From NCBI GenBank assembly GCA_937883885.1, contig CAKZXL010000515.1, forward strand, positions 1-59,699: DNA of 59,699 nt, written 5' to 3'. The notes under the pieces were generated by a model that saw nothing but the letters and a program-made list of their open reading frames with translations, was not told the DNA's origin and did not search any database. The stretch comes from an uncultured Aquincola sp. GTDB lineage: Bacteria > Pseudomonadota > Gammaproteobacteria > Burkholderiales > Burkholderiaceae. Shown here in pieces: positions 1 through 59,699 of this stretch. Positions within the stretch are counted from its first letter, which is position 1. Each line of letters begins with the position of its first letter. A program made the translations under genes and the position numbers.

Positions 1-84
1 GACGCCGTCCATGACCGCCCGGTAGAAGGTGATGTGCGCGCGCGTGAGCTCGCGCCGGCCGGCCGGAAGGTGTTCTCTGATCAT
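1..84 (-). CDS. Tyrosine recombinase, N-terminal fragment (runs off left edge)
   Basis: Reading leftward from an ATG at 84, 28 codons stay open to the window edge. The peptide has the pattern ELTRAHITFYRAVMDGV. This resembles the first helix of large Burkholderiales phage-integrase proteins that carry an extra N-terminal helical domain, the type also present at 50042-51727. AAGG lies a few bases upstream of the ATG, which supports the start. No catalytic residue is in view, so the assignment rests on the N-terminal pattern and on the 32-bp dyad about 80 bp upstream at 165-196, where a recombinase core site would be expected. A non-recombinase identity cannot be excluded. Confidence 0.45.
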   Translation of the reverse strand, partial: MIREHLPAGRRELTRAHITFYRAVMDGV

Positions 85-164
85 CGTGCCTTCGCTAAGT
101 CGTTGTCGCGCTTCAGTCGGAGCTCGGTTTCGGGTCTCGGTGAGTCAGAAAATCGGAGTAGCTG

Positions 165-196
165 TATGTGATGATAGTACGCGTTATCATCACATA
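165..196. repeat. 32-bp dyad, candidate tyrosine-recombinase core site
   Basis: TATGTGATGATA (165-176) and its exact reverse complement (185-196) flank an 8-bp centre that contains the palindrome ACGCGT. The arms are AT-rich compared with the surroundings and no T-run follows, so this is not an obvious terminator. Two 12-bp inverted arms around a 6-8 bp centre is the layout of tyrosine-recombinase core sites. It lies just upstream of a recombinase-like start at 84. A similar dyad (51755-51784) lies just upstream of the recombinase in the Tn3-family element. An operator is the main alternative. Confidence 0.5.
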
Positions 197-605
197 GCAG
201 CGTGGCAAAGCCCGTGGCAAGACGCCTGCGGCCAATGGCAGCCGTTCAAGCAGGGTAGGGTGGACGTCGGTCTTCGCCGAGCGTGTCATGCGCGCCGCGT
301 CAACGTCATGGTTGGCCGGGACGGGCAAACGAGCTGCGGAACTAATCTTCTGACGGAAAGGTCGCGAAACGGCCAGACGTGATCGGCGCGGACGAAAACG
401 CCAGCGGGGGAGTGGCGCGCCGCCGATGAGGCTCCCGGCAACCGAGCGTACGCCGCGGGGTCGCATCTAAAGTGAGGGCAGTGCAGCGGGAGCTTCGGCG
501 GACGGTGGTGAGCCCGCCGCCGCCTGATAAGGCCGCAGATCCGGTGGTCGAGGCACCCGCTTGTGAGACGAGATTCAACGGCGGCGTGGAAACCAGGGAG
601 ACCAC
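197..605. other. Non-coding stretch, nothing recognised
   Basis: About 410 bases between the dyad and the YkgJ-type gene. Open frames here are short, overlap on both strands and match no family I recognise. No clear promoter or terminator was seen. Confidence 0.5.
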
Positions 606-1250
606 ATGCAGGCAGGAACGGAGGCCAAAGAATTCGCGCCCCCCAAGCCCATGAGTGACCAGCGTGCTGAGCGGACGGCGGCCGCCGTCCGCACTGCGCA
701 GAGCAAGGTGGCGGCGGTTCAACCGGATGCCGGAGCAGACCGCCTGTTGCGCGCCGCAGCGAACGCGCGCACGCAGCGCCAACGCATCGTGTGGTTGCAC
801 CGCTGGGGCGCCGCGCACTTTGAGCCCCTGGCCGTCGTGTCCGCCTGCCAGCCAGGCTGCAGCCATTGCTGCCACCTGTCGGCGACCATCACTTCGACCG
901 AGGCCCAGCTGATTGGCGAGGTGATTCGGCGCAAGCCGGCCGAGCCGGCCAACGTATTGACGCTGCAGCAGGCGGTCGACGAGCTCGACAGCGCCCAGGC
1001 ACTGACAAGCCGGCACATGGGCTCACCTTGCCCGTTCCTGGGGGCCGACCAGCGCTGCAACATTTATGAGCATCGGCCCTTTGTGTGCCGCACGCACCTG
1101 TCGCTGGCTGACGACGCATCACTGTGCAGTACCGAAGCCGGACCAGAGGCAGTTGTGCCGCGAGCGGACACCCGCCAGGCGGTGGCCATCTTCCTTATGG
1201 CCGATCCCTCGGCGCGGCTGGCAGACATCCGGGACTTTTTTCCAAACTAG
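606..1250 (+). CDS. YkgJ-family cysteine-cluster protein
   Basis: This 214-residue protein has the YkgJ/UPF0153 signature: a CxxxCxxCC cluster (CQPGCSHCC) near residue 85, then PCPFL, CNIY and RPFVCRTH in the second half. The family is predicted to chelate zinc or iron; its reaction is unknown. The ATG at 606 is preceded by GGGAG at good spacing, whereas the internal ATG at 651 has no Shine-Dalgarno, so 606 is chosen. The first 70 residues are Ala/Arg-rich and poorly conserved. It lies beside a recombinase fragment and may be transposon cargo, which is inference. Confidence 0.8.
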   Translation: MQAGTEAKEFAPPKPMSDQRAERTAAAVRTAQSKVAAVQPDAGADRLLRAAANARTQRQRIVWLHRWGAAHFEPLAVVSACQPGCSHCCHLSATITSTEAQLIGEVIRRKPAEPANVLTLQQAVDELDSAQALTSRHMGSPCPFLGADQRCNIYEHRPFVCRTHLSLADDASLCSTEAGPEAVVPRADTRQAVAIFLMADPSARLADIRDFFPN

Positions 1251-1379
1251 GCACGGCGATAGGCCGGCGGAGCGCGACGCGCGTCGCATCGAGGCGAGGG
1301 CGGGTCGACGCGGCGCACAGTCGGGGTGAGGCACGTACAGTGATTGCCTCCACGACCACCGTTAACGGATGAGAGGCGG

Positions 1380-1754
1380 ATGCAGAAAACACGGACTGAT
1401 GATGAAGCGGCGCCGCTTGGGACGAAGCCGGACCGGCTGTTAGCTGAGCGACTTGACCGAGCCGAGCCCGAGAGCGGGGAGCAACGTGCGCTGCTGGAGG
1501 TCGAGCCTCATTGCGCGCCACGTACGCACGCGAAAGCGAGGGTCTACCTTTCTCGAGACGAAGGACTGGAGCCGCTCGGCGACGACGAGCTGCTGCGCGT
1601 GAGTCCACAACTGGGAGTGGAAGCCGCAGTCGTCCGCGCAGTCCACCTGCAGTACCACCAAGGGCTGCCTCCGGAGGAGGCAGCGCGCATCGTTGGCGTC
1701 CATGCCGAGACGGTTGCGGCATGGGTAAGGTCTGGGGCCGCCTCGGTTGCATGA
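1380..1754 (+). CDS. Small protein with C-terminal helix-turn-helix
   Basis: This is a 124-residue protein whose start at 1380 is preceded by GAGGCGG. The last 40 residues (LPPEEAARIVGVHAETVAAW) resemble sigma-70 region 4 or a small helix-turn-helix. The first 80 residues are charged and unrecognised. It follows the YkgJ-type gene on the same strand by 129 bases. It may be a DNA-binding accessory protein, but I do not recognise the family. Confidence 0.5.
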   Translation: MQKTRTDDEAAPLGTKPDRLLAERLDRAEPESGEQRALLEVEPHCAPRTHAKARVYLSRDEGLEPLGDDELLRVSPQLGVEAAVVRAVHLQYHQGLPPEEAARIVGVHAETVAAWVRSGAASVA

Positions 1755-1908
1755 GATGACCAGCTGACCGTCGCGCCGGCGATGTCGCTCCCACCGCCTC
1801 AGCGCAGCTTACGTCTCGAGAAGTGTTCTTATCAGGACGTCATTTGGTAAAGCCAAATCCATGTCCGCCGCAACACGCCGACATCAGGGTTGATGGTTCA
1901 AGCAGCGG

Positions 1909-2448
1909 CTACTTGGACGCCAGTGGCCAGTTCTGCACCTGTTGCCAGGCCTGCTGTGCAGATGGCGGCAACTTGTCCATGTGCTTCAAGAACATGGCCA
2001 GCGTCCAAATCTGCTTGTCGCTCAACGATGACCCGAACGCTGGCATGCCCGTGAGCCGGATGCCGTGCTTGATCTTCCAGAACGACTCGCCCTCGGGGTC
2101 GTCCTCCACGCCTTCTGTCGCCAGCTGTGGCGGCTTCTGGAACAGCCCCCTCGCGATCGGTGACGCCGACGTATCGCCGGCGGCGGAGCCGTGGCAGATC
2201 GCGCAGTTCTGTGCAAAGAGGTGCACACCTTCTGTCAGGTTCTGTTCGGTCGCCGCGACAGGGTTCTGCTCGGTGGGTGCCAAACGGTCCATCGTGGCAC
2301 TGAGCGAGGTACGTGCCATCCAGGTCTCGAGCGCGCTGGGTTCGGCGTCGGCGTTGGCCGGAATGAGTCCACTCTTGAGCAGCGCAAACGAGGCGAGCAG
2401 CAAGGCTGCGAGAGTCAGTGCGACGCCCGACATGAAGGCTTTGAACAT
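1909..2448 (-). CDS. Membrane-anchored c-type cytochrome
   Basis: This 179-residue protein has an N-terminal hydrophobic segment (about residues 7-27), a haem-binding CAICH near residue 82 and a later GMPAFG whose Met is the likely sixth haem ligand. It is a single-haem class I cytochrome held in the periplasm by its anchor. The start at 2448 is chosen because AGGA lies 8 bases upstream and the hydrophobic segment follows directly; the frame extends 23 codons further up without support. The redox partner cannot be deduced. A DedA gene lies upstream on the same strand. Confidence 0.85.
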   Translation of the reverse strand: MFKAFMSGVALTLAALLLASFALLKSGLIPANADAEPSALETWMARTSLSATMDRLAPTEQNPVAATEQNLTEGVHLFAQNCAICHGSAAGDTSASPIARGLFQKPPQLATEGVEDDPEGESFWKIKHGIRLTGMPAFGSSLSDKQIWTLAMFLKHMDKLPPSAQQAWQQVQNWPLASK

Positions 2449-2559
2449 GGTGTGTTCCTGTGATGTTGAGGAGACGTCGGGTGTCGCCTTCGCTGACACG
2501 GCAGTCGACGGCGCCAACGGGTTGATTCGGGTCGGAGCGATCCCGAAGGCGGTTGCAGG

Positions 2560-3207
2560 TCACCGTGCCATCGCGCGCCTGGCAAGCAGTGCGCGTTTGC
2601 CGGTGACGAGGATCGGCAGCATCGACAGCGCCACGATGCCCATCGTGATGGCACTCAGGTGATCGCGCACCAGCGCCTGTGCGCCCAGGAATGCGCCTGC
2701 ATACACGAGCAAGGCCACCCACAGGACAGCGCCGGCCACATTGAACATTGCGAAGCGCAGGTAGGGCATGCTGCCGGCACCGGCCAGAAAGGGTGCCAGT
2801 GTCCTGACGACAGGGACCAAGCGCGCGATGACGACGGTGGACGATCCGAATCGGTCGAAGTAGCGGTGCGTGGCGTCGAGGTGTGATTGCCGCAGCCATC
2901 GTCCGCGCAGGCGCGCGATGACCATGGGCGCTGCCCGCCGGCCGATGGCGAAGTTCAGGGCGTCGCCCAGGACGGCCGAGCATGTCAGAACGAGCACGGT
3001 GACGTGGACGTTGAGCCCGTTGGCTGCCACGACCGTTCCGGTGAGGAAAAGCAGGGAGTCCCCGGGCAGGAAGGGCGCAACGACCAGGCCCGTCTCGGCA
3101 AAGATGACGACGGCGACTGCGGCCAATGCCCAGGCGCCGTAGGCCGCAACCCACTGTGCCAGGGTCTGGTCGAGGGACAGGGCGGAGAAGGCCAGTGTCG
3201 TGAGCAT
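2560..3207 (-). CDS. DedA-family membrane protein
   Basis: This 215-residue protein has the DedA (SNARE-associated/VTT) pattern: an early FAETGLVVAPFLPGDSLLF segment, then RLVPVVRTLAPFLAGAGSMPY, then two C-terminal membrane helices. DedA proteins are inner-membrane proteins linked to membrane potential, drug tolerance and recycling of undecaprenyl-phosphate or lipids; some are needed for polymyxin resistance in Burkholderia. It lies between the cytochrome and the Omp85-like gene on the same strand. A second DedA gene is at 15328-15909. The substrate is not deducible. Confidence 0.9.
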   Translation of the reverse strand: MLTTLAFSALSLDQTLAQWVAAYGAWALAAVAVVIFAETGLVVAPFLPGDSLLFLTGTVVAANGLNVHVTVLVLTCSAVLGDALNFAIGRRAAPMVIARLRGRWLRQSHLDATHRYFDRFGSSTVVIARLVPVVRTLAPFLAGAGSMPYLRFAMFNVAGAVLWVALLVYAGAFLGAQALVRDHLSAITMGIVALSMLPILVTGKRALLARRAMAR

Positions 3208-3269
3208 GTAATTGCGCCAAGCGCTGAGTTGGTTGTGCGAGGCGTGCAGGTCAAGGCGCCGGCGCGAAA

Positions 3270-4975
3270 TCAGAAGCTCGTCTTGGTCTTGACGAGGAAC
3301 TGGACCTTCTTGATATCGGCCGTGGCATTCAACGGGAAGGCGATGTCGACGTGCAGCACATTGCTGAACGCCGCACGTGCGCTGACGATGCGCAGCCCGA
3401 ATCCCGCGTTGCTGAGCCAGCCCGGATTCAGGGTGTTGGGGTTGTCGCCGCCCCAGGCCCGCCCGGCATCGAAGAAGGCCGCGCCACCGACGCGGAACAG
3501 CCGCCAGATATACAGGTCGGTGTAGAAGCGCTCCTCCACGGTGAACAAGGCGCGCCGGGTCCCGCTCTGGTAGCGCAATGGGTAGCCCCGAAGACCGCTG
3601 TCACCACCCAACAGCAAGGTGTCAGCCGGGTCAGGATTCGTCAGCAGGTCACCTGCGGCGGAGGCATAGAAGAGCCAACGCGGACTCTGCGGCAGGTAGT
3701 ACTGCGCCTGGGCACCCAGGCGCTGGCGCCGAATCCGGCCGCCGGCGTATTGCCCTTCGATGGTGGCTGCCGCGATCAGGGTCTGGTTGCCGGCTCGAAG
3801 CCGCGACTGATCTTGCCCGCATAGACCAGCGCATCGCGGCTGGAGCCCAGCCCCGTCGAGGCCCAACCCAGCTGCACGGTCGAAGCCAGTCCCAGGGCGA
3901 AGAATTCGGGCCGGCCGATCAGGTTGCGGTTCAACTCGCGTTCGAACCGATCCTCGATCAGGGCGTACCTGACGAAGGGCGTGACCAGCTTTTCATCAGT
4001 GGGCAACCGCGCTGGCGCCACCAGGCCGGGCTCCGCGGCGTAGGCGTCGGTGCGGGTGGCCAGCCCCAGCGAGTAGCGCTGCACCCAGCCGTCGACGAGG
4101 CCGGGCGACCAGCCCGCAAAGACCTCCGCCTGATCCTGTCGATGGCGGTACTGGCTCGCCACATTGCCGGCGTTGTAAAGGGAATCGATGCGATCGTCCT
4201 TCGATGCCGACAAGCCTGCGCTCCAGCGTGAATCCAGTGCATAGAAGGGCCGAACGACCGACGCAGCATCGCGCCGGCCGTCGCTGTTGGTGGCGTGGCT
4301 CAGGCTGATCGAGGTCCACGTGCCAAAGGCGCGGTCGCTGGAGAACTGAAACTCGTTGCTGGTGCGGTCCACGTTCCTGGAGTGGCCGAAGCTGACCGAC
4401 GTGCCGGTACCGAACAGGTTGTATTCCTTGAGTCGAATGCCGCTGGAGTTGGCACCGCCGGAGCGGCTCGCACTGAAGCCCGGATCCAGCGACCAGGTGT
4501 CGCGTGTGAGCACCTCGATGTCGACCACGCCGTCGTGGTAGGCGGCGGCACGGAACTGCACGTCATAGAGGTAGCGGTTGCTGCGCAGCAGACGCTCTGT
4601 CTCGTCGAGCAGGCGTTTCGAGACACGGTCGCCGCTCTTGAAGAGCAGCGCGCGCTGGATGACGCCGGGTCGCGTCTGGATGTGCAGCGCGTTGGCCCAT
4701 CGGAAGAGCAACTTGTCTTCCTTCGGGTCGCTCGTGTCGAAGATCTCCTGTGGAATGACACGTATCTCGCCGATCGTGGCCCCGGCTGCTTCCAACTCAG
4801 CAAAACTCGGCAAGGGCTGCGCAGGCAGTGCCTGCCCTTGCGCCAGCCCATGGAGGCTGGCAAGCAAGCTCATAGCGCGCAGCCAGGTAAGCCCCCTCGG
4901 TCGGAACCACCTGACGGGACCCGCCCGCGTGGGAGAGCGAGGGGCAGCACAGGAAATGTCCAGGTGGCGTGTCAC
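3270..4975 (-). pseudogene. Omp85/BamA-type outer-membrane protein, frameshifted
   Basis: The first 399 codons (to a stop at 3776) give an N-terminal hydrophobic segment, a POTRA-like domain (about residues 65-160) and beta-strand-rich sequence. The remaining barrel is in another frame, 3866-3270, and ends in TKTSF, a typical outer-membrane C-terminus with a final Phe. The two parts join near 3790, where one missing base would restore a protein of about 570 residues. So this is either a recent frameshift or a sequencing error. The C-terminal motif LRGYPLRYQ is typical of the bacterial surface antigen barrel. A PmrA-like box lies 22 bases upstream of the start. Confidence 0.8.
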
Positions 4976-4997
4976 CCAGACATCGTCGAGTGCGCCG

Positions 4998-5014
4998 ACT
5001 TAGGGGCGACTTAA
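4998..5014 (-). promoter_or_regulatory. PmrA-like direct-repeat box 1 (Omp85 gene)
   Basis: On the minus strand this reads TTAAGT-CGCCC-CTAAGT, two half-sites 11 bp apart, 22 bases before the start at 4975. Confidence 0.7.
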
Positions 5015-5095
5015 GCCTCGGGCGACCCGTGCCGCGGCCGGGAGCGCCATCGCCCATCAAGGGCGGCGGTGGGCCAGTGGTTTTGCCGCCACGCA

Positions 5096-5112
5096 TTAAG
5101 TCCCGGTTAAGC
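5096..5112 (+). promoter_or_regulatory. PmrA-like direct-repeat box 2 (PAP2-RR-HK operon)
   Basis: TTAAGT-CCCGG-TTAAGC, 70 bases before the PAP2 start at 5183. The two-component genes follow in the same operon, so the box would make that system autoregulated. Confidence 0.7.
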
Positions 5113-5182
5113 AACTGCCTCCGAGCATGAACGACTGCTGCGTGTCCCTGTTCGGAGCGCGGCGCCAACGTAGCCTGGGGCG

Positions 5183-5776
5183 ATGAGCAACCTTCACCTG
5201 TTCCAACTGATCAATGCGCCGCCGGGGCTGAGCCCCCAGCAACTGCTGCTCGCCACGCTGATGGCTAGATGGCTCATCGTGCTGGCGCCTGTCGCGATGG
5301 CCGTCGCGTGGGTTCGCGCTGACCAGGCCGCCCGCCTCGACTTGCTGCAGGTCCTGCTCGCCGCCGGCCTCGCTCTGGTGCTGGCGGAGGCGATCACTTT
5401 TGTCTGGCCGCAACCGCGGCCGTTTGCACTTCACGTGGGCACGCAGTACCTCGAACCAAGCCACCGCCCAGGGCTGCCCAGCGACCACGTCACGCTGTTC
5501 TGGAGCCTGGCCCTGGCCACCTTGCGCACCCGGAAGTACGCGCTTTGGGGGTTTCCCTTGCTGGCGGTCGGCCTGCTGGTCGGCTGGAGCCGCATCTACC
5601 TGGGCCTGCACTTCCCGCTGGACATCGCTGCAGCCTTGCCTGTGGCATGGGCGGGTACCATGCTCGCGAGTGCGCTGCGCAAGCCCTTGACGCCGACCTG
5701 CATGCGGCTGCTGATGCTGCACGATCGATGGGCCCTTCTGCTGCGAGGCCGGATTCGCGCCCATCGAAAGACCTGA
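5183..5776 (+). CDS. PAP2-family phosphatase, BcrC/YbjG-like
   Basis: This 197-residue membrane protein carries the three PAP2 acid-phosphatase motifs: WPQPRPF, PSDH (about residue 98) and SRIYLGLHFPLD. The PSDH variant, in place of PSGH, is typical of BcrC/YbjG undecaprenyl-pyrophosphate phosphatases. The likely role is therefore dephosphorylation of C55-PP or a related lipid on the periplasmic face. It is followed after 19 bases by a response regulator and its kinase, and box 2 lies upstream, so I infer one operon responding to envelope stress. Lipid A 1-phosphate is an alternative substrate. Confidence 0.85.
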   Translation: MSNLHLFQLINAPPGLSPQQLLLATLMARWLIVLAPVAMAVAWVRADQAARLDLLQVLLAAGLALVLAEAITFVWPQPRPFALHVGTQYLEPSHRPGLPSDHVTLFWSLALATLRTRKYALWGFPLLAVGLLVGWSRIYLGLHFPLDIAAALPVAWAGTMLASALRKPLTPTCMRLLMLHDRWALLLRGRIRAHRKT

Positions 5777-5795
5777 ACCCTGCGAGCCCGGCCCC

Positions 5796-6455
5796 ATGCG
5801 AATCCTGTTGATCGAAGACGACGCCATGATCGGCAAGGCCGTACGCAGCGGCCTGGCCGATGCCGGCTTTGCCGTGGACTGGGTCACCGACGGCAGGGCG
5901 GCCGAGCTGGCCTTGGCCAACGACGTCTACGATCTGGCGGTGCTGGACCTCGGCTTGCCCAAGAAGGACGGCATGGCGATCCTGGCCTGGATGCGCAGCA
6001 TGGGCAACGCGATGCCGGTGCTGATTGCCTCGGCGCGAGATGCGGTGCGCGATCGCATCGCCGGCCTGGAGGCAGGCGCTGATGACTACGTCCTCAAACC
6101 GTTTGACCTCGATGAACTGGTGGCCCGGGTACGTGCGCTGCTCAGGCGTAACGCGGGGAGTGGGTCTCCCCTGCTCAAGTTCGGATCACTGATGCTGGAC
6201 CCGCTGCGCAAGCTTGTGACTCAGGGCGATGTCACGGTGGACTTGTCCGCCAAGGAGTTCGCCGTACTCGAAGCGCTGATGCGACGCCCGGGTGCGGTGC
6301 TGTCACGCGCCCAGTTGGAGGAGTCGGTTTACGGCTGGGGCGATGAGGTCGGCAGCAATGCCATCGAGGTGCACCTGCACCACTTGCGCAAGAAATTGGG
6401 CGCAGCCGTGATCAAGAACGTGCGGGGCATGGGCTACCGCGTCACGGAGGGTTGA
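5796..6455 (+). CDS. OmpR-family response regulator (PmrA/QseB-like)
   Basis: This 219-residue regulator has a receiver domain with acidic pocket D8/D9, phospho-acceptor D51 and K101, followed by a winged-helix DNA-binding domain (about residues 125-218) ending in VRGMGYRV. The pattern is that of PmrA/BasR and QseB. It sits between the PAP2 phosphatase and the histidine kinase, whose GTG start directly follows its stop. The second regulator at 20529-21188 has nearly the same architecture. Its likely targets are the TTAAGT-N5-CTAAGT boxes across 5-24 kb, one of them upstream of this operon. That link is inference. Confidence 0.92.
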   Translation: MRILLIEDDAMIGKAVRSGLADAGFAVDWVTDGRAAELALANDVYDLAVLDLGLPKKDGMAILAWMRSMGNAMPVLIASARDAVRDRIAGLEAGADDYVLKPFDLDELVARVRALLRRNAGSGSPLLKFGSLMLDPLRKLVTQGDVTVDLSAKEFAVLEALMRRPGAVLSRAQLEESVYGWGDEVGSNAIEVHLHHLRKKLGAAVIKNVRGMGYRVTEG

Positions 6456-7808
6456 GTGCGCTCGCTCGAGCGCTATCTGCTGGGCTGGATCATGGGGGCG
6501 CTCGCACTGGGCGCGGTGGTCATCGTCATGGTGACCTACCTGATCACGCTCGACGAGATGAACGAGATCTTCGATGCCGGGCTGAAGAACGTGGCCGAAG
6601 CTCTGGGAAACCACAATCATCCCGAGAGTGACCTGCGCGAGCCGGCTGTGTCGGTCATGCCGCAGCGTACCGATGTGGCAGATCCCGCGGAGATCGTGAC
6701 CATCACATGGACGCTGACGGGCCAGCCGGTCTTTTCGTCGGATCCTCGTGTGGCGATACCGTTCAGCAACCGCGAGGCCTTGCAACAGGTGCGCGTGGCC
6801 GAGGAGGACTGGATCGTCTACACCGACGTCACGGTCCACGGTGTGGCGCAGGCCGCGCAGCGGGTATTCGCGCGCCACGAGACAGCCGTTGAGGCCGCAT
6901 CGAAGATCGTTCTTCCGATGGGTGCGCTCGTGTTGTTTGTTGCGGCCCTCATGGTGGTGGCCCTGCGAAGGGGGCTGAAGCCGCTGGACGCAGCCGCGCA
7001 GGATGTTGCGTCCCGAACGGCATCGTCCTTGGCGCCGATACCCACGGACGAAGTTCCGCGCGAGATCGTCCCGCTTGTCGCATCGATCAACGGCATGATA
7101 GAGCGACTGGCGCTGGCTTTGTCCAACCAGCGGCGCTTTCTGGCCGATGCAGCCCACGAGCTCAGAACCCCAGTGACGGCATTGCGCCTGCAGCTTCAAT
7201 TGCTCAAACGTGCGAAAGACGAAGCCGGCCGCGCCGAAGCAGTCGAGGATCTGCAGGGGGGCATCGACCGGTCGCAGCGCCTGGTCGAGCAATTGCTGCA
7301 CGTAGCGCGCTTCGAGCCTGACGGCGAGCCGATGCAGCGCGGACGCGTTGATCTCGCGGCACTGGCACGCAAGGTGGTGGGTTCGATGAGCGCGAAGGCC
7401 GACCACTGCGGGCTCGACCTCGGCGCCGCCGGCGATGCGCCCGTGCTTGTCGACGGCGATGCCGGTCAACTCACCGTGCTGCTGAACAACCTGGTTGAGA
7501 ACGCGCTGCGGTACACGCCAGCGGGCGGCGTCGTCGATGTGGTGGCCGCCGAGTCGGAGGGACGCCCGACGGTGCGTGTCGTCGACACCGGCCCGGGCAT
7601 CCCGGAGACAGAGCGTGAGCGGGTGTTCGGCCGCTTCTACCGTGGGCCACAGGCGAGTGAGCTGGCCTCGGCACCCGGCGGCACTGGCCTGGGGCTGGCC
7701 ATCGTGAAGGCGATCGCCAACCGGCACGGCGCCACGGTCAGCCTCCACCGGGCACCATCGGGGCAAGGCCTGGAGGTGCGGGTCGTGTTTGCGCCGCCGC
7801 CGCCCTGA
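6456..7808 (+). CDS. Sensor histidine kinase (PmrB/QseC-like)
   Basis: This 450-residue kinase has membrane segments at about 10-31 and 150-170 enclosing a periplasmic region of roughly 115 residues, as in QseC-type kinases. A HisKA motif ADAAHELRTP places the phospho-accepting His at 234. The ATPase domain shows NLVENALRY (N box), DTGPGIP (G1) and GGTGLGLAIV (G2). The GTG start at 6456 abuts the regulator stop and GGAGG lies just upstream, so the pair is translationally coupled. The periplasmic region has several acidic residues, but the stimulus cannot be read from the sequence. Confidence 0.92.
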   Translation: MRSLERYLLGWIMGALALGAVVIVMVTYLITLDEMNEIFDAGLKNVAEALGNHNHPESDLREPAVSVMPQRTDVADPAEIVTITWTLTGQPVFSSDPRVAIPFSNREALQQVRVAEEDWIVYTDVTVHGVAQAAQRVFARHETAVEAASKIVLPMGALVLFVAALMVVALRRGLKPLDAAAQDVASRTASSLAPIPTDEVPREIVPLVASINGMIERLALALSNQRRFLADAAHELRTPVTALRLQLQLLKRAKDEAGRAEAVEDLQGGIDRSQRLVEQLLHVARFEPDGEPMQRGRVDLAALARKVVGSMSAKADHCGLDLGAAGDAPVLVDGDAGQLTVLLNNLVENALRYTPAGGVVDVVAAESEGRPTVRVVDTGPGIPETERERVFGRFYRGPQASELASAPGGTGLGLAIVKAIANRHGATVSLHRAPSGQGLEVRVVFAPPPP

Positions 7809-7860
7809 CCGAGCGCTGCGCCGGCCTCGCCCAGCACGAAGTGCGCGCGACGCCGCAGCC

Positions 7861-7877
7861 ATAAGCGCAGCTTAAGT
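7861..7877 (+). promoter_or_regulatory. PmrA-like direct-repeat box 3
   Basis: ATAAGC-GCAGC-TTAAGT, 53 bases before the start at 7931. The first half-site is the less conserved one. Confidence 0.6.
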
Positions 7878-7930
7878 GACGGGCTGCCACGATCGCAAGC
7901 TGTACACCGGCGGCGCCGCAGATCGGGTGG

Positions 7931-8188
7931 ATGCACATGGACTCGTTCGAACCCTACTTTGCCGACGACACGCAAGGCGTCCACTTTGGCGTCTGGGTCG
8001 ATGGTCAACTCGTCCTGGCCCATGTCGGCCGGCGCGTCCTGGCCGAGCGTTTCGGTGTGTCAGCCGACGGCCACGGCTGGGTCGCCGTGTATCTCGCCCA
8101 CCAGCAAGTGATCGACTCGGTCGTCACCGCCGAGGTGAGAGCCAACGGGCCTGAGACCGTCGTTCTTCGATTGCAGGATCTCCCTTGA
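7931..8188 (+). CDS. Small conserved-looking protein, DUF1488-like
   Basis: This is an 85-residue cytoplasmic protein without signal peptide or membrane segment. The pattern VHFGVWVDGQLVLAHVGRRVLAERFG loosely resembles small DUF1488 proteins, but I am not certain. Starts at 7931 and 7937 are both possible; GGGTGG precedes 7931. It lies behind box 3, immediately after the first two-component pair, so co-regulation with the envelope genes is inferred. No function is known to me. Confidence 0.55.
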   Translation: MHMDSFEPYFADDTQGVHFGVWVDGQLVLAHVGRRVLAERFGVSADGHGWVAVYLAHQQVIDSVVTAEVRANGPETVVLRLQDLP

Positions 8189-8225
8189 CGGTGGGTGCCA
8201 AGTCCGCCCTGCAGGTCTCGCGACC

Positions 8226-8645
8226 ATGTCCACGAGCCCCTTCGAAGCGATTCTGTGCGGGACTCGGCGCCGTGTCCTGACGGGGATGATGGCGATCAGC
8301 CCGGCGTCCATGCTGGGTGGTGTTCGGCGTGCCTCGGCGACACCAGCGCATGCCGAGGTGGCACTGATCGAGGCATGGATCCAGAGAGTCTCGGCCATGA
8401 CGACCCTGCACTTCATCCGCAACGGCGCCACGGCAACGTCGGCGGAGGCTGCCAGGCACATGCTGGACAAGTACGCGTACTTTCGGCGCGACATCGTGTC
8501 GGCTGAAGACTTCATACGCCTGTGTGGCACACGGTCGGAAGTGACGCTTCAACCCTATCGCGTGCGCAGGCAGGACGGCAGCGAGCTACTCACAGCCGAG
8601 CTGTTGGGCGCTGAACTGCGCGAACTGCGTCTGAAGACTCGATGA
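8226..8645 (+). CDS. DUF5329-family exported protein
   Basis: This 139-residue protein has an N-terminal TRRRVLTGMMAI segment that resembles a Tat-type twin-arginine signal. A conserved body follows: HFIRNGATATSAEAARHM, YFRRDIVSAEDFI and CGTRSEVT. This matches the DUF5329 family of small periplasmic proteins of unknown function. It follows the DUF1488-like gene by 37 bases and probably shares its transcript from box 3. Box 4 and the PepSY gene come next. Confidence 0.7.
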   Translation: MSTSPFEAILCGTRRRVLTGMMAISPASMLGGVRRASATPAHAEVALIEAWIQRVSAMTTLHFIRNGATATSAEAARHMLDKYAYFRRDIVSAEDFIRLCGTRSEVTLQPYRVRRQDGSELLTAELLGAELRELRLKTR

Positions 8646-8675
8646 AGGTCGAAGCGGTTCCCCAGCGCGGCATGC

Positions 8676-8692
8676 CTAAGTCACGTCTAAGT
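8676..8692 (+). promoter_or_regulatory. PmrA-like direct-repeat box 4 (PepSY gene)
   Basis: CTAAGT-CACGT-CTAAGT is a perfect direct repeat of 6 bp with an 11-bp period, 68 bases before the PepSY start. Confidence 0.75.
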
Positions 8693-8760
8693 GTCGAAGG
8701 CCACAGTGGACTCGTCGACAGGCAATTTCGCCTGGTAGGCAATCCAGCAAGGAGCTCGAA

Positions 8761-9117
8761 ATGAAACGAACCCTCATGATTCCCGCACTCATCCTGGCCG
8801 CAGGTGTGGCCACTGCAGGCGGGCTGGCGTATGCCAAGCAGTCCGGTACAGCGGAGAACGATGCCGTCAGCGATCTGGCCAAGGCCAAGATCACCTTGGT
8901 GCAGGCCGTGAGCGCTGCCGAGGCCCAAGCCGGAGGCAAGGCCACCAAGGCAGAGCTCGATGGCGAGCGGGGTACGGTCGTGTTCGATGTCGAAGTCGTC
9001 ACGCCCGACAACAAGGTCTTCGACGTCAAGGTCGATGCTGCCGATGGCAAGGTGCTGTCCAGCAAGCTCGATCAGGCCGATCGTGGAGAGAAGGACGAGG
9101 AAAAGGACGAGGACTGA
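8761..9117 (+). CDS. PepSY-domain periplasmic protein
   Basis: This 118-residue protein has a signal peptide ending near residue 25 (GGLAYAKQ) and one PepSY domain: ITLVQAVSAAEAQ, then VVFDVEVVTPDNKVFDVKVD, then DGKVLSSK. The tail is highly charged (Glu/Asp/Lys). PepSY proteins often lie next to two-component systems in proteobacteria; a role in protease or sensor inhibition has been proposed but not shown. Box 4 is upstream and a strong hairpin follows the stop. A decayed partial copy lies at 13950-14116. Confidence 0.88.
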   Translation: MKRTLMIPALILAAGVATAGGLAYAKQSGTAENDAVSDLAKAKITLVQAVSAAEAQAGGKATKAELDGERGTVVFDVEVVTPDNKVFDVKVDAADGKVLSSKLDQADRGEKDEEKDED

Positions 9118-9161
9118 CCCCGCAGGCGGCCTCTCGTGAGGTCGTCTGATCGACCGTCGAG

Positions 9162-9188
9162 GAGGGGCGGCCGTATCGGCCGCCCCTC
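9162..9188 (+). terminator. Strong hairpin after the PepSY gene
   Basis: A perfect 12-bp GC-rich stem (arms 9162-9173 and 9177-9188) with a 3-base loop, 45 bases after the PepSY stop. There is no T-run, so termination may need Rho or be bidirectional. Confidence 0.65.
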
Positions 9189-9199
9189 TCGCTTGTGGG

Positions 9200-9209
9200 G
9201 TTGTGCCGC
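9200..9209. repeat. Target-site duplication, left copy
   Basis: GTTGTGCCGC, identical to 10577-10586 on the other side of the IS4-family element. Confidence 0.85.
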
Positions 9210-10576
9210 CAATGCTGCGAACTTAAGCCCTGTCACCCCTTGTAGGCAAGATTTGGATGCGGCTTGGCCCTGACATCGGCGCGAGGTGTGGTTCGGCCTG
9301 GCTGTGGACGCTTGAGGCTGCGCGCGATCATGGACAGCGTGTCCTGGAGCAAGGTCGGCAAATTAGTGACCACCAGCAGCAGGCGAGGCAAGGCGCGCTG
9401 CAGGATGTGAAGGGCCGCAGTGGGTGCACAACGCTTCTCGGCCGAGGCCGTGGCGCCGGCCTGGGCGGCAGCGCAGATCAGCGCACACAGGTTGTCGGCC
9501 AGCACCTTGGCGGCCACGTCCACCAGCAAAGCATGCTGACTCAGGCCGCTGACGGCTTCGAGTTTGAGGCGCAACTTCAAGCGCTTGAATGCTTCCTCGA
9601 TTCGCCAGCGGCGGTGGTACAGCGCGCCGAAGGTCGCCGCCGGGGCCTCTTGGGCGCTGAGGTTGGTCATCAGCACGCGGCCCTGGCCATTGGGGGCGAT
9701 GCTGCGCACCACCCGCACGGTGGGCGCCACGGCCGAGCAGTTCCAGTCGGCTGCGTCCTGCGGCTTGGGCGCCTTCAAGACGATGTCGGCCTCGTCCTGG
9801 TCGCTGCGCATGAACTGGCGCAAGCTGCGCCAGCCGCCGCTGGTGGTGTCGCAGCGGATGACGAACTTCAGGCCCCGTTCGTTGAGCAGGTTGACGAGCC
9901 AGGCTGCCGGGTAACCGCGGTCGAGCAGCAGCACGTCGGCTGGCGAGAGCTTGTCCAGCGCATTGGCCAGCATGGCACGTTCAGACTCGCTGGCCGAGTG
10001 CACAGCGGCATGGACGGTGAGTTCGGCCCCAGGCAGATACAGCGCAAACAGGCGTTGATCGGCCCCCGCCAGGTGCTGCGTACGCTTGCAACGGCGAATG
10101 GCCGGCATCAGGACGCTGGCATCGGCGGCCACCAGCCGCAGGCCCTGCCAGCGCGGCACCATGCCGCCGCGCTCGGCATGGGCGAGCACCTGGTCGTTCA
10201 GGGCCGACAGCGCCGGCATGTGCAGATGCGAACGGGCCTTGGCAAACGCGCGGTCGCTGACACCACGCACCATGGCTGCGGTGTCGCGCATAGCGCCGAA
10301 CACCGAATCCAGCAGGCACTGCTGGGACGAGGCTCGCATGCAAAGCAGCGTGGCCACCAGCGCCGGCAGCGGCAATTGGCGCCGGCGGGTGAAGGCGCGG
10401 GGGAAATCGGGATGCCGCGCAGACTGCGCAAATGCATCCGAGCGCAGGGTTTGGGCCAGGTCCAGCAACAAGGACTGGATAAACGCACAGGTTTGAGTTC
10501 ATATCGTGAAATGAACTCTAAAAGTGCAATGATATCAATGACTTACGATCTGGTCCAGCTTAAGTTCGCAGCATTG
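9210..10576 (-). mobile_element. IS4-family insertion sequence, complete
   Basis: This is a 1367-bp element with perfect 18-bp terminal inverted repeats (9210-9227 and 10559-10576) and one transposase. It is bounded by 10-bp direct repeats (9200-9209 and 10577-10586), as expected for IS4-family insertion. The intact repeats indicate a fairly recent, complete insertion. It sits in the gap between the PepSY terminator and box 5 and interrupts no gene. Confidence 0.92.
9233..10471 (-). CDS. IS4-family transposase
   Basis: This 412-residue DDE transposase has a first Asp in VAADAS, a second in LLLDRGYPAAW, and the IS4 signature Y-(2)-R-(3)-E-(6)-K in YHRRWRIEEAFKRLKL near residue 290. The length is normal for the family. 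It fills the element almost completely, the stop lying 6 bases inside the left repeat and the start 88 bases inside the right one. No frameshift is seen, so it is probably active. Confidence 0.92.
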   Translation of the reverse strand: MLLDLAQTLRSDAFAQSARHPDFPRAFTRRRQLPLPALVATLLCMRASSQQCLLDSVFGAMRDTAAMVRGVSDRAFAKARSHLHMPALSALNDQVLAHAERGGMVPRWQGLRLVAADASVLMPAIRRCKRTQHLAGADQRLFALYLPGAELTVHAAVHSASESERAMLANALDKLSPADVLLLDRGYPAAWLVNLLNERGLKFVIRCDTTSGGWRSLRQFMRSDQDEADIVLKAPKPQDAADWNCSAVAPTVRVVRSIAPNGQGRVLMTNLSAQEAPAATFGALYHRRWRIEEAFKRLKLRLKLEAVSGLSQHALLVDVAAKVLADNLCALICAAAQAGATASAEKRCAPTAALHILQRALPRLLLVVTNLPTLLQDTLSMIARSLKRPQPGRTTPRADVRAKPHPNLAYKG

Positions 10577-10586
10577 GTTGTGCCGC
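10577..10586. repeat. Target-site duplication, right copy
   Basis: GTTGTGCCGC, the partner of 9200-9209. Confidence 0.85.
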
Positions 10587-10683
10587 CCACCTACCGCTGA
10601 CTCACCGCTATGCCCCATGCGCCCCGCGCTTCGGCGTAAGAAGGACCTGCAGAACGTTGGCGCTCTTACGGGTTTGCAGCGGA

Positions 10684-10700
10684 ATAAGTATCCCTTAAGT
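10684..10700 (+). promoter_or_regulatory. PmrA-like direct-repeat box 5 (glycosyltransferase operon)
   Basis: ATAAGT-ATCCC-TTAAGT, 49 bases before the ATG at 10750. It lies outside the IS4 element, so the insertion left it intact. Confidence 0.7.
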
Positions 10701-10749
10701 CACGGAGCCGCAAGATCGCTCGCATTGCCCAGCTGCCTTGTTTGCTTCC

Positions 10750-11877
10750 ATGAATTTCCCTGAGCCTAACCAGGCATCAAACTGTCCGTTGTGTGGGCAC
10801 ACACCAGTTGGGATGACCGCAGGAGCGCAGCGACCAAGCTTGAGTGTCGTGGTACCCGTCTTCAACGAAGCCGTGGTGCTGCCGCATCTGCATGAACGGC
10901 TGTTCAACGTACTTCGATCACTCGAAGAGCCGGTGGAGGTGCTGTATGTCGATGACGGCAGCAGCGATGCCACGCCGGCCGTGCTGTACGCGCTGCGCAA
11001 TGCCCACCCGGAAGTCGGTGTCATCCGCTTGTCACGCAACTTCGGGAAAGAGCTTGCCCTCAGTGCCGGCCTGCGCGCCAGTACCGGCGACTCGATTGTT
11101 GTGCTCGATGCCGATCTGCAGGACCCGCCGGAACTCATCCCCCAAATGCTCGCGTCGTTTCGCAGCGGCTATGACGTCGTGAACATGCGCCGCCGCAGTC
11201 GGGCAGGCGAGAGTTGGCTCAAGAAGCTGACGGCGCACCTCTTCTACCGGTTGCTCAACCGCCTGAGCGACGTGCCCATCCCCGCTGATGTGGGGGACTT
11301 TCGATTGTTGAGTCGGCGCGCGGTGGACGCTATCAACGCCATGCCAGAACGCAATCGCTACATGAAGGGGCTGTTTGCCTGGGTTGGTTACCGTCAGACG
11401 ACCCTGGACTACGACCGTGCACCGCGGGCTGCCGGTGTGGCCCGCCAGCATTACGGCAAGCTGCTGGGGCTGGCGGTTGAGGGCATCACCTCCTTCTCAG
11501 TCGCACCACTGCGCGTGGCAATGGTGACGGGTTGCGCAGCCGGCGCCATGGCGCTTGCGTTGACGATCTTCTATGCGGCCAAGGCCTTGATGTTTGGTGA
11601 TCCTGTTGGCGGCTTTCCGACGCTGATTGTCGCCATCCTCACCCTTGGAGGAATGAACCTGGTCGGCATGGGCGTCCTCGGCGAATACCTCGGGCGCCTG
11701 TTCATGGAGACCAAACGCAGGCCACTGGTGCTGATCGACGCCTTTGAACCACCGCAGGCGCGCAACGGACCTGACGAACGCACGGACCCTGTGCCCGCCC
11801 ACCAAAGCGGCGAACTGGAGGCCGTTGCTTGCGGCGGCCGGCTTGCAGTCGTCCACGCGCTGTCTCGCAGCGCATGA
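10750..11877 (+). CDS. Polyprenyl-phosphate glycosyltransferase, ArnC/GtrB-like (GT2)
   Basis: This 375-residue GT-A enzyme has LSVVVPVFNE, the DDG of nucleotide-sugar binding (D68/D69) and DADLQDPP (D120/D122). Two C-terminal membrane helices (about residues 240-320) are as in ArnC, GtrB and DPM synthases. It should move a sugar from a nucleotide donor onto undecaprenyl phosphate. Its stop overlaps the start of the ArnT-like gene (ATGA), so the two are coupled. No good Shine-Dalgarno marks 10750; TTG 10738 or ATG 10813 are alternatives. The sugar is unknown, since no arnA or arnB gene is nearby. Confidence 0.88.
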   Translation: MNFPEPNQASNCPLCGHTPVGMTAGAQRPSLSVVVPVFNEAVVLPHLHERLFNVLRSLEEPVEVLYVDDGSSDATPAVLYALRNAHPEVGVIRLSRNFGKELALSAGLRASTGDSIVVLDADLQDPPELIPQMLASFRSGYDVVNMRRRSRAGESWLKKLTAHLFYRLLNRLSDVPIPADVGDFRLLSRRAVDAINAMPERNRYMKGLFAWVGYRQTTLDYDRAPRAAGVARQHYGKLLGLAVEGITSFSVAPLRVAMVTGCAAGAMALALTIFYAAKALMFGDPVGGFPTLIVAILTLGGMNLVGMGVLGEYLGRLFMETKRRPLVLIDAFEPPQARNGPDERTDPVPAHQSGELEAVACGGRLAVVHALSRSA

Positions 11878-13343
11878 GCTCCGCTTCGATCACCGGGCCG
11901 CGCGCAGGCCGCACGCTGGTGTATTCCATCGCGGTGCTTGCCTTGCTGCGCCTGCTGTCCCTGTCCTGGTATCCGCTGATGGACACCACCGAGGCACGGT
12001 ACGCGGACGTGGCCCGGCGCATGTTGGCGCAGGGTGACTGGATCACGCCCTGGTTCACCGACGGTGTACCGTTCTGGGGCAAGCCGCCGTTGAGCTTCTG
12101 GGCCACCCGACTGGGATTCATGCTGTTCGGCGTCGGTGAGTTGGGTGCCCGGCTGCCGCACTACCTTCTGGGTGCTGGCGTGGCAATTCTGGTGTGGTGG
12201 CATGCGCGACGGTTGTCGCATCGCGCCGCCTGGCATGCCGTGGCGCTGCTGTCGGGATCGACACTGTTCCTGGTGTCCAGCGGCGCCGTGATGACCGACA
12301 TGGCGCTGACGCTGGGAAATACCTTGGTCATGGTCGGCTTCTGGCGTTCGCTGCACTGCGACGCGCTCGACAAGACGTCGACACACCGTGCGGGCTGGAT
12401 GATTGCGCTGGGCGCGGTCATCGGCCTGCTTGCCAAAGGTCCGGTGTCACTGGTGCTGTGGGGCCTGCCGGTACTGGCGTGGGTCTGCTGGAGTGGCAGT
12501 CTCCGCCTCGCTTGGGAACGCATTGCCTGGCTGCGCGGCGCGCTGCTGGTGCTGGCCCTGACGCTGCCGTGGTACGGACTGGCGGAGTCGCGCACGCCCG
12601 GTTTTCTACACTACTTTCTGGTCGGTGAGCACTGGCAGCGATTCGTAACGCCGGGTTGGGCAGGCGATCTGTATGGCAGCGCGCACGATTTTCCACGCGG
12701 CAGCATCTGGCTGTTTGCAATCGGCGCTTCACTGCCCTGGAGCTTTCTGCTGCCATTGGCAGCGTGGGTCGGGCTCGCTCGGCGCGGCTCCCTCGCTCAA
12801 GACGCGCCGCCGCAGCCCGCAGGTCAGCAAGCCTATCTGCTCATGTGGGCCTTGACGCCGTGCATCTTCTTCACGGCTGCTGGCAATATTCTCTGGACCT
12901 ATGTTCTGCCTGGACTGCCCGCGCTGGCGCTGCTGGTCGGTGGCTGGACTGCCTCACGCCGCCGCGCTCGGCTGACCGAAGGCGTCTTGACGACGGGGAC
13001 CGCAGCTATGGCCATCGGCCTGACCGCGTTCGTGGTCAGCGGCAGCGTCAATGACCGCTTCACGAACAGGTCTGCCAAGGACGTGTTGCTGGCCTATCAA
13101 GCCCAGGCCGAGAAAGGCGAGCCGCTGTACTTCTTGGGCAAGGTCCCATTCTCTGCGTCGTTTTACTCTGCCGGGCAAGCTCGCGCACTGGCCAGTCTCT
13201 CCGATCTCGCATCCACAACCAACGACAAGGGTGCGTGGGTTGTCGTCGACTTGCGCACATGGGCCACGCTGCCCCCAGCGCAGCGTGAGGGCCTGAGCGT
13301 CGTGACCGAGAAGGGACAGCGCATGCTGCTTCGCTGGCGTTGA
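11874..13343 (+). CDS. ArnT-like lipid-linked glycosyltransferase (PMT_2)
   Basis: This 489-residue multi-pass membrane protein has the PMT/ArnT opening MDTTEARYADVARRML, then FTDGVPFWGKPPLSFW. About ten hydrophobic segments and a short C-terminal soluble part follow. ArnT transfers L-Ara4N from undecaprenyl phosphate to lipid A on the periplasmic side. With the ArnC/GtrB-like gene overlapping its start and box 5 upstream, transfer of a sugar to lipid A is the best inference, but the sugar is not known. It converges with the GtrA gene 29 bases away. Confidence 0.85.
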   Translation: MSSASITGPRAGRTLVYSIAVLALLRLLSLSWYPLMDTTEARYADVARRMLAQGDWITPWFTDGVPFWGKPPLSFWATRLGFMLFGVGELGARLPHYLLGAGVAILVWWHARRLSHRAAWHAVALLSGSTLFLVSSGAVMTDMALTLGNTLVMVGFWRSLHCDALDKTSTHRAGWMIALGAVIGLLAKGPVSLVLWGLPVLAWVCWSGSLRLAWERIAWLRGALLVLALTLPWYGLAESRTPGFLHYFLVGEHWQRFVTPGWAGDLYGSAHDFPRGSIWLFAIGASLPWSFLLPLAAWVGLARRGSLAQDAPPQPAGQQAYLLMWALTPCIFFTAAGNILWTYVLPGLPALALLVGGWTASRRRARLTEGVLTTGTAAMAIGLTAFVVSGSVNDRFTNRSAKDVLLAYQAQAEKGEPLYFLGKVPFSASFYSAGQARALASLSDLASTTNDKGAWVVVDLRTWATLPPAQREGLSVVTEKGQRMLLRWR

Positions 13344-13372
13344 CGTTCACCCTGAAGGAAAACGACTTGCCT

Positions 13373-13813
13373 TCAGGCCCTCGAGCTGCGCGTGAACACC
13401 CACCATCGGCTTGCGACGTAGGTTCCGACAGCAACGACCGCCAACACGGCGCCGAGTAGCAAGGCGTAGGACTTCGAGGTGAACGACAGCAGCACCGCAT
13501 ACGCGGCTTGGTTCACCGAAAAGCCGGCTGCGGAAACAAGCAGGAAGCGCCACGCAGCCGCATCGACAGGTGCGCCATGGCCGCGGAAGCTAAGCTTATG
13601 GTGGCCGACAAATGACACGGAGACCGCGGCCAACCAACCAACGACGTTCGACGTCAACGGCCGCGCAGCGGTGTACTCGACGAGCGAGACCACCACCGCC
13701 CAATGCACAAGAGTGGCAGTGACGCCAACGGCCAGGAACCACGCCGGAGCGGCGTGCGGCACCGGACCGCTTCGCAGCTGCGGCTTGCCCCCCTGACTGT
13801 TGGCCTCATCCAT
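13373..13813 (-). CDS. GtrA-family membrane protein (putative lipid-linked sugar flippase)
   Basis: This 146-residue protein has four hydrophobic segments and the GtrA pattern: FLAVGVTATLVHWAVV, NVVGWLAAVSVSFVGHHKLSF and WWVFTR near the C-terminus. GtrA proteins are thought to flip undecaprenyl-phosphate-linked sugars made by GtrB enzymes. It therefore fits functionally with the adjacent glycosyltransferase pair, although it is on the opposite strand and may be read from the MFS side. No box lies in front of it. Confidence 0.82.
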   Translation of the reverse strand: MDEANSQGGKPQLRSGPVPHAAPAWFLAVGVTATLVHWAVVVSLVEYTAARPLTSNVVGWLAAVSVSFVGHHKLSFRGHGAPVDAAAWRFLLVSAAGFSVNQAAYAVLLSFTSKSYALLLGAVLAVVAVGTYVASRWWVFTRSSRA

Positions 13814-13949
13814 ACGGTCAGACTGTAGTCGTCTACCCGAGCGAGTACATCGCGGGAAGCTGCACCACCGCCTCGAGCCCCTGACGATCGCCAGGCACTT
13901 GTGGATTGACGATCGCCCGATGGCAGTCTGCGTTCGCGCGCACGATGGG

Positions 13950-14116
13950 AGAGCCACCAAGGCCAAACGCGATGGCGAGCGGGGTACGGTCGTGTTCGAT
14001 GTCGAAGTCGTCACGCCCGACAGCAAGGTCTGCGACGACAAGGTCGACTCTGCGGACGGCAAGGTCTTGCCCAGCAAGCCTGATCAGGCCGACCGCGGCG
14101 CGAAGGACGAGGACTG
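13950..14116 (+). pseudogene. Decayed partial copy of the PepSY gene
   Basis: This stretch is a near-copy of about 8936-9115 in the PepSY gene. It encodes GERGTVVFDVEVVTP, then a diverged DSKVCDDKVDSADGKVL and QADRGAKDED. The signal peptide and first half of the domain are missing, several codons have changed, a four-residue piece of the tail is deleted and the original stop is lost. It lies between GtrA and the MFS gene, about 5 kb from the intact copy and in the same orientation. Expression is unlikely. Confidence 0.85.
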
Positions 14117-15331
14117 TCATGCGGTCGGTCCCGGTCGGCGCACCTGAGGCGGCAAGAGGAGCGCCCACAACGCCAGCAGCGACCAGAGGGCCCCGCAAGC
14201 AAACGCCACCGTGCTCCCGTAGCCAGTCCACAGCCAGCCCGCCAATACCGCCCCGATCAACTGGAAGATGCCCGTGACGAAGTGGAACAAGCCGAAGGCC
14301 GTGGCCCGCAGCGCGGGCGGCGCCTGCTCTGCCACCGCGGCGGCAAGGCCGCCCTGAGACAGGCCCATGTGCAGCCCGTACAGCACCACGCCGAGCCAGA
14401 GTCCTGCGCTACCGGGCAACCATGCGAGCGCGGCTTCGGCCGCCGCCAGCACCAGCAGCGACGCCGCCAGCAGGTTTTGCCTGCCGAGTCGCGGCGCGTA
14501 GGCGCCGGCCGGGTACGACACCAATGCGTAGACGACACTCATCACGATCAGCACCACCGGAATCCAGACCAGCGCCAGCTGGTCCTGCTGCGCCCGAAGG
14601 ACGAGGAAGGCCTCCGACAGGCGTGCCAGCGCGAACAGCGCGGCCAGCACCAGCAAGTGCCGGAACGCTGCCGGCAACGCGCGAACCCCTGACCAGATGT
14701 CCGCCCAGCCGAGACGGGGTGCGCGAGCCGCTGCAGGTTCATTCGCCGCCGCCTCGGGCTCGTCGACACCCAGGGCCAGCAGCGCAACCGCCAGCAGGGC
14801 CGGCACCACCGCAACCCACAGCACGGCGCGCATGTCACCTGCCCAGAGCCAAAGGAAGAACATGGCCAGCAGGGGGCCGAGGAAGGCACCGACGGTGTCC
14901 AGGCCCTGGCGCAAGCCGTAGGCGGCGTCGCGCAGGCCGACCGGGGTCACATCAGCGACGATGGCGTCGCGCGGTGCTCCGCGGATGCCTTTGCCGATGC
15001 GATCGACGAAGCGCGCAGTCACCACGCCGATGACGGAGTCGGCCAGCGGAAACACGGGTTTGGTCAGTGCGGCGAGGCCATAGCCGAGCAGAGCCAGCGG
15101 CTTCCGCCGCGCGAAGCGGTCGGACACGAACCCCGACACAATCTTGAGCATCGAGGCCGTGGCCTCTGCGACGCCTTCGATGAAGCCCACCGCCAGCACC
15201 GACAGGCCAAGTACCCCGGTGAGGTAGACCGGCAGGATGGCGTGCACGAGTTCCGATGACATGTCCATGAACAGGCTGACCCCGCCCAGGACCCACACCG
15301 TGCGCGGGATACGCTGCCACGCGCCCTTCAT
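14117..15331 (-). CDS. MFS transporter
   Basis: This 404-residue protein has about twelve hydrophobic segments. It carries the loop motif DRIGKGIRGAPRDAI of major-facilitator transporters and an N-terminal SLFMDMSSELVHAILPVYL. The start at 15331 is chosen because it overlaps the DedA stop (ATGA), indicating translational coupling; the open frame extends 74 codons further up inside dedA without support. It is the last gene of the run eptA-PAP2-dgkA-dedA-MFS. The substrate is unknown; an envelope-active compound is a guess from context. Confidence 0.85.
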   Translation of the reverse strand: MKGAWQRIPRTVWVLGGVSLFMDMSSELVHAILPVYLTGVLGLSVLAVGFIEGVAEATASMLKIVSGFVSDRFARRKPLALLGYGLAALTKPVFPLADSVIGVVTARFVDRIGKGIRGAPRDAIVADVTPVGLRDAAYGLRQGLDTVGAFLGPLLAMFFLWLWAGDMRAVLWVAVVPALLAVALLALGVDEPEAAANEPAAARAPRLGWADIWSGVRALPAAFRHLLVLAALFALARLSEAFLVLRAQQDQLALVWIPVVLIVMSVVYALVSYPAGAYAPRLGRQNLLAASLLVLAAAEAALAWLPGSAGLWLGVVLYGLHMGLSQGGLAAAVAEQAPPALRATAFGLFHFVTGIFQLIGAVLAGWLWTGYGSTVAFACGALWSLLALWALLLPPQVRRPGPTA

Positions 15332-15909
15332 GGTTGTCCAAGCCCCACTGTACGTACACGGCCGCGGCGCCAACGGTGGACGGCGAACATCACGATGCCA
15401 ACCACCAGGATCACCAGAACTGCCAATGCTTCGTAGTGCGCTGCCACGCCGATCACCCGTGCGATGGCCTTCCCGAAGGCATAGCCGAGCCCGGAGAACA
15501 CGGTAGCCCACACAGCCGCACCGAGCGCATTGAAGATGACGAAGTCCGCCCAAGGGATCCGTGCCATGCCGAGCGCGAGTGGCCCCGCCGTGCGCAGGCC
15601 GTACATGAAGCGGACACCGAACACCATCCAGCGGCGGTGTTGGTGGATCAACGGTGCGATGCGATGGACCCCTTCTTTCAGGCGCGGAAGCTTGTCGAGA
15701 ATCCAGTCACCGCGCCAGCGCCCGAGCGCAAACAGCGATTGGTCCAGCACAAAGTTGATCGCGCCGGCCAGCAAGGTCACCGCCCACCACGGCGCGTAGC
15801 CCTGATGGGCGGCAAAGCCGGCCAGCACCACGGTGGTTTCGCCCTCGACCACACTGCCCAGCACGATGGCGGTGTAGATGTGGCTGTGAAGTAGGGCGGG
15901 AATGTCCAT
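15328..15909 (-). CDS. DedA-family membrane protein
   Basis: This 193-residue DedA protein has VVEGETTVVLAGFAAHQGY at the N-terminus and RFMYGLRTAGPLALGMARIPW in the middle, followed by two or three C-terminal helices. DedA proteins are linked to undecaprenyl-phosphate or lipid recycling and to polymyxin tolerance in Burkholderia. Its position between dgkA (40 bases upstream) and an overlapping MFS gene, in an operon headed by a phosphoethanolamine transferase, fits that role. It is clearly different from the DedA at 2560-3207. Confidence 0.9.
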   Translation of the reverse strand: MDIPALLHSHIYTAIVLGSVVEGETTVVLAGFAAHQGYAPWWAVTLLAGAINFVLDQSLFALGRWRGDWILDKLPRLKEGVHRIAPLIHQHRRWMVFGVRFMYGLRTAGPLALGMARIPWADFVIFNALGAAVWATVFSGLGYAFGKAIARVIGVAAHYEALAVLVILVVGIVMFAVHRWRRGRVRTVGLGQP

Positions 15910-15949
15910 GGGTTGGTACGTCGACGCTGCCCCCGGGCGCGAGTTTGCG

Positions 15950-16351
15950 CTATCGCTGAACGAGCGCCACGAACCACACCAGGACTGCGCCGGCGATGCT
16001 TAGCATCACCGCTGCGCTGCCCATGTCCTTGGCGCGCTTGATCAGTGGGTGTGATTCGAGCGAGACCGTGTCGGCGAGCGCCTCGATCGCAGAGTTGAGC
16101 AACTCGACCACGAAGACGGCCACGATCGAGAGCGTCATCGCCAGCGCATGCCATGCGCCCGGTGCGATCCACCACGCCAGCGCGATGAGTGGCAGGCCGA
16201 CAGCCAGTTCCTGGCGGAAGGCGGCCTCGTGGCGAAACGCAGCCAGCAGCCCGTCGCGGGAGTAGCGCGCTGCATGCCAGACGCGACTGAGTCCGGGCCG
16301 GCTCTTGTAGGGGGTGGTCAGGCTCGGTTCGGGACAGTCAGGCAGGCTCAT
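15950..16351 (-). CDS. dgkA: Diacylglycerol kinase
   Basis: This 133-residue protein has three membrane helices and the DgkA signature ELLNSAIEALADTVSLE followed by KRAKDMGSAAV. It phosphorylates diacylglycerol to phosphatidic acid at the inner membrane. Diacylglycerol is the by-product when EptA takes phosphoethanolamine from phosphatidylethanolamine, so its place downstream of eptA makes metabolic sense. The start at 16351 overlaps the PAP2 stop (ATGA), which decides it against the much longer open frame upstream. The N-terminal 25 residues are an extension relative to E. coli DgkA. Confidence 0.9.
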   Translation of the reverse strand: MSLPDCPEPSLTTPYKSRPGLSRVWHAARYSRDGLLAAFRHEAAFRQELAVGLPLIALAWWIAPGAWHALAMTLSIVAVFVVELLNSAIEALADTVSLESHPLIKRAKDMGSAAVMLSIAGAVLVWFVALVQR

Positions 16352-17070
16352 GACGGCAGTGCGGCGCGTGGGCGAAGTAAGTGGAACGACAGAGTGGAAA
16401 CGACCCAGCACAGCCAGGCTGTCCACAGGGGATGGCTGGGGTAGTGGGCACCCCGCGCAACCTGGACCGCGCCCAGTACCAGACCGGCCACCATCGTGAC
16501 CGTCAGCCAACGCCTTGCCGCCGCCGGAGCAGCATCGCGCAGAACGAACCATGCGGCGAGGAATGCGAACGCCGTGGACGCGTGGCCCGAAGGGAAGCAT
16601 CCGCCTGGGCCACCGTCGGCGACGCCGTAGACCCAGTGGGGTACGTACTGCCCGACGCTGCCGCCGAATTCGGCCAAGGACCATGGGCAACTCGTGGCGC
16701 TGAGGCGCTTGATCAGCGGGATCAAGGCCGCGCTGGCCAAGGTGGTGCCCAGCATCCACAGCCGTTGAGATTTCGATAGCGAACGAAGCGGCCCCCAGGG
16801 CCGCCAGTAGCCGACCACGAGCGCAGCGAGCAGTGCCCATGCGAGGTAGCGGATGCCCCCGTGCAACAGCCCTGCAGTCAGCCAGTGGTGTCGCCAGGGA
16901 AAGCCGTCGGGCCCACCCAGCCATCGTGCGACCGTGATGTCCATGCCCGTGGCGTCCCAGGCTGCCAGCGCGGCGAAGCCAGCCGCCGCGACGGAGATGT
17001 CGGTGATGGCCATGCGTCGCCAAGCGGTGACGCTCGGGCCGCGCGCGGCGACGGCGGTCAACGGCGGCAT
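16348..17070 (-). CDS. PAP2-family phosphatase in the eptA operon
   Basis: This 240-residue membrane protein carries PAP2 motifs: a degenerate first motif around IPLIKRLSATSCPW, a clear FPSGHAS, and ARGAHYPSHPLW. Overall it resembles LpxT/PgpB-type lipid phosphatases or phosphotransferases. The start at 17070 overlaps the eptA end by 13 bases; 17013 is an alternative. Its stop overlaps dgkA. Lipid A phosphate or a phospholipid phosphate are likely substrates given the neighbours, but this is inference. Confidence 0.83.
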   Translation of the reverse strand: MPPLTAVAARGPSVTAWRRMAITDISVAAAGFAALAAWDATGMDITVARWLGGPDGFPWRHHWLTAGLLHGGIRYLAWALLAALVVGYWRPWGPLRSLSKSQRLWMLGTTLASAALIPLIKRLSATSCPWSLAEFGGSVGQYVPHWVYGVADGGPGGCFPSGHASTAFAFLAAWFVLRDAAPAAARRWLTVTMVAGLVLGAVQVARGAHYPSHPLWTAWLCWVVSTLSFHLLRPRAALPS

Positions 17071-18698
17071 GCCCGGGTGATGTCTAGTGTGGGCTCGTAC
17101 TCGCGCGACTGCACCTGCAGCAAGCCCATCGTGGTGTGGAACAGATTGTCGTGGGTCCGCGCCTGTGCCGCCTCCCGCTTCAGGCAGGCCGTGTCCAGGC
17201 CAAAGCTGGCCGTGTAGCCCGGTGACAGCCACCAGGTCATCGGCACCTTCGTCTGTTCATCAGGGGCGATGGCGAAGGGCACGCCGTGCAGGTAAAGCCC
17301 CTTCTCGCCCAACGACTCGCCGTGGTCCGACACGTACACGAGGGCGGTGTCGTAGCGCTTGGACTGCGACTCCAGGAAATCGATCGTTTTGACCAGCACA
17401 TGGTCGGTGTAGAGCAGGGCGTTGTCATAGGCGTTGACGATCTGCTCACGCGGGCACTGCTTCAAGTCGCCGGTATCGCAGGTGGGGGTGTAGCGACGAA
17501 ACGCCTGCGGGTAGCGCTTGAAGTACGCCGGCCCGTGGTTGCCGAGCATGTGGAGCACGACCACCAGATTGCCCTTGGCGTCGCGCGCGACCGTGTCCAG
17601 CCCCTCGAGCAGCACCTCGTCCAGGCAGCGGCCACCGTCGCACCACTCGGACAGCTTGGCGTTGTCAGATTGCACTGCTGCAAGCCCCTCGCAGACTCCT
17701 TTGCAGCCAGACTGGTTGTCGCGCCACAGCACCTGGAAGCCGGCGCGGTGAAGCACATGCAGCAGCGACTCGCTGGTGCGGATACGGCGTTCGTCGTAGT
17801 CGCGCCGGCCTATCGGCGCGAACATGCAGGGCAGCGAGGTCTCGGTGTTGGTGCCGCACGCGGTGACGTCGGGGAAATTGATCACGTCGCGTTGCGCCAG
17901 TTGGGGCGTTGTCTGACGCGCATTGCCGTTCAGGCCCCAGTTGGCCGCCCGCGCGGTTTCGCCGATCGCCAGCACCAGCAGGGCCGGCTTGGTCCGGGCG
18001 GTCCATGAAGCGTCGAGCCGGGCATCGAGGCCGATCGGTGATCGCGCTGCCTGGGCCTCGTGTGTGCTGTCGACCGACACGCGCACAGCGGAGTAGATGA
18101 AGTTGGCCGGTGTGATGAGGTAACGGACCTCTTTCTGGTTGCGCATCTGCGCAGAAAAATCCTGGAACACCAGCAGCAACGCCCCAACGAGCAAAGCGGA
18201 CGACCCCGCGATCGTTGCTAGCCGCCATGCCATTGCGCGGCCCCAGGGCTGGCGATCGAGCTGCACACGCCAGAGCACGAGCAAGGGCAGGCCGGCAAAC
18301 AGCAGCAGGTGCGGCAGCATGCCCCAGCCGAACAGCTCGCCAGCCTCGGCGGGATCGGTCTTCAGCACGTTGCGCAGCATCGTCGGATCGAGATAGATCC
18401 CGAAGCGCTGCATGTAGTACGTGGCGAAGGCCGTGGCGACGATCAGCAGTGCGAGTAGCGGCTTGGCCAGCGGCCGCGCCACGACCAGCGACAGGAGCAA
18501 CACATGCACGGCGGCCAGCGCCACCAGCATGGCCAGGGTGAACGTCCAGCTGGCCGGAAGCCAGGGGTCTCGACCGGCCAGTACCGCCGAGAGAAACGGG
18601 GCGTTGGCTCCGATCGCGAAGAACAGGCCGGCGAAAACCGTCAGGCGCGTGCTCGTCAACGCCGGTCGCCGGGCGAACCACCGGCTCACGGTCAGCAT
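17058..18698 (-). CDS. eptA: Lipid A phosphoethanolamine transferase, EptA family
   Basis: This 546-residue protein has five N-terminal membrane helices (to about residue 180) and a periplasmic sulfatase-fold domain. Catalytic features are visible: GETAR (E247), CGTNTETS with the nucleophile Thr285, HMLGNHGPAYF and SDHGESLGE. Paired Cys residues (C281/C291 and others) suggest disulfides. It transfers phosphoethanolamine from phosphatidylethanolamine to lipid A, lowering its negative charge. It heads an overlapping operon with PAP2, dgkA, dedA and MFS genes. A PmrA-like box lies about 245 bases upstream, consistent with PmrA control of eptA elsewhere. Confidence 0.93.
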   Translation of the reverse strand: MLTVSRWFARRPALTSTRLTVFAGLFFAIGANAPFLSAVLAGRDPWLPASWTFTLAMLVALAAVHVLLLSLVVARPLAKPLLALLIVATAFATYYMQRFGIYLDPTMLRNVLKTDPAEAGELFGWGMLPHLLLFAGLPLLVLWRVQLDRQPWGRAMAWRLATIAGSSALLVGALLLVFQDFSAQMRNQKEVRYLITPANFIYSAVRVSVDSTHEAQAARSPIGLDARLDASWTARTKPALLVLAIGETARAANWGLNGNARQTTPQLAQRDVINFPDVTACGTNTETSLPCMFAPIGRRDYDERRIRTSESLLHVLHRAGFQVLWRDNQSGCKGVCEGLAAVQSDNAKLSEWCDGGRCLDEVLLEGLDTVARDAKGNLVVVLHMLGNHGPAYFKRYPQAFRRYTPTCDTGDLKQCPREQIVNAYDNALLYTDHVLVKTIDFLESQSKRYDTALVYVSDHGESLGEKGLYLHGVPFAIAPDEQTKVPMTWWLSPGYTASFGLDTACLKREAAQARTHDNLFHTTMGLLQVQSREYEPTLDITRACRR

Positions 18699-19144
18699 TG
18701 CTGGCGTGACTGACTGGGCTGAATCGATGCCGTGCGGTGATGGTCCGCTGTTCGACCAGCCAGCCTGCGCACGGGGGAGAAGATCGATGTGGGGGCCAGA
18801 CTGCCGTCAATAGCAGGCGCCAGCAGCCTGTGGCACATGGCAAGGGAAACACATCGCATCGGGCACTCCTGTCGGCGGTCCGGGCTCTTGGCCACGGTGG
18901 CGCCGCGTCATGCACGGCAACAACCCGAGAGTGCGGGGTGAGGACTTAAGTACGACTTAAACGCGGTGCAGAGGTTGCACCACTCGATCTGACCCGCCTT
19001 GTGGCCACGACTGGCTTGGTGCTCGACCGACGGAGGACTCGCATGGGCAACGACCGCTGGCGAGCCCAGCCGGTTGCTGAGCTGGTCGGCAATCGCTGCA
19101 AGGCCCGCCCGTGAAGCTACAAACCTGGGCGGCTTGCGCCCGGG
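18699..19144. other. Intergenic region upstream of eptA
   Basis: About 446 bases hold box 6 (18944-18960) and no gene I can support. The overlapping short frames on both strands have no family resemblance. The 245 bases between the box and the eptA start imply a long leader or an upstream mis-set start. Confidence 0.5.
18944..18960 (-). promoter_or_regulatory. PmrA-like direct-repeat box 6 (eptA operon)
   Basis: On the minus strand this reads TTAAGT-CGTAC-TTAAGT, a perfect repeat with an 11-bp period, the best match to a PmrA box in the window. It is unusually far (245 bases) from the eptA start. Confidence 0.75.
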
Positions 19145-20023
19145 CTATCGCTGGGGCTTGTCGGTAGCGCTTGGACCGTCAGTTGCGTTCGGCAGCGCTG
19201 TGCTCCGGGGGGCGATCCATCCGGTCCAGTCCGCGATCGTCCAGCTGGCCAGCGCCCAGGCTGCGCCTGCCGCCCAGCCGGCCAATACATCGCTGGGCCA
19301 ATGCACGCCTAGTGCAACGCGACTAACGCCCACCGCAGCTGTCACGCCGATGGCCAGAACAAGCAACAGGAAACGCGCTGCAGGTTGCTGGATGCGCCGC
19401 GACAGAAGCGCTGCCAGAGTGAGGTAGATCATGGCTGCGCCAAAGGCATGCCCACTGGGGAAGCTGGCGTTCGTGACGATCACCTCATGCGGCACGAGAT
19501 CGGGACGCGCACGAGCGAAGACCTGCTTCAATCCAGTATTGAACATCGCTCCGGCCACTGTGGCCGCCACCAGGAACATGGCCATTCGCCAGTGGCGCGA
19601 CGCAGCCAACACGCCGGCGCTGCCGCCGACGATCAGCATCAAGAACCATGGACTGCCCAAGGCGGTGATCTCGCGAGCCAACTGAAGGGTCGTTGAGCCG
19701 CCAAGCAGTTGCGCCGGATCGTCGGTCACTCTCAACGCGAGAAGCCATTGGCGATCTTGCATCAGTGTCTCGCCCTCGCGCATCTCGTCGGCCGTCCAGA
19801 AAAGCAACCCAGCCGCCAACGACAAGAACAGGACAAGCAATAGAGCTGCAGGTTCCAGCACGCGCCGGCTCTGCCAAACGAGTCTCGTTCTGTGCAACAA
19901 GGCTGATCCAGACGAACGATGAAGTGCGGCCAAGTGTCCCTCAGGGCCAGCCCCCCTCGACGGTAGCGCTGCGCGGGGGGATGCGGTGGGCTCGGTGCGG
20001 GCGTGATGGTGGGCATGCGCCAC
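19145..20023 (-). CDS. PAP2-family phosphatase
   Basis: This 292-residue protein shows all three canonical PAP2 motifs: KQVFARARP, SFPSGHA and SRVALGVHWPSD, within six hydrophobic segments. It is a PgpB-like lipid phosphatase by pattern. The first 55 residues are low-complexity and precede the first membrane segment; the GTG at 20023 is uncertain and the true start may be further in. It is not obviously in the eptA operon, because box 6 lies downstream of it. It has no box of its own in the correct orientation. Confidence 0.85.
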   Translation of the reverse strand: MAHAHHHARTEPTASPRAALPSRGAGPEGHLAALHRSSGSALLHRTRLVWQSRRVLEPAALLLVLFLSLAAGLLFWTADEMREGETLMQDRQWLLALRVTDDPAQLLGGSTTLQLAREITALGSPWFLMLIVGGSAGVLAASRHWRMAMFLVAATVAGAMFNTGLKQVFARARPDLVPHEVIVTNASFPSGHAFGAAMIYLTLAALLSRRIQQPAARFLLLVLAIGVTAAVGVSRVALGVHWPSDVLAGWAAGAAWALASWTIADWTGWIAPRSTALPNATDGPSATDKPQR

Positions 20024-20120
20024 TCACTCGGCCATACGCAGTGCCGGACGACATGGATTGACTCTGCCCGCTTCACTTCGTTCCCTTGTGGTGAGGTGTT
20101 TGGCTTGCCGGCGTCCTGGC

Positions 20121-20137
20121 TTAAGTCTTGTCTAAGT
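20121..20137 (+). promoter_or_regulatory. PmrA-like direct-repeat box 7 (second two-component operon)
   Basis: TTAAGT-CTTGT-CTAAGT, 82 bases before the start at 20220; the regulator and kinase genes follow. Confidence 0.75.
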
Positions 20138-20219
20138 GGCGGGCCCTAGATTGACCTGCAGCGAGATCAGGCGACCGCCTCCGGCCGTCGTCTCGTTGAA
20201 GCACCCAAGGAGTTGCCGC

Positions 20220-20504
20220 ATGAACCACACCCATGTCCGTTGGAGCGCGAACGTGCGGCCCACCATCGATGTCACGCCAGGCGCAGGCTGGCGACGTGGC
20301 CTGCGCAGGGTAGGCCTTGCCATGACGCTTGTGGTGGTGCTGGCGGTCGTGCTGCCATTGCTGTGGCTGTTCGGTGCGCTGACGCTGCTGGCGACGCTGG
20401 GTGGTGTCGCCGTTATGCTGCTGTGGGGCATGGTGAGACAGGCCTTCGCACCCCGGGGTCGGTCCGGACAAAGCCTCCGCACCCGCGCATCCGACGAACT
20501 CTGA
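20220..20504 (+). CDS. Small inner-membrane protein upstream of the second regulator
   Basis: This 94-residue protein has one long hydrophobic stretch (about residues 32-66) that could form one or two helices, and basic ends. AAGGAG lies 8 bases before the ATG at 20220, which decides the start over an upstream in-frame ATG. It is the first gene after box 7 and lies 24 bases before the response regulator. I do not recognise a family. Position suggests a small regulator or accessory of the sensor, which is speculation. Confidence 0.65.
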   Translation: MNHTHVRWSANVRPTIDVTPGAGWRRGLRRVGLAMTLVVVLAVVLPLLWLFGALTLLATLGGVAVMLLWGMVRQAFAPRGRSGQSLRTRASDEL

Positions 20505-20528
20505 ACAAGCCGAGGAGCCTGGCGCACC

Positions 20529-21188
20529 ATGCGTATCCTGCTGGTAGAAGACGACACCATGATCGGTGAGTCGGTGCTGGATCTGTTGCGCGCTGAGCAC
20601 TATGCGGTGGACTGGGTGAAGGACGGCGAGATGGCCGAGACCGCGCTGCGCACGCAGACCTACGACTTGGTACTGCTGGACCTCGGCTTGCCGCGGCGGG
20701 ATGGCCTGTCGGTCCTTCGAGCCATGCGCTCGCGCAAGGAACGCATACCGGTGTTGATCGCCACCGCGCGCGATTCGGTGCAGCAGCGCATCGAAGGGCT
20801 CGACGCGGGTGCCGACGACTACGTGCTCAAGCCCTACGACCTCGACGAGCTTTTGGCCCGCATCCGGGCCTTGTTGCGCCGCGCCTCCGGTCGCGCGGAG
20901 CCGGTGTACGAGCACAAGGGCGTGACGATCAACCCGGCCAGCCGCGAAGTGATGGTTGGCGAGCAGGCTGTTGTGCTGTCGGCGCGTGAGTGGGCGGTGC
21001 TCGAGCCCCTGCTGGCTCGCCCCGGACTGGTGTTGTCGCGCGCCCAGCTCGAGGAGAAGCTCTACGGCTGGAAAGACGAAATCAGCAGCAACGCAATCGA
21101 GGTCTACATCCATGGCTTGCGCAAGAAGCTCGGCGTGGACCTGATCCAGAACGTGCGTGGCGTCGGCTACATGGTTCCCAGGGTCTGA
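20529..21188 (+). CDS. OmpR-family response regulator (PmrA/QseB-like)
   Basis: This 219-residue regulator is a paralogue of the one at 5796-6455. It has pocket D8/D9, phospho-acceptor D51, a conserved YVLKPYD and a C-terminal winged helix ending in VRGVGYMV. The recognition-helix region (SNAIEVYIHGLRKKLG) is very close to that of the first regulator (SNAIEVHLHHLRKKLG), so both may bind the same boxes. GAGGAG precedes the ATG. The kinase starts 3 bases after its stop. Box 7 upstream implies autoregulation. Confidence 0.92.
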   Translation: MRILLVEDDTMIGESVLDLLRAEHYAVDWVKDGEMAETALRTQTYDLVLLDLGLPRRDGLSVLRAMRSRKERIPVLIATARDSVQQRIEGLDAGADDYVLKPYDLDELLARIRALLRRASGRAEPVYEHKGVTINPASREVMVGEQAVVLSAREWAVLEPLLARPGLVLSRAQLEEKLYGWKDEISSNAIEVYIHGLRKKLGVDLIQNVRGVGYMVPRV

Positions 21189-21190
21189 GC

Positions 21191-22525
21191 ATGGCCGTGC
21201 AGCCCTCCCATTCCCTGCGCACCCGGCTGCTCTGGCTGCTGCTTGCGGCCATCGTACTGACGGCGGTGGTCCAGGCCTTGATCGCCTACCGCGCAGCACG
21301 CGCCGAGGCGGATGAGATCTTCGACTACCACATGCAGCAGATGGCGCTGTCTTTGCGATCGGGGCTGCCGTCGAATGCGGTAGCGGGACCTGGCGAGGAT
21401 TCGCAGGACGAAGAAGACCTGAACTTCATGGTCCAGGTGTGGACCGCCGATGGCCTGCGCGTGTTTCAGTCGGCGCCCCGCGCTGCGTTGCCACAGCGTA
21501 CCGTGCTGGGTTTTTCCGACGTCAAGACCCACGGCGGCACTTACCGCGTGTTCTCGATGCAGTCGCGTTCACAAGTCATCCAGGTGGCCCAGGACATGGC
21601 GGCGCGGCGCGAGATGGCTGGTACCCTGGCCTTGCGCACGATGGCGCCCATCGCCGTGATGGCGCCCCTGCTGATGTTGGTGGTGTGGTGGGTAGTGAGC
21701 CTGTCGTTGGCTCCGGTGTCACGGGTGCGGCGCCAGGTCGCCGATCGACAGGCCGACGACCTGAGTGCTGTCAGCGACCTCGACCTGCCGGACGAGATCC
21801 GGCCTCTGGTCCAGGAGCTCAATCTGCTGTTCGGCCGGGTGCGCGAGGCCTTCGACGCCCAGAAGAACTTCGTCGCCGATGCGGCGCATGAGCTGCGCTC
21901 GCCGTTGGCCGCTCTGAAGCTGCAGGTCCAGGGGCTGCAGCGCGCCACCGACGATACGGCCAGAGACCTGGCGGTGAGTCGGCTGGCCGCGGGCATCGAC
22001 CGCGCGACGCGCCTGGTAGAACAACTTCTGGTGCTGGCCCGGCATCAAGCGAGCGCCGCCACGGGCCTCAAGCCGGAGCCAGTGTCTCTGGTGGAGTTGG
22101 CGCGTCTGGCCGTGGCCGATGCGGTGCCCGCAGCGCAAATGCGCCAGACCGATGTCGGCTTGACGCAGGCCGATGAGGGACTGATCGCAGGCCAGGCGGA
22201 GGCACTGCGCATCCTGATGCGAAACCTGCTGGACAACGCTGTGAAGTACACCCCGGCGGGTGGCAAGGTGGACCTGGAGATCGTGCGCGAGGCGGGCGCG
22301 ATTCGCCTGTCGGTGGAAGACAGCGGACCTGGCATCGCCGACGTCGACCGGCAGCGGGTGCTCGACCGCTTTTACCGCGTGGCCGGCACAGAAACCACGG
22401 GCAGCGGACTGGGCCTGGCGATCGTCCGGTCGATTGCCGAGATGCACGGCGCGCGCTTGCGACTCGACCGATCCGAGCGGCTGGGCGGCCTGCGGGTCGA
22501 CGTGACTTTCCCTCTGGCAGGCTGA
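21191..22525 (+). CDS. Sensor histidine kinase (PmrB/QseC-like)
   Basis: This 444-residue kinase has membrane segments at about 12-33 and 148-172, a periplasmic loop of about 110 residues containing an acidic EDSQDEED stretch, and a HisKA motif ADAAHELRSP with His233. The ATPase motifs are NLLDNAVKYTP, DSGPGI and GSGLGLAIV. The acidic periplasmic stretch could bind cations, as proposed for PmrB ExxE motifs; that is inference. The ATG at 21191 lies directly after the regulator. It is a paralogue of the kinase at 6456-7808 with a diverged sensor region. Confidence 0.92.
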   Translation: MAVQPSHSLRTRLLWLLLAAIVLTAVVQALIAYRAARAEADEIFDYHMQQMALSLRSGLPSNAVAGPGEDSQDEEDLNFMVQVWTADGLRVFQSAPRAALPQRTVLGFSDVKTHGGTYRVFSMQSRSQVIQVAQDMAARREMAGTLALRTMAPIAVMAPLLMLVVWWVVSLSLAPVSRVRRQVADRQADDLSAVSDLDLPDEIRPLVQELNLLFGRVREAFDAQKNFVADAAHELRSPLAALKLQVQGLQRATDDTARDLAVSRLAAGIDRATRLVEQLLVLARHQASAATGLKPEPVSLVELARLAVADAVPAAQMRQTDVGLTQADEGLIAGQAEALRILMRNLLDNAVKYTPAGGKVDLEIVREAGAIRLSVEDSGPGIADVDRQRVLDRFYRVAGTETTGSGLGLAIVRSIAEMHGARLRLDRSERLGGLRVDVTFPLAG

Positions 22526-22615
22526 TCGCACGCGGACGCGCCAACTGGCCGTCACGCCGCAAGTCGTGCCCGACGACGCGTTGCTCGATGCTGTGTGCAC
22601 TCAACCCACAGCGGG

Positions 22616-22632
22616 TTAAGTGCTTGGTAAGT
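22616..22632 (+). promoter_or_regulatory. PmrA-like direct-repeat box 8 (DUF347 gene)
   Basis: TTAAGT-GCTTG-GTAAGT, 57 bases before the start at 22690. Confidence 0.7.
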
Positions 22633-22689
22633 CATGGCCCGATAGCGTAGGGGCTGGCTCCACCACTCAGCATCCAAGAGGGCATTCCC

Positions 22690-23481
22690 ATGAACAAGAT
22701 CGAACCCGCGTCTGCCGAGCGCCTGCTCAACAAGGTGCCGGAGGTCACGCTGTACTTCTGGGTCATCAAGATCATGGCCACCACCGTCGGCGAGACGGCG
22801 GCGGACTTCCTGAACACCAACCTGAATCTCGGCCTGACCAACACCTCGATCCTGATGGCAGCGCTGCTCGTCGCAGCCCTCGTCGGCCAGTTCCGCAAGG
22901 ACCGCTACGTGCCCTGGATCTACTGGGTCGCGGTGGTGCTGATCAGCGTGGTGGGCACCTTGATCACCGACAACATCACCGATCACTTCGGCGTGCCGCT
23001 GCAGGTGACGACGACGATTTTCGCGATCGCTCTGGCGACCACTTTCGCCGCCTGGTTTGCCGTCGAGAAGACCTTGTCGATCCACTCGATCTTCACCATG
23101 CGCCGTGAGTCGTTCTACTGGGCCGCCATCCTGTTCACGTTCGCATTGGGCACGGCGGCAGGTGACCTGGTGGCCGAGACGCTGAAGCTCGGCTACCTGT
23201 ACTCGGCCATGGCATTCGGCGCCGGCATCGCGCTCGTGACCCTGGCGCACCTCGTGTTCAAGCTGAATGCCGTGCTCGCGTTCTGGCTCGCCTACATCTT
23301 GACCCGTCCGTTCGGTGCATCGTTCGGCGACCTGCTGTCGCAGCCGGCGAGCAACGGGGGCCTGGGCCTGGGGACGGTCGGCACCAGCGCGCTGTTCCTG
23401 ACGGTGATCCTCGGCTTGGTCGTCTACATGACCAGGGCCGAAAGGCGCAGGTCCGTACTGGATGCGGCGCGGCTGGTCTGA
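22690..23481 (+). CDS. DUF347/COG4705-family membrane protein
   Basis: This 263-residue protein has about eight hydrophobic segments. It carries repeats of the pattern (T/F)xxGxxxxD: TTVGETAADF, FALGTAAGDL and RPFGASFGDL, which define the DUF347 repeat. The family is uncharacterised; the repeated small and acidic residues within helices suggest a transporter. It stands alone behind box 8, directly after the second two-component operon, so I infer membership of the same regulon. Confidence 0.82.
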   Translation: MNKIEPASAERLLNKVPEVTLYFWVIKIMATTVGETAADFLNTNLNLGLTNTSILMAALLVAALVGQFRKDRYVPWIYWVAVVLISVVGTLITDNITDHFGVPLQVTTTIFAIALATTFAAWFAVEKTLSIHSIFTMRRESFYWAAILFTFALGTAAGDLVAETLKLGYLYSAMAFGAGIALVTLAHLVFKLNAVLAFWLAYILTRPFGASFGDLLSQPASNGGLGLGTVGTSALFLTVILGLVVYMTRAERRRSVLDAARLV

Positions 23482-23610
23482 GGTTGCAGCGTCGTCGAAC
23501 AGGGAAGTAAATCGCGCACGCCATGCCAAGACTGATCGATCGCCGCCGGATCTCTTCGCTGCCAGAATCTTTGGCCGACTCATCGGTCCCAGCTCAGACC
23601 GAGTTTGGCC

Positions 23611-23627
23611 TTAAGTCCTGTCTAACT
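23611..23627 (+). promoter_or_regulatory. PmrA-like direct-repeat box 9 (DUF302 gene)
   Basis: TTAAGT-CCTGT-CTAACT, 53 bases before the start at 23681. The second half-site has one change. Confidence 0.65.
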
Positions 23628-23680
23628 GTCGGCGCCCACCATCTTGGAACCAGGAGCGACACCCCCGCCCTGAGGAGCAA

Positions 23681-24133
23681 ATGATGCGTCAACGCAAAGA
23701 GTCCGCCTCCTTCGAGGCGCTGAAGGCCGAGGCCTTCATTCGCGGCGAGTCGACCCTTTCCGTGGTGTGCGACCGACCCTTCGACGAGGTCGCCCTGCAG
23801 TTGGAGGGCAGCATCGTCGCCAATGATCTCGGGATCCTGCAGGTGCACGATTTCCGGCGCTTGCTCCAGGCCAAGGGCATGTCACTGGAGCACAACTGTC
23901 GCGTCTACGAGGTCTGTAATCCGCGCCTGACCGCCCAACTCATCGACATCGACCCCGGGCTCGCCCACGTCCTTCCGTGCCGGATCTCGATGCACGACCA
24001 GGGTGGCGTCACCACTGTCACGACGCCGATGCCGTCCGCACTGATGACGGAGTTCTCGCACGCGGCCAACGTGGCGCGGCTGGCGCGCACCTTCGAGGCC
24101 GGCTTGCAGCGGGTGCTCAGAGGCTTGCTCTGA
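23681..24133 (+). CDS. DUF302-family protein
   Basis: This 150-residue protein shows the DUF302 pattern: FDEVALQLEGSI, GMSLEHNCRVYEVCNPRLT, LAHVLPCRISMHDQGG and a late valine/threonine-rich strand. It has no signal peptide or membrane segment, so it is probably cytoplasmic. GAGGAG lies 4 bases before the first of two ATGs. The family is found in many bacteria and has no firmly assigned role. It stands behind box 9, between the DUF347 and Do-protease genes. Confidence 0.8.
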   Translation: MMRQRKESASFEALKAEAFIRGESTLSVVCDRPFDEVALQLEGSIVANDLGILQVHDFRRLLQAKGMSLEHNCRVYEVCNPRLTAQLIDIDPGLAHVLPCRISMHDQGGVTTVTTPMPSALMTEFSHAANVARLARTFEAGLQRVLRGLL

Positions 24134-24185
24134 AGCGGGTTGATCGCTCATCGGCAGCGGTGTTGGCGTCACGAGAGCCGACCGA

Positions 24186-24202
24186 TTAAGAACTGTCTAA
24201 GT
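24186..24202 (+). promoter_or_regulatory. PmrA-like direct-repeat box 10 (Do protease)
   Basis: TTAAGA-ACTGT-CTAAGT, 54 bases before the start at 24257. Confidence 0.65.
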
Positions 24203-24256
24203 CCCCGGCCTGACATTGAGTCTGTGTTCAACCACTGTTCCCTTCCAGGAGTTCTC

Positions 24257-25774
24257 ATGACAACACGTTCGATGACCCCGACCCACTTGGTTCTCGCGCT
24301 GGTCGCCGCAGGCGTGCTGGGCGGTGCGGGTGCGACTTTCGTGTCCGCCACGCATGCCCGCGCGGCCGCTCCGACCGCCACGGCGTTGCCCGGCGCGTCC
24401 ATGATGACGCCGATGGGCGCCACCCCCACCGCCGTCGGCGCGCCCGACTTCTCCCAGATCACCGCGCGCAATGGTGCAGCGGTGGTCAACATCAGCGTCA
24501 GCGGCATGAAGCTCGCCATCAACGACGCCGACGAGGCGCCGGCGGCGCAACGGCGCGGCCCGCAGGGCATCGATCCCAATGACCCGTTCTTCGAATTCTT
24601 CAGGCGCTTCCAGGGTCCCAACGGCGGTCTGCCGGGCCAGCGTGAGATGCCGGTGCGGGGCCAGGGCTCGGGCTTCATCGTCAGCGCCGACGGCCTGATC
24701 CTGACCAACGCCCACGTCGTGCGCGATGCCAGGGATGTGACGGTCAAGCTCACCGACCGCCGCGAGTTCCAGGCCAAGGTACTGGGATCGGACCCGAAGA
24801 CGGACGTGGCAGTGCTCAAGATCGACGCCAAGAACCTGCCCGTGGTGCCAATGGGCAGTTCGGGTGACCTGAAGGTCGGCGAATGGGTGCTGGCCATTGG
24901 CTCGCCCTTCGGCTTCGAGAACAGTGTCAGCGCCGGTGTGGTCAGTGCCAAGGGGCGGTCGCTGCCCGACGACAGCTTCGTGCCCTTCATCCAGACCGAC
25001 GTGGCCGTCAACCCGGGCAACTCGGGCGGTCCGCTGTTCAACACGCGCGGCGAGGTGATCGGCATCAACTCGCAGATCTACAGCCGCACCGGCGGCTACC
25101 AGGGCCTGTCCTTTGCCATCCCGATCGACCTGGCGACCAAGATCAAGGACCAGATCGTCGCCACCGGCAAGGCCAGCCATGCCCGTCTGGGGGTGGCGAT
25201 CCAGGAGGTGAACCAGACGCTGGCCGATTCCTTCAAGCTCGACAAGCCCGAAGGCGCGCTGGTGTCCAATGTCGATGCGGGCGGGCCTGCAGACCAGGCC
25301 GGACTGAAGACCGGCGACGTGATCCGCAAGGTCAACGGCCAGCCGATCATCGCCTCAGGCGACCTGCCGGCCTTGATCGGTCAGTCTGCGCCCGGCGAGA
25401 AGGTGACGCTGGAGGTGTGGCGACAGGGCAAGCGCGAGGAGCTGACGGCCAGGCTGGGTGACGCCAGCGACAAGAAGGCCCAGCTTGCGAAGGCCGACGA
25501 TGCCGCTGGCAAGGGCAAGCTCGGGCTGGCACTGCGCCCGCTGCAGCCGCAAGAAAAGCGAGAGGCCGGCGTGGATGGCCTGCTCATCGAGGATGCGGGC
25601 GGTCCGGCGGCGATGGCCGGCGTGCAGGCGGGCGACGTGCTGATGGCCGTGAACGGCACGCCAGTCAACAGCATTGACCAGGTGCGGCAGGCCGTGGCGA
25701 GGTCCGACAAGTCGGTCGCGCTGCTGATCCAGCGCGACGGCGACAAGATCTTCGTGCCCGTGCGCGTCGGATGA
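24257..25774 (+). CDS. Do-type periplasmic serine protease (DegP/MucD-like)
   Basis: This 505-residue protein has a signal peptide (about residues 1-37), a trypsin-like domain with His153 (TNAHVV), Asp183 (KTDVAVLKI) and Ser256 (GNSGGPL), and two PDZ domains (about 300-395 and 420-500). This is the DegP/MucD layout for degrading misfolded envelope proteins. CCAGGAG precedes the ATG at 24257; the frame is open upstream but unsupported. Box 10 places it in the inferred envelope regulon, which differs from the usual sigma-E or CpxR control of degP. Confidence 0.92.
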   Translation: MTTRSMTPTHLVLALVAAGVLGGAGATFVSATHARAAAPTATALPGASMMTPMGATPTAVGAPDFSQITARNGAAVVNISVSGMKLAINDADEAPAAQRRGPQGIDPNDPFFEFFRRFQGPNGGLPGQREMPVRGQGSGFIVSADGLILTNAHVVRDARDVTVKLTDRREFQAKVLGSDPKTDVAVLKIDAKNLPVVPMGSSGDLKVGEWVLAIGSPFGFENSVSAGVVSAKGRSLPDDSFVPFIQTDVAVNPGNSGGPLFNTRGEVIGINSQIYSRTGGYQGLSFAIPIDLATKIKDQIVATGKASHARLGVAIQEVNQTLADSFKLDKPEGALVSNVDAGGPADQAGLKTGDVIRKVNGQPIIASGDLPALIGQSAPGEKVTLEVWRQGKREELTARLGDASDKKAQLAKADDAAGKGKLGLALRPLQPQEKREAGVDGLLIEDAGGPAAMAGVQAGDVLMAVNGTPVNSIDQVRQAVARSDKSVALLIQRDGDKIFVPVRVG

Positions 25775-25823
25775 TGGGCGCGCCGCTCCTCCTCGCGACG
25801 GCAGGCACTGGCGAGTCGAAATC

Positions 25824-26174
25824 TTGAGCGAGCCAGCCGAGGAGACGCCCAGCCTGCCGCCCGGCCGTTCAGCTCGAACGGCCGGCAATGGCTTGTCGGC
25901 GCACATCCTGCCGACGTCGGCGACGATGATCGGCGTGTGCCTCACGACGCTCTACATCAGTCTGCTCGGGCCGGTGGGCACTCAGCGTGTATTGGTCGAC
26001 AAGCTGATGGCAGTGGACGCGCTGGTGTTCCTGGCCAGTGCCGTGCTGTCGTTCATGTCGATGCGGTCGCGCCGCCATGGAAGCCGCTTCGAGGGTTACG
26101 CCGAAACGGTGTTCATTGCTGGGCTCGGACTGCTCGCTCTCGGGGCGGTCGTGCTGGCGTTCGCCATCAATTGA
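25824..26174 (+). CDS. Small two- to three-helix membrane protein, unknown family
   Basis: This protein of up to 116 residues has hydrophobic segments at about 34-52, 63-80 and 95-115 and a basic loop (MRSRRHGSRFEGYAE) between the last two. The start shown is a TTG at 25824; a later ATG (MIGVCL) is possible. It lies 50 bases after the Do protease and probably shares its transcript. I do not recognise a named family. Confidence 0.6.
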   Translation: MSEPAEETPSLPPGRSARTAGNGLSAHILPTSATMIGVCLTTLYISLLGPVGTQRVLVDKLMAVDALVFLASAVLSFMSMRSRRHGSRFEGYAETVFIAGLGLLALGAVVLAFAIN

Positions 26175-26211
26175 TGCCTGGCAGCGGTTCGGCCGCTGCG
26201 TCGCATGCGCA

Positions 26212-27268
26212 CACCTGATCAGCAAGCTGCCTCAGCCGAGCGGGTCGTCTTGATAGGGCGTGGAGCAGTTTGAAAGGCGTCCCGAGCCAGCCGGATCAGG
26301 ATGGATCTCAGCCTGTAGCGGCAATTGAAGAGGTACTGGACCTGCCCGAGGTAGCGCTGGCCGTACTTCTTGAAGGCGAAGGCGTGGTACGTGCCTGACA
26401 GGGAGGTCTTGATGTTGCCGAGCGCCGTGTTCACGGCCTGGAAGGACGGGTGCTTGGCACTGGACGCACCGCCACTGGTGATGTGGTGCTCGTGCAGGAT
26501 GCCGGTGCCATGAACGGCCGTGAAGCAGCCCAGCCCATCGGAGACCAGGGTCGCCGGCGCCGCCAGCGACTTCTCGGCGAAGGCCTGGATCGACTCCTTG
26601 GTGAAGGGACGCTGAGACAGGCACATCACGACCGGCTTGGCGTCCTCCGTCGTCTGCACCGCTGCCACGAAGGGAACCTTGTTCGGCGAGCCCCGGCCCG
26701 CCTTGCCTCCGCGGACCTCGCCCCCCAGGTAGGCGTCGTCGATCTCGACGCGGCCGGTGAGTTGCCGCTGAGCCTCCCGCAGCACCATGACCTGCATGAT
26801 CTTGTGCTTCAGCAGCCACGCCGTCGGGTAGGACACCCCCAGATGCCGCTTAAGCTCCAGCGCCGAGACGTTGTTCTTGGCCTGCGTCATCAGGTGCATG
26901 GCCAAGAACCAGCGCGGCAGCGGCAGCTTGCTGGACTCGAAGATCGTGCCGCTGACCAGGCTGCACTGGTAGCGGCAGCTGCTGCACTGGAAGTACAGGC
27001 GGTCGTGCCGCCGGAACTCGCTCTGCCCGGTCTGCTCGCAGCGCGGACAGACGAACCCGCTCGGCCAGCGCCAAGCCCGAACCCGCTCCTCACACTGTTG
27101 CACCGAGCCGAATCGATCGAAGACCTCCGGCATCGACAGCCCCTTCTGGTACTGAACCCTGTTCTGCGCCATGACCGACCTCCTGTGTGGATGGCGCATG
27201 CTCGCTGTCGGGTAGCTCAATGGGTGAGCCTGCTACTCGGTAGGCTGAGTCATCTTGCTGGTCAGGTG
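26212..27268 (-). mobile_element. IS1595-family insertion sequence
   Basis: This element of about 1057 bp is bounded by 26-bp imperfect inverted repeats (26212-26237 and 27243-27268, three mismatches) and encodes one transposase. The transposase stop lies inside the left repeat. I could not find matching direct repeats at the borders, so the ends may be a few bases off or the target duplication has decayed. It separates the envelope region from the metal island. Confidence 0.82.
26219..27172 (-). CDS. IS1595-family transposase
   Basis: This 317-residue transposase has an N-terminal zinc ribbon (CPRCEQ and CSSCRY) and a DDE-type core with VEIDDAYLGGEVRGG, VSDGLGCF and HHITSGG, as in IS1595/ISXO2-like enzymes. 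The start at 27172 (MAQNRVQYQKG) is chosen because AGGAGG lies at ideal spacing; the frame extends 16 codons further up. No interruption is seen, so it may be active. Confidence 0.9.
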   Translation of the reverse strand: MAQNRVQYQKGLSMPEVFDRFGSVQQCEERVRAWRWPSGFVCPRCEQTGQSEFRRHDRLYFQCSSCRYQCSLVSGTIFESSKLPLPRWFLAMHLMTQAKNNVSALELKRHLGVSYPTAWLLKHKIMQVMVLREAQRQLTGRVEIDDAYLGGEVRGGKAGRGSPNKVPFVAAVQTTEDAKPVVMCLSQRPFTKESIQAFAEKSLAAPATLVSDGLGCFTAVHGTGILHEHHITSGGASSAKHPSFQAVNTALGNIKTSLSGTYHAFAFKKYGQRYLGQVQYLFNCRYRLRSILIRLARDAFQTAPRPIKTTRSAEAAC

Positions 27269-27350
27269 GGCGCTTCGCATCGATCGCGAGAAGACCTTCT
27301 AGAGCCTCGTCGGCAAGCAGCTTCACCGCGATCGAGCAGCCCGACTCGGT

Positions 27351-28406
27351 TCAATGCCGATGCGCGTGATGCGCATCCGGCACGTGGGGATGGGCGTGCC
27401 GCGCCGGCTCGTGCCAATGCCGGTGACTGTGCTCGCCGACCGGCGTCACGTCGTGCACATGGTCGTGATGCCCGTCGTCGTGGCGGTGGGCGTGTTCGTG
27501 CTCCAGCGCCTCGTGCTCGTGTTCGTGGCCGTGTGACTCGGCCAGGTGCAGCACCACGCCAACCAGCATCAGAACGCTGCCCAGCACCATCAGTCCGCTC
27601 GCCGAACGGTCGCCCAGCGCCACCGCGAACGCCGCGCCGATGAAGGGCGCGAACGCGAACACCGAACCCGTGCGAGCGGCGCCAAAGGCGCGCTGTGCCA
27701 GCAGGTAGAACCGCAGGCTCAGGCCGTAACCGGTGGCGCCGATGGCGAACAACGCCAGCGCGGCGATCGCCGAAGGCAGCGGCTCGCCAAAGACCAATGC
27801 CAGCGCACCCGTGGCTGTCGCCCCTAGCAGCGACTTGGCCATTACCACCTGTCCGGGGTCGCGTTCCGCGAGTGCGCGCGACAGCGTGTTGTCCACGCCC
27901 CAGGCCGCGGTGGCCAGCAGCACGGCCAGCAGGCCCCACAGCTGCGCGCCGCCCGTGCGTCCCTGTTCCAGCACCAGCACCATCCCGCCTGCCAGCAGCA
28001 GGGCCATCGCCGTCCAGACGCGGCCGTCCATGGTCTCGCGGTACAGACGCCATGCCAGCACGGCGGTGAAGAGGGCTTCGAGCGTGAGCATCAGTGACGC
28101 ACTCGTGCCGCTCGTGTTCTGCAGGCCCCAGGCCAGCGCGACCGGGCCGATGGCGGCGCCGAACGCGGCCATCGCCAGCAGGCGGGCCAGATCGCTTCGC
28201 TGCAGCCGCGCTTCGCGTTCGATGCGCTGGCGCGACAACAGGCCGACGGCAGCGGCCCCGGCGTAGAGCAGTGCCGCCGTGCTGAATGCCCCGAGCCCGA
28301 CACCGAACTGCTGCACCAGCGGCGTGCTGACGCCGAACAGTGCTGCGGCCAGCAGGGCAAGCAGCCCACCCCTGAGGGCGGGCAAGGTGGTTGACATTCG
28401 GTTCAT
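27351..28406 (-). CDS. EamA/DMT-family transporter with a long His-rich tail
   Basis: This 351-residue protein has ten hydrophobic segments forming two EamA repeats (about residues 8-140 and 155-285). A cytoplasmic or periplasmic tail of about 65 residues follows, with roughly 24 His and many Asp/Glu. The tail looks like a metal-binding extension. The protein ends the long minus-strand metal operon (P-type ATPase, lipoprotein, this gene), so metal export or metal-responsive transport is a reasonable inference. Most EamA proteins move small organic molecules, so the tail is what makes this one notable. Confidence 0.8.
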   Translation of the reverse strand: MNRMSTTLPALRGGLLALLAAALFGVSTPLVQQFGVGLGAFSTAALLYAGAAAVGLLSRQRIEREARLQRSDLARLLAMAAFGAAIGPVALAWGLQNTSGTSASLMLTLEALFTAVLAWRLYRETMDGRVWTAMALLLAGGMVLVLEQGRTGGAQLWGLLAVLLATAAWGVDNTLSRALAERDPGQVVMAKSLLGATATGALALVFGEPLPSAIAALALFAIGATGYGLSLRFYLLAQRAFGAARTGSVFAFAPFIGAAFAVALGDRSASGLMVLGSVLMLVGVVLHLAESHGHEHEHEALEHEHAHRHDDGHHDHVHDVTPVGEHSHRHWHEPARHAHPHVPDAHHAHRH

Positions 28407-28513
28407 GGCTTGAACATCATCAGGCAGGACAGCTTGTGCGGTCTCACGCCGGGACCGCCGGGCTACGGCTCAGATGACGTGCTCGATGGCGGTGTGTTGT
28501 TTTCGGACCGAGT

Positions 28514-29050
28514 TCAGCGAACCGTCACGTCGGCGACGAGACGGGATTTCAGGGCGCGTTCGCGGATCGATGCCTCGGGTTCAGCGGCCCACTCGTAGGA
28601 ACTCTTCCAGGACCAGACGGTGCCGTCGATCCTCACGAAACGCACGTCACCCGCCTTGCCCTCCACGGTGATGGACTGGCGCTTGCCCTCGAACTCGAAG
28701 GCGATCACATGCGCGCCGGGCTTGAACTTCAGGCGGATCATCGTGTTGGGCAGGGTTTCGACACCCGGACCACCATCCGAATAGACCTTCACGAAGTTGC
28801 GGCCGTCGGCCCAGTTGCGGCGCACCACAAACACCGTCAAGGCGCTGGGATCGGGGGCGAAGCGTTTTGCGTCGGCATCCGCATTCAGACTGGGGACTGG
28901 CGCGCTGGTGCACGCGATGGTCCTGCCTTTGTTGGTCTTGTAGCAGTGCGGGATTTCGGCCGCCGGATTTGGCGGCGGCGGAGTGGCGCAGCCAGCCAGC
29001 AGCGCGGCGCCCGCGACGAGAGCGAACAGGTGGGGACGAATCGACTTCAT
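28514..29050 (-). CDS. Putative lipoprotein, DUF2846-like
   Basis: This 178-residue protein has a lipoprotein signal with lipobox LLAGC. The mature part contains FVVRRNWADGRNFVKVYSDGG and LKFKPGAHVIAFEFEG, a beta-rich pattern like small DUF2846-type lipoproteins. The start at 29050 has GGAGACACC upstream; the frame runs 24 codons further without support. It follows the P-type ATPase by 61 bases in the same operon. The role in metal handling is unknown. Confidence 0.7.
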   Translation of the reverse strand: MKSIRPHLFALVAGAALLAGCATPPPPNPAAEIPHCYKTNKGRTIACTSAPVPSLNADADAKRFAPDPSALTVFVVRRNWADGRNFVKVYSDGGPGVETLPNTMIRLKFKPGAHVIAFEFEGKRQSITVEGKAGDVRFVRIDGTVWSWKSSYEWAAEPEASIRERALKSRLVADVTVR

Positions 29051-29111
29051 GAAGGTGTCTCCGAGCTTGGAAATGAAAGAGATCAGCGCTTGAGAGGTGG
29101 TTTGCCGCGGC

Positions 29112-31046
29112 TCACGTGGCACCCGGGATACGCACCCGCAGCAGCTTCACCGAGTTGACGAAAACCAGCACATCGGGTCCGAGGTGGATGATCGCGGCCT
29201 CGATCGGCCCGATCCAACCCATCAGTGCGGCGGCAATGCCCAGCACATGCACCACGCCCACGCCGACGAACAGGTTCTCCTGAACCGTGCGGTAGGCGCG
29301 GCGGGCGATGGCGCGGGCGGCCCCGATCTTGGCCAGGTCGTCGGTCATCAGTGCCACATCGGCGGCCTCCAGCGCCGCCTGCGTGCCGCCACCGCCCATG
29401 GCGATGCCGACGTCGGCCCGCGCCAGCGCCGGCGCGTCGTTGATGCCGTCGCCGACCATGGCCACGCGGTGGCCCTGCTTCTGCAATTCGGCGATGACAC
29501 CCACCTTGCCCTCGGGCAGCAGCTCGGCGTGCACTTCGTCGATGCCCAGTTGCTGAGCGACCGCGTGCGCAGTAGCGGCGTTGTCGCCGGTGAGCATCAC
29601 CGTGCGCTTGACGCCGGTGGCCTTCAACGCCACCAGCGCCTCGCGCGCCCCCGGGCGCACCGCGTCCGCGATGTACACGATGCCGGCAAAGCGGCCGTCC
29701 ACGGCCACGTGCACCGGCGTGCTGCTGCCGATGCCCGCGGCGTCCGCCGCTGCCGTGGCCCCCGTGGCCAGCGTGGATGAAGGCAGCGCGACGCCGGCCT
29801 CGCTCAGCAGCGCCGGATTGCCGACCAGTACCGCACGGCCTTCCACCGTCGCCTTCACCCCGCGCGCCTGGATCTGTTCGTACTGCTGCGGCTCGGGCAC
29901 CTCGATGCCGAGTGCCGCCGCATGCGCCATGACGGCTTGCGCCAGCGGGTGCGCCGAGCGCCGGTCGGCAGCGGCAGCCAGCCGCATCAGCTGGCGTTCG
30001 TCGATGGCGGCGTCCTGCGTCGAGACGCTCACCACGGCAGGCCGGTTGGCGGTCAGCGTGCCGGTCTTGTCGAATACCACCACGTCGACCTTGGCCAGCA
30101 GTTCCAGGTACAGCCCGCCCTTGATGAGGATGCCATTGCGCGCCGCGCGTGCCACCGCAGCGATCATCACCAGCGGCGTGGCCAATCCGAGTTCGGCCGG
30201 CGAGGTGAAGATCAGCAGCGTGACGACGGTCCGGATGTCGCGCGTGACCAGCCAGACCCCCACCAGGAACACGAGCACCACCGGGATCAACCAGGCAGCG
30301 ACGCGGTCGGCCAGTTTCTGTACCGGCGCCTGATGCGCCTCGGCGTCTTCGACGAGGGTGATGATGCGTGCGAACATCGTGTCGGCGCCGAGCTTGTCGG
30401 TGCGCACGTCGAGCGCGCCGCTGGCCAGCACCGTGCCGGCGAAGACGGTCGAGCCGGTCTGCTTGTCCTTGGGCAGGCTCTCGCCCGTGATCGAGGCTTC
30501 GTTGACCGCGCCCTGGCCGCTGAGCACGCTGCCGTCGACAGGCACCTTTTCTCCCGCGCGCACCAGCACCACGTCGCCCACACGCAGCTCCGCTACCGGC
30601 ACGCTGCGTTCGCCGACCTCGCCATCTTTGCCGCGCACCAGCGCGACCTGCGGTACCGAACCGATCAGCGACTTGATCGAGGCGCGCGCGCGGTCCGTGT
30701 TGAGCTCGGCGATGAACTCAGCGATCAGGATGATGACCATCAGCACCGCACCGGCCACCGTCTCACCGCCAAGCATCGCCACCAGCGTGGCGATGGTGAC
30801 GAAGATCTCGGTGCCGATCTTGCGTTCGCGCACCAGATCGAGCAGGCCGGTCTTCACCAGCGGATACAGGCCAATGGCCACGGCCGCCCAAAGTACTTCG
30901 ATGGGCACGGCCTGCCGCCAATACAGCAAGGCGGCGAGGCCGGTGAGCAGGATGCGACCGACTTCGATCCAGCGCTCGCGCGTCATCAGCGCGCCCCAGC
31001 CCGATTCAGCGGCGGCAGGTCGGGCGGGGGCGGGCGTCGCGGTCAT
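29112..31046 (-). CDS. P1B-type heavy-metal ATPase with SPA in place of CPC/SPC
   Basis: This 644-residue P-type ATPase has no N-terminal HMA domain. It shows TGES (actuator), the phosphorylation motif DKTGTLT, an HP motif in RSAHPLA, MLTGDN and GDGINDAPAL. The metal-site helix reads FTSPAELGLATPLV, where P1B ATPases normally have CPC, SPC, CPH or TPC, so the usual Cys is Ala. The architecture is otherwise nearest to P1B-4-type pumps. It follows the outer-membrane factor of the first RND set by 30 bases. The metal is not predictable and activity could be altered. Confidence 0.85.
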   Translation of the reverse strand: MTATPAPARPAAAESGWGALMTRERWIEVGRILLTGLAALLYWRQAVPIEVLWAAVAIGLYPLVKTGLLDLVRERKIGTEIFVTIATLVAMLGGETVAGAVLMVIILIAEFIAELNTDRARASIKSLIGSVPQVALVRGKDGEVGERSVPVAELRVGDVVLVRAGEKVPVDGSVLSGQGAVNEASITGESLPKDKQTGSTVFAGTVLASGALDVRTDKLGADTMFARIITLVEDAEAHQAPVQKLADRVAAWLIPVVLVFLVGVWLVTRDIRTVVTLLIFTSPAELGLATPLVMIAAVARAARNGILIKGGLYLELLAKVDVVVFDKTGTLTANRPAVVSVSTQDAAIDERQLMRLAAAADRRSAHPLAQAVMAHAAALGIEVPEPQQYEQIQARGVKATVEGRAVLVGNPALLSEAGVALPSSTLATGATAAADAAGIGSSTPVHVAVDGRFAGIVYIADAVRPGAREALVALKATGVKRTVMLTGDNAATAHAVAQQLGIDEVHAELLPEGKVGVIAELQKQGHRVAMVGDGINDAPALARADVGIAMGGGGTQAALEAADVALMTDDLAKIGAARAIARRAYRTVQENLFVGVGVVHVLGIAAALMGWIGPIEAAIIHLGPDVLVFVNSVKLLRVRIPGAT

Positions 31047-31076
31047 GCGCGGGCTTTCGCAGCGGGACGTCGGCTA

Positions 31077-32318
31077 TCAGTCATTGGCGTGATTCCAGAT
31101 CAGGTGGGCGTCGATCAGCAGGCGATAGTTCCAGCGCAGCGCGTCGGCGCGCGCTTCGCCGGCGGCGCGCAACGCCTCCAGCGACTGGCGGCGCACGAGC
31201 AGCAGCGACTGCAGGTCCACCTCGCCCAGGGTGTAGGCGCGCTGGGTCAGGCGCGCGCTCTCGCGTGCCGCCTCGGCGCCGCGTTCAGCGATGCGCCAGC
31301 GCTCGAGGCCGCCCACGGCGTCGGCATGCGTCTCGGCGATCTCGATCTCGATGCCCTGGCGCGCGCGGTCCAGCGCCGCGCGTGCGACTTCGGCCTCTTG
31401 CAGTGACTGCTGCAGGCGTCGCTCACGCACCGTCCCGCCGAACGGGATGCTGACGCTGATGCCGATCACCCGCTCGTTGCGAAAGGCCTCGCTGGATGTG
31501 AACACGCCCACAGTCGGGTCCGGCACCTTGTCGGCGCGGGTCCGCGACGCGGTGAGCTCGGCTCGGCGCACCAGCCCTTCGGCCGTTTTCAGCGGGTCGG
31601 CCTCGGCGACGATGCGCTCGCGCCAGCGGGCCTCCGGCCACATCGGCTCGGCCGGGTCGGAGAGTGCGGCAGGCGCCAGCGTGGCCTCGGGGAAGCGCAG
31701 CTTCAGCTTCGCACCTGCCTTGGCCAAGGTGGAGTCGGCCTGGCTGGCCTGGCGCCGCACCTCGGCCAGGTCGGACTGCGCAATGCTGAGGTCCAGCGCG
31801 GATGCATCGCCCGCGCGCTTGCGCTTGTCGACCGCAGCCAGGTTGGTCTCGGCAAACGAGAGCTGCTCCTTCAGCAGCGCCTGCGCGCTGTGGGCCTCCA
31901 GCCAGTTCAGCCACAGGTCGGACAGCGCGCGTGCCGCCTCGTGCCGTGCCTCGCTGACGCGGGCGCGTGCGATCTCGATGTCGACTTCGCCCAGTTGGCG
32001 GTCGAGCCCGGCCTTGCCGCCGATGCGGATGCCACGCTCCACGCCCACCGACCACTCGGTGGTGTTGCCGACGCCGCCCACGTTGCGCCGCTGCGTGCTG
32101 GCATTGGCCGTCCATTCATGGGGCCCGGCTGCCAGAACGGCTGCGCCGTGGCCAGCTGCATCCAATGCGCGCCGCGCCTCGACGACGGCCGGGTCCTTGT
32201 CGATCCAGGCCTGTGCCTGCACCGTCGGTGGCAGGTCCTTGGGCGTCGCCACCTCCTGCGCCGCGGCCAGGCCAGCGATCAGCAGTGCACCGATCCCCGC
32301 CAGTACAAATCGCTTCAT
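31077..32318 (-). CDS. Outer-membrane factor of RND set 1 (CzcC-like, TolC superfamily)
   Basis: This 413-residue protein has a signal peptide ending near residue 20 (GLAAAQE). It has the two long coiled-coil repeats of TolC-type efflux proteins: ARARVSEARHEAARAL and a second around VARAALDRARQGIEIEIAE. It forms the outer-membrane channel of a tripartite metal efflux complex. Its start overlaps the stop of the DUF3240 gene (ATGA). Unusually for czcCBA order, it comes after the pump gene rather than before the fusion protein. Confidence 0.88.
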   Translation of the reverse strand: MKRFVLAGIGALLIAGLAAAQEVATPKDLPPTVQAQAWIDKDPAVVEARRALDAAGHGAAVLAAGPHEWTANASTQRRNVGGVGNTTEWSVGVERGIRIGGKAGLDRQLGEVDIEIARARVSEARHEAARALSDLWLNWLEAHSAQALLKEQLSFAETNLAAVDKRKRAGDASALDLSIAQSDLAEVRRQASQADSTLAKAGAKLKLRFPEATLAPAALSDPAEPMWPEARWRERIVAEADPLKTAEGLVRRAELTASRTRADKVPDPTVGVFTSSEAFRNERVIGISVSIPFGGTVRERRLQQSLQEAEVARAALDRARQGIEIEIAETHADAVGGLERWRIAERGAEAARESARLTQRAYTLGEVDLQSLLLVRRQSLEALRAAGEARADALRWNYRLLIDAHLIWNHAND

Positions 32319-32617
32319 GTGAACTCCCCGTCAAAGGCCAGCGGTGTGGCCCAGTAGCGCACGCCCGTGCCGGCGAAGTCGCGTTGCAGCAACTGGCGCA
32401 GTTGCCCGAGCTCATCGTTTGTCAGCAGCACATTGACCTGCATCGCACGGCTGCGGCCCATCACCTGTTCGGTGGCGCTGAGCCGCTGCTGTCCACTGCC
32501 GTGGCTGTGGGTGGGCGTGCTGGTGAAGACTTCGCTGCCGGCGTTGGCCAGCAGCACATCGAGCAGCTTCTCCTCAACCGTAGGAGGGCATATCAGGGTC
32601 AGGCAAAAGTCAGCCAT
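32315..32617 (-). CDS. DUF3240-family protein (PII-like, RND operon)
   Basis: This 100-residue protein has the DUF3240 pattern: LTLICPPTVEEKLLDVLLA at the start and NDELGQLRQLLQRDFAGTGVRYW at the end, with a HSHGSG loop between. Members are small ferredoxin-like-fold proteins encoded next to CusA/CzcA pumps and thought to be metal-linked regulators. It overlaps the pump stop by 8 bases and the outer-membrane factor start, so expression is coupled to both. Confidence 0.85.
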   Translation of the reverse strand: MADFCLTLICPPTVEEKLLDVLLANAGSEVFTSTPTHSHGSGQQRLSATEQVMGRSRAMQVNVLLTNDELGQLRQLLQRDFAGTGVRYWATPLAFDGEFT

Positions 32618-35600
32618 GGGCGGCCTCCTGCGGAAAGGTGCGACTCAGGACGGCGTCGGCACGTGGATGGGCAAAGCGCAGGTACAGGATGGGCAGCAGG
32701 ATCAGCGTCAGCGCTGTCGCGGTGATCAGGCCGCCGATGACGACGATGGCCAGCGGGCGCTGGATCTCCGAACCCGGCCCGGTGGCAAACAGCAGCGGGA
32801 TCAGGCCGAAGGCCGTGATCGACGCCGTCATCAGCACCGGGCGCAGGCGCCTTCGTGCGCCCTGCGTCACGCTGGTGAACAGGTCGTGCCCTTCGGCATA
32901 CAACTGGTTGAAGTAGCTCACCAGCACCACGCCGTTGAGCACCGCGATGCCCAGCAGGGCGATGAAACCCACCGAGGCCGGAACCGACAGGTACTCGCCG
33001 GTCACCCACAGCGCCACGATGCCACCCACCAGCGCAAACGGGATGTTGCTGAGAACCAGCAGCGCCTGCCGCACCGAGCCGAAGGTGGAGAACAGGATCA
33101 GGAAGATGAAGCCGATGGCCAGCGGCACCACCAGCGCCAGGCGTGCTGCTGCGCGCTGCTGGTTCTCGAACTGCCCCCCCCAGCTGATCCGATAGCCGGT
33201 GGGCAGCTTCACTTCGGCCGCCACCTTGGCCTTGGCTTCATCGACAAAGCCCACCAGGTCGCGCCCGGTGACGTTGGCGATGACCACGCTGTAGCGGCTG
33301 CCCATCTCGCGGTCGATCTTCACCGGGCCGCTCTCGCGCGTCAGCTTAGCCAGGGTCTCCAGCGGGATGCTCTGCCCGTCGGGTGTGGCGATGCGCAGCG
33401 CGGCGAACTCGGCCGGCGAGACCTTCACGATGTCCGGCCCGCGGATAACGATGGGGATGCGCTGGTTGCCGTCGATCACGGTGCCGGCGCGCTGGCCCTC
33501 GATCTGCACACGCAGCGCGTCCTGCACGTCTTCGATCGACAGGCCGTAGCGGCCCGCTGCCAGGCGGTCCACCACCACACGCAGGTACTGCACGCCGTCG
33601 TTCTCGACCGTGTAGACGTCCTGGTTGCCCGTCACCGTCTTCATCAGGCCTTCGATCTGCGCGGCCAGTTCGTTGAGCTTCGCCAGATCGGGGCCGAAGA
33701 TCTTGATCGCCAGGTCGCCGCGCACGCCGATGATCATTTCCGACACCCGCATGTCGATCGGCTGTGTGAAGCTGTAGCTGATGCCGGGCATCTGGTCGAG
33801 CACCTCGCGGATGCGGTCGATCAGCGCGTCCTTGCTCGCCATGCTCCACTCGGGGCGTGGCTTGAGCACCAGGAAGGTGTCGGTCTGGTTCAGGCCCATC
33901 GGATCCAGGCCGATCTCGTCCGAGCCCGCGCGCGCCACCACGCCGGTGATCTCGGGGATGTTCTTCATCAGCGTCTGGTGGACCATCAGGTCCAGCGCTG
34001 CGGTTTCCTCAAGACTCACCGAGGGCAGCTTCTCGATGCCGACGATGATGTCGCCCTCGTCCATCTCGGGCAGAAAGGTCTTGCCGACCTGGGTGTACAC
34101 ACCCGCGGCCAGCACCAGCAGGGCACCTGCCGCCACGAAGACCACCGTCTGCCGCTTCAGCGCCCAGGCCAGCACCGGCTCGTACAGGCGAAGCAGCTGC
34201 CGTGGCAGCCAGGGCTCGTCGTGCGACACCTTCTTCAGCAGGAACGACGCCAGCACCGGGATCACGGTCAGCGACAGCACGAGCGAGCTCGCCAGCGCGA
34301 ACACGATGGTCAGCGCCACCGGCACGAAATACTTGCCCTCCAGGCCCTGCAAGGTGAGCAGCGGCAGGAACACGGTGACGATGATCAGCACGCCAGCAGC
34401 CACCGGCACCGCCACTTCGCGCACCGCGCGCAGCACGATGTGCAGGCGCGGCAGCTTGCCGCCGGCAGTCTCGCGGCTCAGGTGCTGAACGATGTTCTCG
34501 ACCACGACGATGGCCGCGTCCACCAGCATGCCCAGCGCAATGGCCAGTCCCCCCAGGCTCATCAGGTTGGCCGACATGCCGTAGCCCTGCATCAGGATGA
34601 AGGTGCCCAGCGCCGCCAGCGGCAGCACCACGGCCACCGCCACGGCGGCGCGCAGGTTGCCGAGAAAGGCCCCAAGCAACACCAGCACGATCAGCGTCGC
34701 TTCCAGCAGGGCCTTGGAGACCGTGCCGACGGCCTTCTCGACGAGCGAGGCGCGGTCGTAGAAGACCTTCAGGGTCACTCCCGCCGGCAGCGTGGGCTGC
34801 AGCTCGGCGATCTTGGCCTTCACGCCATTGACCACCTGCTGCGCGTTGGCGCCCGCCAGGCCCAGCACCAGGCCCTGCACGGCCTCACCCTTGCCGTCCA
34901 TGGTGACCACGCCGTAGCGCGTGGTGCTGCCGTCGCGCACGACGGCCACGTCGCCCAGGCGCACGGCCGTGCCATCCTTGCGCGCCACGACGACCGCACG
35001 CAGGTCGTCCTGCGTCTTGATGCTGCCCTCGGTGCGCACCAGCAGCACCTCACCGCCTTCGCCCAGGCGCCCCGCGCCGTCGTTGCGGTTGTTGGCCTCG
35101 ATGGCCGTCTTGATCTGCGCCATGCTCAGGCCCAGCGCCTGAAGCTTGGCGGGGTCGGGCAGGACCTCGAAGCTGTGCACCTTGCCGCCCAGCGCGTTGA
35201 CGTCGGCCACGCCGGGCACGGCGCGCAGCGCGGGGCGGATCACCCAGTCGAGCAGGCTGCGCCGCTCTTCCAGCGTCAACTGCGGCGCCTCGATCGTGAA
35301 CATGAACATCTCGCCCAGCGGGGTGGTGATGGGCGCGATGCCGCCGGTGATGCCCGAGGGTAGGTCGCCGACGATGTTGTTCAGCCGCTCGGCCACCTGC
35401 TGGCGCGCCCAGTAGAGGTCAGTGCCGTCCTGGAAGTCGATGGTCACGTCGACCAGGCCGTACTTGGTCACCGAACGCAGGATGCGCTGCTTCGGAATGC
35501 CCAGCATCTCAACCTCGATCGGCACCGCGATGCGGCTTTCGATCTCCTCGGGTGTCATGCCCGGGGCCTTCATGATGATGTTCACCTGCGTGCTCGACAC

Positions 35601-35723
35601 ATCGGGGAAGGCGTCGATGGGCAGCGAGCGGAAGGCGTACCAGCCGAAGCCGGCCAGCAGCACGGCAGCCAGCAAGACGAACAGGCGCTGCGTGAGCGCA
35701 AATTGCACGAGGCGGTTCAGCAT
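32610..35723 (-). CDS. HME-RND efflux pump, set 1 (CusA/CzcA family)
   Basis: This 1037-residue proton-driven pump has twelve predicted membrane helices and two large periplasmic loops. Helix 4 reads GLAIALGMLVDAAIVVVEN, giving D402 and E409 but no earlier Asp, which is the CusA rather than CzcA arrangement. However, the CusA periplasmic YMPS methionine region is replaced here by GIEKLPS. So monovalent copper/silver or a divalent cation are both possible. The start at 35723 (MLNRLVQF) fits the family better than the longer frame. It lies between the fusion protein and the DUF3240 gene. Confidence 0.9.
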   Translation of the reverse strand: MLNRLVQFALTQRLFVLLAAVLLAGFGWYAFRSLPIDAFPDVSSTQVNIIMKAPGMTPEEIESRIAVPIEVEMLGIPKQRILRSVTKYGLVDVTIDFQDGTDLYWARQQVAERLNNIVGDLPSGITGGIAPITTPLGEMFMFTIEAPQLTLEERRSLLDWVIRPALRAVPGVADVNALGGKVHSFEVLPDPAKLQALGLSMAQIKTAIEANNRNDGAGRLGEGGEVLLVRTEGSIKTQDDLRAVVVARKDGTAVRLGDVAVVRDGSTTRYGVVTMDGKGEAVQGLVLGLAGANAQQVVNGVKAKIAELQPTLPAGVTLKVFYDRASLVEKAVGTVSKALLEATLIVLVLLGAFLGNLRAAVAVAVVLPLAALGTFILMQGYGMSANLMSLGGLAIALGMLVDAAIVVVENIVQHLSRETAGGKLPRLHIVLRAVREVAVPVAAGVLIIVTVFLPLLTLQGLEGKYFVPVALTIVFALASSLVLSLTVIPVLASFLLKKVSHDEPWLPRQLLRLYEPVLAWALKRQTVVFVAAGALLVLAAGVYTQVGKTFLPEMDEGDIIVGIEKLPSVSLEETAALDLMVHQTLMKNIPEITGVVARAGSDEIGLDPMGLNQTDTFLVLKPRPEWSMASKDALIDRIREVLDQMPGISYSFTQPIDMRVSEMIIGVRGDLAIKIFGPDLAKLNELAAQIEGLMKTVTGNQDVYTVENDGVQYLRVVVDRLAAGRYGLSIEDVQDALRVQIEGQRAGTVIDGNQRIPIVIRGPDIVKVSPAEFAALRIATPDGQSIPLETLAKLTRESGPVKIDREMGSRYSVVIANVTGRDLVGFVDEAKAKVAAEVKLPTGYRISWGGQFENQQRAAARLALVVPLAIGFIFLILFSTFGSVRQALLVLSNIPFALVGGIVALWVTGEYLSVPASVGFIALLGIAVLNGVVLVSYFNQLYAEGHDLFTSVTQGARRRLRPVLMTASITAFGLIPLLFATGPGSEIQRPLAIVVIGGLITATALTLILLPILYLRFAHPRADAVLSRTFPQEAAHG

Positions 35724-35763
35724 GGCCGGACTCCGGTCATGTGCAGCGGGTTGCGGCCGGGGT

Positions 35764-36894
35764 TCACTTGTCACCCCCGCTCTTGCCCTGCCATGCCGCT
35801 TTCAGCGCGATGACCGATGCGGTCGCCACTTCCTGGCCCGGCTTCAGGTCGCCTGCCACCTGTACCGAGGCGCCGGCACTGGACACCACGCTCACTGGCC
35901 GGGCGACGAAGCCCTTGTCGGTACGCACGAACACGAAAGCCTGGTCATCCTGCCGCGCCACCGCCGCCAGCGGCAGCGCCCAGCCCGCGGCGTTGGCGGC
36001 GAACGGCACCTGGGCTTGCACCACTTCACCGGGACGCAGCCGTTCGGCGCCGCGGGTGACGCGCGCGCGCAGCGTCACGGTCTGGCTGTCGCTGACCACG
36101 GCGCCGACGGACAGCGGCATCGCCACGGCGTCGCGGCCGACAATCTGGATCGTCGCGGCCTTGGCCAACGTGGCCGGCTGGCGGTCAGCCGGCATCGCGA
36201 TGTCGAGCCAGAGCGTCTGCAGGCTGGCCAGGCGCAACAGTGCGTCGGCCTCCTGCACCCGCTGGCCGGGCTTGATATCGATGCCCAGCACTACCCCGGC
36301 TGCACGGGCACGCACCACCACGCCGTCCTGCACCGTACCGCCGGCGGCGATGCGCTGGATGGAAGCGGCGTCGATGCCGGCCAGGCGCAGGGCGGCCTCG
36401 GCCTGGCGCTGGCGCGCCGCATCGTCCTGTGCTGCAGCTTCGGCTTCCTGCACACGGCGCTCGGGGATGATGCCCTCGGCCAGCAGCGACTTCTCGCGCT
36501 GCAGCGTCTTCTGCGACAGCCGCGCCCGGCTGGCGGCCTCGAGCAGCTTGAGCTGCATCTCGCCGAATTGCGGGCTGTTCAGCCGGAGCAGCGGCTGCCC
36601 GGCTTTCACGGCCTGCTGTTCACCGACCAGCAACTGGTCGACCACGCCGGCCACCGGCGCACTGACCACCTGTTCCTGCCCCGGGGGAAGCATCACCTTG
36701 GCCGCGTAGGCCATGCCGGCGATGGCGCCGGGTTGGTCGAGCTTGAGCAGCGTGACGCCAAGCGTCTTCAACTGCGCTGCCGAGACGGCGAACTCGGCGT
36801 TGGGTTCAGCTGCCGGGGCCGGCACCAACCAGGCGCTCAGGGACAGGCAGACAGCGACGCGCAAGGCGCCGCCGGGACGAAGGATGGCAGGCAT
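35764..36894 (-). CDS. Membrane fusion protein, set 1 (CzcB/CusB-like)
   Basis: This 376-residue periplasmic adaptor has a signal peptide (to about residue 28), a lipoyl-type half (VVSAPVAGVVDQLLVGEQQ), a coiled-coil hairpin around EAASRARLSQKTLQ and the second half VRARAAGVVLGIDIKPGQ, then beta-barrel domains. It bridges the pump to the outer-membrane factor. The start at 36894 is fixed by GGAGTTCCT directly before it. It precedes the pump by 40 bases. Confidence 0.9.
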   Translation of the reverse strand: MPAILRPGGALRVAVCLSLSAWLVPAPAAEPNAEFAVSAAQLKTLGVTLLKLDQPGAIAGMAYAAKVMLPPGQEQVVSAPVAGVVDQLLVGEQQAVKAGQPLLRLNSPQFGEMQLKLLEAASRARLSQKTLQREKSLLAEGIIPERRVQEAEAAAQDDAARQRQAEAALRLAGIDAASIQRIAAGGTVQDGVVVRARAAGVVLGIDIKPGQRVQEADALLRLASLQTLWLDIAMPADRQPATLAKAATIQIVGRDAVAMPLSVGAVVSDSQTVTLRARVTRGAERLRPGEVVQAQVPFAANAAGWALPLAAVARQDDQAFVFVRTDKGFVARPVSVVSSAGASVQVAGDLKPGQEVATASVIALKAAWQGKSGGDK

Positions 36895-36973
36895 AGGAAC
36901 TCCACGGACAGAAGGCCTCGCTCCCGGGCAGGAACGGGTTGGCAGGTGCGGCGCCAGGGCGCCGCAGCGGTCT

Positions 36974-37444
36974 TCAGGCGCGGAGGGGCGGCGCCCTGCC
37001 GTTGGGCGGCAGGCTTCGGAAGGCACTGGAACCGGCCCGGTGCCGATCTGGTGGCCAGATGGCGGCCGCAGCAACCGAAAGTGGCCGCTGCGCCGTCACG
37101 GACCAGAACGGCGTGGCGGCGGCTTCATCCGATGACGGCACATCGGCCATGGCCTGGACCTGGCCGCGCAGCGCCGAGATTGAATGCGAGAACTCCGGCG
37201 CGTCGTGATCCGCTGGCGTGGCGGCGTGCACCTTGTCTGGGCTGTGCAGTTCGTTCCGATGCTCTGCGGAAGCCGAGAGCGCTCCGCCTATCGACCACTC
37301 TCCGTCGTGGCGATGGCCGTGAAGTGGCGATGCGATCAGATCCACGGCCAGCACCGCCACCAGCAGCCAGCTCAGCACCAGGCGCACGATGCCACCTGCG
37401 TCGCGTGGACGCTGGTGCAACGGGTGCGAGGCTCTGGATGTCAT
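36974..37444 (-). CDS. His-rich exported protein, CzcI-like
   Basis: This 156-residue protein has a hydrophobic segment at about residues 20-38, then SPLHGHRHDGEWS and further His/Asp-rich stretches, and a long basic tail. It resembles the small His-rich periplasmic proteins (CzcI type) encoded at the head of czc operons. A similar protein lies at 44719-45072. It sits between the CsoR-type repressor and the fusion protein. The start at 37444 has weak ribosome-site support. Confidence 0.55.
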   Translation of the reverse strand: MTSRASHPLHQRPRDAGGIVRLVLSWLLVAVLAVDLIASPLHGHRHDGEWSIGGALSASAEHRNELHSPDKVHAATPADHDAPEFSHSISALRGQVQAMADVPSSDEAAATPFWSVTAQRPLSVAAAAIWPPDRHRAGSSAFRSLPPNGRAPPLRA

Positions 37445-37473
37445 TGAAGGCACAGGTCTGGGAGTTGGAGGGC

Positions 37474-37752
37474 TCAGAGGTACTTGGTGATCGCCTTGAA
37501 TTCGCTGAGTGCCTGCCGCGTCGACTTGGCAGGTTCGCCGACGGCGTGGTCGAGGCAATGATCGATGTGGTCGTGAATCAACTGCTTCTTCGCCGCCGCG
37601 ATGGCACGCTCGACTGCGTGCAACTGCTGCGCCACATCCAGGCAGGGCCGATCGTCCGTCAGCATCGTGATCACGTTCTGAAGGTGGCCGCTGGCACGCT
37701 TGAGCCGCTTGGTCACCGCGTCGTGCGAGGCGTGGAGGTCGGTTTCAGACAT
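37474..37752 (-). CDS. CsoR/RcnR/FrmR-family metal-sensing repressor
   Basis: This 92-residue all-helical DUF156 protein has TKRLKRASGHLQNVITML, RPCLDV and AAAKKQLIHDHIDHCLD. Cys37, His62 and Cys66 have the spacing of the Cys-His-Cys Cu(I) site in CsoR (25 and 29 residues apart), while RcnR would have His in the third place. Copper(I)/silver(I) sensing is therefore the best inference. ATG 37752 has AGGA at 7 bases; a GTG at 37758 is less likely. A complex dyad (37757-37798) overlaps its ribosome site, so it is probably autorepressed together with the downstream RND set. Confidence 0.88.
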   Translation of the reverse strand: MSETDLHASHDAVTKRLKRASGHLQNVITMLTDDRPCLDVAQQLHAVERAIAAAKKQLIHDHIDHCLDHAVGEPAKSTRQALSEFKAITKYL

Positions 37753-37756
37753 GCCC

Positions 37757-37798
37757 ACATCCTATCATCTCATTATCCCCTCCCGGGGGATAGGATGT
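37757..37798. promoter_or_regulatory. Nested dyad operator of the CsoR-family repressor
   Basis: An inner dyad TATCCCC-TCCCG-GGGGATA (37774-37792) lies inside outer arms ACATCCTATC (37757-37766) and GATAGGATGT (37789-37798). G/C tracts flanked by A/T in a dyad are typical of CsoR/RcnR-family operators. Confidence 0.75.
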
Positions 37799-37880
37799 GA
37801 AGCCATGGAGTGGCGGTCAGCAGCACCAGGGTGCGGCCACCGGCATCCGATGGCATCGCCAGCCACTGCTGCATCGGAAC

Positions 37881-38255
37881 TCAGCGCACGGTGAACCGCA
37901 CCGTGATCGCCTTCGCGCTGGGTGTCACCAGTGCGGCAACCACCTTGGCACCCTTGGCCAGCTTGAGGCCCTTGGCTTCGAGCTTGTCGCCTGCGACCAC
38001 CAGGTCGGCTTCCGACTTCTCGGTGCCATTCAGCACCGTCAGCTTGCCCTTGATGCCCGTGGGGGCCATCGGCTTGCCGTGGTCCTCGACGTAGATCACG
38101 GCACCATCGGGCGCCCCCACCAGCTCGAACGACAGGTCGCTGGCGGTTGCCACCACGCCGCCGTGCTTGGCCGGGCCGCCGCCATGCGCGAAGGCGGCAT
38201 TGAACGACAGCGCCGACAGGCCCAGCACGACCACGGTCAACAGTTTCTTCATCAT
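37881..38255 (-). CDS. Small periplasmic protein of the second RND operon
   Basis: This 124-residue protein has a signal peptide cleaved after FNAAFA and a mature start HGGGPAKHGG, which could bind metal through its N-terminus. The rest is a beta-rich domain: VVATASDLSFELVGAPDGAV and LTVLNGTEKSEADLV. Similar proteins are common beside CusA/CzcA genes and are unnamed. It ends the second RND operon, 65 bases after the pump. A periplasmic metal-binding or chaperone role is inference. Confidence 0.75.
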   Translation of the reverse strand: MMKKLLTVVVLGLSALSFNAAFAHGGGPAKHGGVVATASDLSFELVGAPDGAVIYVEDHGKPMAPTGIKGKLTVLNGTEKSEADLVVAGDKLEAKGLKLAKGAKVVAALVTPSAKAITVRFTVR

Positions 38256-38320
38256 CTCTTCGATCTCCTTCGAGGGTGCGGCGCACTGGAGCAGGCGGCG
38301 CCGCCGGGCCTGGTTTCAAC

Positions 38321-41300
38321 TCAATAGGCTTCCTGGGCTTCTGGCGCGCCGTCCGGTGATTCGGGCTCGGACTGGGTCAGCCGTTTCGTGGCCTTCTCGC
38401 CGAACAGCCAGAACAGCACCGGCGTCAGCAGCGTGTCGAGCAGCGTCGAGCTGACCAGCCCGCCGAAGATCACCACCGCCACCGGGTGCAGGATCTCCTT
38501 GCCTGGGGCATCGGCCGCCAGCAGCAGCGGCGTCAGCGCGAAGGCCGCCACCAGCGCCGTCATCAGCACTGGCGTCAGCCGCTCCAGCGAGCCACGCACG
38601 ATCATGGCCTGGCTGAAGCTCTCACCCTCGAACTTGACGAGGTTGATGTAGTGGCTGATCTTCAGGATGCCGTTGCGCGTGGCGATGCCGGCCAGCGTGA
38701 TGAAGCCCACCATGGATGCCACCGACAGGCTCACACCCGCGATCCACATCGCCGCCACCGACCCGATCAGCGCGAGCGGGATGTTGGCCATGACGATGCC
38801 GGCCAGCACCACCGACTGGTATCGGCTGTACAGCACCAGGAACATCATCGCCAGCGACACGACCGACAGGCCGGCGATCAGGCGCGTGGCCTGCTCCTGG
38901 GCCTGGAACTGCCCTTCGAGACTGATGAAGTTGCCCGGTGGCAAGGGGGTCGTCTTGATGATCTCCCGGATGTCCGCGATCACCCGCCCCATGTCACCGC
39001 CGTCGGTGTTAGCGTAGACGATGATGCGGCGCCGGCCGTTCTCGCGCCCGATCTGGTTCGGGCCATCGGTCTCTTCCACGGTCGCGATGCTGGACACCGG
39101 GATGCGCCCGGCAGGCGTGTCGATCAGCGTGCGCGCCAGGTCCTGCGGGCTGCGCTGCTGGTCGGGCAGGCGCAGCACCAGCTCGTAGCGGCGCGGGCCG
39201 TCGACGATGTCGGCACCATGCGCACCATCGGTCAGCGCCTGCAGCACGCGGATCGCCTCGCCGGGTGACAGGCCCATCTGCGCCGCCTTGCGGTGGTCCA
39301 GACGCACGGTGATCTGCGGGATCAGCACTTGCTTCTCGACGGTCAGGTCGACCAGGCCCGGCACCGTCGCCAGCTTGCCGCGCATCTCTTCGGCCAGGCC
39401 GCGCAGCGTGTCGGTGCCGTCGCCGAAGATCTTGACCGCGATCTGCGCCCGCACCCCCGACAGCAGGTGGTCCAGCCGGTGGCTGATGGGCTGGCCGATC
39501 GTGGCCTGTGCCGGCAGCGACGAGAGCCGCTCGCGGATTTCGGCCATGATGGTCTCGCGGTCGCGCTCGCTGCGCTTGAGGTCCACGTCGATCTCGGCCG
39601 AGTGCACGCCTTCGGCGTGTTCGTCGAGCTCGGCGCGGCCAGTGCGGCGGCCGACCTGCGTGACCTCGGGCACCTGTCGGATCAGCGTCTCGGCCACCGC
39701 GCCGATGCGGTTGGCCTCGACCAGCGAGGTGCCTGGCTGCATCACGAGGCCCAGCACCAGCGAGCCCTCGTTGAAGGCCGGCAGGAAGGCGCGCGGGAAG
39801 AAGGGCACCGTCGCCGCGGCACCGGCCACCGCGAGCACGGCCATGCCGATGAGCAGCTTCGCTCGGCCGAAGGACCAGGTGAGCAGCCGGGTGTCCTGGC
39901 GCTTGAGCCAGGCCACCAGCGGGCTGTCGCCATGGTCCAGGCGCTTCATCGTCGGCAGCAGGTAGTAGCACATCACCGGCGTGACCGTCATCGAGACCAG
40001 CATCGACGCGAGGATGGACACGATGTAGGCGATGCCAAGCGGCGTGAACAGGCGCCCCTCGATACCTGGCAGCGCGAACAGCGGCACGAAGACCAGCACC
40101 ACGATCACGGTCGCGTAGACGATGCCCGAGCGCACCTCGACGCTGGCGCGTCGCACCACTTCCAGGACCGACAACGGGTTCGCAGCCAGTCGGTCCTGCT
40201 TCAAGCGCCGCAGGATGTTCTCGACATCCACCACCGCGTCATCGACCAGCTCGCCGATGGCGATGGCAAGTCCCCCGAGGGTCATCACGTTGATCGACTG
40301 GCCGAGCCACTGGAACACCAGCGCCGTGACCGCCAGCGACAGCGGGATCGCCACCAGCGAGATGACCGTTGTGCGCACCGACAATAGGAAGGCGAACAGA
40401 ACGATCGCGACCATGATGGCGCCGTCGCGAAGTGCCTCGGCGACGTTGCCGATCGAGGCCTTGATGAAGTCGGCCTGGCGGAACAGCACACGCGGCTCTG
40501 CCATGCCCTTGGGCAGGCCCTGCTTCAGCTCGGTGAGTGCCGACTCGATCTGCGCGGTGAGCTTGACGGTGTCGGCATCGGGCTGCTTCTGGATGCTGAT
40601 CACGACGGCGGGCAGGCCGTTGTAGCCGGCGTCGCCGCGCTTTAGTCCCGCCGCGAAGGACACCGTGGCCACCTGCTCCATCAGGATCGCGCGGCCGTCC
40701 TTCCAGGCCACCGCGACGCCGCCCAAGTCCTCGGCGCGGTTCGTACGGCCCAGGTGGCGGATCAGGTACTCGCGGCTGTTGAGGTCGATGAAGCCGCCGC
40801 CGGCATTGGCGGCATAGCCCTTCAGCGCCTGCTCGACCTGCGTCAGCGAAACGCCGAACTGCGCCATGCGCGCCGTGTCGGGCGCCACACGCAGCGTGCG
40901 CACCTCGCCGCCGATGGGGATGACCTGCGAGACGCCCGGGATCGAGAGCAGCCGCGGGCGCAGCACGAAGTCGGCGTACTCCCGGGCCTGCATGGGCGTG
41001 GCCACGGGTGCCTTCCCATCACCCGGGACCAGGGGCAGTGCGACGAGCATCACCTCGCCCATGATCGACGACACCGGCCCCATCACCGGCGTGATGTCGC
41101 CGGGCATTTGCGCACGCACGATGGCCAGCCGCTCGGCCACCAGCTGGCGGTTGCGGTAGATGTCGGTGCCCCAGTCGAACTCGGCATAGACCAGCGAAAG
41201 GCCCACCCCGGAGGTGCTTCGAACGCGGGTCACGCCCGGCATGCCGTTGAGCGCGGTCTCCAGCGGGAAGGTGACGAGCTGCTCGACTTCCTCCGGCGCC

Positions 41301-41467
41301 ATGCCGCCGGCCTCCGTCAGCACGGTGATCAGCGGCTTGTTGAGGTCGGGGAAGACGTCGACCGGCGTGCGCCAGGCCGTCATTGCCCCGTAGACCATCA
41401 ACAGCACCGCGACGGCCAGCACGAACAGGCGGTTGTGCAGGCTGTAGCGAACGATCCAGTTGAACAT
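38321..41467 (-). CDS. HME-RND efflux pump, set 2 (CzcA/CusA family)
   Basis: This 1048-residue pump has the RND layout. Helix 4 reads [18 protein letters not shown]; the Asp pair and Glu replace both the CzcA (DFGxIVDG) and CusA (VDAAIV) patterns, as in the HME class with no clear metal assignment. It differs markedly from the set 1 pump, so the two are not recent duplicates. It is followed by the small periplasmic protein and preceded 15 bases away by its fusion protein. Substrate metal is not deducible. Confidence 0.9.
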
Positions 41468-41482
41468 GAGGGTCGCTCCCGT

Positions 41483-42643
41483 TCAGCGGATCTGCGCGAT
41501 CAGCGGCGCGCCCTGGACGACGACGCGGTTGTCCGCGCTCAGCCCCTGAGTCACCACCACCGTGCCAGCATCCAGCGGCCTGAACTGCACCGGCTGCGGG
41601 ATGAAGCGCTCGGCACCCGACTTGATCCAGACGATGGGCTCGTTGGACGGGTTGCGCACCACGGCCTGCGCCGGCAGCACCACGCCCTTGATGCGCTCCG
41701 TCGATTGCGCGACGACGGTGACCGGCTGGCCGATGGCCAGTGGCAGTGCCGTGCCCGGCTTGGATGCACTGACGGCGAAGGTGATCGGCAACACGCCGTC
41801 GCGCAGCGAGCGCGACGCGCCCAGCAGGCGCAAGCTCACTTCCGGCACACCCTGCAGCGAAGCACCCGCCACGCGGGCGGCCACCTTGGCGTCGGCGGTG
41901 GTGGCCTCCACCAGCATGCGTGCCGGGTCCACCACCTCAAACAGCACGTCGCGCGACTCGACGACCTGGCCCACCACCAGGTCGGCACGGGCAATCACGC
42001 CGCTCACCGGTGCGGTGAGCGCTTCTCGCGCCACCAGGCTGCCACTGATGCTGCGCTCGCGCTCGGCCAGGCTCCTGGCGTCCGTGCGCGCAGCGTCGAT
42101 CTCCTTGCGCGGCACCGTGCCTTCCAGCCCTTCGAGGCGCTTCAAGCGCTGCTCGGCCAGTTCACGCTGCGCCCTCAGTTCGGCGACCTGGGCCTGTTGC
42201 GTGCCCAACGCAAAGGGCTCGGCGTGATGGCGCACGTACGCCAACACCTCGCCGCGCTTCACCGACTGGCCAGCGACGGGCAGCCCCTTGGGGCCGGCCT
42301 CGATGCGCCCGCCATGCGCGGCTTGAACACGCCCACTGGCGTTCGGGTCCATCACCACCCGGCCAGGCATTTCGACCGAGGCTGCGGCTTCGGACTCGGG
42401 TGCCAGCACGGTGCGGATGGCCATGCGCCGCTGGGCGATCTTGGGCACGTTGACGCTGCCATCGGGCAGGCGCGCCAGGCCAGAGGCGTTGACGGCCGCG
42501 CCAGGGGCGTCGAGGTGTTCGCCGTTGGGGCCGTGGGCGCCGGGGGCGGCAAGCGTTGGCGAAGCGCAGAGCACGCTCGCAGCCAGCGCCGTTGCGCTGG
42601 CCATGGCCCGCAGCCAGGGTCGAGTCGATTCCAGCTGCGTCAT
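41483..42643 (-). CDS. Membrane fusion protein, set 2
   Basis: This 386-residue adaptor has a signal peptide ending at about residue 32, directly followed by GAHGPNGEHLD. Then come the lipoyl halves (GGRIEAGPKGLPVAGQSVKRGE and APVSGVIARADLVVGQ) around a coiled-coil hairpin, and beta-barrel domains. The start at 42643 overlaps the stop of the gene before it. The GAHGPNGEHLD segment also occurs in that neighbouring protein at the same place after the signal peptide, suggesting a shared metal-binding or docking element. Confidence 0.88.
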   Translation of the reverse strand: MTQLESTRPWLRAMASATALAASVLCASPTLAAPGAHGPNGEHLDAPGAAVNASGLARLPDGSVNVPKIAQRRMAIRTVLAPESEAAASVEMPGRVVMDPNASGRVQAAHGGRIEAGPKGLPVAGQSVKRGEVLAYVRHHAEPFALGTQQAQVAELRAQRELAEQRLKRLEGLEGTVPRKEIDAARTDARSLAERERSISGSLVAREALTAPVSGVIARADLVVGQVVESRDVLFEVVDPARMLVEATTADAKVAARVAGASLQGVPEVSLRLLGASRSLRDGVLPITFAVSASKPGTALPLAIGQPVTVVAQSTERIKGVVLPAQAVVRNPSNEPIVWIKSGAERFIPQPVQFRPLDAGTVVVTQGLSADNRVVVQGAPLIAQIR

Positions 42644-43311
42644 CACAGGCCTCCCTGCGGCCTGCCGGCGATGCGGCGGCGTTGCCGCCACCAGGCGATG
42701 CCGCCGATCAGGCCCAGGGCCGCCACACCCGCGCCGATCCAGGCGGCGCGCTCCAGTTCGTGGTCGTGTCCATGGCCATGGTCGTTGTTGCCGTGGGCGT
42801 GCCCGTGGTCGTCCTTAGCCGCTGCGGTGGCCACGCGCCCCGCCGCGCTTACTAGCGCTCCGTCGAGCAGGTCGCTGTCGCTGCCGGCCACGAGCGTGAA
42901 GACGAGGCCGTGCTCACCCGGCGCCGCCAGCGCCTCCAACAGGGCTGCATCGGTGACGGCGTAGTCGCCTTGCTCGGCACGGAACGCAGCCACCGCCTTG
43001 AGCGTGCCGCTCTCGACTTCGAGCTTCGCGCCCAGCACGGGCTCGTTGGACTCGTAGCGGTCGACCACGATGGCCAGTTCGCTGGCGCGCAGTTCGGCGA
43101 CCAGTTCGAAGGTTTCCGACTTGGCTTCGACACGCGGCAGGGCAGATGCCGCGCGCATGCTGGTCGGGCCGTCGAGGTGTTCGCCATTGGGGCCGTGGGC
43201 GCCAGGGGCGGCAAGGGCGGGCGCATTGGCGACAAGCAGCAATGCGGCCAGGGCCATGACGGAAAGCGCGCGCAGTGGCATCGGAGTGCGGATTTGGAGG
43301 TGGTTGTTCAT
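42643..43311 (-). CDS. Exported protein with GAHGPNGEHLD motif and His-rich region
   Basis: This 222-residue protein has a signal peptide (to about residue 34) and then GAHGPNGEHLD. A domain of about 110 residues follows (FELVAELRASELAIVVDRY), then a His-rich stretch (DDHGHAHGNNDHGHGHDH, residues 167-184) just before a single C-terminal membrane helix. So it is a periplasmic domain anchored at its C-terminus with a metal-binding hinge. It sits between the outer-membrane factor and the fusion protein of set 2, overlapping both, which implies a stoichiometric accessory of that efflux complex. Confidence 0.8.
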   Translation of the reverse strand: MNNHLQIRTPMPLRALSVMALAALLLVANAPALAAPGAHGPNGEHLDGPTSMRAASALPRVEAKSETFELVAELRASELAIVVDRYESNEPVLGAKLEVESGTLKAVAAFRAEQGDYAVTDAALLEALAAPGEHGLVFTLVAGSDSDLLDGALVSAAGRVATAAAKDDHGHAHGNNDHGHGHDHELERAAWIGAGVAALGLIGGIAWWRQRRRIAGRPQGGL

Positions 43312-44582
43312 GGGAGGAGTCCGAGGGCTTGTTGGAGGCGGGCGCGGGCGAGGCCCAGCACGGCGGTCTGGCGGGCGACGGCGCTGTCGGCCTGCGATGC
43401 GGCAGCGAGCGCACGCAGCTGGTCGGGCAGCGGCGTCTCGCCGGCACGGAAGGACTTGTCGATCAGGCTGGCGCGTTCGCGCAGCAGGCGGGCGCGGGCT
43501 TTTTCGGCGTCGAGTTGTGCCTCGGCCGATCGCTGCGCATTGCGTGCGGCGGCAATGTCGCTGTCGATGCGTTCGCGCAGCCGCAGCTCCTGGGTCTCGG
43601 CCACGTCCAGCTCGGCCAGTGCGGCCGATTCCAGCGGCCGGTTGCGGTCGTCGGTGCCGAAGGGCAGGCGCAGTCCGACGACCAGGCTGCCTTGGGAGCT
43701 TTCGGCGCGGCCGGGCACGTCCTGGCGTACGCCCACAGTCAGTTCGGGGGCGTCGCGCCGCGAATGGCGCATCAGTTCCACGCGCTTCCGTGCCAGGTCG
43801 GTGGACTGGCTCGCGAGTTGCAGCTCCAGGTGCGATGCGGCCGGACGAGGGGCCCCTTCGAGGGCCTCGACGGACACATCGGGCGTTGCAGCCAGCCCCG
43901 TGTGCAGAGTCCAGCGCGCACGCGCGGCCTGCAGGCGCTGGCTCACGTCGGACTGAAGCGCGGACGCCGCCAGCAACTCGGCCTGGGCGGCCAGTAAGTC
44001 GGCCCGCGCCAGATCGCCAGCACGCACGCGGCGCTCCACGTCGGCGGCGAGCTGCTTCAGTGCCTGGATCTGTATCTCGGCCTGGGCCGCCTCGGCCTGC
44101 AACGCGGCGAGTTGCCACGCCGCTTCACGCAATTCACCCGCCAGGCGCAGGCGGGCTACCTGCTCTGCAGCAAGTGCCTGTGCTGCCGCAGCGTCCGCGG
44201 TTCCCGCGCGGGCCGCCTTCTGGCCGGGCAGCCAAAGAGGAACGGCCACACTGATTTCGGTCTCGCGCCGGCCCGCGTTGCTTTGCAGGCGGTCGTTTCG
44301 GTGGCTCAGTTCCAGTGATGGAGGCGCGGCCCAGAAGCTGCCTGCGGCGGTTCGGTCGGCCTCTGCACGACGGCGCTGACCCTGGCTTTCGCGGGCGGCG
44401 ACGGCGCGTTGCCACGCGGCGTCCAGGGCGGCGCGAAGCGTGATGCTGCCGGCAGTTTCATAGGCCGGGGACGGTAGGGCGGCCGGGGGGCTACCCGGAG
44501 ATGCGGCAGGCTGGGCCCCGACGGGCGCGCCGGCCAGACCGCCCGCGATGACGCCGGCAGACAGCCAAATGGAAAGTCTCAC
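43308..44582 (-). CDS. Outer-membrane factor of RND set 2 (CzcC-like)
   Basis: This 424-residue protein has a signal peptide ending near residue 23. It has TolC-type repeats rich in Ala/Arg/Glu coiled coils (AADVERRVRAGDLARADLL and RIDSDIAAARNAQRSAEAQ). It is the first gene of the second RND set, in the usual C-B-A order with one extra gene inserted. Its stop overlaps the start of the GAHGPNGEHLD protein. Sequence similarity to the set 1 factor is low. Confidence 0.87.
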   Translation of the reverse strand: MRLSIWLSAGVIAGGLAGAPVGAQPAASPGSPPAALPSPAYETAGSITLRAALDAAWQRAVAARESQGQRRRAEADRTAAGSFWAAPPSLELSHRNDRLQSNAGRRETEISVAVPLWLPGQKAARAGTADAAAAQALAAEQVARLRLAGELREAAWQLAALQAEAAQAEIQIQALKQLAADVERRVRAGDLARADLLAAQAELLAASALQSDVSQRLQAARARWTLHTGLAATPDVSVEALEGAPRPAASHLELQLASQSTDLARKRVELMRHSRRDAPELTVGVRQDVPGRAESSQGSLVVGLRLPFGTDDRNRPLESAALAELDVAETQELRLRERIDSDIAAARNAQRSAEAQLDAEKARARLLRERASLIDKSFRAGETPLPDQLRALAAASQADSAVARQTAVLGLARARLQQALGLLP

Positions 44583-44718
44583 GATGCTCCTGACGATTCA
44601 ACAGCCGGGGCCGGCCGGACGCACAGTTCAAGTCACGCCAGGGGCGGACAAAGGCTTGCGTGGGGAACCGGTCCGGCGGGCCGGGCGTCCATGGGTGGAC
44701 GCCCGCCGTGAAGGCGGG

Positions 44719-45072
44719 TCAGGAGCGGGGCCGAGGCGGCCGGAGTAGGCCGTCGAGGGTGGGGTCGGGCACGACGCTCTCGCGCAGTCCGCCGGGAGCG
44801 GTCGAACCCATGTGAGGGAAGTGGTGCGACGCCGTAACCGTGAATGCCGCTGTCGCGCTCAAGTGATCGCTGAGCACGTGCTGTGCCGAAGCGTTCGAAT
44901 CGTCCAGGTGGTAGGACCCATCCTCATGGTGATGGTGACCTTCTTCCTGCCAATGGAGCGAAGCATGTTCCATGTCGGCAAGGGCGTTCATCGTCGAGCC
45001 GGCGCGTGCCACGGCCACCGTTTGCCAGAGCATGGCGAACAGCATGACGAGAAGGACGGCGGAGCGGCGCAT
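44719..45072 (-). CDS. His-rich exported protein, CzcI-like
   Basis: This 117-residue protein has a signal peptide (MRRSAVLLVMLFAMLWQ, ending near residue 25). The mature region contains HWQEEGHHHHEDGSYHLDD and more His residues, as in CzcI-type small periplasmic proteins at the head of czc operons. It lies 136 bases before the outer-membrane factor of set 2. It is analogous to the His-rich protein at 36974-37444, giving each RND set one. Confidence 0.75.
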   Translation of the reverse strand: MRRSAVLLVMLFAMLWQTVAVARAGSTMNALADMEHASLHWQEEGHHHHEDGSYHLDDSNASAQHVLSDHLSATAAFTVTASHHFPHMGSTAPGGLRESVVPDPTLDGLLRPPRPRS

Positions 45073-45374
45073 GGAAGTGAGAGTTTAACGAAGCACGTTG
45101 CGACCTGCGGGGACTGCGGGTTTCGAGTCTTGGTGGTTCAGAATTTCTTCACGACGCCCTTCGCCCTTGACCGCTGACGCCACGTGAAGAAGTTCGCGAC
45201 CTGGCGGCCGTCGGTTCGAAGGGGCTTGCTGGGCCAGCTACTCCATTTGCAGACCCGAAGTCGTCATGCGATCGTCGGGCCTCCGAAGGGCGCCGATGCC
45301 CTTCGCGCTAACGACTCGGCGTACGAGTTCGATCTCGCATTGGAGCAGGCGCGGTTCGCGTGCCATTTGAACGG
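45073..45374. other. Gene-free stretch before the relaxase remnant
   Basis: About 300 bases with no supported gene. It probably contains the promoter for the second RND operon and further decayed plasmid-type sequence, but I recognise nothing specific. Confidence 0.45.
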
Positions 45375-45539
45375 TCACCCTCGAATTTCATTGCGTGCAG
45401 GGCGGCCGCGCGCGGCCTCGGCCGTGGCCGCAAGCACCGCCTCTGGCGGCGTGCCCACTGGCATCGAGAAGACGATGTTGAAGGCCTCCCGCCTCGGACT
45501 GTCGTCGTCGATGTACGCGCCAGCGCGCACTATCTGCGA
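45375..45539 (-). pseudogene. Fragment of a plasmid-type relaxase (MobA/VirD2-like)
   Basis: The frame encodes DDDSPRREAFNIVFSMP followed by VGTPPEAVLAATAEAARG. This matches the N-terminal region of VirD2/MobA-type relaxases, where a similar segment (SMPAGTxPE) precedes the His-triad. The frame then stops and the His-triad is not found. The fragment overlaps the end of the czcE-like gene by 10 bases. It is a remnant that hints at plasmid ancestry for the metal genes. Confidence 0.5.
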
Positions 45540-45874
45540 TTGGCCGGGTTCAGACCGACATAAACCACGAGCGGCTTGGTGGGGAAGCCTGCCGGGGCGA
45601 TCTTGGTGACATCGACCGCACGACGGTCGAGCCCATTGAAAGTCCAGGTGAACAGCTGACCCCCGCTGCGAAAAGTCACCGACTCCCCATAGGCGACGTT
45701 GATCGCGCTGGCCGATCCCAGATCGACCGCCCGCGTGGCGGCCTGCGGCGAGGTCGGTTGGCCGTAGTAGGACTGCCCGTTGGCAAACGTATCTGCGCCG
45801 GCGGCGAGGCTGGCAAGCGGTGCGGCGGCCACGCCGCACAGGGCGAAGGCGGCGAAGAGTCGGGTTTTCTGCAT
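45530..45874 (-). CDS. czcE: CzcE-family periplasmic metal-binding protein
   Basis: This 114-residue protein has a signal peptide (to about residue 25) and the CzcE-type domain: RAVDLGSASAINVAYGESVTF, then LFTWTFNGLDRRAVDVTKIAP, then VVYVGLNP. CzcE of Cupriavidus binds copper in the periplasm. It stands between the relaxase fragment and the MerR-type regulator, transcribed away from the ATPase operon. The C-terminus abuts the relaxase fragment and may have been reshaped by it. Confidence 0.8.
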   Translation of the reverse strand: MQKTRLFAAFALCGVAAAPLASLAAGADTFANGQSYYGQPTSPQAATRAVDLGSASAINVAYGESVTFRSGGQLFTWTFNGLDRRAVDVTKIAPAGFPTKPLVVYVGLNPANRR

Positions 45875-46103
45875 GACTTGTCCTTGTCTGATGTTTCCCG
45901 GCCATGCCGCTGCATGGCTGGCAATGCCACTGGGGTGGCATCAGGAAGGACTCTAGAAACCGGTGACCAACAGACATGGGACCAGCAGATGACAGATGCG
46001 TCATGTGCGGGCTCCACGCCGATGTGTCCGTTGTGGCCGTCATGGCCATGGCAGTCAGAACGCCGGCCTGGCGTTGGAGGTTCAGGCGTTGTTGCCCGCG
46101 TGG

Positions 46104-46547
46104 TCAGTGCGATCCACGTATGTGCCGGTGGTTTGCTGCCTTGGGGCCTTGGGCAGTGACACTGTCCAGCTGATTCAGGATGCCGCACTCGTCAATCGAG
46201 TGCGGCGAACTGCAGCGTGCCCGCAGCGCCTTCAGGGCCTTTTCGAGCGCACGCAACTCGCGGATGCGTTGTGCGACATGCCCGATGTGCTCGTCCAGGA
46301 GCTGGTTGATCTCACCGCAGTCTTCGGGCGGCGCATCGCGCAAGCGCAGCAGGGAGCGGATCTCGTCCAGCGCCATGTCCAGATTACGGCAATGGCGGAT
46401 GAAAGCCAGCCGCTCGGCATGCGCCGCGGTGTACATGCGGTAGTTGTTGTCGCTGCGTTGTGCCGCTGGAATCAGGCCTTCGCGTTCGTAGAAGCGGATG
46501 GTTTCGACGGGCGTGCCGGTGGATTCAGCCAAGTTTCCGATGCGCAT
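46104..46547 (-). CDS. MerR-family regulator, CadR/PbrR type
   Basis: This 147-residue regulator has an N-terminal winged helix (MRIGNLAESTGTPVETIRFYE) and a dimerisation coil. Metal ligands C77 (EDCGE), C112 (RCSS) and C121 (DECGI) are the Cys set of Cd/Zn/Pb sensors such as CadR, PbrR and ZntR. The tail is His-containing (NHRHIRGSH). It is divergent from the ATPase operon, whose promoter with a 19-bp spacer lies 27 bases from its start, so it should activate that operon on binding Cd, Zn or Pb. Confidence 0.92.
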   Translation of the reverse strand: MRIGNLAESTGTPVETIRFYEREGLIPAAQRSDNNYRMYTAAHAERLAFIRHCRNLDMALDEIRSLLRLRDAPPEDCGEINQLLDEHIGHVAQRIRELRALEKALKALRARCSSPHSIDECGILNQLDSVTAQGPKAANHRHIRGSH

Positions 46548-46573
46548 GGTGTCCCCTCGATGTCGAAAAGAGC

Positions 46574-46604
46574 TTGACCTTACACCGACTTCAGGGTCTT
46601 CAAT
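46574..46604 (+). promoter_or_regulatory. MerR-type promoter of the metal ATPase operon
   Basis: -35 TTGACC (46574-46579) and -10 TTCAAT (46599-46604) are separated by 19 bp, the overlong spacer used by MerR-family activators, with a GACC/GGTC dyad between them. Confidence 0.8.
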
Positions 46605-46631
46605 GCAGTCTGCCGATTGAAGGATGCCACC

Positions 46632-48944
<2,313 letters not shown>

Positions 48945-48949
48945 GGCCG

Positions 48950-49297
48950 ATGTCGCCCCGCGCCGTGGCCTACGATGCGGCCTTGTCCGAAGCCCAGAGA
49001 TTGATGGCCGCATCGAATCCGGCTGCCGCGATGACCTTGCTGGAGCGTGCCCATGTGCTGGGTCAGCGCGAGATCGGCCCGCACCTGCGTGTGCACCTGC
49101 TGATGCTCCGTGCGGCGTGGGTCTTGCGTGACGGCCGAGAACTGCGCGGGCAATTGCTGCGCCTGGCGCTGACCCCCATCGGACACCTGAGCGGTCGCCT
49201 GCCCCTGGGCAACACCGGCGCGTCGAACGTCAGCCCGTTCGAGCCGATGGCGCTGCCGCCGGACCTCGAACGACTGCTGCGCGACGAGGAGCGCTGA
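48950..49297 (+). CDS. DUF3703-family protein
   Basis: This 115-residue protein has the DUF3703 pattern: LLERAHVLGQREIGPHLRVHLLMLR and LPLGNTGASNVSPFEPM. There is no signal peptide, so it is cytoplasmic. The conserved His residues suggest metal binding, and the family is typically encoded beside heavy-metal ATPases. It starts 5 bases after the ATPase stop, and its stop overlaps the dsbB start. Confidence 0.85.
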   Translation: MSPRAVAYDAALSEAQRLMAASNPAAAMTLLERAHVLGQREIGPHLRVHLLMLRAAWVLRDGRELRGQLLRLALTPIGHLSGRLPLGNTGASNVSPFEPMALPPDLERLLRDEER

Positions 49298-49722
49298 TGC
49301 CGGCTGCGCAAAGACACTGGGCGCCGTTGTTTGCAGCGTGGCTCATTGCGCTGCTGGCGACGGCAGGTGCCTTGTTCCTGGGTGAAGTGATGGGCATGAC
49401 GCCTTGCGTGTTGTGCTGGTACCAGCGCATCGCCATGTTTCCGTTGGTGGTGATCCTGGGATTGGGACTGCTGGAAGCCGATGGTCGCAGCATCCGGTAT
49501 GCGTGGCCCTTCGCCTGGGCAGGCTGGGGCTTGGCGGTCTACCACTGCGCTGTGTTCTGGGGCGTGGTGACCGAGGGGCTGGTGCCCTGCGGCAAGGGCG
49601 GTTCCTGTGCAGACGCAGAGGTGCAAGTGGCCGGAGTCGTGCCGATCCCCTTGCTCTCAGCCATCGCATTCACGGGCATTCTTGCGCTGCTGTGGGTTGC
49701 TAACAGAAGGGTAAGAGCATGA
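49297..49722 (+). CDS. DsbB-family disulfide oxidoreductase
   Basis: This 141-residue inner-membrane protein has four helices, a periplasmic CVLC pair in TPCVLCWYQR and a second pair CGKGGSC (about residues 97-103). This is the DsbB/BdbC layout that re-oxidises a DsbA partner and passes electrons to quinone. It overlaps both the DUF3703 stop and the dsbA start (ATGA). Its partner gene is cut by the transposon, so its current function is doubtful. Confidence 0.88.
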   Translation: MPAAQRHWAPLFAAWLIALLATAGALFLGEVMGMTPCVLCWYQRIAMFPLVVILGLGLLEADGRSIRYAWPFAWAGWGLAVYHCAVFWGVVTEGLVPCGKGGSCADAEVQVAGVVPIPLLSAIAFTGILALLWVANRRVRA

Positions 49723-49910
49723 ATAAGCAGTGGATCGTTGTCGCTTCCGTGGTGGCCGTCGTGGTCGCGTTCATCGCGGGGGCCGTTGTCTTCAAGGGTC
49801 GCGAAACGCAGCAGGTGAGCCAGGCCGCCCAGTCGAACAGCGATGCGCTGATCAGGGCAAGTTCACCCGTGTTTGGCAATCCGGCTGCCAAGGTCACCAT
49901 CGTGGGGTAA
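49719..49910 (+). pseudogene. DsbA-family thioredoxin-fold protein, truncated by the transposon
   Basis: The frame gives an N-terminal membrane anchor (about residues 6-26), a linker and PVFGNPAAKVTIV, the segment that in DsbA/BdbD proteins leads into the active-site strand. The transposon end begins at 49904 and the frame stops 2 codons later, so the CxxC active site and the rest of the domain are missing. The downstream part is not found on the other side of the transposon. The product cannot act as an oxidase. Confidence 0.85.
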
Positions 49911-49943
49911 TCGTATTTTTCCTGCAGATTGACACGGTGACCC
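49904..49943 (+). repeat. Left terminal inverted repeat of the Tn3-family element
   Basis: 40 bp starting GGGGTAATCGTA and containing ATTGACACGGTG; partner at 58732-58771. Confidence 0.9.
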
Positions 49944-50021
49944 AGAAAAACTCTAGCCGCGACAAGCACTTGCAAAACCGGCTCTCGCGGACCCCTTGTG
50001 CTTTCGGTGCAGATTGACACG
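49923..50021 (+). repeat. Subterminal repeat of an inverted-repeat motif
   Basis: TGCAGATTGACACG occurs inside the left inverted repeat (49923-49936) and again 85 bases further in (50008-50021), in the same orientation. Confidence 0.6.
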
Positions 50022-50041
50022 CTTCAACCTGCCCCGACCGT

Positions 50042-51727
50042 TCACGCCGCAGGCGCCTCGAACGCCCCACCGATCTGCCTCGCCCGGCGAAGATCGTCCG
50101 AGTGCAGGTACATGGACGTTGTCGACAAGGACGCGTGTCGCAGGTTGTCGCGCACCGTAGTCAGCTCCGCTCCGCGCTGAAGCGCATGGGTCGCGTGTGT
50201 GTGGCGCATCCAGTGCGGTGTGGCCCGCCGCAGTTGCTCGGCCAGCGCCGGATTCGTGTCGGCCAGGACATCGGCCGTTGTGGCGAAGAACCTCTTCACA
50301 ATTGCCCACAACCGCTTGGACGTGATGCCGACCTCGCCATCGAGGCTGCCGAGCAACGGCGTGGCGGGGTTCCACTTCGCTGGCGTCACGGGGAGGCCGC
50401 GCTGAGCAAGGTGCCGGTCCAGAACACCACGCGCCAGCCCTGGCAGCACCACCTTGCCGGCCTTGCTGCCTTTGCCGACCACGTGCAGCCAGGTATCGCC
50501 GTGCGCGTCGACCTCGATGGATCCAAGCTTGGCGTGCACCAGTTCGCCAGCACGCAGCCCGGTGCTGTAGCTGAAGTCGATCAGGAAGCGAAGCCTTTGG
50601 GCTGCGCCCGGCTGCCAACCGTACGTCCACTCCAGCCCCTCGGCGACCGTCCTTACAAGCTTCCACTCACCCTCGGAAAAGGATCTCGTCGTGTCCAGGG
50701 TCGTCTGCCTGGCGCCGCGGACCTTGATGCCGGCGAAGGGATTGGCCAGTACGTACCGCTGCTCGATCAGCCACCGGAACATCGAGCTCAGCACGGACAG
50801 CGCATAGGCCCTGGAGCGCGTGGACAGGCCGCCAGCGAACGGCCGCCACTCGACGGAGTGGCGAGGCGACGCCGGCCCTACCCAACGCTGCCTCGGCGTC
50901 GGTTGCCGCAAGAATGCCCGGTACGTCACGGCGTCCTCGGTGGCCAGCGAGGACAGGGCCACGCCGCGCTCGACGATCGCCCACAGGATCAGCCGCTCAG
51001 CTTCCTTGCGGTAGGCCCGCTGCGTGGCGGGCGCTTCGTGCAGCGACAGCCAAGCCTGGACCGCCTCGTAGTCGTTGTTGGCCCGCAGGGCGCACGACGC
51101 GCGCGGCGCACGATGCAGGCCCACGGTGCCGTCGACCTCATGTGGCACGACGAGCTTCTCCCACGGAACTACATCCGATGGCGCCTGGGTGACCAGCAGC
51201 GCGCGAGCACGGTCGGTCAGGTCTTCATGCGCGGCAAAGAACGCCTCGATCCGGCGCGCACCGGCCTTGCCGATGCCGTCGATGTCGACCCACCAACGTC
51301 TGCGGCGGGGTACTCGAAGCGTGAGGTCGGCCAAGGTCTTGATGCCAGCCTTGCGCAACGCAGCGGCTACGCGTGGCTCAAGCCAGTGGTCGACCCCGTC
51401 GCCGATCAGAGGTACGGGAACTGGCGCGCTGCGGAGTTGCTCAATGGCGGTGGCCACGGCGCGTGCGGCTGCGGGGCCTTTGCGGGCAGGTCCGGTGAAA
51501 AGCTTGGCCAGGTCGTCCCGATGGCGCGACCTAGCGAAGGCCGCGATGTCACGGCGGATCGCCCCGATGACGCCGCGCGACGACTGTCCCGCCGACCGCG
51601 CTTGACCGAGGTACCGCGCCACCGCATCCCTCGACGACAGCCCCTCGTGCCAGGCCCGAAGTGCCGCCAGCTCCGCCGCTTCAGGCAGCGACAGCAGCTT
51701 TGCGGTTACAGACAAGCCGGTTTCCAC
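50042..51727 (-). CDS. Tyrosine recombinase of the transposon (TnpI/TnpS-type role)
   Basis: This 561-residue protein has an N-terminal helical domain with a helix-hairpin-helix-like DIDGIGKAGARRIEAFFA. A SAM-like core-binding domain follows (about residues 230-330), then the catalytic domain with STGLRAGEL (first Arg), HWMRHTHATH (HxxR) and SMYLHSDD (nucleophile Tyr). In Tn3-family elements without a serine resolvase such enzymes resolve cointegrates. A dyad core site lies 28 bases upstream of its start. The same protein type begins at the left edge of the window. Confidence 0.88.
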   Translation of the reverse strand: METGLSVTAKLLSLPEAAELAALRAWHEGLSSRDAVARYLGQARSAGQSSRGVIGAIRRDIAAFARSRHRDDLAKLFTGPARKGPAAARAVATAIEQLRSAPVPVPLIGDGVDHWLEPRVAAALRKAGIKTLADLTLRVPRRRRWWVDIDGIGKAGARRIEAFFAAHEDLTDRARALLVTQAPSDVVPWEKLVVPHEVDGTVGLHRAPRASCALRANNDYEAVQAWLSLHEAPATQRAYRKEAERLILWAIVERGVALSSLATEDAVTYRAFLRQPTPRQRWVGPASPRHSVEWRPFAGGLSTRSRAYALSVLSSMFRWLIEQRYVLANPFAGIKVRGARQTTLDTTRSFSEGEWKLVRTVAEGLEWTYGWQPGAAQRLRFLIDFSYSTGLRAGELVHAKLGSIEVDAHGDTWLHVVGKGSKAGKVVLPGLARGVLDRHLAQRGLPVTPAKWNPATPLLGSLDGEVGITSKRLWAIVKRFFATTADVLADTNPALAEQLRRATPHWMRHTHATHALQRGAELTTVRDNLRHASLSTTSMYLHSDDLRRARQIGGAFEAPAA

Positions 51728-51754
51728 GCGAGCCAGTTTACTCGTTTGGCAGTG

Positions 51755-51784
51755 CTATGCCGCTAAGGTTAATTATCGGCATAG
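51755..51784. repeat. Dyad core site for the transposon recombinase
   Basis: CTATGCCGCTAA (51755-51766) and TTATCGGCATAG (51773-51784) form 12-bp inverted arms with one mismatch around GGTTAA. This has the geometry of a tyrosine-recombinase core site and lies between the recombinase and the divergent toxin module. Confidence 0.65.
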
Positions 51785-51914
51785 AAGCGACAAGAGGCCT
51801 CGCGTTTCAGACTTGCACCGCCGGGTTCGGGCTTGGCTCGCCCTTGGTCAGCACGAGCGGGAGTCGCCGCGGCCGTCACCGCTCGTCGTTGCCAGCTGTC
51901 TCTATTTTCCGTAT

Positions 51915-51942
51915 TTGCTTGGTTGTCCAGATTTGCTTACAA
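51915..51942 (+). promoter_or_regulatory. Promoter of the toxin-antitoxin operon, possibly leaderless
   Basis: TTGCTT (51915-51920), 16 bp, then TACAAT (51937-51942), only 7 bases before the ATG at 51950. Transcription would start at about the first base of the start codon; no ribosome site is present. Confidence 0.55.
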
Positions 51943-51949
51943 TCCGCGT

Positions 51950-52564
51950 ATGAGCACCGATCTCAGCACTCCAGTCCTGCTCCGCCGCATCGCGCAGCTC
52001 GAGGCCACCGTTGGGCGCCTGAGCGAAGACCTCGGCACTCTTCGCTCTGCGGTCAGCAAGCAAGGGCTGCAGCTACCGAGGACACGAGGCGTTCGAGCCC
52101 GGGTGGCGCACGTCGACTCCGCCGCCGCTGGCGGCCTGCATGCTCAGGCAACCGGTGGCCTGGAGGGCGCCGCCGCGCGCGGCGAGGCAGCGCGTGTCCA
52201 GTGGGTCAAGGATGGCCTCGTCGTGCCCGGCGAGCAACTCGCGCAGGCCTGGGGGCTGACGCGCCAAGCGTTGGCGCCGGCCGCGGACCGTGGCGAAGTC
52301 TTTGCAGTGAAGGTCGGCAACCGGCTTTACTACCCGCAGGCATTCCTGGGGATGGATCGCGAGGCCGTGGCAGCCATCTGCCGCGCGCTCGGTGACCTCG
52401 GCGCCAGCGAGAAGCTGATGTTCTGGCTGCGCGAGCACGGCGCCCTAGCAGGAAAGAGCGTTGCCGCCGCTCTGGAGGCGGGGACTGCTTTGGCCAAGGT
52501 GGAGCGCCTGGCCGCGGCATGGGCGCGCGAGAGAGGCGCCTCGCGTGTCACTGCGGCTGCCTGA
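51950..52564 (+). CDS. Antitoxin of a RES-type toxin module (MbcA/ParS-like C-terminus)
   Basis: This 204-residue protein has an N-terminal coiled-coil stretch (LLRRIAQLEATVGRLSEDL) and a central DNA-binding-like region (PGEQLAQAWGLTRQAL). A C-terminal helical domain (REAVAAICRALGDLGASEKLMFWLREHG) resembles the toxin-binding part of MbcA/ParS/Xre antitoxins. It overlaps the toxin start by about 20 bases. The ATG at 51950 is supported by a promoter just upstream; the frame is open further up. It should repress its own operon and neutralise the toxin. Confidence 0.7.
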   Translation: MSTDLSTPVLLRRIAQLEATVGRLSEDLGTLRSAVSKQGLQLPRTRGVRARVAHVDSAAAGGLHAQATGGLEGAAARGEAARVQWVKDGLVVPGEQLAQAWGLTRQALAPAADRGEVFAVKVGNRLYYPQAFLGMDREAVAAICRALGDLGASEKLMFWLREHGALAGKSVAAALEAGTALAKVERLAAAWARERGASRVTAAA

Positions 52565-53144
52565 GCCCGGCTCCTTCGAGGATCTGCTTCGACCGACCAG
52601 GATCGAAGTCGCGTCGCTCGTGCGCTTGAGCCGGCATCCGGCCACCGAGCCGTACTGGTCGGCCGGCGTCTACCGCTTTGATGATCCAGATCCTGGCGGT
52701 GCCGACGCCTTCGGCACCTGCTACACCGCCAGCACCATCGAGGTAGCCTTCGCAGAGAGCGTCATTCATGAATGCGGGCGGTTCCTCGGCGGCAGCCACG
52801 AGGTGCCGACCGCCGAACTGACCGAACGTTCGGTCGTGCGGTTTGCTTGCGAACGGCGCAAGACGCTGGTGCTGGCTGACCTGTCCGGGGCGGCGCTCAA
52901 GGCCCTGGGTCTGAACAACGACATCAGTGCATCCGCCGACTACACGGCGAGCCAGGCCTGGGCACGGGCGATCCACGGTGCGTGTCCGCGTTGGGATGGA
53001 ATCAGGTACGTTTCGCGGCAGATGAACAAGGGGTTCGCCTACGCCATATTCGAGCGCAGCGGGCTCCGCAAGCTGCGCGCCGAGAAGCTCAAGGCACGGC
53101 AGGTGGATGACCTCTGCGATCGGTTCAACGTCACCGCGGTCTGA
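52545..53144 (+). CDS. RES-domain toxin
   Basis: This 199-residue protein has the RES pattern: YWSAGVYRFDDP, FGTCYTASTIEVAFAES and DGIRYVSRQ, supplying the conserved Arg, Glu and Ser of the name. RES toxins (MbcT, ParT) break down or transfer ADP-ribose from NAD. The likely start is the GTG at 52545, overlapping the antitoxin end, which gives translational coupling. Toxin-antitoxin cargo next to the resolution module is a known feature of Tn3-family elements and would stabilise the element. Confidence 0.78.
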   Translation: MSLRLPEPGSFEDLLRPTRIEVASLVRLSRHPATEPYWSAGVYRFDDPDPGGADAFGTCYTASTIEVAFAESVIHECGRFLGGSHEVPTAELTERSVVRFACERRKTLVLADLSGAALKALGLNNDISASADYTASQAWARAIHGACPRWDGIRYVSRQMNKGFAYAIFERSGLRKLRAEKLKARQVDDLCDRFNVTAV

Positions 53145-53421
53145 CGGCGCCGCGGTCCGAACCCGAAGGTTGGCAACCTGATGTACACCGGCCGTTCGCC
53201 GGCGAAAACCGGTCGGCTCCACTCGGCCATCAACGGTCATTGAAGAACGGCCGCTTCCTGGCGTCCCGACGCGATCGCAAGCCGATCACGCGAACGGGGT
53301 GACGAACAGAGGGACCCACCAGCAGGCGGCGACGAATGCGAAGTCGAGACGGCTCAGGCCCGGCCCGGTCGATCGGTTCCTTCGCAGTTTGGATGTCGTG
53401 GATCGGCCAGAGGGGCGGGGA

Positions 53422-55131
53422 TCAGGAACCGGTCCACTCGCCGTCGGTGCCGGTCTTGGCCAAGGGGACGGGTGAGGCCTCGCTCTTGCGACCGAAGGCG
53501 GGCCGGCTCACGTTCTGTGCGCGGTCGGGGCCACGGCGCTCGACGGTACGGCCAGCCTCGGTTGCTGCCGCGGCGTGCTGCGCGGCACCGCCGGGCGCCA
53601 GTTTGAACACTGCCATCGCCTGCGCCAACTGCAGGGCCTGGCTCTTCAGGCTCTCGGCCGCAGCCGCGCTCTGTTCGACCAGCGCCGCGTTCTGCTGCGT
53701 CGCCCGGTCCATCTGGCTGACGGCCTCGCTGACCTGCGACACGCCGGCACTCTGTTCGGTGCTGGCCGAGCTGATCTCGCCCATGATGTCCGTCACGCGC
53801 TTGATGGAGGCCACGACCTCGTTCATCGTCGTACCGGCCTGGTCCACCAGCGCAGTTCCCAACTCGACCCGCTCCACGCTGGCGGCGATCAGGCTGCTGA
53901 TTTCCTTGGCCGCTTCGGCAGCGCGTCCGGCCAGGCTGCGCACTTCGCTGGCAACAACGGCGAAGCCGCGGCCTTGCTCGCCCGCTCGAGCGGCTTCCAC
54001 GGCGGCGTTGAGGGCCAGGATGTTGGTCTGGAAGGCGATGCTGTCGATCACGCTGACGATGTCGGCGATCTTCTTGGAACTGTCGTTGATGCCCCTCATC
54101 GTTGCGACGACCTGGCCGACGACGTCGCCGCCCTTGAGGGCCACCGTCGAAGCGCCCAGCGCGAGCTGATTGGCCTGCCGGGCGTTGTCTGCGTTTTGCT
54201 TGACGGTCGAGCTCAGCTGCTCCATCGACGCGGCCGTCTCTTCCAGCGCGCTGGCTTGCTGTTCGGTGCGGGCGGACAGGTCATTGTTGCCCTGGGCGAT
54301 CTCCGAGCTGGCCGTGGCCACACCGTCGGCACTTTGGCGCACCACGCCGACCACGCTCACCAGGCTGGCCTGCATGCGCTGCATCGCCTTGAGCAGCCGC
54401 CCCGCTTCGTCGCTGCCGTCCGCGGTGAAGGTCTGGGCGATGTCGCCTTGCGCGATGCAGTCGGCGACGTTCACCGCAGCCTGAAGGCTGGCCGCCATGG
54501 CTCGGTAGATCAGCCGGGCAAACCCCCACAGCAGGGAGAGCGCGACCAGCAGTGCCAGCGCGACGTTGCGCAGCTCGGCATACAGGTTGGCACGCAAGTC
54601 GTCCACATACACACCGCTGCCGATCACCCAGTCCCAAGGCTTGAAGCCAGCGACGAACGAGACCTTTTGCACCGGCTTATCGGAGCCGGGTTTGGGCCAG
54701 AGGTAGTCCACGTAGCCGGCGCCGTTCTTGCGCACCATGTCGTTGAAGAGCACGAAGACGGCGTTGCCCTCGGGATCCTTGATGCCACCGAGTTCCTTGC
54801 CGTTGAGCTCGGGTTTGATCGGGTGGGCGACCATGCGCAGATCGAGGTCGTTGATCCAGAAGTACTCGTTACCGCTGTAGCGCGCGTCGTTGATGGCCTT
54901 GGTCGCCATCGCTTGCGCCTGTGCGCGCGTTGCCGCACCGGAGGTTTCCTGAGCGTGCGCCCAGCGAGCGATCGACAGGGCCACATCGACACTGTTCTTG
55001 ACCGCCAGCCGGCGCTCGCTGGCAATGTTCCGATAGCCATCCAAAACGAGGTAGGCCGCCACGCTGATCATCAGCGTCGTGCACAGGGCGACGAGCAGGT
55101 TCAGTTTGGTGCGAAGTGAGAGCTGATTCAT
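53422..55131 (-). CDS. Methyl-accepting chemotaxis protein carried by the transposon
   Basis: This 569-residue receptor has a first membrane helix (about 10-33), a periplasmic single Cache-2 type ligand domain with [20 protein letters not shown], a second helix (about 188-210) and a HAMP segment. The signalling hairpin has the conserved tip [20 protein letters not shown]. The C-terminus (EWTGS) is not the NWETF tether. The ligand is unknown; this Cache type often binds small carboxylates. It lies between the toxin module and TnpA. MCP genes are known cargo of Tn1721-like elements, so this may be a parallel case. Confidence 0.9.
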
Positions 55132-55185
55132 GCGGAACCTGACTGATCGGTTGGAAGGGAAGCAACCTGCAAGCGCAGCGTTCAT

Positions 55186-55686
55186 GCACGCGCGGCTTGA
55201 AGCTCAAGCTCAGTATCGGCCGCGGCCCGCGGGACCAAGGCAGGAACAGACGAGGAAACGCCCGTCAGCTCCGACGGTCGCAGGCTCTCGGGTCGGCTAC
55301 CTCAGGCGACAGCCGCATGCTGCCGCACCAGGCGGTACAGCGTGCTCTGCTCGGGGCGGTGGCGTTCGTCGTAGTGGAGCGGGGTGCCATCGGGCGCACG
55401 ATGGGGCTGCTGCGCCGTGGCTTGCACGTTGGGCTCCTTGTGAGGTAAGCCCGCTCGGTCTCCGGCCGCGCGCCGCGCCTCACTCACCTTGAATGGTGCC
55501 CGCGGACGTGTGCCTTCCGGCCTCCTGCGGGCGACTGTGGGGGTGTCCGACCGGCATCTTCAGGGCGGCGAGATTGGGACAGCGAATGTCTCTTCAGGGT
55601 CGTTGGCCGCCCGTCACCTGTCGCCGCTGAAGGTCAGCTGACCGTCCCATCGCCGACATCCCGGCTTTCGGGACGGTACCGCGGGC
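55186..55686. other. Gap between the MCP and TnpA genes
   Basis: About 500 bases that contain the IS91-type remnant (55302-55487) and otherwise nothing I recognise. No serine-resolvase gene or res site is seen. Confidence 0.5.
55302..55487 (-). pseudogene. N-terminal remnant of an IS91-type transposase
   Basis: The frame encodes HRPEQSTLYRLVRQHAAVA, very close to the opening of IS91/IS801-type transposases (RPEQTxLYRLVxxH). It ends in a stop just after, without the zinc-finger region that should follow. It is probably a leftover of an earlier insertion inside the transposon. Confidence 0.5.
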
Positions 55687-58626
55687 TCACCGGCCAGGCC
55701 TGGCCGCGCCAAGCCCGGCGGTGCCCTCTACCAGCACGTCCGCGTAGCGCTCGACGTTGAACCGGAACGTCCCACGGAAGTTGATGTGCGAGAAGTGCGC
55801 CGGGCCAATTCGCCGCAGCCAGTCCTCCTCGATGCCGACGCCATCCCGGTTGAGCTTCGTCACCACTGTGTCCATGCGATTCGTGTTCCACGCCAACACG
55901 ATGTTGGTCAACAGTGCGTGAGCTCCCGAAATTGCCGCCATCTCTTGCCGCCGGCGGCCACGCTCAGGGGCCACCTGGCCGCCATGAATGGCACGCTGCA
56001 GCTGATGCACCGACTCGCCCCGGTTGAGCAGGGTGTGTATCTCGCGCCGATAGTCCGGGATGGCCAGGTAGTCGCACAGAAACAGCGTTCGCAGCAGGCG
56101 CCCAAGGTGTTCTGCAGCGCGGTGCAGCGGGTCGCCAACCGCTGCTGACCCCAGCCGGTGGATGGCATGCGCCGCGGACACCTTGCCCGCCCGAATCGAC
56201 GCCGCCAGGCGCACCAGGTCGTCCCAGCCGCGCTCGATCGCCTTGACCGACACCCGGCGCACGGTCACACCCTCCAGGCTCTCCGGCACCGGCCAACCCC
56301 TGGGCACGAACAGCTTTCGCTCACGCAGATCGCGCAGGCGCGGGCACAGGTCAAAACCCAAAAGCTTGGCGATGGCCATCGCCACGTTCGTGACGCCGTG
56401 GGTATCAACGGCCAGCAGAGAGATTCGGATCCGGTCTTCGGCACGGTTGTGCTGCTCGACGCCTTCGACGGCCACGCCTGCCTGCCGCTCGTTGAGCACG
56501 ACGGGTTGGTCGTAGAACAAGCCCCAGCGGTCGCGAACGTGGGTGTACAGCCCCGCGGCATAGGTGCGCCGGCGCGGGTCCACCCGGGCCGTCCAAAGGT
56601 GCCGGCTGACGTCCATGGCCATCATGTCGGCAGAACCCTTGGTGCCGTCGCCCCAGAGCGCCGCGATCGGCAGCGCGTTCTGGTACTCCGACACCCGTTC
56701 GTTGGCCCGGCGCAGCCTGCCGCTCAGCTCGACGGCCCGCATCGCCGTGGAGATGTGCGCCGCGTCGATGCCGGGGATCATCGAGCCCACGCCCTTGGCG
56801 TCGAGATCGGTGCCATGGGCCAGGAGCGCGCCGTAGATGGCCCGCAGCTCGTTGCTCGACGACGGACGGCGGGCCAGCAGCGCCTCGCTGAAGTGGGTGG
56901 CGGCGTCGACTTCCAGCAGCAGGTCTGGCAACTGGACGGAGCCGATGTGCTTGAAGACAGCCTCCCGGGTCTTGCGTGGCTCCACTTCCTCGTCCATCGG
57001 TCGGATTGGCGGCAAATGCAGGAGCTTGTCTGCGCCGATCTCGATCTGACCGCGACCGGCGGCCTCAGCCAAGGCCGTCAGGCCGACCGACACACCCGCC
57101 AGGATTGGCTCCAAAAACGCCATGGCCTGGTCAGGCAGTCCGAGAATCTGGTGGTGCAGTTCCTTCGTGCGGCTCCAGTCGGCACCTGCCAGCAGCATCG
57201 ACTCGCGGGCGCGGAAACTGATCGAGTGGTTCACCCACGCGCTGCCGCGTCGCAGGCTCTTGCGCAGCGCCATCATCGTGCTGGCCTCGAATGCCCGGTA
57301 CCGAGACTGAGGATCCAGGTCGCTGACGATCGTGTTCCATGCGGCGCCCACCGGCGGCAGCTCGAAGTCCTGCGGGATCTCCTTGGTGCCGAGAGCTTGC
57401 AGACGCTGCCAGGCCTGCCATTGGTCGTGGCCGGGGTCGCCCGACGCGCCGGCAAACTCGATGTCGCGAAGGCCCGCCAGGTGGGCATGAACGCGCCGGT
57501 TGTCCTCGGCCAGCGCCCTACGGACCTGGGACGCGAAAGTGCTTGTGCCAGCTTCGCCGATGTCGTGGAGCAAGGCGCGGGCTTCGAGCACGCGATCGCG
57601 CCAGGGCTTGGACTCGTCGTGGAGCACCGACTTGGCTTTGAGGGCCTGCTGCAGCGTCGCGCCGCCGCTGCGCGAGCGTCCTTTCTCGACACGCTCGGCG
57701 GCGCGACGGAACAGGTCTTGGCTGCGGCGCGAAGCCTGCAACAGCGCCATGTCGGTCAGCTCCAACAGTGTGACGCGCAGGAAGCAGGTGATCTCGACGG
57801 TCTGGCGCTGCCGCTCTATGCGTGCGGTCATCGACGGACGCCGCATCTGGACGTGGGCGGCATAGGCCTGCTGCTTGCTCAGGGCCACGGCGTCCAGGGG
57901 CCAGGCGTGCACGCCCAGTTCCTTCAACGCCCGGATCTTCTCCAGCGTTTCAGCCATCGTGCTCGGAGAGTGCCGCTTGGGTGGCGTCTTGAGCCATTCA
58001 AGCCGGGTGCCTACGCCCCCGGACTGCGTTGCGTAGCACCAGTCGATGGCCTTGAGGAAGGCTGCCTTGCCGACGCCGGCCTCGATCGTGGCTGCCATGG
58101 CCGTCTCGGTGGCGTCGAAGGCCTCGCGCGCCAAGTCTGCAAGGCGGCGCGGCCCAGGGATGACGATGCGCCGTTCGTACAGCCACATGCGGGCGGTTTC
58201 GGCGAGATCGTCGGGATGCGCGGCCTCGAGTGCGGAGATTACCAGAACCTTTTGAAGTTGGTCGACACCAGCCGCATCCAGGTCTAGCAGGCCGAGGTAG
58301 GTGCGAGCCCATGCTTGATGTTCGTACAGCGTCTGGCGGCGAGCGTAGAGGGACCGCAGACTGGCGATGCTCACGGCCGGGGTTTGAAACGCCTCACAGA
58401 TGGCACGCAGCAGGGTCTTGGGCACCGACGCGAACCGGTCCATCGGGCGGCCGCTGGCCCGCAGGAACAGCATCTGAATGGCTGCCGCGACCCGGCGATC
58501 GTGGCGAAAGCGCCCTGAGACCGCGGCGATGTCGTCCGCGCTCATGCAGAAAGATTGCTGGACGTCGAATTCCGACAGCCTAGTGGGCAGGTTCTCCGCG
58601 CCAATGAAGCGCTTGGCGAAGGACAT
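55687..58626 (-). CDS. tnpA: Tn3-family transposase TnpA
   Basis: This 979-residue protein is a normal length for the family. The N-terminal half holds DNA-binding regions. The catalytic half shows WGDGTKGSADMMAMD with the first Asp, LAVDTHGVTNVAMAIAKLLGFDLCPR with the second, and a C-terminal block ERGRRRQEMAAISGAHALLTNIVLAWNT with the Glu. It ends 5 codons beyond ERYADVLVEGTAGLGAA and starts 105 bases inside the right inverted repeat. The frame is intact, so the element may still transpose if its ends are functional. Confidence 0.93.
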   Translation of the reverse strand: MSFAKRFIGAENLPTRLSEFDVQQSFCMSADDIAAVSGRFRHDRRVAAAIQMLFLRASGRPMDRFASVPKTLLRAICEAFQTPAVSIASLRSLYARRQTLYEHQAWARTYLGLLDLDAAGVDQLQKVLVISALEAAHPDDLAETARMWLYERRIVIPGPRRLADLAREAFDATETAMAATIEAGVGKAAFLKAIDWCYATQSGGVGTRLEWLKTPPKRHSPSTMAETLEKIRALKELGVHAWPLDAVALSKQQAYAAHVQMRRPSMTARIERQRQTVEITCFLRVTLLELTDMALLQASRRSQDLFRRAAERVEKGRSRSGGATLQQALKAKSVLHDESKPWRDRVLEARALLHDIGEAGTSTFASQVRRALAEDNRRVHAHLAGLRDIEFAGASGDPGHDQWQAWQRLQALGTKEIPQDFELPPVGAAWNTIVSDLDPQSRYRAFEASTMMALRKSLRRGSAWVNHSISFRARESMLLAGADWSRTKELHHQILGLPDQAMAFLEPILAGVSVGLTALAEAAGRGQIEIGADKLLHLPPIRPMDEEVEPRKTREAVFKHIGSVQLPDLLLEVDAATHFSEALLARRPSSSNELRAIYGALLAHGTDLDAKGVGSMIPGIDAAHISTAMRAVELSGRLRRANERVSEYQNALPIAALWGDGTKGSADMMAMDVSRHLWTARVDPRRRTYAAGLYTHVRDRWGLFYDQPVVLNERQAGVAVEGVEQHNRAEDRIRISLLAVDTHGVTNVAMAIAKLLGFDLCPRLRDLRERKLFVPRGWPVPESLEGVTVRRVSVKAIERGWDDLVRLAASIRAGKVSAAHAIHRLGSAAVGDPLHRAAEHLGRLLRTLFLCDYLAIPDYRREIHTLLNRGESVHQLQRAIHGGQVAPERGRRRQEMAAISGAHALLTNIVLAWNTNRMDTVVTKLNRDGVGIEEDWLRRIGPAHFSHINFRGTFRFNVERYADVLVEGTAGLGAARPGR

Positions 58627-58731
58627 GGTGACACCGTTCTGGCAGTCGAAACCGCCAATCTACCTGGGTCGGGCGCGGCGCGAATCCCTACATGCCCAGG
58701 AGCCGCATCGAGCTGGTGACGGCTTGGCCAG

Positions 58732-58771
58732 CGGCCACCGTGTCAATATGCTGGAAAGATACGATTACCCC
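58732..58771 (-). repeat. Right terminal inverted repeat of the Tn3-family element
   Basis: Reverse complement begins GGGGTAATCGTA and contains ATTGACACGGTG; partner of 49904-49943. Confidence 0.9.
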
Positions 58772-58858
58772 TACTTGGGCATGCAGCAGATGATGATGGA
58801 CCACATGATGCAGCGTCAGCAATGGATGACGCCGCCGCCTCCGCCCGCGGGCAAGTAG
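58772..58858 (+). pseudogene. C-terminal remnant of a Met/His-rich protein beside the transposon
   Basis: Immediately after the right inverted repeat an open frame encodes 28 residues, YLGMQQMMMDHMMQRQQW followed by a Pro-rich end, and a stop. It has no start of its own, so it is the tail of a gene cut by the element or by the associated deletion. Seven Met and one His suggest metal contact. It does not look like the missing end of DsbA. The parent gene is not recognised. Confidence 0.5.
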
Positions 58859-59040
58859 GAATCTCGCCAACGCTGGCGCTGCCGCCGAGTCGAACCTGTT
58901 CTTCGCGGCCGCAGCGCTGCATGGGTGCAATTCGGCTTCATCTGGCTCGACCCTCGGATCGATGCTGGCCAACGTGCCGGATGTCTTCCTCATGGGGGGG
59001 CGTCGAGTTCTCTTGCCAGCTGGTCGCCGGCCGGGCCGAG

Positions 59041-59376
59041 CTATGAATCGGAACGGGGCCCGAACATGATGATGGCCATGCCTGCCAGACTGACCGCGAC
59101 ACCGATCCAGTCGGTCGTCGTCGGTCTCACCTTGTCGACCAGCATCAGCCACATCAGCGCCACGCCAACGTAGACCCCGCCGTAGGCAGCGTAGACCCGT
59201 CCCGCCGCGGTCGGGTGAAGCGTCAACAGCCAGGCGAACAGCGCGAGGCTCGCGGCTGCCGGCAGGAGCAGCCAGGCCGAGCGCCCCTGCTTGAGCCAGA
59301 GGTAGGGCAGGTAGCAGCCCACGATCTCTGCCACGGCGGTGACGACGAACAGGAGAAAGGTCTTGAACGCATCCAT
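59041..59376 (-). CDS. YnfA/UPF0060-family membrane protein
   Basis: This 111-residue protein has four membrane helices and the UPF0060 pattern: [39 protein letters not shown] and [17 protein letters not shown]. It resembles small multidrug-resistance-type proteins; its transport activity is not firmly established. It is divergent from the gene at the right edge, with a MerR-type promoter between. Confidence 0.92.
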
Positions 59377-59397
59377 GCGCCGATTGTCGATGGCGGC

Positions 59398-59428
59398 TTG
59401 ACCCTCAAGCGGCTTGAGGTCCTACCTT
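59398..59428 (+). promoter_or_regulatory. MerR-type promoter at the right edge
   Basis: -35 TTGACC (59398-59403) and -10 TACCTT (59423-59428) have a 19-bp spacer holding the perfect dyad CCTCAAG-CGG-CTTGAGG (59403-59419). This is the layout bound by MerR-family activators. No regulator gene is in view. Confidence 0.75.
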
Positions 59429-59468
59429 CGCAATGTGGGCGGCTTGCCCGGGCATTGGAGACGGTCGG

Positions 59469-59699
59469 ATGAGACCTTGGACGGCTGTTCTTGGCGTTGG
59501 CGCCGCGTGCGCCGCTTGCTGCGCGATACCTCTCGTCGGCGGCCTCGCTGCGCTGACCGCCGGCACGGCGGCCCTGGCGGCAGCGGGCTCGGCGCTGCTG
59601 GCGTGCGCCGATGAGTTCGCGCCGTTCGCGACGGGTCTGCTCGTCCTGGCCGGGGTGGGCGGTGCGGTCACGTGGTGGGTCCACTGGCGGCGACGGAAC
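59469..59699 (+). CDS. Small membrane protein with Cys pairs, MerT/MerF-like (partial)
   Basis: Seventy-seven codons are open from ATG 59469 to the window edge. The protein has two hydrophobic helices, the first holding CAACCAIPL, a vicinal Cys pair before Ile-Pro as in mercury importers MerT and MerF. It is preceded by a MerR-type promoter. The C-terminus is missing, so it may be a related metal or metalloid protein rather than a mercury importer. Confidence 0.55.
   Translation, partial: MRPWTAVLGVGAACAACCAIPLVGGLAALTAGTAALAAAGSALLACADEFAPFATGLLVLAGVGGAVTWWVHWRRRN

What the first reader, a model, noticed from the sequence alone, without database searches (positions are those of the whole stretch)
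4998..24202. Ten PmrA-like direct-repeat boxes define one clustered envelope regulon
The motif (T/C)TAAGT-N5-(T/C)TAAGT, always with an 11-bp period, was read at 4998, 5096, 7861, 8676, 10684, 18944, 20121, 22616, 23611 and 24186. Each is oriented toward the next gene, and nine lie 22-82 bases before a start codon. PmrA/BasR boxes have the form CTTAAN-N5-CTTAAN and control eptA and arn genes, which matches the genes here. Ten copies within 20 kb, covering nearly every operon, is unusual and extends the regulon to PepSY, DUF347, DUF302, DUF1488-like, Omp85 and Do-protease genes.
Basis: partly seen in the sequence, partly recalled or inferred. Interest (0 to 1): 0.8.

Follow-up and report, generated by a model that had tools for sequence, protein, structure and literature searches.

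The report
Two-class operator set of paired sensors
Ten on-switch DNA sites in this stretch look like real promoter parts of a known class of envelope-stress regulators, and they appear to split into two sets, one for each of the two sensor systems encoded beside them.

Summary
All ten sites are at the stated positions with an 11-bp period. Nine fit the motif with at most one mismatch; shuffles give 0.016. The other 40 kb of the window has none at two or fewer.

They look like working promoters. In 10 of 10, a -10-like NANNNT starts 9 or 10 bases after the box (background 5.5%). Among 59 boxes of relatives it lies at +9 in 42 and +10 in 14, against a mean of 2.5 at other spacings.

The regulators belong to the PmrA/QseB clade.

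"One regulon" should be revised. Boxes fall into class A (half-site 2 TTAA, spacing 10: PAP2-RR1-HK1, DUF1488, GT2-PMT, EptA) and class B (CTAA, spacing 9: PepSY, RR2-HK2, DUF302, DegP), with two intermediates. The classes recur in relatives; nine of nine assessable DegP-RR2-HK2 operons carry class B boxes. Class correlates with recognition-helix residue 196. Boxes of DUF347, PepSY, DegP and PAP2-RR1 recur in relatives; those of GT2-PMT and the outer-membrane gene do not. Binding, signal and partition are inferred.

The parts
4998..5014 (-). box TTAAGT-cgccc-CTAAGT before the outer-membrane (Omp85-like) gene; NANNNT 10 bases on (4987-4982)
   Evidence: intermediate class (C, 10); 0 of 8 orthologues boxed
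5096..5112 (+). class A box TTAAGT-cccgg-TTAAGC, promoter of PAP2-RR1-HK1; NANNNT at 5123-5128
   Evidence: box in 3 of 3 close orthologues of PAP2, 1 of 8 distant
5183..5776 (+). PAP2 phosphatase (undecaprenyl-diphosphatase-like, below that model's cut-off)
5796..6455 (+). RR1, OmpR-family response regulator, PmrA/QseB clade; recognition helix SNAIEVHLHH
6456..7808 (+). HK1, sensor histidine kinase, ExxE (EMNE, residues 34-37) after the first hydrophobic stretch
7861..7877 (+). class A box ATAAGC-gcagc-TTAAGT before DUF1488-like/DUF5329 genes; NANNNT at 7888-7893
   Evidence: orthologues not tested
8676..8692 (+). class B box CTAAGT-cacgt-CTAAGT before PepSY gene; NANNNT at 8702-8707
   Evidence: box in 7 of 9 PepSY relatives
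8761..9117 (+). small PepSY protein
10684..10700 (+). class A box ATAAGT-atccc-TTAAGT before GT2-PMT pair; NANNNT at 10711-10716
   Evidence: 0 of 20 orthologues boxed
10738..13343 (+). GT2 glycosyltransferase and PMT-family glycosyltransferase (distant ArnC/ArnT relatives)
17058..18698 (-). EptA-type phosphoethanolamine transferase
15950..17023 (-). prokaryotic diacylglycerol kinase domain protein, downstream of EptA
18944..18960 (-). class A box TTAAGT-cgtac-TTAAGT, 245 bases before EptA; NANNNT at 18933-18928
   Evidence: box also in L039, L163/L205 (one locus) and L191; 3 of 29 EptA relatives boxed in all
20121..20137 (+). class B box TTAAGT-cttgt-CTAAGT, promoter of small membrane protein-RR2-HK2; NANNNT at 20147-20152
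   Evidence: 17 of 58 RR2 orthologues boxed directly, 9 more have the box before a DegP gene that precedes RR2
20220..20504 (+). 94-residue predicted membrane protein, first gene of the RR2 operon
   Evidence: own reading of hydrophobicity
20529..21188 (+). RR2, OmpR-family response regulator, PmrA/QseB clade; recognition helix SNAIEVYIHG
21191..22525 (+). HK2, QseC-like sensor kinase, ExxE (EADE, residues 39-42)
22616..22632 (+). box TTAAGT-gcttg-GTAAGT before DUF347 gene (intermediate class); NANNNT at 22643-22648
   Evidence: 26 of 47 close orthologues boxed, 1 of 25 distant
22690..23481 (+). DUF347 (COG4705, name recalled) eight-helix membrane protein
   Evidence: model (pLDDT 87.9)
23611..23627 (+). 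class B box TTAAGT-cctgt-CTAACT before DUF302 gene; NANNNT at 23637-23642
   Evidence: 2 of 3 close orthologues boxed, 0 of 5 distant
23681..24133 (+). DUF302 protein
24186..24202 (+). class B box TTAAGA-actgt-CTAAGT before DegP gene; NANNNT at 24212-24217
   Evidence: 3 of 3 assessable orthologues, one from Cupriavidus metallidurans CH34, and 9 of 9 assessable DegP-RR2-HK2 loci
24257..25774 (+). Do-family (DegP) periplasmic protease

Best explanation
Each box is a dimer site for a phosphorylated OmpR-type regulator of the PmrA/QseB/BqsR kind. The two DNA-binding domains sit head to tail on half-sites 11 bp apart, over the place where a -35 element would lie, and help RNA polymerase use a weak -10 that starts 9-10 bp downstream. 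These are therefore activator sites. The window encodes two such regulators with their kinases, and each system's own operon carries a box (autoregulation). The ten promoters most likely form two overlapping sets. RR1 (His196) would drive lipid and glycan remodelling: PAP2, EptA-diacylglycerol kinase, GT2-PMT and DUF1488. RR2 (Gly196) would drive periplasmic quality control: PepSY, DegP and DUF302. DUF347 and the outer-membrane gene are intermediate. The input is probably metal or cationic envelope stress. Shown here: sites, geometry, conservation, RR clade and class correlation. Inferred: binding, activation, signal and assignment of each set to one regulator.
For: Site count far above shuffles. 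NANNNT at +9/+10 in 10 of 10, p about 1.6e-11 after allowing for 60 spacings. Same peak in relatives: 42 (+9) and 14 (+10) of 59 boxes, reversed-pattern control 5 and 6 of 80. E. coli eptA and pmrR boxes have it at +9. Boxes upstream of orthologues: DUF347 26/47, PepSY 7/9, DegP 3/3, PAP2 3/3, DUF302 2/3, with 0 reversed-pattern matches in these five groups; DegP-RR2-HK2 operons 9 of 9 assessable, reversed pattern 0 in 10 stretches. RR1, RR2, BasR and QseB lie in one clade at 100/94. N188, V192, H195 and R210, contacts in K. pneumoniae PmrA (PMC4660055, passages), are kept in both. Class split repeats in relatives with the window left out: half-site p=0.002, spacing p=0.003; half-site 2 against residue 196: H 10/10 T, G 18/20 C, and the 9 later DegP-RR2-HK2 loci 9/9 C, all with NANNNT at +9.
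Against: No binding or expression data. The class split was noticed after the fact, related rows are not independent, and two of ten window boxes are intermediate. In front of RR operons the spacing difference alone is p=0.077. Residue 196 = Ala rows give T (8) or C (4) by clade, so no simple size rule holds. 41 of 58 RR2 orthologues show no box directly upstream and 21 of 47 close DUF347 orthologues none within 300 bases at this stringency (for 9 of the RR2 loci the box lies before an upstream DegP gene). Methylobacterium locus L060 has an in-clade regulator and no box. BqsR's reported layout at one promoter puts the most downstream pentamer on the -35 (PMC4682146, passage), unlike here.
Confidence: 0.77

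Rival explanations
1. One shared regulon: both regulators bind all ten boxes interchangeably, and the class differences are noise.
For: All boxes share TAA cores and the 11-bp period; contact residues N188, H195 and R210 are shared; two boxes are intermediate.
Against: Half-site 2 base and spacing vary together in the window (T: 4 of 4 at +10; C: 4 of 5 at +9; p=0.048) and differ between gene sets in relatives (p=0.002 and 0.003); helix residues 193 and 196 are clade-specific; DegP-RR2-HK2 operons are all class B.
Confidence: 0.27
2. Only one of the two systems acts through these boxes; the other binds elsewhere.
For: One regulator could serve both classes; many RR2-type loci in relatives show no box directly upstream.
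Against: Both window TCS operons carry a box (5096, 20121), and boxes occur upstream of operons of both RR subclades in relatives.
Confidence: 0.13
3. Chance A+T-rich direct repeats in a G+C-rich window.
For: The exact pattern occurs in 109 of 399 genomes of the order, usually a few times, with the reversed control often as frequent.
Against: 0.016 expected against 9; fixed -10 distance; conservation upstream of orthologues.
Confidence: 0.01
4. The ten boxes are copies of one promoter spread by duplication, not independently kept sites.
For: They are clustered in 19 kb.
Against: Outside box and -10, the aligned flanks show little shared sequence (29 sites).
Confidence: 0.03

Closest known systems
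BqsR/CarR operator of Pseudomonas aeruginosa (PMC4682146, passages read)
   Same: TTAAG-N6-TTAAG, same 11-bp period; activator; all ten window boxes lie within two changes of it. Two PepSY genes lie next to bqsS (PMC12714742, passages), and a PepSY gene is boxed here.
   Different: Half-site 2 is mostly CTAAG in class B. Here the -35 slot lies over half-site 1, whereas the paper puts the most downstream pentamer of the promoter it dissected on the -35. Targets DUF347, DUF302 and DegP were not seen in the passages read.
PmrA/BasR box of Enterobacteria
   Same: Direct repeat at 11-bp period, -35 over half-site 1 (PMC4660055, passages), NANNNT at +9 in E. coli eptA and pmrR; an EptA gene is boxed here.
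   Different: RRs score below the PmrA equivalog cut-off; residue 196 is H or G instead of N; two systems instead of one; no arn operon found.
QseBC
   Same: RR1 and both kinases score best to QseB/QseC among NCBIfam models; RR1 helix SNAIEVHLHH is close to E. coli QseB SNAVEVHVHH.
   Different: All below the equivalog cut-offs.
DbfQRS PepSY-kinase-regulator modules (PMC12714742, passages read)
   Same: PepSY gene near a two-component system.
   Different: In the window the PepSY gene has its own box and stands apart from both TCS operons; interaction not tested.
UzcRS of Caulobacter (PMC8963506, a review, passages read)
   Same: Metal-responsive two-component regulator acting mainly on envelope proteins.
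   Different: Its motif has half-sites CATTAC and TTAA; it differs from the box here.

Membership tests
PmrA (BasR) response regulator | NCBIfam equivalog cut-off 330 bits | tested here: not met
   RR2 234.0, RR1 230.7 bits
PmrA (BasR) response regulator | base-contact residues N188, N196, R210 (PMC4660055) | tested here: not met
   N188 and R210 kept; 196 is H (RR1) or G (RR2)
PmrA-class operator | head-to-tail repeat at 11-bp period with -35 slot over half-site 1 | tested here: met
   E. coli control; -35 slot placed by assuming a 17-base spacer
QseB response regulator | NCBIfam equivalog cut-off 345 bits | tested here: not met
   RR1 239.2, RR2 218.7 bits
BqsR regulon | TTAAG-N6-TTAAG within two changes (criterion used in PMC4682146) | tested here: met
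   all ten boxes, read; two (5096, 18944) are exact
BqsR regulon | cognate BqsS senses Fe(II); ExxE motif in the periplasmic domain | tested here: inconclusive
   ExxE present in HK1 and HK2 just after the first hydrophobic stretch; metal binding not testable
BqsR regulon | regulator orthologous to BqsR | not tested
   no BqsR sequence was placed in the tree; CarR receiver 8gc6 scores 110 bits, close to the BasR receiver's 112-113
arn operon (PmrA target) | ArnC and ArnT above NCBIfam cut-off | tested here: not met
   165.6 of 529 and 132.7 of 567 bits
EptA-type phosphoethanolamine transferase | P_eth_NH2_trans domain model cut-off 500 | tested here: met
   570.1 bits
EptA equivalog or MCR families | their own NCBIfam cut-offs | tested here: not met
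   EptA equivalog 530.3 of 660; best MCR model (MCR-5) 584.9 of 1250; none of the MCR models listed reaches its cut-off

The most novel reading that the evidence does not exclude
Two paralogous two-component systems encoded in one accessory gene cluster have partitioned a common operator into two dialects. Class A has half-site 2 TTAA with the -10 at +10; class B has CTAA with the -10 at +9. The dialect is set largely by residue 196 of the recognition helix (H gives T; G gives C). The cluster would then be a self-contained envelope-defence programme whose insulation can be read from sequence.
Probability: 0.5. Interest if true: 0.65.

Novelty: new variant of a known kind. Interest (0 to 1): 0.53.

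Why it matters
It gives a promoter rule (11-bp repeat plus fixed -10 distance) for finding targets of PmrA/QseB/BqsR-type systems in Burkholderiales and relatives. It ties proteins of unknown function (DUF347, DUF302, DUF1488) to an envelope-stress response. It also makes a general question testable: how two paralogous regulators in one cell, using nearly the same operator, are kept apart.

Tried and rejected

Rows dropped; hits with query start over 60, coverage under 50%, upstream under 150 bases, or duplicate upstream sequence; groups under 3 not printed (so L037's DegP, box present, is not in its 3 of 3); only boxes with -10 at 9 or 10 counted; PAP2 of L164 (33% identity, C, +9) left out of the A set - including it gives T 5, C 2; 5 of 34 RR2-clade rows and 3 of 9 in the third clade did not yield a helix by the search rule; 9 rows did not yield a helix, and some near-palindromic sites are counted on both strands (hence the count by locus). 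Structure alignment: 25 of 29 rows tried were used. Tree: the program warns of long branches meeting, BasR with QseB among them.
Full report
Observation. The motif search found YTAAGT-N5-YTAAGT at all ten coordinates. In 500 dinucleotide shuffles the expected number at <=1 mismatch is 0.016, maximum 1; nine are observed, and none lies outside 4.9-24.3 kb even at <=2. [CT]TAAG pairs 5-40 bases apart in the window occur only at period 11 (6 pairs). Each box points at a gene.

Gene content. Pfam and NCBIfam scans give: Omp85-like gene; PAP2; RR1; HK1; DUF1488-like (19.9 bits against a cut-off of 22); DUF5329; PepSY; a DDE transposase; GT2; PMT; a second PepSY-like ORF (23.3 against 24); MFS; diacylglycerol kinase; EptA; PAP2; a 94-residue predicted membrane protein; RR2; HK2; DUF347; DUF302; DegP. 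Further right are two heavy-metal P-type ATPases, two CzcA-type pumps, an integrase-like protein and a Tn3-type transposase. Genes were called by a simple script, so small genes may be missed. DUF347 relatives are found in 28 of 200 family genomes at E<=1e-40, and DUF302 at 60% identity or more in 1 of 200, so at least these genes are accessory.

Promoter geometry. Aligning the 10 window sites and 19 orthologous sites showed a second conserved element downstream. In 10 of 10 window sites a NANNNT hexamer starts 9 or 10 bases after the box; in two-register windows not touching these spacings it occurs in at most 2 of 10; background 5.5%, binomial p 2.7e-13, about 1.6e-11 after allowing for 60 spacings. 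In 59 non-redundant boxes (<=1 mismatch) from relatives' loci the counts are 42 at +9 and 14 at +10, other spacings mean 2.5, maximum 8. For the reversed pattern (80 sites at <=2) they are 5 and 6 against a mean of 3.6. With a 17-base spacer the -35 slot falls on half-site 1 and the bases after it. For K. pneumoniae pbgP the -35 is also placed at the half-1 site (PMC4660055, passages). As a named control, the E. coli K-12 boxes upstream of eptA and pmrR have NANNNT at +9 (pmrR also at +11). The arnB box (3 mismatches) has it at +9 too, but in A+T-rich DNA that also fits +3, +10 and +11, and the qseB site fits +3, +8, +9 and +10, so these two say little; that these genes are BasR or QseB targets is recalled. 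Exact boxes collected by pattern alone from the order (30 in L006-L035) show a weaker peak, 7 at +9 and 3 at +10 against a mean of 2.0, as expected if only some are functional.

Conservation. Orthologues with a box <=2 mismatches within 300 bases upstream: DUF347 at >=55% identity 26 of 47, lower 1 of 25; PepSY 7 of 9; DegP 3 of 3; PAP2 at >=55% 3 of 3, lower 1 of 8; DUF302 2 of 3 close, 0 of 5 distant; RR2 at >=55% 17 of 58, lower 1 of 9; RR1 directly 2 of 11, lower 0 of 13; EptA 2 of 7 close, 1 of 22 distant; GT2 0 of 20; outer-membrane gene 0 of 8; HK2 0 of 22 close. The reversed pattern gives 0-1 in every printed group except distant RR2 (3 of 9). Cupriavidus metallidurans CH34 has an exact box before a DegP gene. 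A Hydrogenophaga MAG carries DegP, PAP2, RR1-HK1, a diacylglycerol-kinase-like stretch, EptA and DUF347 in 10 kb with boxes at DegP, EptA and DUF347. In ten further loci a DegP gene directly precedes RR2-HK2. Stretches reaching upstream of DegP show a box in 9 of 9 assessable loci, half-site 2 CTAAG and NANNNT at +9 in all nine, reversed pattern 0. Thus GT2-PMT and the outer-membrane gene look recruited locally, while DUF347, PepSY, DegP, PAP2-RR1 and the RR2 operon form the recurring core.

Regulators. RR1 and RR2 sit in one clade with E. coli BasR and QseB (100/94) but in separate subclades, so they are not a recent duplication (91 rows; BasR is a long branch). Both miss the PmrA and QseB equivalog cut-offs. 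Of the PmrA contacts, N188, V192, H195 and R210 are identical in both, 187 is S for T, and 196 is H in RR1 and G in RR2. Both kinases have an ExxE motif just after the first hydrophobic stretch, a motif discussed for iron-sensing BqsS, BasS and PmrB (PMC12666569, passages). That paper found only the second Glu essential for Fe(II) binding in BqsS. The signal here is unknown.

Two classes. In the window, half-site 2 TTAA goes with spacing 10 (PAP2-RR1-HK1, DUF1488, GT2-PMT, EptA) and CTAA with spacing 9 (PepSY, RR2 operon, DUF302, DegP). The outer-membrane gene (C, 10) and DUF347 (G, 10) are intermediate (p=0.048). This was seen after the fact, so it was tested in relatives with the window left out. 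EptA plus close PAP2 boxes: T 5, C 1 and spacing 10 in 5 of 6. DegP, DUF302, PepSY and DUF347 boxes: T 6, C 33 (2 neither) and spacing 9 in 34 of 41 (p=0.002 and 0.003). Boxes in front of RR operons: RR1 clade T 4 of 5 (8 loci examined); RR2-like loci C 12 of 15 (53 loci); half-site p=0.03, spacing p=0.077. By the residue at position 196 of the nearby regulator (59 boxes): H 10 of 10 T; N 5 of 7 T; G 18 of 20 C; S 8 of 10 C; A 8 T and 4 C, split by clade. Spacing 10 occurs in 11 of 17 boxes with H or N and 4 of 42 with G, S or A. Loci with Y193 and H196 (L112, L117, L123) have T boxes, so position 196 rather than 193 follows the base. Counted by locus, H/N against G/S/A is 11:1 against 8:24 (p=9e-5). 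None of these p-values is corrected for relatedness. The DegP-RR2-HK2 boxes were read after this pattern was set down and are all C at +9.

Comparison with the known. The box form and layout are those of PmrA-class operators. The closest published operator sequence seen is BqsR's TTAAG-N6-TTAAG (PMC4682146, passages), with PepSY genes next to bqsS (PMC12714742, passages). What differs is the pair of systems, the two box dialects and the target set. Verdict: a conserved operator-promoter set of a known class; the dual-dialect reading is the new and testable part.

Noticed in passing
window 3270-4975 (-): The outer-membrane Omp85-like gene is split between two overlapping frames (3776-4975 and 3270-3866); the 8 relatives listed have one open frame of about 560 residues or more, so it is frameshifted here or carries a sequence error. 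Relatives suggest its start is after the GTG at 4975.
   Followed up: partly
window, about 9.21-10.58 kb: A DDE transposase element with inverted ends (cttaagttcgcagcattgg) lies between the PepSY gene and the GT2-PMT box; its ends hold a single half-site-like word but are not boxes.
   Followed up: partly
window 18692-18859 (-): A 55-codon ORF in the EptA leader overlaps the EptA start (ATGCTGA), which could couple translation.
   Followed up: partly
window 15950-17023 (-): The diacylglycerol kinase domain covers only residues 253-353; about 250 N-terminal residues match no Pfam family at the limit used.
   Followed up: no
   Followed up: no
   Followed up: partly
L131, L133, L136-L139, L144: Recurring neighbourhood of PepSY, PAP2 (not in L131), one or two DUF347 genes and usually a regulator, with divergent half-site 1 (such as CTATGG or CTCAGT), half-site 2 CTAAGT and -10 at +9.
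   Followed up: partly
window 26219-58626: Metal-resistance gene block (two CzcA-type pumps, two P-type ATPases) with IS1595- and Tn3-type transposases beside the box cluster.
   Followed up: no
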